Assembly (NCBI RefSeq): GCF_000485595.1 | Contig: NW_014577261.1 | Location: 307,080-332,288 of the forward strand | Direction of reading: 5' to 3' | Length of the DNA stretch: 25,209 bases | Source of the DNA: Priapulus caudatus | Taxonomy: Eukaryota; Priapulida; Priapulimorpha; Priapulimorphida; Priapulidae | Part shown: piece after piece, positions 1 through 25,209 of the stretch | Layout of the letters: every line of letters starts with the position of its first letter | How positions within the stretch are numbered: the stretch's first letter is position 1 | Translations under genes and position numbers: made by a program | The notes under the pieces: generated by a model | Database searches by the model: none | What the model was told of the DNA's origin: nothing | Seen by the model: only the letters and a program-made list of their open reading frames with translations

Positions 1-153
1 CTAATTGAAATCCGTAAATTTGGTATGCTGGCGACAACTTTGTCTAAAAATTTATTGCCACAAAATAAACATCGTGAGTTTTTTTTTCGGTTCGGTGAGC
101 AGGTCAACATGTTGCTACAGGATGTTGAGCATCGATTGTTTGTTCCGCGGTAA
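1..153 (+). CDS. Possible C-terminal fragment of an upstream protein, unrecognised
   Basis: Frame 1 is open from the first base to a TAA at 151-153, about 50 codons. The fragment is hydrophilic and helix-like, with a segment reading EFFFRFGEQVNMLLQDVEH and ending LFVPR. I do not recognise the family. A 50-codon open frame occurs by chance fairly often, so this is weak evidence. It could also be an exon whose apparent stop overlaps a splice donor (CCGCG/gtaaat), which would link it to the downstream gene, but the phase does not join the exon at 1430 productively. Confidence 0.3.
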   Translation, partial: LIEIRKFGMLATTLSKNLLPQNKHREFFFRFGEQVNMLLQDVEHRLFVPR

Positions 154-1429
154 ATTGTTTGCCTAGTGTTATTATTTGCCTAGTTGCCAATATTATATGT
201 TTGCTTGTAATCTCAAAACTTCGTATCTTCATTTATTCCCGAATCGCCAATAGTAAAAGCCATATACGTACGGAATGCGCACCTCAGACTACAAGGATCG
301 AAATCACTGAGGCCGAGCATAATACGTGCGAAAGTGGCGGTGCACTTATAAATTCTGTATGACACCGCCTCGCGCGGTTACGGCCGGTTTGACGGCCGGC
401 TATAGCCGTTGAAAGACTGTCAACACGATTATATCTTAGACCGCGGGATTTCAATTGATTATTTGCTTAGTAATCCAGCAGTGATATTGGATCAAACTAA
501 TACGGCGGTTTGGCTATAAGGTAATGTTACTTATTAACTACACAAGGTGCAGTTCACTGTAGCATTCGTTAAAATTGCATAATCAATGGTCGAATTATGC
601 CTTTAAGTTCAAATAATAGTATCTAAATTAAACACTTACTTCTTTAACAAAATACAAATCCATAGTGCGCCCAAACTACAGAGAACAGCTTTGCGCTACC
701 TCACTCAACATACTGCCAGTTTCAAGCTGAACACGAACTTGCTACAACTAACTGGCTTCTAACACACACACGTGGCGTCTAGCGAATTGCCACGTTAACA
801 AATCTAAACAAACCTGTGTCTAGACCGCGCTACTGTAAAACGAAAAATATCACTACATAGGTTGGTTTAACCATCCAGTAGGTGACGCCTGCACCACAGA
901 AACAAACTAGCTTAACAAACCCTGCTGTTCGTGAACAATATGGTTACGTCGATCTGTCACTTTTGACATTTACTAAAATTTGAGATAATATTCATCGCAA
1001 TGACTCACATCCAGCATCATCACTTGGGTGGTACAGTACAGTAGAGGTACTCAAGTCACATAAGCTGTGCAGCATAAATCAATTTCATCATGTATGCACT
1101 ACGTAATTATTTCGCTGTGGCTATATGCCCAGCAGCCGGGCCGGTCTTCGATTTCCTAAATGCCTGGCAGTTCCTAACCCTAACCCTTGTTTACTTGAGA
1201 TAACGCAAATAAAGATTTATAATGTTTTTCTTTGTTGTTTTTTCGGGCCACCAGATTTCATTTTCGGGCCACCAAAAATTGAAAATCAATGATTTTGGTG
1301 GCCCGATCGGGCCACTGAAAAAAAAAGTTAGTGTCGAGCCTTGTGTTATGTCATGTACAGTCTCTATTTATATTGTTCTATGTGTATTGTAATGGTTAGT
1401 ATCTTTATTTGTAATATTTATTTTTACAG
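154..1429. other. Upstream region of the PX-SH3-SH2 gene; no exon recognised
   Basis: No coding exon could be supported. A GC-rich patch at 364-410 (repeated GGCCGG and CGCG) is the best promoter-like stretch, but no core promoter motif is clear. A short foldback based on CGGGCCACC lies at 1244-1315, and two telomere-like CCTAAC units lie near 1175. The missing start codon of the adaptor gene may lie here or further left. An ATG at 1391 followed by gttagt would need an intron of only 36 bases, so it was not called. Confidence 0.4.
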
Positions 1430-1549
1430 ATCGAAGAAAAAGAAGCTATTCAGCTTATATATCTGTTCAAGGCAGGACGCAAAGTTTTGGTTCCCTTTTT
1501 CGACTGTTCACATATAGATGTAGAAATTGATACCAACACCTCTGTGTGG
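1430..1549 (+). CDS. Adaptor exon 1 (visible): start of PX domain
   Basis: A strong acceptor (TTTTTACAG) is followed by 40 open codons and then donor TGG/gtattg, phase 0 at both ends. The segment HIDVEIDTNTSVW fits the first PX strand; SH3PXD2 proteins have a DVE motif here, eight or nine residues before the VY that opens the next exon. The 27 residues before it match nothing I know. There is no methionine in the exon, so translation must start upstream. Confidence 0.6.
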
Positions 1550-4500
1550 GTATTGTTTATGAGATTGGTGAATGTATAATTGCGATCAATTGATCTGATC
1601 TTTCCAAACCATTGTAAGTTGCTGAATGCAACAATAACATTACGTGAGTGTTAATGGCATTCAAACGGGTGAATTGACCCATGATTTCAATCTCAACCTC
1701 CTGCAATAAGTGACCGGTAACATATGATATCTGTAATATATGACATGTACAATCTACACAGGTTTTGACATCTCGCCCCAGAGTTACGTGACTGACAGCA
1801 CATGACATATACTTGCCATGTTTTGTCTACTCATCGAATACTTGTTTGCACAGGTGGACTTGTCAAAGATTATTACAAGAACTTTGTGGTAGAGCTGACG
1901 TCTGAGCCTCGGTTAATTATGTTTTCTTAAGCACTGCTTTCTAAGGTCAGGGTTTGCAGCTACGGAAGCTAAAATCTTATTTGTCTAAGTTCATGAAAGA
2001 ACTGTAACATTGACCCGATGTTACTTATCTGCCTGTATGCTATATTAAGCATGCTTATATGTGTAGAGAGATGACCCACTTAATGTTGCGCCAATCTGGG
2101 GGACCTATATATAGCTTCTTCCTGTAAAATTTGCGACTGAAGACTATAGGCCTATATCATCAGTCCGAGCTAATAATGACAAATTTGTTATTTAATGACA
2201 AAACAAATTGTTATTTAATGACAAAATTTGTCATTATTAGCTCCTGGTATCATGTAATTAGTAATATAGTTGCAACCTTCCACACTTACTTATGCGTTGA
2301 AAAACAACAAAAAGCACAGTGCTGGTAAAAAGCACAGTGCATACGCTGGAAACACATTCGTGTACAAATAGATTAGTTAACTAGTGCCCTGTATTGCTAT
2401 GGCATGCACAAAGAGTAATGATTAGTCATATGTTTAAACTGGCATTACATAATTTGTCTACATGAGTAATGTCACTGCCACGCATCCACACGTGTCTGAA
2501 TCATATTAGTTTTCTATTTGTGTGAACATCTCTCAGAAGTGTCACATTATTCACAGGATGCAGTTCTGTACATACGGCGAGTACATGCTTCCGCATTTCA
2601 AGGCAGCGCAAGCTCAAAGCCACATGCTGCTGGTTTGACTTGTATTTGCCCTAGCCTTCAGCAGGTCGTTGTTTTTTGACAGGAGTTTTTTTTGTGGTTT
2701 CCTCTGTAGGTCTATGCAGTGAGAGTGCAGTGGGCAGGAACCAGAAAGACTCTCCTGTTTCGTACCTATGGAGCCTTCTTCGACTTGCATGTATGATTAA
2801 TGTTGTAATTGCACTGGTTCCAGTTGCTATGCTTGATTGCTTGTATATGTGTGGGAAGTTGAGCTTACAAGTGCACAGTAGCTTAGCTCTTCATTTCTGT
2901 TTTCGTTATCACTGTGATGTAAGCTTAGATGCTTTTAGTTTGCTGGCAAAGATTTGTGATCACAATTTTTAGCTCATCTGACGAAGTCAGATGCAGCTTG
3001 TAGAATCGCATGATCGTCCGTGCGTTCGTCCGTCCGTCCGTGCGTTCGTCCGTCCGTCCGTCCGTTCGTCCGTCCGTGCGTTCGTCTACAGTTGGGCACA
3101 AATCTAAACGGCTCGACGTACGGATTCGAAAGTCGGGACGTGGGGGGGTAATCCGAAAACGAGTTGGGATGTCGAAGCTGGGGGTCAAAGGTCAAAGGTC
3201 AAGAGGTGTAAAAAAAGGGGGAACATTCCCTCCTTAACTTAAGGTATAGGGAGGAAATGCAGAATTGCGGCACAAATCTAAACGGCTCGACCTAGGCTCG
3301 TGATAGTCGGTGTACAGCATCATGGTAGGAAAAGCCATCCCTGTGCCGAAATTGGAGGTCACAGGTCAAAGGTCAATGGGCACAGGGCAGATTTTAGACA
3401 TTTTCTGAGGACATGGTCTGACGGAGCGATTGAAAAACTTTTTTGTTTCAGCAGTGACCTAGCATTTTTATGGCTTTATTGAAAGGACCATGAAATGTAC
3501 TTTCTGCTGACATGCGAAGAGTAAGTGTCGGATAACCTTTTGACCCTCAAGAGGCGGGTTAAACATGGATTTGTTTACTGTTACTGTTAGAAAGAATTTT
3601 ACTGCCAGGTTTGCTAGTAGAATCTATACATGCCTGGATGTATGAGGCTACAATGTCACAGTGAAATTTCAAAAGCTAAATTTGGTTGAAGAAGGTTTAT
3701 GCTCCTTAAATCGTATAATTTCTATGGCATTCTGTACTGTCAGTGTGTTACATGTAGCGTATGCCACTGCCAGTGGCCACTGCCAGTGCATGTGGTGGTG
3801 GTACTGTGTAGTTTTTGCCTGCGTTAATTAGTTACAGGTGGCAGCTCTCTATTTTAGCCTGTAGGCTTGCGTAGGTAAATGGATGAGTGCTTACCTATTC
3901 TGTCTTGCAAATAGTTGTTGCTACTACGTATGATGGGAGCTTCCATCTTTAATCTGAAGACACTTAAACGTACGCGCCATCTCGTGGCAACTTTCATAAC
4001 GATCCCAACGAACATTCCTTTGAGAAGGTTCCTGATACCATCCCTGTGCCTTCCACTGTTTCGGCGTGTATGTGAACACATTTGGGACTAACAGGGTTTA
4101 CTAGAATCCCACCACTCCACCACAGAGTCACCGCAGTAGACGTTAGATGAGCGCTGTCGCTCCGCGGCACTTGTCTGTTTAAATATTTGACAAAATTGTA
4201 CCTCAATATATACGAGAGCAATTATAGAATATCTCAGCCAGTGTGCAAAAGAAGGATGGAAATTGGAATACAAAAGTATTTTGTAATATAAAAATATCTT
4301 CTACATCACATTATAGCAGATTAACATTGTGATATCTATCACCTAAACTAAAGTTATTTGCAACTAAAGAAAACTATAATTTCGCGTGCTATCATGCAAA
4401 GCAAATTTATTTTAAGCCTTGTCATTTCTTGAACATTTTAGGCCAAATTAAGGGAAGCATTAGATGGAAAATCTGATGTCATTATTCCAACGCTACCTGG

Positions 4501-7500
4501 TGAGTAGGAACCTGATTACATAGACCGATGCAAAAGTAGGTTACTCTCACAATGTTAACGGCGAAGTGTTGCCGTTGCCAATAAACTACGTACATTGTGG
4601 GACTGCATTCATCCTACCTTGCTGCCAGCTCCATGTGCTGCTTATCTCCGTAATACCTCTAATTGTGTTCTCCTCAGATTTGTGTTGGATCAGTAGACAG
4701 CGAAAATTTGGCAGCTTTAATGTATGGTATCGATGCAGTAGGCAGTAAAGTGGGGTGGGGCCCGGCGGGTGGGAGGTAAGTGTTCAATGTGGCAGGTGGC
4801 AGTGATGTGTGAATAGAAACTCACAGGTGCAATACAGTGACGTTCAGTAGAGCTGGGCAATCATACACAGTCACGCTCTGTGTGCAAACACGTGTGCACT
4901 TCACCTACGAAGAGGCTTTTCAATCGGTTCAAAAGAAGAACAATGAGAACCAGCACATGCTCAGACCTCGGTGAATTCAAGGGATTTGACGAATCGGCAA
5001 TAGGCCACATAGTAAATGAACTCCATCGCTTCGAAAGTTATCAACCTCTGCTCAGAACGCGGGTGCTTCTGTGACAGCATGGCATTAGGGATCAGAGATG
5101 GTGACGGGTTTAACTGCAGCCACTTTCCTGGGGGCAGGAATGTTCCGGCATTTTTCATGCTGTTATCCCGCATCTCGGCGGGACAACCGCTGCTACGTCA
5201 CCGTCGCCGGTCTGCAGGCGCGACTAAAAGTAAAATCCCTCGTTGTTCAAGCGCACAGAGAAAGCATTGATCTGTGCACTTGCGGGTAGGTAACCTGCCC
5301 CCCCCCACCCTGTGGCAAATGTCAACACGCCGGTGGCCCTTGAGTGTAAGCGGAATAGTCAGCATCCTCTCACACTTCCTCTCTGTTCTCCTGCCTCGCT
5401 GTTTATGTTCTGATTACCAGGCAGAAAGTGCAGCGTTTAGTAGTCGCGACTGATTACGGCAAATCACTGCGAATTGTTGCTCGGGGTTTATTGGCACGGC
5501 TGGTTTTGGGTAGGGGGGTTATTGCGCGAGCATTGAGTAGGGCTGGAGGGGTAGCATGCGTGTCGTGGCTATCGGTGTGCGAAAACGACAAACCTACTGC
5601 GCTGTGACGTGAATTACGTGTACTGTTCCCCACGTAGCATTGTGATACGTACAGACGAGTGGAACTCTTGTGAGTAGTGTGGGAACGATAGTGATACATG
5701 CGTTCGTTGTACCGTGCATTGAGAGTGTTGTAATTTGACTGCAAATTGAGACACTTAATCAGACACATTCATGTTTGATTCACATCTATACTATGGTTGA
5801 TTAGTGCTGGAATATCACTCGCTCTAGAGTAAGGTGTATGATCACAGGCAATGCTAAAGTGAGCTTGCTGCTAAAAGCACATGCAAAGGAGAGTGGTGAA
5901 GCTACTCGGGTGTCGTACTAACAACTGTACATCTGTCGGCGCTCACGTGCACGTGTGTGTGTTGTGTTGTAGAGGTATGCTTCATGGAGCAGGCACGGTG
6001 GCTCTCGGAAGAAGCCATAGCCACGCAGCTTCTTACTGCCGTTCGACAGTTCTGTAAGGTACGTGTGAGTGTCGCGCCCATGCTATCGAGAGTAAAATTG
6101 CAAGATTTACAATGCTAATGAGGATTTGTGCAGATAACTTCTGGCGCCAGCTACACGGTGCGCCACCACGCACCCGCATTGTTGTATTCCTGGCCCACAT
6201 TCAAACTAAATATTTACTCTTTCTGCGTAAGCTTGCCCGGGTCTTGCCACACAAACGTACGTGGGTAGATCACACAAAACGCAGGCCAGCGTGGCACCTT
6301 TCTAGGATGACCTTACTCGGACTCGTGCAACCACACTCGTAATGTGTGTCTAACGTGTATTGGATTATGCTCGTCGACGTGCGTTTACCACAAGCAAGAG
6401 ATGGTCAAAGTGCATGCTAGGGGCTACGACCTTGTGCAGCCCTTATTGGCGGCCAACGATAGAGGCTGTGACCGCCGTGCTCTCGCGTTAACGTCTGCCG
6501 CATGCTGCGAATTCTCGTAGGAGTTTTTTTTTAAATAATTTCTTTATTTCCAGGTATGTTACAAACATGTTACAGCCATTGCAATACATACTTGTACATA
6601 TATATTTAACTTATATACAATTTGATATGTAGGTATACTTTGATGTACACAATTCTTGTAGGAGTTGCCGAAGCTGCCGGCGGAGGTGCTGGCGAGAGAT
6701 GATATGAGGTGCTTCTTCAGGAGTTGGAGCTCGGACCCGGGGAATGGCGATCGCAGCGACGGCAGGTGAGACGGCTGAGGCATGTTGTCTGGTCAAGCTG
6801 AGTCTTAACATGAGATTTTTTTCGTGGTCCTTATTTCTAGGCACTGCGTATGTGAAACTTGTATTTTTGCCACATTTCTCTCGACGGTCTATGAGAAAAG
6901 ATTAACGGTAAGACTGATGTTAAGACTGATTTTGTTTCTGTGAACAGGCCCTAGGTCTTAACAAACGCCTACACCCGATCTGTTTACAGTCATACTGTAT
7001 TAGTGGGCACCCCTATAGAATCGTCGACTGTCATCACCGATTCCCACAGATGCAATGGGATGAGTGCATCTGTGGTTATATACCTATCGAAGTTTCTGCG
7101 TTATGTTGACATGTTTGAGATGACACCTGTGCGTGATTGCAGTACGTCAAGTGGCGCCACCTGCATGGCACCATCCTCTATGCTCGGCAGTGCATCGGCT
7201 GTGCGTTCAGCGCTCTCTGGTGTTGACGGGAGTGGCGACGACGCATCGCAGCCGCCTCCTGTGCCGCCTCACTGCGCCACCCCCGCCGTGCCGGCAAGGA
7301 TGGCAAGCCGGCGCGTGTCCGCAAACCAAGCGAACATCTCTGCGCCGTCGTTGCCCTCGAGCGATGATTCGTTGCTGGGGTTAAGCATGCAGCTCGGTGG
7401 TGGCAGCGCGGATGGAGAGAGCGATGGTGTTGCACAGTATCGAGCCATCGCCGATTACTGTGCCACCGGGACGGACTTGCTGCTTAGCAAGGGGGCGTTA

Positions 7501-10500
7501 GTACATTGTGTCGAGGCTAATTGTTCTGGTGAGAAGCTAGTATTAATAGGTATAGTTGTAGTCATAGTCATAGCCAGTCATAGTTATAGCTATAGTAAGT
7601 TATAGTTATAATTTATAGTTTATAGTCAAAGTTATAGTTATAATTATAGTTATAGTTACAGTTACAAGAGCAATCGGAGATAGTAAACCTCCACCACAGC
7701 GTAACAGTTCCCCCATCTTGCTGGTACACCAGAGTTTGATGGAATTTTAAGTTTTGATTTTGTTTTTAGGAAGTGTTGGGTTCATTTTGAGTTTCTGGTA
7801 GTTTTGCTTGCTGGAAGCTTTAGTTCAGTTTTTGGCAGTCGGATTCAGTTTCACACTCCGTCCGAAGTCTTCCCCACAAAAAAAATCCTCGATCCAGATC
7901 TGGATCCGGATCACCACCTTTTATCTAATTGATTGGTTCTTGGCCCAAGACCAACCCATCCAAAAAACTTAATCAAAATCCGTCCGTAGCTTTTTGAGAT
8001 ATCCTGTTGACAGACAAACAAACCAACAAACAAACCAACTAGCAGGGGCAAAAACATAACCTCCTTGGCGGAGGTAATGAACAAACTAACAGGGGCGAAA
8101 ACATAACCTCCTTAGCGGAGGTAATAACCTTCATAGCTATAGTCATGGTTATAGTTATAGTTATGATCAGAATTAATGTATGAGCATGTTTACGACAATA
8201 GAACGATTACAGGAAAATTGTAAGTCGACTAGTAGGAAATCTTGTAGTGATCACGATAAGTGATAATCCTTGGGTGAGCAAGCTTTGCGGCAGTAATTAC
8301 GTTTGTCATAGATGTGCAAGTGTGTCTGACTGAATCGTTGCTGTTGGGGACAGGTTGGTGGTTGGTTTCATCGGCTGGGAAGCAGGGTTGGGTGCCCGGC
8401 ACATTCCTAGAACCTGTAGCTTCACAGAGCCAGCATGCTTCACCAGTGGATGACGCTGAAACACCAGAAGTCGGTACGTTATGCTATCGTCAAATTCAGC
8501 GCTGTCCTTGTTTATTGATGACAGCATGTTCTGTAAGGTGAATGTTTGCATTTGTTGGATCTATTGCATAGTAAAGGATTGTATGGTATTGCTTGCTGGT
8601 TATTTTGGTTATAGGCAATTGTATTTCGTAAATATTCTGGCTGTAACCAATGCTATCGGGTAAGGATTTTCGTTGTACCCATGTGGTATTTGAGAAAGGT
8701 GTTGGTTGCAGCCTGTGGTATAAGGTAGAAGATTTAGGTTGTATGACGTCATGTTATTAGGTGAAGGTTTGGCTTGGATTCTCTACTGAGGTATAACGAT
8801 CAGGCTTGTATCCTGCAGTGAGGTGTGTGTCGCTGTGCGCGTGTGAGGCACACGACCAGGATGAGGTTTCGTACGAGCAGGGGCAGCACATAGACGTGAT
8901 CAAGGTCGACAGCTCAGGATGGTGGACCGTCAGGTAGAAGCTTGCTATGCACCACCATTCCCCACTACAGCTTTCCTTCATGTTAAACCTATACTCGCTA
9001 CTATAACGTAGTCCTGGACTAGATTCAGGGGAAGCTCGTCCACTTATTTCTCATCCACTTCATCACACCCCTTTTTAGATTAATCACCATTCATCATTCA
9101 CGATCCATTCACCCCTATGAGCATATATCACTCACTGCTGTTGAACTATAAAGTTTGCGACGAACAGTCGTAGTTAATATTTTCTGTGCTGAAAGCTTGG
9201 CATTGCCTAATCGCATTATCTGATCATGACGACTGTCTGTGTACCAGAGTGGACGGCAAAGTGGGTGTTACACCGGCCATCAATCTACAGCCGCTAGACG
9301 TGGAGCACAACAAGTTCAGCACTCTATTGAATCTTCAGCTGCAACATGCGTTGTTCCACGGGAGACCGGCTCCCCCGCGACCTGGCAAGCCGACTGACAG
9401 GTTGGATGGCTGTGTGGGCATAGACGTATTATCGTGGGAGGATACGTTGGCATGTGGGAGGATATTATTAAGTTCTACTGGCAACGCATACATAAGCTCT
9501 TTAAAGTAGAGCTGATTACGTGCGGAAGCAAAATTCTCAGCGCCACAGGAAAATTAAATTTCTACATTAGCCTGGTCATTGTCGCGTATTCCGGCAATCT
9601 CACATTCGCAAAAGCATACAAAATGTCTGTTTTTAAATGGAAATTTGATTTACACGTAGCCGTAGCAACATATTCAGCAGCAGAAGCAGCAGCAGCAGCT
9701 AATAACACCACTAGCATCAGCAGCAGCAGCAGCAGCAGTAGTACAAGCAGTGGTAGCAATTCGTAAGTGTACGTCACTTGTTATTATGGTTATGTATATG
9801 TTTGCCTGCAGCACGAATAACTCTCCAGCCACAGAAGAGGTGAAGGAGATGACTGGTGGAAGGTCCAAACTTAATTACGTCCAACTTGACTTGGCAGCTC
9901 CAAAGACACTACCTGGGTGAGCCTTGTGTGTTTATTCTGAGCTGTGCAAGCCGTCACCAGTGTTAGAGCTTTAAAATAAAAACCACTCGCCAAACTGGGC
10001 GAGTGAGTCAATAAGTTAACTCGCCCAAACGAAATCTGTACTCGCCCAAATTTTAAAACAAAAATGCTTGTCAAACAATAATGAAAAACACAAAAACACC
10101 ATTGATTTAACTACACATGTAATTCATAGATCACATTTCTCAAAAACTCAAGGCACAACTCTGAAAGTTCGTGTTTTCATTTTCATTTAATTTACTTTTA
10201 TTCTCGGGCTGCTTTGCTCTATCAATGAAACGCCACGTTACGCCAATTTTATTGACTTCTTAACACCAAGGCGAGCCAGTAGTAGCGCAGTCGCTACCCT
10301 ACCCACGATGCGTACAGGGCAAGAAATTAGCCAAAATGTGAACAGGCCCACCCAAAATTTTAGCAGGCCCTTGGACAAATTGAACAGGCTCTTACAAGTT
10401 TGAACAGGCCCTTAATTGTGTTCAATTTATTCCATGATTAATAAAAGTATTAGCTTAAGCATACCAGGCTTGTCACAAGTTTTTAATGTAGCAGGGTAAA

Positions 10501-11591
10501 CCAAGAAAGTAAACGACTGTCTGCTGCCACAGGCTGCACCCGAACAGCAAAGCTGCAAGGGGGTTGGTTCAGGAAGTGGACCCTGATAAGGGGGGACAGC
10601 CCTCCCCCAGAATTTTTTTTTTAATTACACCTCTTAGATGCATTTTCCTGCACTNNNNNNNNNNNNNNNNNNNNNNNNNNNNNNNNNNNNNNNNNNNNNN
10701 NNNNNNNNNNNNNNNNNNNNNNNNNNNNNNNNNNNNNNNNNNNNNNNNNNNNNNNNNNNNNNNNNNNNNNNNNNNNNNNNNNNNNNNNNNNNNNNNNNNN
10801 NNNNNNNNNNNNNNNNNNNNNNNNNNNNNNNNNNNNNNNNNNNNNNNNNNNNNNNNNNNNNNNNNNNNNNNNNNNNNNNNNNNNNNNNNNNNNNNNNNNN
10901 NNNNNNNNNNNNNNNNNNNNNNNNNNNNNNNNNNNNNNNNNNNNNNNNNNNNNNNNNNNNNNNNNNNNNNNNNNNNNNNNNNNNNNNNNNNNNNNNNNNN
11001 NNNNNNNNNNNNNNNNNNNNNNNNNNNNNNNNNNNNNNNNNNNNNNNNNNNNNNNNNNNNNNNNNNNNNNNNNNNNNNNNNNNNNNNNNNNNNNNNNNNN
11101 NNNNNNNNNNNNNNNNNNNNNNNNNNNNNNNNNNNNNNNNNNNNNNNNNNNNNNNNNNNNNNNNNNNNNNNNNNNNNNNNNNNNNNNNNNNNNNNNNNNN
11201 NNNNNNNNNGCACGTACACGTGCGTGCGTGGGCACGTACACGTGCGTGCGTGGGCACGTACACGTGTGTGCGTGCGTGTGTGCGCGCATGTGCAGGTACA
11301 CGGTCGTGCGTGCGTGAGTGTGCACGTCGAGGGATAGCCGCCCTTTACAATCGCTGCAACTGTATTTCATCAATGTTTGGATATATAACGTAAGGAACCA
11401 ACATTTGATTAAAGTTTTAGACAATTATTTTTACTCGCCAACATGGGCGAGTCAGCTTTAGCTTTTACGGCGAAATCAGAATGTACATTTTAATCGTGGA
11501 CGTAACTGATACAGTAGCGCGCCGCGTGGTAGTTATTTGTTGATAAACAATTTAGTATAACTGACTCTCTCCCTCTCTCTCCTCTCGCTCG

Positions 11592-11624
<33 letters not shown>

Positions 11625-14600
11625 GCTCTCTCTTTCTCTCTCTCGCCCCCCTCTCTCTCTTCTTCTCTCTCGCTCTCTCTCTGCAATAAACAAATGTTTG
11701 CTGAAATGATGTGTACGCAACTGCGTATCTGCATATCTGCGCCTAACAAAGGTGTCACTATGCATGACTGAAATGTTACGTTTATAACCATAGCAACAGA
11801 TCTCAGATGAGCCCAGTCGCTCTGCGGCACTTGTTTTAGACAATTCTCAGGAAATTTTAATCAAAATAATTGATATCTCGATTTATAATGGTCATAAAAT
11901 ATTTATTTTTTAACCAATTTTCAATATCTATATATCAATAGAAAGCTATGAATCTCAGGAATCTGAATTCATCTTAAAATGTCAAAATTGCCCCAAGTGA
12001 CTCATTTCGCTATCACTGGTCACATATGGTAAACCACATAACATATTACGTTATTACTTACATTATCAATAGTGCATGTCATTAATTGCTTGAGCATTTG
12101 GTATTTATTCGCCAAGTTTCTACTCGTCGTTTCCAGGGGCCAACAACAGTCAAGGTTTGTCATTCAAGATGATAGTTCTAGTGAACGAACAACGTATTCA
12201 CAAATCATATTCCCCAACCAGGTATTTTCCATTCCAATTCATGTGCAGCTTGAATGAGAAGTTCTCGCGATACAATTTGAAATTTATTTTAGTCTCTGAT
12301 TGCACAAATATTTGTCAAATTAACATTAGAAAGATAGATTTACATTATAATTATATTGATAATAGCATGACACATTAACTGCATAAAATAAGTCATCTGT
12401 TTTGTAATATTAAGTTTGTAGTTGATTTTCCTGAATAGCTTTAGAACTATTTCAGCAAACAGCACAGGCCAGTAAACAGCACACCTACGTAAACGTGATG
12501 CCGGCCATGTATCAGAACAACTATGAAAACTTTAGAGTGCTGGGCGTACACCCCCCTGTACAGGTACCTATGCATGTCACGAGCAGAATTCCTACTGCTA
12601 TGAGTAGTCAGGCACACTATTGTGCAGCCGTGCTTTTTTAGAAATTCCTATGCAATATCATTGTTCATATATATATATATCAGGAGGTAGATAATAGGGC
12701 AAGGAGTGTGACTTCAATAAAACAAGGGAATTCGTCATTTAGCTAGCCTATAATAATACTACGATTTTACTACGCGTAACTCCATCCAACTGAGCCTCGA
12801 ATCGTACACAGTAACATTCGCCCTAGCATCCGTGCGAATTTCTTTGTATACACCCGAAATCCGGAGATACAGGCTAAAACGTACGCCACGATTTTCCACT
12901 CTGTTGCCAGCAAACTCGATGCGTTCAGTGCCGAATTTGAAACAAAAGGCAGCTACTAATTACACTGTCCACAGCTTGCTCTCTCGGCGAGGCGGTGTGG
13001 CTCGCAGGGAGATTGGACATCGACGCAACCATAGAAGCAACGGGCGAGTGCTACTGTATCCTATCTATGGCTGTAGCCGTGCAGCGACGCGGAACATTGG
13101 CTTGCATTACTCTTTGTTCTGTTGTTTCTCGCGAGAGCCGATGAGCGAAAATATCAACATGGCACCGCGTAAGAGAAAGAATAATCCTAGACAAGACAGA
13201 AGACGAAAAACACCACGAAAGAGCGTAGCTCTGACAGATGCCAAAATTAAGAAAGTGTGTGCTGCTGTCGAAGACACCGACGTGCCAGCATTAGCAGCTA
13301 ACATTAGAAGCAGTGTTCGAGAAGAGCTGCATCTCGACCACGGTGATCGTGTCGTGTTTCTTGAACACATAGACAGTCTCAGACATCTCTTATTTACATG
13401 ACGCGGTGACAGCAATATAGTCATAGCAACGTGTACACGAACCTCTGCACGTGAGCAGGAGTCTAACAACAATATTACTGTTTATTGGTAGACTCATGAT
13501 GTGCTATTGTGCGGTCGGTTATACACGCTGCCGCTCAGCAGCAGAGCTGCTGCTGATTGTGGTGGGGGGGCATACTAGCTGTAAATAGGTCAGAGCAAAG
13601 GTTAGCTCGCCAAGTGTTGCGTCGATGTCCAATCTCCCTGCGAGCCACACCGCCTCGCCGAGAGAGCAAGCTGTGGACAGTGTGGTTAGTAGCTGCCTTT
13701 TGTTTCAAATTCGGCGCTGAACGCATCGAGTTTGCTGGCAACAGAATGGAAAATCGTGTCGTACGGTTTAGTCTGTATCTCCGGATTGCAGGTGTATACG
13801 AGAAAACGATTTCGCACGATGCTAGGCAAATGTACTGTGTACGATTTGAGCTCAAGTTGGATGAGTTACGCGTAGTAAATCGTAGGTATTATAAGGCTAG
13901 TCAATGACGAATTTCCCTTGTTTATTGAAGTCACACTCTTTCCCTGTTATCTACTCTTGATATATATATCTATATATATAATGGGAGGGAGAGAGAGAGT
14001 CATAAATATCCAGAGGATGTGTTATCCAGAATATTGAGTGAAAATCCAACAAACTAGGTAAATGATATTTCTATATGCTGCCATTTACTTGACCATGTTG
14101 TATAGGATTTTCTAACTGCAGAATGCAAAGACGTTTGTTACTCAATGTGCTAATAACTGTTGGAAAGGGTGGGGGGGGTTAGTTAACCAATTAAGTGAGG
14201 AGAGTGTTTAATTGTTGGTGTAATTCTATATATGTTTGCAGGAAGCTCCTGATCCCTCTTCACTAATTAAAAGTAAGTCTCCATATTTCTGTAGTATAGG
14301 AACAACAATATTTTGTCAGATGTTGGTTTAAAGGTGCAGTGTTGTGAAAAGTTCTAGTAATGAATGCACATTACTGATATTATTTCTCCTTCTAAAAGAT
14401 GATTTCCTTTGATATTTTCAGGGAACAAGCCACTCCCCAATCTTCCAGAAAGATTAGACAAGCTCAATATAACTGGCAACCACTCAGATACCCAGACACT
14501 GGTATACATATCTTCTATATATAGCTATAATTGGCTATCTTGTGTGTGTTGTGTGTGTGTGTGCTTTGTTTGTCCTCGCTTTCGCCTGATTTGTCACTCA

Positions 14601-17600
14601 ATCGACGCTAACTGAGATATATTCGAATCACCACGTCTGGTGAGATGGTTCTGGCTGATGAAAAAAATTAAAACAAAAGTGTTAAGTATTAAGTATTAAG
14701 CTCAAAAATTCGCAAAATATGCTATTCGTCAATACTGCATGGCAGTGGCGCTACAGCAGATCCAGCTTCACATACGTGGCGAATGTACACTGCGTCTCTT
14801 GACTGCCGCCGTATGCAGCATATTTCACGAATCACCACGTCTGAGGAGATGGTTCTGGCTTCAAACAAAAATTCTTTCCTCAATATGATGTGCTTACGTC
14901 TCAGACACCCGCCCGCCTACTTGCAGATCCCCCCTGCCTCACTCTGCTTTGCACGTACAGCCGTAACTGACAAACAGTGAGTCAGTGGCCAGTAGGCTGT
15001 GCCAATGTTCTGTGTACCCAGTGCAGTGGTTTTTTTTCAGTTACCTGAAATATTTAATTAACTTTACTCTGTGTCACTTACAATGGAGTTTTATAATTTA
15101 AAGACAACATTTGCTGCTTCTACGCGGTACTTTCTGGCTAGTATACCTATAATTTGGCTAATCTTGTGTGTAAGAGTGTGTGATGTGTGTGTTGTTCGAC
15201 CTCGCTTTTCTCCGTGATTTGTCACTCAATCGCGGTAACTGAAGCATATATCAGAATCACCGACGTCTGGGAGATTGGTTCTGCGCTGAGAACACAAGAT
15301 TTAAAAAAAGTTAAAAGTAAAAAAAAAAAATTGTAAAATCTAATTCAATCATCACCGTACGGTGGTAATTATTCAGGCGTGTCTTGTCGCCGCCCTGTAT
15401 GCGTAGTCGGTTAGGAGATCGGCTTTTATAACCCGGATTCCCAGGTTCGAATCTCAGCTGGGAAAAAATGTTCTCCTGACTTTTTACTTTTTAGTATCTA
15501 CTTTGCCACCTCAGCGTTAATTTCAAAATGTAAAAAATAATGTTACTACATCATTAAAAAAAAAGATTAAAAAGTTAAAAAGAGTTAAAACTTCATCAAT
15601 TCTATTCATTCAATAGATGCGGTGCGTACAGATTAAGCAAATCACGTACGTGTGGAATGCCATGTATACCCTTAACGGCGGAGTGGCTTAATGCGGCTAG
15701 AAAATCGCGTCTCGCTACCCCGGGACTTCCGGGTTGGAGTGCTCAGCTGGGGGAACTTATTTTCCGCCTTTTTTCTTTTTTTCCTTTTACCTACCTCTAA
15801 TATGAATTATTTTTAATTTTTTTTACTTTTTACTATATTATTTTTTATATTTAATGTCTTTTTAAATCTTTTTGATTTCTTACATTATTTTTTAGGCTGT
15901 TGGGATGGCATGGGATGGCAGGGCATGGAATGGGATGGGCATGGCATGGACGAATGGAATGGGATGGGATGGGATGGAAGCTGTGGCCATGGTGATTGCG
16001 GTGCGATGGGAATCGGCATGGCATGGCAATGGCATGGCATGGCATGGCATGTGGCATGGCACATGGCAAATGGCCTGGCATGGCATGGGTTGGGGATGGG
16101 ATATGGGATGGGATGGCATGGGATGCGGTGCAATGGGATGGGAAGGGATGGCATGGAATGGGATGGATGGATGCATGGATGGATGCATGGATAGATAGAT
16201 AGTTAGATTTGTTTGGGTATTTTCCTTTCAACCAAGCGGTCACCAACTGAGTAACGCCACTGATTTCCCCGGGCAACGCCGGGTATCCCGCTAGTATATA
16301 TAAAGTTGTTCAGCCGAATTACTCGTACTCGTATAACTAGAGAACTCCGCAGCCTAGAGGAAAACTAAAGATATTTTCAGAATCAGCATGTCTGGGAGGT
16401 GGTTCTGGCTGAAACAAAAATTTAGAAAAGTTAAAAAGTTAAAAATTCATAAAAATTCTATTCATCAATAGATGGCGGTGCGTACAGATTAACGTCACGT
16501 ACGTGTGAATCCATGGGTATACCCTTAACGGCGCAGTGGCCTAATCGCTAGAACATTCGTCTCCTACACCGGGATTCCGGCTTTGAGTCCCAGCTGGGGA
16601 ACTTATTTTCTCCTTTTTTCCTTTTTTCTCCTCTACCTACCTCTTTAGTATGTATTATTTTTAATTTCTTACTTTTTAATTTTAATTTTTTATATTTAAT
16701 GTCTTATCTTTTGATTTCTTATTATTTTTTACTGTTTGGGATGGCATGCGATGGCATGGCATGGGATGCGGTGCGAGGGGATGGCATGGCATGGCATGGG
16801 ATGGCATGGGATGGCATGAGATGGGATGAGATGGGATGGGATGGGAATGGGATGGGATATGGGATGGGATGGGATGCGGTGCGATGGGATGGGATGGCAT
16901 GGGATGGATGGATGCATGGATGGATGCATGGATAGATAGATAGTTAGATTTTTTTGGGTATTTTCCTTTCAACCAAGCGGTCACCAACTGAGTAACGCCA
17001 CTGATTTCCCCGGGGTATCCCGCTAGTATATATATATATATATGTTTTCCCATAAAAAATAACCTATTGTGATCTAAACAATTCATATGGCATCCAGAGA
17101 GACATGATACAAGATTGCGTGGCACAGCTTTGCTGTTGATCCTGAGAGCTGCGCGTGGATGAGACGCGCAGTTCCGCGGGATATGCGCACGCGACCGCGG
17201 GAATGTTATGCGTATAGTATGAAGCGCTGTCTCCAGTGGAGACGTGCGCCAAATTTGAGACCCGGCGCACGTCTCCACAGCGGTCAGCGGATGGTCTGTA
17301 GTTTTAGAAGATAACAATGAAGACTTTGTTCTAAATAAGAACTATCGGCGGCTAAATAAGAGCAATAAACAGACCTTTGAATTTCTTGACTAGTCAGTCA
17401 AAGGGCTTGTTGGGGGTCCATTATGCAGAGCTTCCAATTCAAATAGCCCATGAAATTGTCAAGTGGAATTGTGTTTTTCGGAACCCCAAAGAAAATGTCT
17501 CCCTCTTACATGCACCCCCTCCCTGATCAATCACGCATTCAGGCGTAAACAATAACAGAGATGAAATTGTGTTGAGTTTATGGCTCTTGGCGCACGTGCA

Positions 17601-20600
17601 TTGACATACAAGACTGATGAAAGCACAGGCACTTGGAATGTCTCAATAAAAATTAATCTTCATACAATTTTTCACAATGATCGACCGCCTGTGTGCAAAA
17701 CAGGTGAACGTATGTAAAACACACCTTAAGAAATGCTGAGAGGTTACGAGGTTATCATCGCAGAACTCCCAACACCGCCCATCCTGATGTCACAAAGCTA
17801 TATGTAAACAAACATGCGTGCTGCGAGGTGCGTGCCTCCGATATCTATTTCGAGGCCTGCTAAGCCAAGCATAAAGCGCGCGTGCAAGACGTCACACACA
17901 CAGCTACGTTCATTGGCTAAAACAATCGAGTAGCACGGTTAGGGATTTTCGGAATTATTTAATTTTAAGAAAAACTTCAATGTTCAATGAATGACGCACT
18001 TGTTCACTTCCGAAAGCGGGTAAAAATGCCTAATTTTTGCACTTCGGTGCGAAATGCATCGGCCGGGCCTTTCATTATTTACGAAAAGCAAACAGTCTCG
18101 CCAAACACCTACACGCAGTAACGGGTCACGTCATTGACGCCCCATTCATGCCCATCAACGAAGAAGGCGGGGCTTATTCTGATTATGGAAATGCGAAAAT
18201 GCAACAGAAGGACGTAGCGCAGGGTGCTAAACAGCGTGTTATTTTCGTATTTGTGCCAAACTCTATCGTAGGAAACCGTTCTAGCCTAGCAGAATGCCCT
18301 AGTTCCTGAGATCGGCGATTTGGTGGTCAAATGGGTCCCCATATTTAAAAATATAAGACACTGGTGCGGCGTAGGCTGTGATTGGAAGACACAAAGTGTC
18401 AATCCTCGGCGCGCCTCGGCATCATGCCCGCATCACGTCTAGGGATTGGAGTTGTTCATTCAGGGATATCTTGTTTTAGCCATTGCCGATCGTAGCAAAG
18501 GCGAAGTTTGTGTCGGAGAGAGAGGGAGTGCTTTCATTCAATGGAGGAGATACTGCCATCCTTCTCGACAAGACCAATCCGAATGGGTGGTGGTGTGTTC
18601 AGATAGGCAGTTCCATTGGATGGGTGCCAAAAGATTACTGGTCAATCTCATTGTGTGAGGTAAGGTCACCTCTACTGGTCTATATTGTTGTTTGGGATAT
18701 GAGATCACCTCTATATATTGATCTATATTGTTGTGTGAGGTAAGGTCATCTCTACTGGTCTATATTGTTGTTTGGGATATGGGATCGTATCTACTGGTTT
18801 GTATATTAATGTGTGAGGCAAATGTTCCAATCTACTTGTCTATATTATGTCTGGTTTATGTGATTGCGTGAGAGAAGGTCACTTCTGTTGGTCTGTGTGT
18901 GGTATAAAGTTACCTTCATTGATCCATATCATCAACATTTTGTGTTGTAGTAATTGTATGTGTATTTTAGCTCATATAGACTTTGGTGCTTCTACAACTA
19001 ATACCTCCACGCTGTCGAATTTTTGTGCGTTGAATTAATAATTCGCAAATATGCAACGGAAATCTCTCCTTACTATCGTAGGATGCAGAGAGTGAGGATA
19101 CCCACAGGGCGACGCAAAACAAGCAAGCGTGTGTTTCTGGTCTTAAAAGAACCGAAGCGATGAAAACGCCCGATGGCGGCATGGCAAACGTCGGCAGGAT
19201 TAGAGTAAGATGCCTCTTCAACTAACTTTTCTGTACTACAGAATTTTCTCATTCTGGATTAATAAATCGGAGGTATGCAAACGGATATATAACGTCTCCA
19301 TTTTCTCCTAGAGCACAGAGGGTCACAGTCCACCTTGTGCGAGCCACGATGAGATAGGCTCTGACAAGAGTGATGATGTCCACCGGGTAACGCACAACAA
19401 ACAAGTGTGCGTCTCTGGTCTCAAACGGACCGAGGCATTGAAAACGCCCTCTGGTGGCATGCCGAATCTTGGCAGGAATCGGCCTTTCGAGAGTGCGAGA
19501 AAAAACGATGCAAGCGAGATTAAGAGCACGGCTAAACAAACAAACAGCAAGGATCTGGCAATGACTGCTGGCACTAGGTATTGTCTTTGGCAACCGTCGG
19601 TTACAATGCAATTAAACGCAAAAGTCTTATCTCAATTTGCACTTTGTTGTGTTTGCCGATTCGCATTTTTGTTATTTTGCTATATTAACTGTTTTCTAAT
19701 AAAGTGTTGAAGGGTGAATGTGTTTCCATTTGTTGTATAGGCCAGCTATGGCCTTGCCTGGTAAGGAGGAGGTGGCTCCCTCTACCACCGGTCACGGCAG
19801 TAGTCAGCCAATCCCGCCTCACGCAGATTGGTTCTTTGGGAAGCTAGGACGAGACGAGTGTGAGACACTGATGTCACACAACAAGGGCCAACCAGGCGAC
19901 TTTTTAGTGCGAGAGAGCACCACCAGGGTATGCACCAATATCGTTACAATTTGTCCTGTTTTGCAAAACAGAAAAATCATATTAATTATTGAAAACAAAC
20001 GGGGAGTCCTCGGGATATTAATTCTATACGTGCTGTGAATTCATATTTATCTTGTGTTAAATCCAAGAAATTAACTTACTATCGAAATTTTCAATCTGCC
20101 TTCGGGAAATCTTCATCAGGATGTGACGTCACCATAGGTGACAGTATATATTTCAATAGTAAGTTAATTTCTTGGATTTAACACAAGATAAATATGAATT
20201 CATAGTTTCAACGAAATCCAATGAACTTTCTTTACCTCCGCCCAACGGAGTTGGAGGAGGTTATGTTTTCGCTCTCGTGTGTGTGTGTTCGTGTGTTAGT
20301 GTGTTCGTGTGTTCGTGTGTTCGCGCGATCGATATTAGCGCGTCAGCCAGCGAGCCAGCCAGCGCAGCGAGCCAGCCAGCGCAGCGAGCCAGCGAGCGGC
20401 TGCTACGAGCGAGCGAGCAGCAAGCCAGCAAGCCAGCGTGTACATGTCAGTACGCTGGCGTATATCGTGGCTTATTCGTGTGTTCGTGAGTCGTATGGCG
20501 TATGTCGCTGGCGGAGGTATGCACTCTCCGTGAGTGCACTCTGTCTAGTTCTATAAGTGGTCTGGTCTAGGATTTAGGGTAAACAGTGTTGTGACCTGTT

Positions 20601-20994
20601 CTTAGTGTGTGCATGTTGTTTTCTTTCAGAATGGCGATTTTGTGCTGTCTGTTCTTGACAACAAATGTAAAGTGCATCACTTTCCATTCACAATGCAAGA
20701 TGGCTTTTATCACCTTGGTAAGTCAATAGGATTAAAGGTTATTGCTGGAGAATATGCCAAGGGCATTTAATTTTTATATTAGCTCGGTTTTGCAAATTAT
20801 TATTCACAATATAAAATCATAATCTTGCTGGACAATTTTACTATACAGGTGCCAATTTCGAGACCATTGAGCAGGCAGTGGGGCACTACAAGTTTAATAC
20901 GTTGTCAGGAATGGATTGCCAAGTACGCCTGGTGAACCCTATGCGCTGTAAGAAGGAACGGAGCAAGTTCTTCTGCATGACTACGCACAACTAG
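1430..20994 (+). CDS. PX-SH3-SH3-SH3-SH2 multidomain adaptor (p47phox/TKS-like front, NCK-like back), 5' partial
   Basis: A predicted cytoplasmic signalling adaptor assembled from 20 exons: 1430-1549, 2710-2790, 4442-4499, 5973-6058, 6662-6765, 7143-7528, 8354-8473, 8819-8933, 9248-9400, 9812-9916, 12137-12221, 12456-12563, 14242-14272, 14422-14501, 18480-18659, 19082-19204, 19312-19577, 19741-19927, 20630-20717 and 20849-20994. They total 2622 nt, or 873 residues plus the stop, in one unbroken frame. Counting from the first visible residue: PX about 28-145, SH3-A 249-300, SH3-B 321-372, tyrosine/proline linker 373-544, SH3-C 548-603, a duplicated 36-residue module in 605-733, SH2 764-861. 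The SH3 pair looks like the p47phox tandem SH3, and the SH3-C/SH2 end looks like NCK. By family knowledge it should link membrane phosphoinositides or oxidase/podosome partners to phosphotyrosine signalling; that role is inferred. A fusion of two neighbouring genes by my exon chaining is the main alternative, because intron 14 is 4 kb long. Confidence 0.8.
1550..2709. other. Intron 1
   Basis: AT-rich intron with no coding signal. It contains the 20-bp inverted repeat at 2167-2243 (separate entry). Short ORFs on both strands look random. Confidence 0.6.
2167..2243. repeat. 20-bp perfect inverted repeat with internal tandem
   Basis: Arms 2167-2186 (GAGCTAATAATGACAAATTT) and 2224-2243 are exact reverse complements. 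The 37-base loop holds two tandem copies of a GTTATTTAATGACAAA unit. It could be a small MITE or a local hairpin. Confidence 0.8.
2710..2790 (+). CDS. Adaptor exon 2: core of PX domain (strands 2-3 and helix 1)
   Basis: Acceptor CCTCTGTAG, donor CAT/gtatga, 27 codons, phase 0-0. It reads VYAVRVQWAGTRKTLL then FRTYGAFFDLH. It aligns with the PX stretch of p47phox and TKS proteins (VY, then a V-x-W strand, then RRF/RRY-x-x-[FIY]-[FY]). The second Arg of the canonical RR[FY] motif is Thr here (visible residue 59). Confidence 0.85.
3017..3088. repeat. (CGTC)n microsatellite
   Basis: Imperfect CGTC/CGTG tetranucleotide array directly after GCATGATCGTC. It is part of a larger dispersed repeat that starts around AGCTCATCTGACGAAGTCAG. 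Confidence 0.9.
3095..3380. repeat. 174-bp tandem duplication carrying triple DR1 AGGTCA motifs
   Basis: GGCACAAATCTAAACGGCTC begins both units, at 3095 and 3269. Each unit has three nuclear-receptor half-sites with one-base spacing. In unit 1 they are GGGTCA a AGGTCA a AGGTCA at 3182-3201. In unit 2 they are AGGTCA c AGGTCA a AGGTCA at 3356-3375. Their spacing of 174 bp equals the unit length. Confidence 0.85.
4442..4499 (+). CDS. Adaptor exon 3: PX domain, proline loop
   Basis: Acceptor ACATTTTAG, donor CTACCTG/gtgagt, phase 0 to 1. It reads AKLREALDGKSDVIIPTLP, matching p47phox where helix 1 runs into the IIPHLP loop before the membrane-binding lysine. The lysine expected just after LP is replaced by Glu at the next exon junction. 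Confidence 0.85.
4500..5972. other. Intron 3
   Basis: No gene supported. It has a G-rich run near 4750-4775 and a C-run near 5299-5308. Open frames at 5016-5289 (plus) and 5454-5768 (minus) have no family match. The flanking exons join in phase 1 and continue the PX fold directly, so no extra exon is needed. Confidence 0.55.
5973..6058 (+). CDS. Adaptor exon 4: PX domain, helix 2-3
   Basis: Acceptor GTGTTGTAG, donor TGTAAG/gtacgt, phase 1 to 0. It encodes EVCFMEQARWLSEEAIATQ followed by LLTAVRQFCK. The position matches the p47phox segment from KWFDGQ to EYCSTL. The basic residue that contacts the 3-phosphate in p40phox (R105) or p47phox (R90) appears to be missing. Confidence 0.8.
6059..6661. 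other. Intron 4
   Basis: No gene seen. Near its end a polypyrimidine-like run and CAG/GTATGT (about 6552-6559) form an acceptor directly joined to a donor. Confidence 0.55.
6662..6765 (+). CDS. Adaptor exon 5: end of PX domain
   Basis: Acceptor CTTGTAG, donor GGCAG/gtgaga, phase 0 to 2. It begins ELPKLPAEVLARDDMRCFF, the last PX helix. This parallels p47phox SLPTKISRCPHLLDFF and p40phox SLPVWVLMDEDVRIFF. A polar tail leads to the linker. Confidence 0.9.
6766..7142. other. Intron 5
   Basis: Nothing recognised. The open frame that begins at 7003 is intronic until the acceptor GATTGCAG at 7135-7142. Confidence 0.6.
7143..7528 (+). CDS. Adaptor exon 6: proline/serine linker and first half of SH3-A
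   Basis: Longest exon, phase 2 to 1. A low-complexity linker holds proline stretches (SQPPPVPP, TPAVPAR) and an acidic serine patch (SSDDSLL). SH3-A then starts QYRAIADYCATGTDLLLSKG, aligning with p47phox TYRAIANYEKTSGSEMALSTG. PAVPAR fits a class II SH3 ligand (PxxPxR) that could act in cis. The donor TTCTG/gtgaga cuts before the WW pair. Confidence 0.9.
7550..7672. repeat. Degenerate hexanucleotide ATAGTT array
   Basis: Imperfect repeats of TATAGT/ATAGTT, with a short continuation at 8134-8168 on the far side of an inserted dispersed repeat. Confidence 0.85.
7870..8130. repeat. Dispersed invertebrate repeat with CCTCC/GGAGG ends
   Basis: It contains GATCCAGATCTGGATCCGG, a degenerate CAAACAAACC run, and two copies of AACATAACCTCCTT..GCGGAGGTAAT about 52 bp apart. 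A related motif appears at 20240-20272 in intron 18 (CCTCCGCCCAACGGAG then GGAGGTTATGTTTTCG), so the family is dispersed in this locus. Confidence 0.7.
8354..8473 (+). CDS. Adaptor exon 7: second half of SH3-A
   Basis: Acceptor GGGGACAG, donor AGTCG/gtacgt, phase 1-1. It reads GWWLVSSAGKQGWVPGTFLE then PV, matching p47phox [20 protein letters not shown]. The ligand-binding Trp pair, Pro (visible residue 293) and aromatic Phe (296) are all kept, so this domain looks functional. An acidic linker (DDAETPEV) follows, as in p47phox. Confidence 0.95.
8474..8818. other. Intron 7
   Basis: No gene. It has a loosely repetitive G/T-rich texture with recurring TAAGGAT and GGTAT words, and a TGACGTCA site at 8743. 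Confidence 0.5.
8819..8933 (+). CDS. Adaptor exon 8: first part of SH3-B
   Basis: Acceptor ATCCTGCAG, donor GTCAG/gtagaa, phase 1 to 2. It reads CVSLCACEAHDQDEVSYEQG then HIDVIKVDSSGWWTVR, aligning with p47phox YVAIKAYTAVEGDEVSLLEG then GWWVIR. The aromatic residue of the ALYDY-type motif is replaced by Cys. Confidence 0.92.
8934..9247. other. Intron 8
   Basis: Nothing recognised; unique-looking sequence, no open frame with family similarity. Confidence 0.6.
9248..9400 (+). CDS. Adaptor exon 9: end of SH3-B and proline-rich motif
   Basis: Acceptor GTGTACCAG, weak donor GACAG/gttgga, phase 2-2. It completes SH3-B (VDGKVGVTPAINLQPL, with Asn where p47phox has Tyr in MYLQ). It ends GRPAPPRPGKPTDR, a class I RxxPxxP SH3 ligand reminiscent of the C-terminal PPRP motif of p47phox that binds p67phox. 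Confidence 0.8.
9401..9811. other. Intron 9, with CAG/AGC trinucleotide repeat
   Basis: It contains an AGC/CAG array at 9676-9760 ending at a strong donor-like TTC/gtaagt (9764). Translated in one frame it gives poly-Ala then poly-Ser, a possible alternative exon 9661-9763. It is not in the model because its phases (1 to 2) do not join exon 9. Confidence 0.5.
9676..9760. repeat. (AGC)n trinucleotide microsatellite
   Basis: Interrupted AGC/CAG array, two blocks separated by TAATAACACCACTAG. Confidence 0.9.
9812..9916 (+). CDS. Adaptor exon 10: linker with YVQL tyrosine motif
   Basis: Acceptor TTGCCTGCAG, donor CCTGG/gtgagc, phase 2-2. It reads STNNSPATEEVKEMTGGRS then KLNYVQLDLAAPKTLPG. NYVQLD is an SH2/docking-type tyrosine motif (Y at visible residue 430) with hydrophobic +1 and +3 positions, like sites in Gab/FRS docking proteins. 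Confidence 0.85.
10338..10413. repeat. Degenerate tandem GAACAGGCCC repeat
   Basis: Four units of roughly 22 bases, each with (A)CAGGCCC/CAGGCTC followed by an AAATTT-like spacer. Confidence 0.7.
10655..11209. other. Assembly gap (555 N)
   Basis: Unknown sequence. It ends directly against a self-complementary CACGTACACGTGCG array, which probably caused the assembly break. Open frames drawn through the Ns are meaningless. Confidence 1.
11210..11330. repeat. Alternating purine-pyrimidine minisatellite
   Basis: 22-base units (GCACGTACACGTGCGTGCGT plus GG) repeated and then decaying into GT/GC repeats. Strict purine-pyrimidine alternation plus palindromic CACGTACACGTG suggests Z-DNA and cruciform potential. 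Confidence 0.85.
11565..11683. repeat. (CT)n microsatellite
   Basis: Interrupted CT/CTCG array with pyrimidine-only runs. Confidence 0.95.
12137..12221 (+). CDS. Adaptor exon 11: linker with TTYSQI tyrosine motif
   Basis: Acceptor GTTTCCAG, donor AACCAG/gtattt, phase 2 to 0, which fits both neighbours. It reads GGQQQSRFVIQDDSSSERTT then YSQIIFPNQ. TTYSQI matches the TxYxx[VI] pattern of immunoreceptor switch motifs (Y at visible residue 463). Confidence 0.75.
12456..12563 (+). CDS. Adaptor exon 12: triple YxN Grb2-type docking cluster
   Basis: Acceptor CTATTTCAG, donor GTACAG/gtacct, 36 codons, phase 0-0. It encodes HTYVNVMPAMYQNNYENF near its centre. The tyrosines at visible residues 482, 490 and 494 each have Asn at +2 (YVN, YQN, YEN), the Grb2 SH2 consensus; YVNV is the same core as in Shc and LAT. 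Confidence 0.85.
12681..13960. mobile_element. Foldback element with about 345-bp terminal inverted repeats
   Basis: Left arm about 12681-13029 and right arm about 13616-13960 are reverse complements with scattered small indels and substitutions; both include CTCTCGGCGAGGCGGTGTGG or its complement. The unique centre (13030-13615) holds a small basic ORF. The outer ends abut TA repeats, so a target duplication cannot be told apart. No transposase is visible, so it is probably non-autonomous. It may belong to a long-TIR DNA transposon group, but I cannot name one. Confidence 0.85.
13141..13401 (+). CDS. Small basic ORF inside the foldback element, function unknown
   Basis: 86 codons from ATG (MSENINMAPRKRKN) to TGA. 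It has an Arg/Lys-rich N-terminus with KRK and RRRK patches (nuclear-localisation-like) and an acidic C-terminal half ending DSLRHLLFT. The open frame continues upstream into the left arm to 12832, but 13141 is the first plausible start outside the arm. No family recognised. It could be the remnant N-terminus of a transposase, a captured host fragment, or chance. Confidence 0.35.
   Translation: MSENINMAPRKRKNNPRQDRRRKTPRKSVALTDAKIKKVCAAVEDTDVPALAANIRSSVREELHLDHGDRVVFLEHIDSLRHLLFT
14242..14272 (+). CDS. Adaptor exon 13: 31-nt microexon
   Basis: Acceptor TGTTTGCAG, perfect-looking donor AAAA/gtaagt, phase 0 to 1. It encodes EAPDPSSLIK. It is short, but both splice sites are strong and its phase is exactly what exons 12 and 14 need. 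Confidence 0.75.
14422..14501 (+). CDS. Adaptor exon 14: linker with PxxPxR SH3 ligand
   Basis: Acceptor ATTTTCAG, donor CACTG/gtatac, phase 1 to 0. It reads RNKPLPNLPERLDKLNITG then NHSDTQTL. PNLPER fits a class II SH3-binding motif. The donor lies only 12 bases before a TCTATATATAGC sequence that may be a transposon terminus. Confidence 0.8.
15395..15465 (+). repeat. tRNA-like SINE head, copy 1
   Basis: It contains GTAGTCGGTTAGGAGATCGG and then a B-box-like GGTTCGAATCT followed by CAGCTGGG. The acceptor stem does not pair and T/A-rich repeat sequence follows, so it is not a functional tRNA gene. Confidence 0.6.
15670..15752 (+). repeat. tRNA-like SINE head, copy 2
   Basis: Starts CCCTTAACGGCGGAGTGG and ends CTCAGCTGGG. 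The B box is degraded (GGTTGGAGTGC). Followed by GGAACTTATTTTCCGCC, as in copy 3. Confidence 0.6.
15902..16190. repeat. GGATG/GGCATG satellite-like array 1
   Basis: Pentamers and hexamers of GGGAT and GGCAT with ATGGATGGATGC at its right end. The long open frames on both strands (His/Pro/Ser or Met/Gly/Trp rich) are products of the repeat. Confidence 0.95.
16517..16601 (+). repeat. tRNA-like SINE head, copy 3
   Basis: Reads CCCTTAACGGCGCAGTGGCC, then GTCTCCTACACCGGGATTCC, and ends GAGTCCCAGCTGGG. This is the copy closest to a tRNA layout. Confidence 0.65.
16735..16930. repeat. GGATG/GGCATG satellite-like array 2
   Basis: Second array of the same type, with the same right-hand flank (GATAGATAGATAGTTAG, then CTTTCAACCAAGCGG). 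The whole block was therefore duplicated with array 1. Confidence 0.95.
17236..17278. repeat. 15-bp perfect hairpin in CG-rich patch
   Basis: GTGGAGACGTGCGCC (17236-17250) is exactly complementary to 17264-17278, with a 13-base loop. Just upstream, CTGCGCGT/ACGCGCAG and two CCGCGG words form further small palindromes. Confidence 0.85.
18480..18659 (+). CDS. Adaptor exon 15: complete SH3-C domain
   Basis: Acceptor CTTGTTTTAG, donor TGTGAG/gtaagg, exactly 60 codons, phase 0-0. It starts PLPIVAKAKFVSEREGVLSF and has GGDTAILL, NGWWCVQ and GWVPKDYW. The Trp pair (581-582), Pro594 and Tyr597 that line the ligand groove are present. VPKDY resembles NCK SH3-3 (LVPKNY). A whole SH3 domain in one symmetric exon is typical of exon shuffling. 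Confidence 0.93.
18651..18960. repeat. Minisatellite that repeats the exon 15 splice donor
   Basis: Decaying units of about 40 bp (80-bp higher order) built on TGTGAGGTAAGGTCACCTCT and TGGTCTATATTGTTG. TTGTGTGAG/GTAAGG occurs at the real donor (18651-18665) and again exactly 80 bp downstream (18731-18745). Confidence 0.85.
19082..19204 (+). CDS. Adaptor exon 16: duplicated module, copy 1
   Basis: Acceptor CTATCGTAG, donor ATTAGA/gtaaga, 41 codons, phase 0-0, so it can be skipped without a frameshift. It contains HRATQNKQACVSGLKRTEAM and then KTPDGGMANVGR. By eye 27 of 36 residues match copy 2 in the next exon. The upstream intron flank is also similar (ATTAATA, then ATGCAACGGA), so the duplicated unit included intron sequence. 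No known domain recognised; basic, Thr/Ser-containing. Confidence 0.8.
19312..19577 (+). CDS. Adaptor exon 17: duplicated module, copy 2, plus polar linker
   Basis: Acceptor TTCTCCTAG, donor ACTAG/gtattg, phase 0 to 2. After about 18 residues (STEGHSPPCASHDEIGSD) comes the module HRVTHNKQVCVSGLKRTEAL and then KTPSGGMPNLGR. A Lys/Ser/Asn-rich tail leads to the SH2 domain. Most third-position differences from copy 1 are synonymous, which supports coding selection. Confidence 0.8.
19741..19927 (+). CDS. Adaptor exon 18: SH2 domain, N-terminal half
   Basis: Acceptor TTGTTGTATAG, donor ACCAGG/gtatgc, phase 2 to 0. After a linker (QPIPPHA), the SH2 fold starts DWFFGKLGRDECETLM and reaches GDFLVREST. 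The phosphotyrosine-binding Arg of the FLVRES motif is intact (visible residue 791). WFFGK and the start of helix A fit NCK SH2 (WYYGKVTR). Confidence 0.95.
20036..20202. repeat. 47-bp perfect inverted repeat (MITE-like)
   Basis: 20036-20082 (starting TGAATTCATATTTATCTTGT) and 20156-20202 are exact reverse complements. After one mismatch they continue for five more bases. The loop contains TGACGTCACC, a CRE-like site. No ORF. Confidence 0.92.
20272..20435. repeat. (GTGTGTTC)n and CAGCGAGC tandem repeats
   Basis: GTGTGTTC units at 20272-20328, then GAGCCAGCCAGCGCA units at 20345-20400 and GAGC/AAGCCAGC units to 20435. Confidence 0.85.
20630..20717 (+). CDS. Adaptor exon 19: SH2 domain, central strands
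   Basis: Acceptor TTCTTTCAG, donor ACCTTG/gtaagt, phase 0 to 1. It reads NGDFVLSVLDNKCKVHHF then MQDGFYHLG. These are SH2 strands C and D, with the strand D His-aromatic pair (HF) that packs on the phosphotyrosine. Confidence 0.95.
20849..20994 (+). CDS. Adaptor exon 20: SH2 end, C-terminus and stop
   Basis: Acceptor ACTATACAG, phase 1 in, TAG stop at 20992-20994. It reads ANFETIEQAVGHYKFNTLSG, matching NCK SH2 F-x-TMEELVEHYKK, then the final strand VRLVNPM. A 12-residue basic/aromatic tail (KKERSKFFCMTTHN region) ends the protein. Confidence 0.95.
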
Positions 20995-21036
20995 CGCCAC
21001 CTGCTGGATTGTAGTATGCCAAGTGCCTTCGTATTT

Positions 21037-21042
21037 AATAAA
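21037..21042 (+). terminator. Polyadenylation signal AATAAA of the adaptor gene
   Basis: Canonical AATAAA 43 bases after the stop codon, consistent with a short 3' UTR. Confidence 0.75.
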
Positions 21043-21688
21043 CATAGATACGGTAATTATGCAATGTGAAAGCTTGGATTTACGATGGAAAGATTTTATA
21101 CTTTTTCTAGTAAATACAATCATACGACCCCTGTTTAAAGGTAAAGTTTAATGAGAGATGATATTATTGTAATAATCAGTTATACATAAATGATTACGAT
21201 ACATGTTATGAGCTTCCCATACTCAAGTAAAATAGTAGTCTTTAGTGCGTTTTCCCTGCTCTGTCTGTAATTTAGTTAACACTGAAGTGAATATGATACA
21301 GTGCAATCAGATGATTATAGGCTAGCTACTAATTACGAATTCTAGTTTTAGCTATGGTGTGATATCTAGCTGTTAAAATCATTTTTAGTAGAAATACTAA
21401 TATATATATATAAACATAAATTTGTTTTATTTTATAAACAGCTGATGAATTATACATATTGTTATAAATATCATCAGTCAATGACCATCAAAAATATCAT
21501 TATATGATTATCACTACCTTCCTTGTTTGTTCGGCTGCTTGAATGTATCGTGATCGTCAATCTCAATAATTGTTAAATTTAATGGCAACTCTGTTCTTGC
21601 TAGTGGATATTAGCTGGAACATATATGTACACTAACAGGAAGATGTGTATTCTAGTATCGATACACATGTTCACGGTCCTAGTAGAGC

Positions 21689-21712
21689 GTATTAAGAAGC
21701 CCTTCTTAATAC
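21689..21712. repeat. 24-bp palindrome in the convergent intergenic region
   Basis: GTATTAAGAAG, CC, CTTCTTAATAC: 11-bp perfect arms around two bases. It sits between the two 3' ends. Confidence 0.9.
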
Positions 21713-22168
21713 ACTGATTACACTATATATGTATATATATATATTAGTGGTAGAATAGCAATAAGCTATCAAGTTGCAACAAACCTTTCATAATATAAAT
21801 ACTGATATTTAGATATCAGTCATGTGAATTTTCTTATATTATCAATGGCAGCTATAACTGTTGTTCATGTATAAAAACATTAATTGTAAATAAAATCCTT
21901 TTATTTTCACCTGAATTTTTATCTAAAAATATCGTTCGTACTATTTAACTTATAACATAACAACCTGATGGAAATGTACATCAGAATGCATTAAATCTGA
22001 AAACTTGATTACAAACATGTACTGGTCATAATCTGTTTTTTCAAAACACTTATATGCACTCACTGGCTCCTATCCTGTTTAAAAAACCTTCGAATACTGA
22101 ATGCTAACCCTCATATTTTGATTGGGTTTGTTTTTAATGATAATTTCATATTATTTTTATCAGTGCAA

Positions 22169-22286
22169 TCAACTGCTAGACGGGTAAAGTTTTATAAGGC
22201 ACTCCAAGCTACTTGGAAATCCAGTGATGGGGCACTTTCCACTCTCCTGGATGTAGCTGTGAATGCACGGGTAGCAAAACACAAAA
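22169..22286 (-). CDS. PEX12: PEX12 last exon: RING C-terminal half and stop
   Basis: Acceptor TTTCTCTTACAG on the minus strand, phase 2 in. It reads FVFCYPCIHSYIQESGKCP then ITGFPSSLECLIKLYPSSS and TGA. It matches human [20 protein letters not shown] and the LIKLYSPEN tail. It supplies the FCYPC cysteine pair and the Cys of the CPITG motif. Confidence 0.97.
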
Positions 22287-24591
22287 CTGTAAGAGAAATA
22301 AAACACTGTGCCAACGATTTCTTGTTTGCAACATCCCAACCCAGCTTGGCTGGTAGAAACTAAATATGCAACTACGTGACTAAAATATACGAATAATATA
22401 TATATACACAAACAAAAACAAAAATATACACTCACCCTGAGGTAGAGAGTGCAGTTTCATTGGTGCGTTCTTGTCCACATACTGGACACACTCCATCCAG
22501 TAGCTTCACATCATATACACCCTGCAGAAAAAGTAACAAATGAAGAGTGACATCTAAGAATTGCACAACGTTTCCTCCTTCGTAGAAAATGCTATTGCTC
22601 ATATCAAGAACTACATATACAGTGTATGTCTATATGCATCTATGTACACTTGGGCACATTTTTCAAGAGCTACAGTGTATGTTAGTACATATGCATCTAT
22701 GCACACTTCTTAGGCACGTTTCAAGAACTGTATGTCTTTGGTGCGCATCTATGCAGACGTACCTTGGGTGGTTCGGGGATCGGAAGAGCTGTGATGGTGT
22801 CATGGCTGCTGTGCTCACTGCGATACCACCACTCCATAAACTGTAGGAAGAAGACAGATGCGGACAGCCCTGACGACAGACACACAGCAACTGTGCCAAC
22901 CAGTCTCTTGCACACCTTCCTAGACACATCACTCCAGCTGTAGAAATAACAGAATGGTCACGAAACGTTGTACATACAGCTAGTGCACTCTAAATCTGAT
23001 GCTGTCATGGGTAGAATTCCTGACCGGTTTAAAGATGCTACAGTGTGTAGAGTTTTCTGCTAATCTCATTATCTTATCTGTAGTTCTGACAATGTACCTG
23101 TCTTCGGGCTGAATGAGGCTTGAGCTGCCTTCTACATTGAGTGCCATCATGTCTTCCATGGTGAGTGACTGCAGTTCGACATCTGCTAGTTTCAGCAGCG
23201 GAGAGTGAAACCGCGACTTGCCGAACACATAGGCGAGCCGATAGCACAACATGGCTCCTTCATACGTCATATGTGCATAGGGATAGGCTGCGAGGTACAC
23301 CTTCACCATACTGACATATCGCCCTCTCTGCAAGATATATATATATATATATATTATTTATATAATATATAATATATATATGTAATAATATATCACGATT
23401 ATGTTATATATACATGTATATATATTAATCACCAGCTGATTGAGCCGAATAAAATTGTATCACATATACGATTGTCTGCTGGTGCTATGATCATAATACG
23501 TCGACTCGTATAACAGCTGATAACATTATAATACAGTGTTAGAGCTTTAAAATAAAAACCACTCGCCAAACTGGGCGAGTGAGTCAATAAGTTAACTCGC
23601 CCAAATTTTAAAATAAAAATGCTTGTCAAACAATAGTGAAAAAAACACAAAAACACCATTGATTTAACTACACATGTAATTCCTTGATCACTTTTCTCAA
23701 AAATTCAAGGCACATCTCCTCTGAAAGTTCCTGTTTTCATTTTCATTTAATTTACTTTTATTCTCGGGCTGCTTTGCCCCATCAATGAAACGCCACGTTA
23801 CGCCGATTTTATTGACTTGTTAACACCAAGGCCAACGTGACTTTTAAACAATCCTGCACCCCCCCTCCCCGTACATAAATCAATATGCCGCCCCAGGCAC
23901 GTATACACAGCCACGCCGTGCTGGCGCTGCACGCTCTCACGGGCTGCTTTCTTCGGCGACCTTTGATAATATAAAGTGAGGATGTCATGGGATAGCCGCC
24001 CTTCACAATCGCTACAACTGTATTTCATCAATGTTTGGATATATATCGTAAGGAACCAACATTTGATTAAAGTTTAAGACAATTATTTTTACTCGCCAAC
24101 ATGAGCGAGTCAGCTTTAGCTTTCACTCGCCCGATATTATTTTCACTCGACATTGGCGAGCAGGCGAGTGCCAAGCTCGCACGCTGTAATATAGAGAGGA
24201 ATCAAGAATTTCCTACCGAGTCTTGGAATCTACCATCTGCATTTTCTTCTCGCCATCTCTCAAATAACTTATCCAGTTTGGTTTTAATGTAGGGAATCAA
24301 AACCTGAAATAAATAACCATTCGGTATTTGGAATGAAAATATCGCATATACTTAAAACAAGCACTTGAACTAAAATTCTAAAAACAATAAATGCCACACT
24401 TGTATGTATATATTTATACATACATACACATGTATGTGCATGTGTGTGCGTGCATGCGTGCGTGTGTGTAAGCTGTATATTTACCAGGAAGGCAAGAGAT
24501 TTCAGGTGAATTCGTCGTGATAGCTTATTGAGCTGGTTCTTTTCCAACGGAACTCGTTTCATTCCATAGAAGTTCTCCGCGAACGAAGCAG
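22169..24591 (-). CDS. PEX12: Peroxisome biogenesis factor 12 (peroxin-12), 5' partial
   Basis: Integral peroxisomal membrane RING protein. With PEX2 and PEX10 it forms the ubiquitin-ligase complex that recycles the import receptor PEX5. Six exons on the minus strand: 24485-24591, 24217-24303, 23098-23327, 22763-22937, 22436-22521, 22169-22286. Phases agree and give 266 residues plus TGA. Landmarks are SFAENFYGMKR, VLIPYIKTKLDKL, the segment from AAYPYAHMTYEG through FHSPLLKLADV, SVFFLQFMEWWY, and a C-terminal CPVC...FCYPC...CPITG zinc domain. Compared with the roughly 359-residue human protein, about 90 N-terminal residues are missing, including the conserved RWFDE region, which I did not find to the right. 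Tail to tail with the adaptor gene. Confidence 0.95.
22436..22521 (-). CDS. PEX12: PEX12 exon: RING N-terminal half
   Basis: Acceptor CTGCAG, donor TCAGG/gtgagt, phase 0 to 2. GVYDVKLLDGVCPVCGQER then TNETALSTSG. The first CxxC pair (CPVC) matches human CPLC. As in other PEX12 proteins, the later ligands of a full two-zinc RING are incomplete. Confidence 0.95.
22763..22937 (-). CDS. PEX12: PEX12 exon: transmembrane segment
   Basis: Acceptor TTTCTACAG, donor CCCAAG/gtacgt, phase 2 to 0. A helical stretch from VGTVAVCLSSGLSASVFFLQ to FMEWWYRS matches human [24 protein letters not shown]. It is followed by a proline-rich spacer (TALPIPEPPK). Confidence 0.97.
23098..23327 (-). CDS. PEX12: PEX12 exon: central conserved region
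   Basis: Acceptor TATCTTGCAG, donor GACAG/gtacat, phase 0 to 2. LAAYPYAHMTYEGAMLCYRL then YVFGKSRFHSPLLKLADVEL. Matches human LAAYPFVNMAWEG and ILGKAQHHSPLLRLAGV. Confidence 0.97.
23328..24216. other. PEX12 intron with TA tract and ACTCGCC repeat copy
   Basis: 889 bases. A TA-rich tract (23334-23425) and then the second ACTCGCC-family copy (23535 to about 24170). No coding exon needed. Confidence 0.75.
23535..24170. repeat. ACTCGCC-family dispersed repeat, copy 2
   Basis: Left end 23535-23832 and right end 23988-24123 match the split copy at 9959-11465. The right end continues with more CACTCGCC/GGCGAG words to about 24170. The 155-base middle is unrelated to the middle of copy 1. Confidence 0.85.
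24217..24303 (-). CDS. PEX12: PEX12 exon: VLIPYIKTKLDKL segment
   Basis: Acceptor TTATTTCAG, donor GACTCG/gtagga, phase 0-0, 29 codons. VLIPYIKTKLDKLFERWREE matches human VLLPYLKVKLEKL and then the charged REED spacer. Confidence 0.95.
24417..24475. repeat. TACA/TGCG simple repeat
   Basis: Alternating purine-pyrimidine run of TACATACA, then GTGTGTGCGTGCATGCGTGC, inside a PEX12 intron. Confidence 0.85.
24485..24591 (-). CDS. PEX12: PEX12 exon: SFAENFYG segment
   Basis: Acceptor ATGTTACAG, donor TTCCTG/gtaaat, phase 1 to 0. ASFAENFYGMKRVPLEKNQL then LSRRIHLKSLAFL, matching human ASFSENFYGLKR and the LWKSIMFL region. Confidence 0.95.
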
Positions 24592-25209
24592 CTGTAACAT
24601 AAAATCAATGAAGTTTAAATGAGGTAACAGTTACTCGGCCTTAAGGCCTTCAGTTTACAAATCACAGAGCTCCGGCAGTACAATAGTCGGTTTACTTAAA
24701 TGTGCTGGCACTGGGAATGCTGTCTTCCACTATGCAGGCAACCATGTAAAAACATCTGTACGTGTGCCTGGCTTCACCTTCACTACATCTCACTTCTCTT
24801 ATTCCAATTGTTCCTGCATGCCTGCTGCCAGCTGGGAGTTATCTTCGCCCTATTTTTGTCTACACCATGGTTTATTTATAGTAATGTTGTTTAGGTGACT
24901 GCCTAATAAATGACTGCTCACCTGTGCTACATAATGCATCATTTGGCTGCTTCTGTACCAGTTGTAGCGTTTCGTGCTTTCCGGCGACACCCGATGGCGC
25001 CACCGGTCGACACACAATGGCTAGCACACAATCTAGGTATATTACTTACCCGTTGTGTCTGGAGACGTTGTACCGGCCGTGATCGTCGGCCCCGGACCTC
25101 GCTAGCCACCCGGGCGCTTTGATGCTACTGCGCCCCCCGCAATAACCTATTCTGCCGTGTTCCGTATCGGTGCGTCGTAGAGTTAGTCAACCATGCGAGA
25201 CGAGGGGCG
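24592..25209. other. Right edge: PEX12 intron or 5' region
   Basis: The conserved N-terminal PEX12 region was not found in any minus-strand frame here. From 25060 to the end it is CpG-rich, unlike the rest of the window, and could be a promoter or 5' UTR. A donor-like CGG/gtaagt on the minus strand lies near 25050. Confidence 0.4.
24922..24952 (-). CDS. Possible upstream PEX12 exon (31 nt)
   Basis: On the minus strand, acceptor CTGGTACAG and a strong donor AGCACAG/gtgagc enclose 31 bases encoding KQPNDALCST, phase 0 to 1. This is the phase the next exon needs. Its similarity to the variable stretch before SASFSENFYG is slight, so it may be chance. Confidence 0.25.

Follow-up and report, generated by a model that had tools for sequence, protein, structure and literature searches.

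A Priapulus caudatus gene encoding PX, three SH3, and SH2 domains: a probable SH2-bearing relative of the p47phox and TKS organizers

In the tandem SH3 of organizer proteins, each domain bears the signature GWW; the first domain is further marked by PxxPhiL, the second by an acidic pair, and the linker is short and acidic. The strict ligand of such tandems has been defined as [PAVIL]PPR[PR][^DE][^DE] (PMC12730246). In the PX domain, R42, P73, and R90 were described as essential for Nox organizer function (PMC2121648). TKS4 and TKS5 (SH3PXD2B/A) are scaffolds and Src substrates (PMC7663256). Autoinhibition has been measured for both p47phox and TKS4, and for TKS4 the opening signal is unsettled (PMC8348221). 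TKS5 binds NCK and GRB2, and the phosphotyrosine readers that meet TKS in vertebrates, i.e., NCK, GRB2, and Src, are separate proteins (PMC7663256).

The DNA analysed here, referred to as the window, is a stretch of 25,209 nucleotides of Priapulus caudatus (contig NW_014577261.1, positions 307,080 to 332,288 of the forward strand). One gene within it is interpreted, with a probability of roughly 0.64, as encoding an SH2-bearing organizer related to p47phox (NCF1/TKS), a self-inhibited scaffold which would be recruited to phosphotyrosine.

Gene model and domain order

The exon chain rebuilt from splice sites consists of 20 exons on the plus strand between positions 1430 and 20994, giving 2622 nt in one frame (873 codons and one terminal stop) with consistent phases at all joins. 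The same number of exons, length, and single frame had been proposed in the initial annotation, and the count and ends in the rebuild were identical to it. All 19 introns are of the GT..AG type, with several donors weak beyond the GT. The best of 111 matches in a protein search, in which 7992 candidates restricted to 0.55-1.75 of the query length were scored, was 'PREDICTED: uncharacterized protein LOC106807200 isoform X2 [Priapulus caudatus]' (783 aa; hereafter P0001), and residues 91-873 of the chain were identical to it at 783/783 positions. A single annotated gene therefore covers the disputed exons 12-16. The label 'X2' implies a further isoform, and isoform labels of this kind usually rest on RNA evidence. 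P0001 starts at residue 91, the first Met of the chain, and exons 1-3 (residues 1-87) lie outside this NCBI isoform; for the predicted first 90 residues, homology and the reading frame are the sole support.

Of the 9901 bases examined upstream, 9780 read N, possibly because of an assembly gap, and the other 121 coincide with the start of the window; the 5' end of the gene and its first coding exon are therefore unreadable. The readable bases ahead of exon 1 contain 21 ATG and three short candidate exons in phase 0 whose donors are loose, none of them convincing; a stricter scan for the first coding exon before exon 1 gave zero candidates. An extra serine/glutamine-rich exon at 9678-9762 was also tried and rejected, as it breaks the frame and brings in 36 stops.

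Several other elements were observed in the window. Exons of a peroxin gene lie on the minus strand at 22169-23333, converging on the gene described here (Pex2_Pex12, PF04757, 37.3 bits against a cut-off of 25.1, hand-joined peptide); it is probably PEX12, judged by its C-terminal CPITG..KLYP sequence. A fold-back element in intron 12 (12839-13806) has arms of 191 nt at 12839-13029 and 13616-13806, which are 94% complementary and separated by 586 nt, and its small ORF (MAPRKRKNN..) had no Pfam match over the cut-off. A dispersed repeat is present in two copies, at 9958-10272 with 11317-11468 and at 23534-23832 with 23975-24126, which are 92-100% alike over five pieces; the first copy is broken by the N gap at 10655-11209 in intron 10. 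Intron 14 contains a satellite of the GGGATGGCATG type at 15900-17014, with a 156-nt stretch occurring twice, 741 bases apart and 93% alike.

Three SH3 stretches and the SH2 scored above cut-off in Pfam (hmmscan). The PX domain (residues ~29-138) is assigned by PDB and profile matches, its Pfam score being sub-threshold, to exons 1-5 (1430-1549, 2710-2790, 4442-4499, 5973-6058, and 6662-6765; span 1430..6765). A linker and the first SH3 (~248-300), carrying the GWW and PGTFL signatures, are encoded by exons 6-7 (7143-7528 and 8354-8473), and the second SH3 (~322-371), with DE and GWW signatures, by exons 8-9 (8819-8933 and 9248-9400); both were found by Pfam, PDB match, and motif scan. Residues 398-404 (9369..9389) read APPRPGK, a strict tandem-SH3 ligand motif by the definition of PMC12730246 and a candidate autoinhibitory peptide. 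Exons 10-12 (9812-9916, 12137-12221, and 12456-12563) encode a linker with five tyrosines, at 430 (LNYVQL), 463 (TTYSQI), 482 (TYVNV), 490, and 494, and exons 13-14 (14242-14272 and 14422-14501) a proline-containing linker preceding the third SH3. The latter domain (~553-597) is encoded by exon 15 (18480..18659), was recognised by Pfam and PDB comparison, and ends in GWVPKDYW. Exons 16-17 (19082-19204 and 19312-19577) encode a further linker with a duplicated coding segment (NKQACVSGLKRTEAMKTPDGGM and NKQVCVSGLKRTEALKTPSGGM, 86/111 bases identical). The SH2 found by Pfam (764-839), with FLVRES intact, and the stop follow in exons 18-20 (19741-19927, 20630-20717, and 20849-20994). All of these features are on the plus strand.

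The order PX-SH3-SH3-SH3-SH2 in one gene, as initially read from the exon chain, was thus borne out by the domain searches and by the single NCBI model across the join. The possibility that two adjacent genes were joined by the prediction over introns 12-15 was weighed, as the join lies among long introns rich in repeats and the NCBI model is itself a prediction. However, the phases are consistent over all joins and the NCBI prediction agrees exactly, although this agreement is not fully independent because the two could share splice-site logic. Moreover, a second protein (P0116, described below) has the same domain order, with an additional SH3-like stretch, in one frame. The finding of separate genes was the outcome that would have spoken against the initial annotation, and the evidence points the other way; we consider such an artefact highly improbable.

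The p47phox-related front half

The Pfam PX score fell below cut-off (17.6 versus 21.6 bits, E 0.0059). Residues 36-136 nevertheless matched the p40phox PX in the PDB search (E 2.6e-7), and the first 150 residues scored 39.6 bits against a TKS-type PX profile built from 12 author-selected PX domains, the best of 500 shuffles reaching 5.1 bits; the whole-protein search gave 34.9 bits. In our reading the PX is probably real despite its sub-threshold Pfam score, and by the p40phox match and the profile score the protein has the N-terminal PX of the p47phox-related family. In p47phox numbering, the R43 equivalent is Thr and the R90 equivalent is Leu, while those of R42 and P73 are kept, all of these being alignment-dependent. 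With Leu at the R90 position, the R42/P73/R90 set of the Nox organizers is incomplete.

The best PDB match of the front half was human p47phox (NCF1) chain 8wej (E 8.1e-25), to which the tandem SH3 contributed 72.0 bits and the PX 17.0, and the tandem-SH3-only p47phox chain 7yxw matched at E 1.2e-21. Both domains carry the GWW signature (279 and 352), PGTFL at 293 corresponds to PxxPhiL in the first SH3, and the acidic pair of the second, DQDE, was located from the NCF1 alignment. The inter-SH3 linker (residues 301-319) has four acidic residues and no Lys or Arg. A ligand motif follows the tandem both here (APPRPGK at 398) and in P0116 (APPRRNS at 332). The strict motif arose by chance in 98/20000 whole-protein shuffles and in 40/20000 shuffles of residues 373-520. 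It occurs in 88 of the 117 compared proteins, nearly all of them TKS, and therefore marks the organizer family, not an SH2-bearing branch of it. In Foldseek, ranks 1-3 for the P0001 model were p47phox, at rmsd 11.9-16.1, and the joint groove is therefore not reproduced by the model; its SH3 domains are confident, the ligand region is mostly at pLDDT <50, and the SH2 is not confident. The p47phox/TKS relationship which had been claimed for the front half is supported by these matches, signatures, and ligand motif, and this half, judged by sequence, belongs with the p47phox/TKS (NCF1-related) organizers.

The SH3-SH2 end and a second protein of the same order

A search with P0001 residues 150-515 gave seven matches among 3267 candidates, namely P0001, four proteins named SH3 and PX domain-containing protein 2A/2B, an unnamed one whose Pfam domains are the same as theirs, and P0116, which apart from P0001 is alone among the seven in carrying an SH2. 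P0116 (708 aa, from one contig of 2623 bases) contains PX, tandem SH3, the APPRR ligand, SH3, and SH2 in one frame. Its PX is above the Pfam cut-off (24.9 versus 21.6) and its SH2 was also found by Pfam; its SH3 domains form four stretches by one model and three by two others. The PX keeps RRY, the linker contains YVNV and YTQV, the last SH3 ends in GWVPNIYW, and the SH2 lies at the end. The two proteins are thus alike in PX, tandem SH3, the APPRR-type ligand, a last SH3 ending in YW, and SH2, and they differ in the additional SH3-like stretch, the retained RRY, and other linkers, with no duplicated segment seen in P0116. The unbroken frame of 708 residues in a short contig suggests a transcript, and the source designation 'lgn' probably indicates an assembly of sequence reads; P0116 could also be a chimeric contig. 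In its model the PX and SH2 topology is present, the SH2 at low confidence (block means 51-60, residues 611-670), and Foldseek returned p40phox, the p47phox tandem SH3, and SH3-SH2 of Abl/Src/Fyn, with the p47phox PX (1kq6) at rank 44 (TMt 0.69).

Sequence identity between the two proteins is low. In BLASTP of P0116 against P0001, the tandem SH3 was 37% identical (5e-20) and the SH2 likewise 37% (1e-13); a further comparison of the SH2 domains gave 40% over 85 residues. As 10 of 12 other SH2 loci of the Priapulus genome are 33-48% identical to the SH2 of this gene over 40-61 residues, the SH2 identity to P0116 is not exceptional and leaves a common origin undecided. Over PX and tandem SH3, the Priapulus protein is 29.1% identical to P0116, 32.4% to NCF1, and 29.3-31.4% to TKS. 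In a tree of 13 sequences of this region, from which the SH2 was omitted, Priapulus and P0116 were split from NCF1 and 10 TKS with UFBoot 86, on long branches of 2.0 and 1.9. Better arguments for a common origin are the domain order and the GWxPxx[YF]W ending, which occurred in 2 of the 117 compared proteins, P0001 and P0116, a point weakened by the dominance of TKS rows in the set. The low identity suggests that the two proteins come from distant species. We read them as a probable SH2-bearing branch of the organizer family, represented in Priapulus within an ecdysozoan.

The initial annotation called the SH3-SH2 end NCK-like. In keeping with this name, with the third SH3 alone NCK1 (29.2 bits) and NCK2 (28.8) were the best single-SH3 chains in the PDB after the two-SH3 chain of GRB2 (34.5). 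With a two-row profile including P0116, the two-SH3 chains of NCF1 (61.9) and GRB2 (46.7), which are favoured by whole-chain scores, were followed among single-SH3 chains by myosin IB (43.8), ARHGEF7 (41.9), TKS5 (37.4), and NCK2 (35.7). For the SH2 alone, the single-SH2 chains FYN (50.4) and the N-terminal RASA1 domain (48.8) preceded NCK1 (44.5), and with the two-row SH2 profile the single-SH2 chains among the best 60 of 137 matches, from which NCK was absent, included CRK (64.6), CRKL (63.4), and RASA1 (60.9); double-SH2 chains are favoured by whole-chain scores there, e.g., RASA1 (101.9) and SHP2 (88). Other families are thus ahead of NCK by a few bits in the SH2 and the two-row profiles. 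The SH2 region as a protein query returned one match, itself, among 37 candidates, distant SH2 proteins being beyond the reach of that search. No adaptor family stands out for the SH3-SH2 end, and these scores speak clearly neither for nor against kinship with NCK.

These comparisons also bear on whether the gene arose by an independent fusion in the priapulid lineage, between a TKS-like gene and a separate SH3-SH2 adaptor gene of GRB2/NCK type, unrelated to P0116. Such a fusion would be sensible because NCK and GRB2 are separate proteins to which TKS5 binds (PMC7663256), and it is in line with the lead of the NCK domains over other single-SH3 chains when the third SH3 was compared alone, with the low identity to P0116, and with the P0116 SH2 being no closer by identity than several other Priapulus SH2 exons. 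On the other hand, P0116 shares the order, the ligand motif, the SH2, and the GWVPxxYW ending, and we regard an independent fusion as unlikely.

Possible mechanism and comparison with known systems

The preferred reading of a self-inhibited scaffold recruited to phosphotyrosine is suggested by the combination, in one sequence, of the joint-groove signatures, a strict ligand in cis, a third SH3, and a C-terminal SH2 with the intact phosphotyrosine arginine of FLVRES. Both the Priapulus protein and P0116 also have an arginine in the first helix of the SH2 and the histidine following KVH, with roles presumably as in Src. At rest, the tandem SH3 would fold back onto APPRPGK, as that of p47phox does onto its autoinhibitory region. 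Upon tyrosine kinase signalling, the protein would be recruited via its SH2, and the tyrosine cluster, once phosphorylated, could dock further SH2 proteins or the protein's own SH2. Once the protein has opened, its tandem SH3 would become available at the membrane to a partner of PPR type, either a p22phox-type oxidase subunit or cytoskeletal partners as for TKS. With basic lipid residues missing from its PX, the Priapulus protein is probably targeted mainly through the SH2 and less through lipid binding. Within the tyrosine cluster, Y482 (YVNV) presumably fits the GRB2 consensus. The resemblance of Y430 (LNYVQL) and Y463 (TTYSQI) to paired SHP2 sites, which are found in PD-1 and Gab1 (PMC12905495), is suggestive only, since such paired motifs arose by chance in 643/20000 shuffles and are not exceptional. 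The initial proposal that one polypeptide would couple organizer assembly to tyrosine kinase signalling is retained here and extended by the tandem-SH3 ligand, the tyrosine cluster, and the altered PX lipid residues.

As to the partner, a TKS-like scaffold role is slightly favoured over an oxidase partner because oxidase subunits were reported to be lost in ecdysozoans. It is possible, though doubtful, that the protein organizes an NADPH oxidase, its tandem SH3, once freed, binding a p22phox-type subunit and its SH2 placing a Nox2-like oxidase at tyrosine kinase receptors that have been activated. Among PDB entries, p47phox comes nearest to the tandem SH3, and the ligand motif belongs to a class also used by p22phox/CYBA (PMC12730246). 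However, the PX has no equivalent of R90, a distinct regulatory subunit was found in none of the seven ecdysozoans of a 2007 survey, which comprised four insects, two nematodes, and a water flea (PMC2121648), and loss of NOX2-like oxidases in the ecdysozoan ancestor and absence of p22phox in arthropods were reported (PMC5372347). Priapulus is an ecdysozoan by taxonomy, and priapulids are mentioned in neither of these two papers, as far as their available text extends. The TKS-like role is also supported by the binding of TKS5 to NCK and GRB2, a link which the Priapulus protein would carry in cis. A connection of an SH2 adaptor to the oxidase was sought in PMC7026191; in its available text NCK leads to WAVE2 and p47phox is recruited by lipids, and no coupling of SH2 to an organizer is shown. 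Rather improbable, in our estimate, is an ancient third p47phox-related branch with its own SH2, in which phosphotyrosine would directly open and place the organizer in cis and which would still drive a p22phox-dependent oxidase in Priapulus, within a clade considered to have lost that system.

No PX-SH3-SH2 protein was named in the literature surveyed by titles and abstract openings, and PF00017 (SH2) was found in 0 of the 110 other matches of the first protein search. Absence in other species is weak evidence because 7992 and 3267 candidates were scored, within a window of 0.55-1.75 of query length. Like the sea urchin p47phox-like protein, P0116 combines PX and tandem SH3 with two additional SH3 (PMC2121648); the sea urchin protein differs in that the main text of that paper nowhere mentions an SH2. 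NCK and GRB2 have an SH3 directly before the SH2, as the Priapulus protein does, but lack PX and the tandem groove; in place of the three SH3 and SH2 of NCK, the Priapulus protein has a PX and first two SH3 of p47phox type. TKS4 and TKS5 share with it PX, tandem SH3, and a further SH3, but have four or five SH3 (PMC2121648) and lack an SH2, in contrast to its three SH3 and SH2. With p47phox/NCF1 it shares PX, tandem SH3 with the GWW, PxxPhiL, and DE signatures, and a PPR ligand after the tandem, whereas it adds a third SH3, a tyrosine linker, and an SH2, and the R43 and R90 equivalents are changed. The gene is therefore regarded as a real one, in which known parts stand in an order without named precedent in the literature so surveyed, an order present in two proteins. 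The completeness of organizer-gene loss in Ecdysozoa is thereby questioned. With a phosphotyrosine reader and a PX/tandem-SH3 scaffold in one chain, together with a candidate self-inhibiting ligand, in both proteins, direct control of an organizer by tyrosine kinases becomes testable within one polypeptide.
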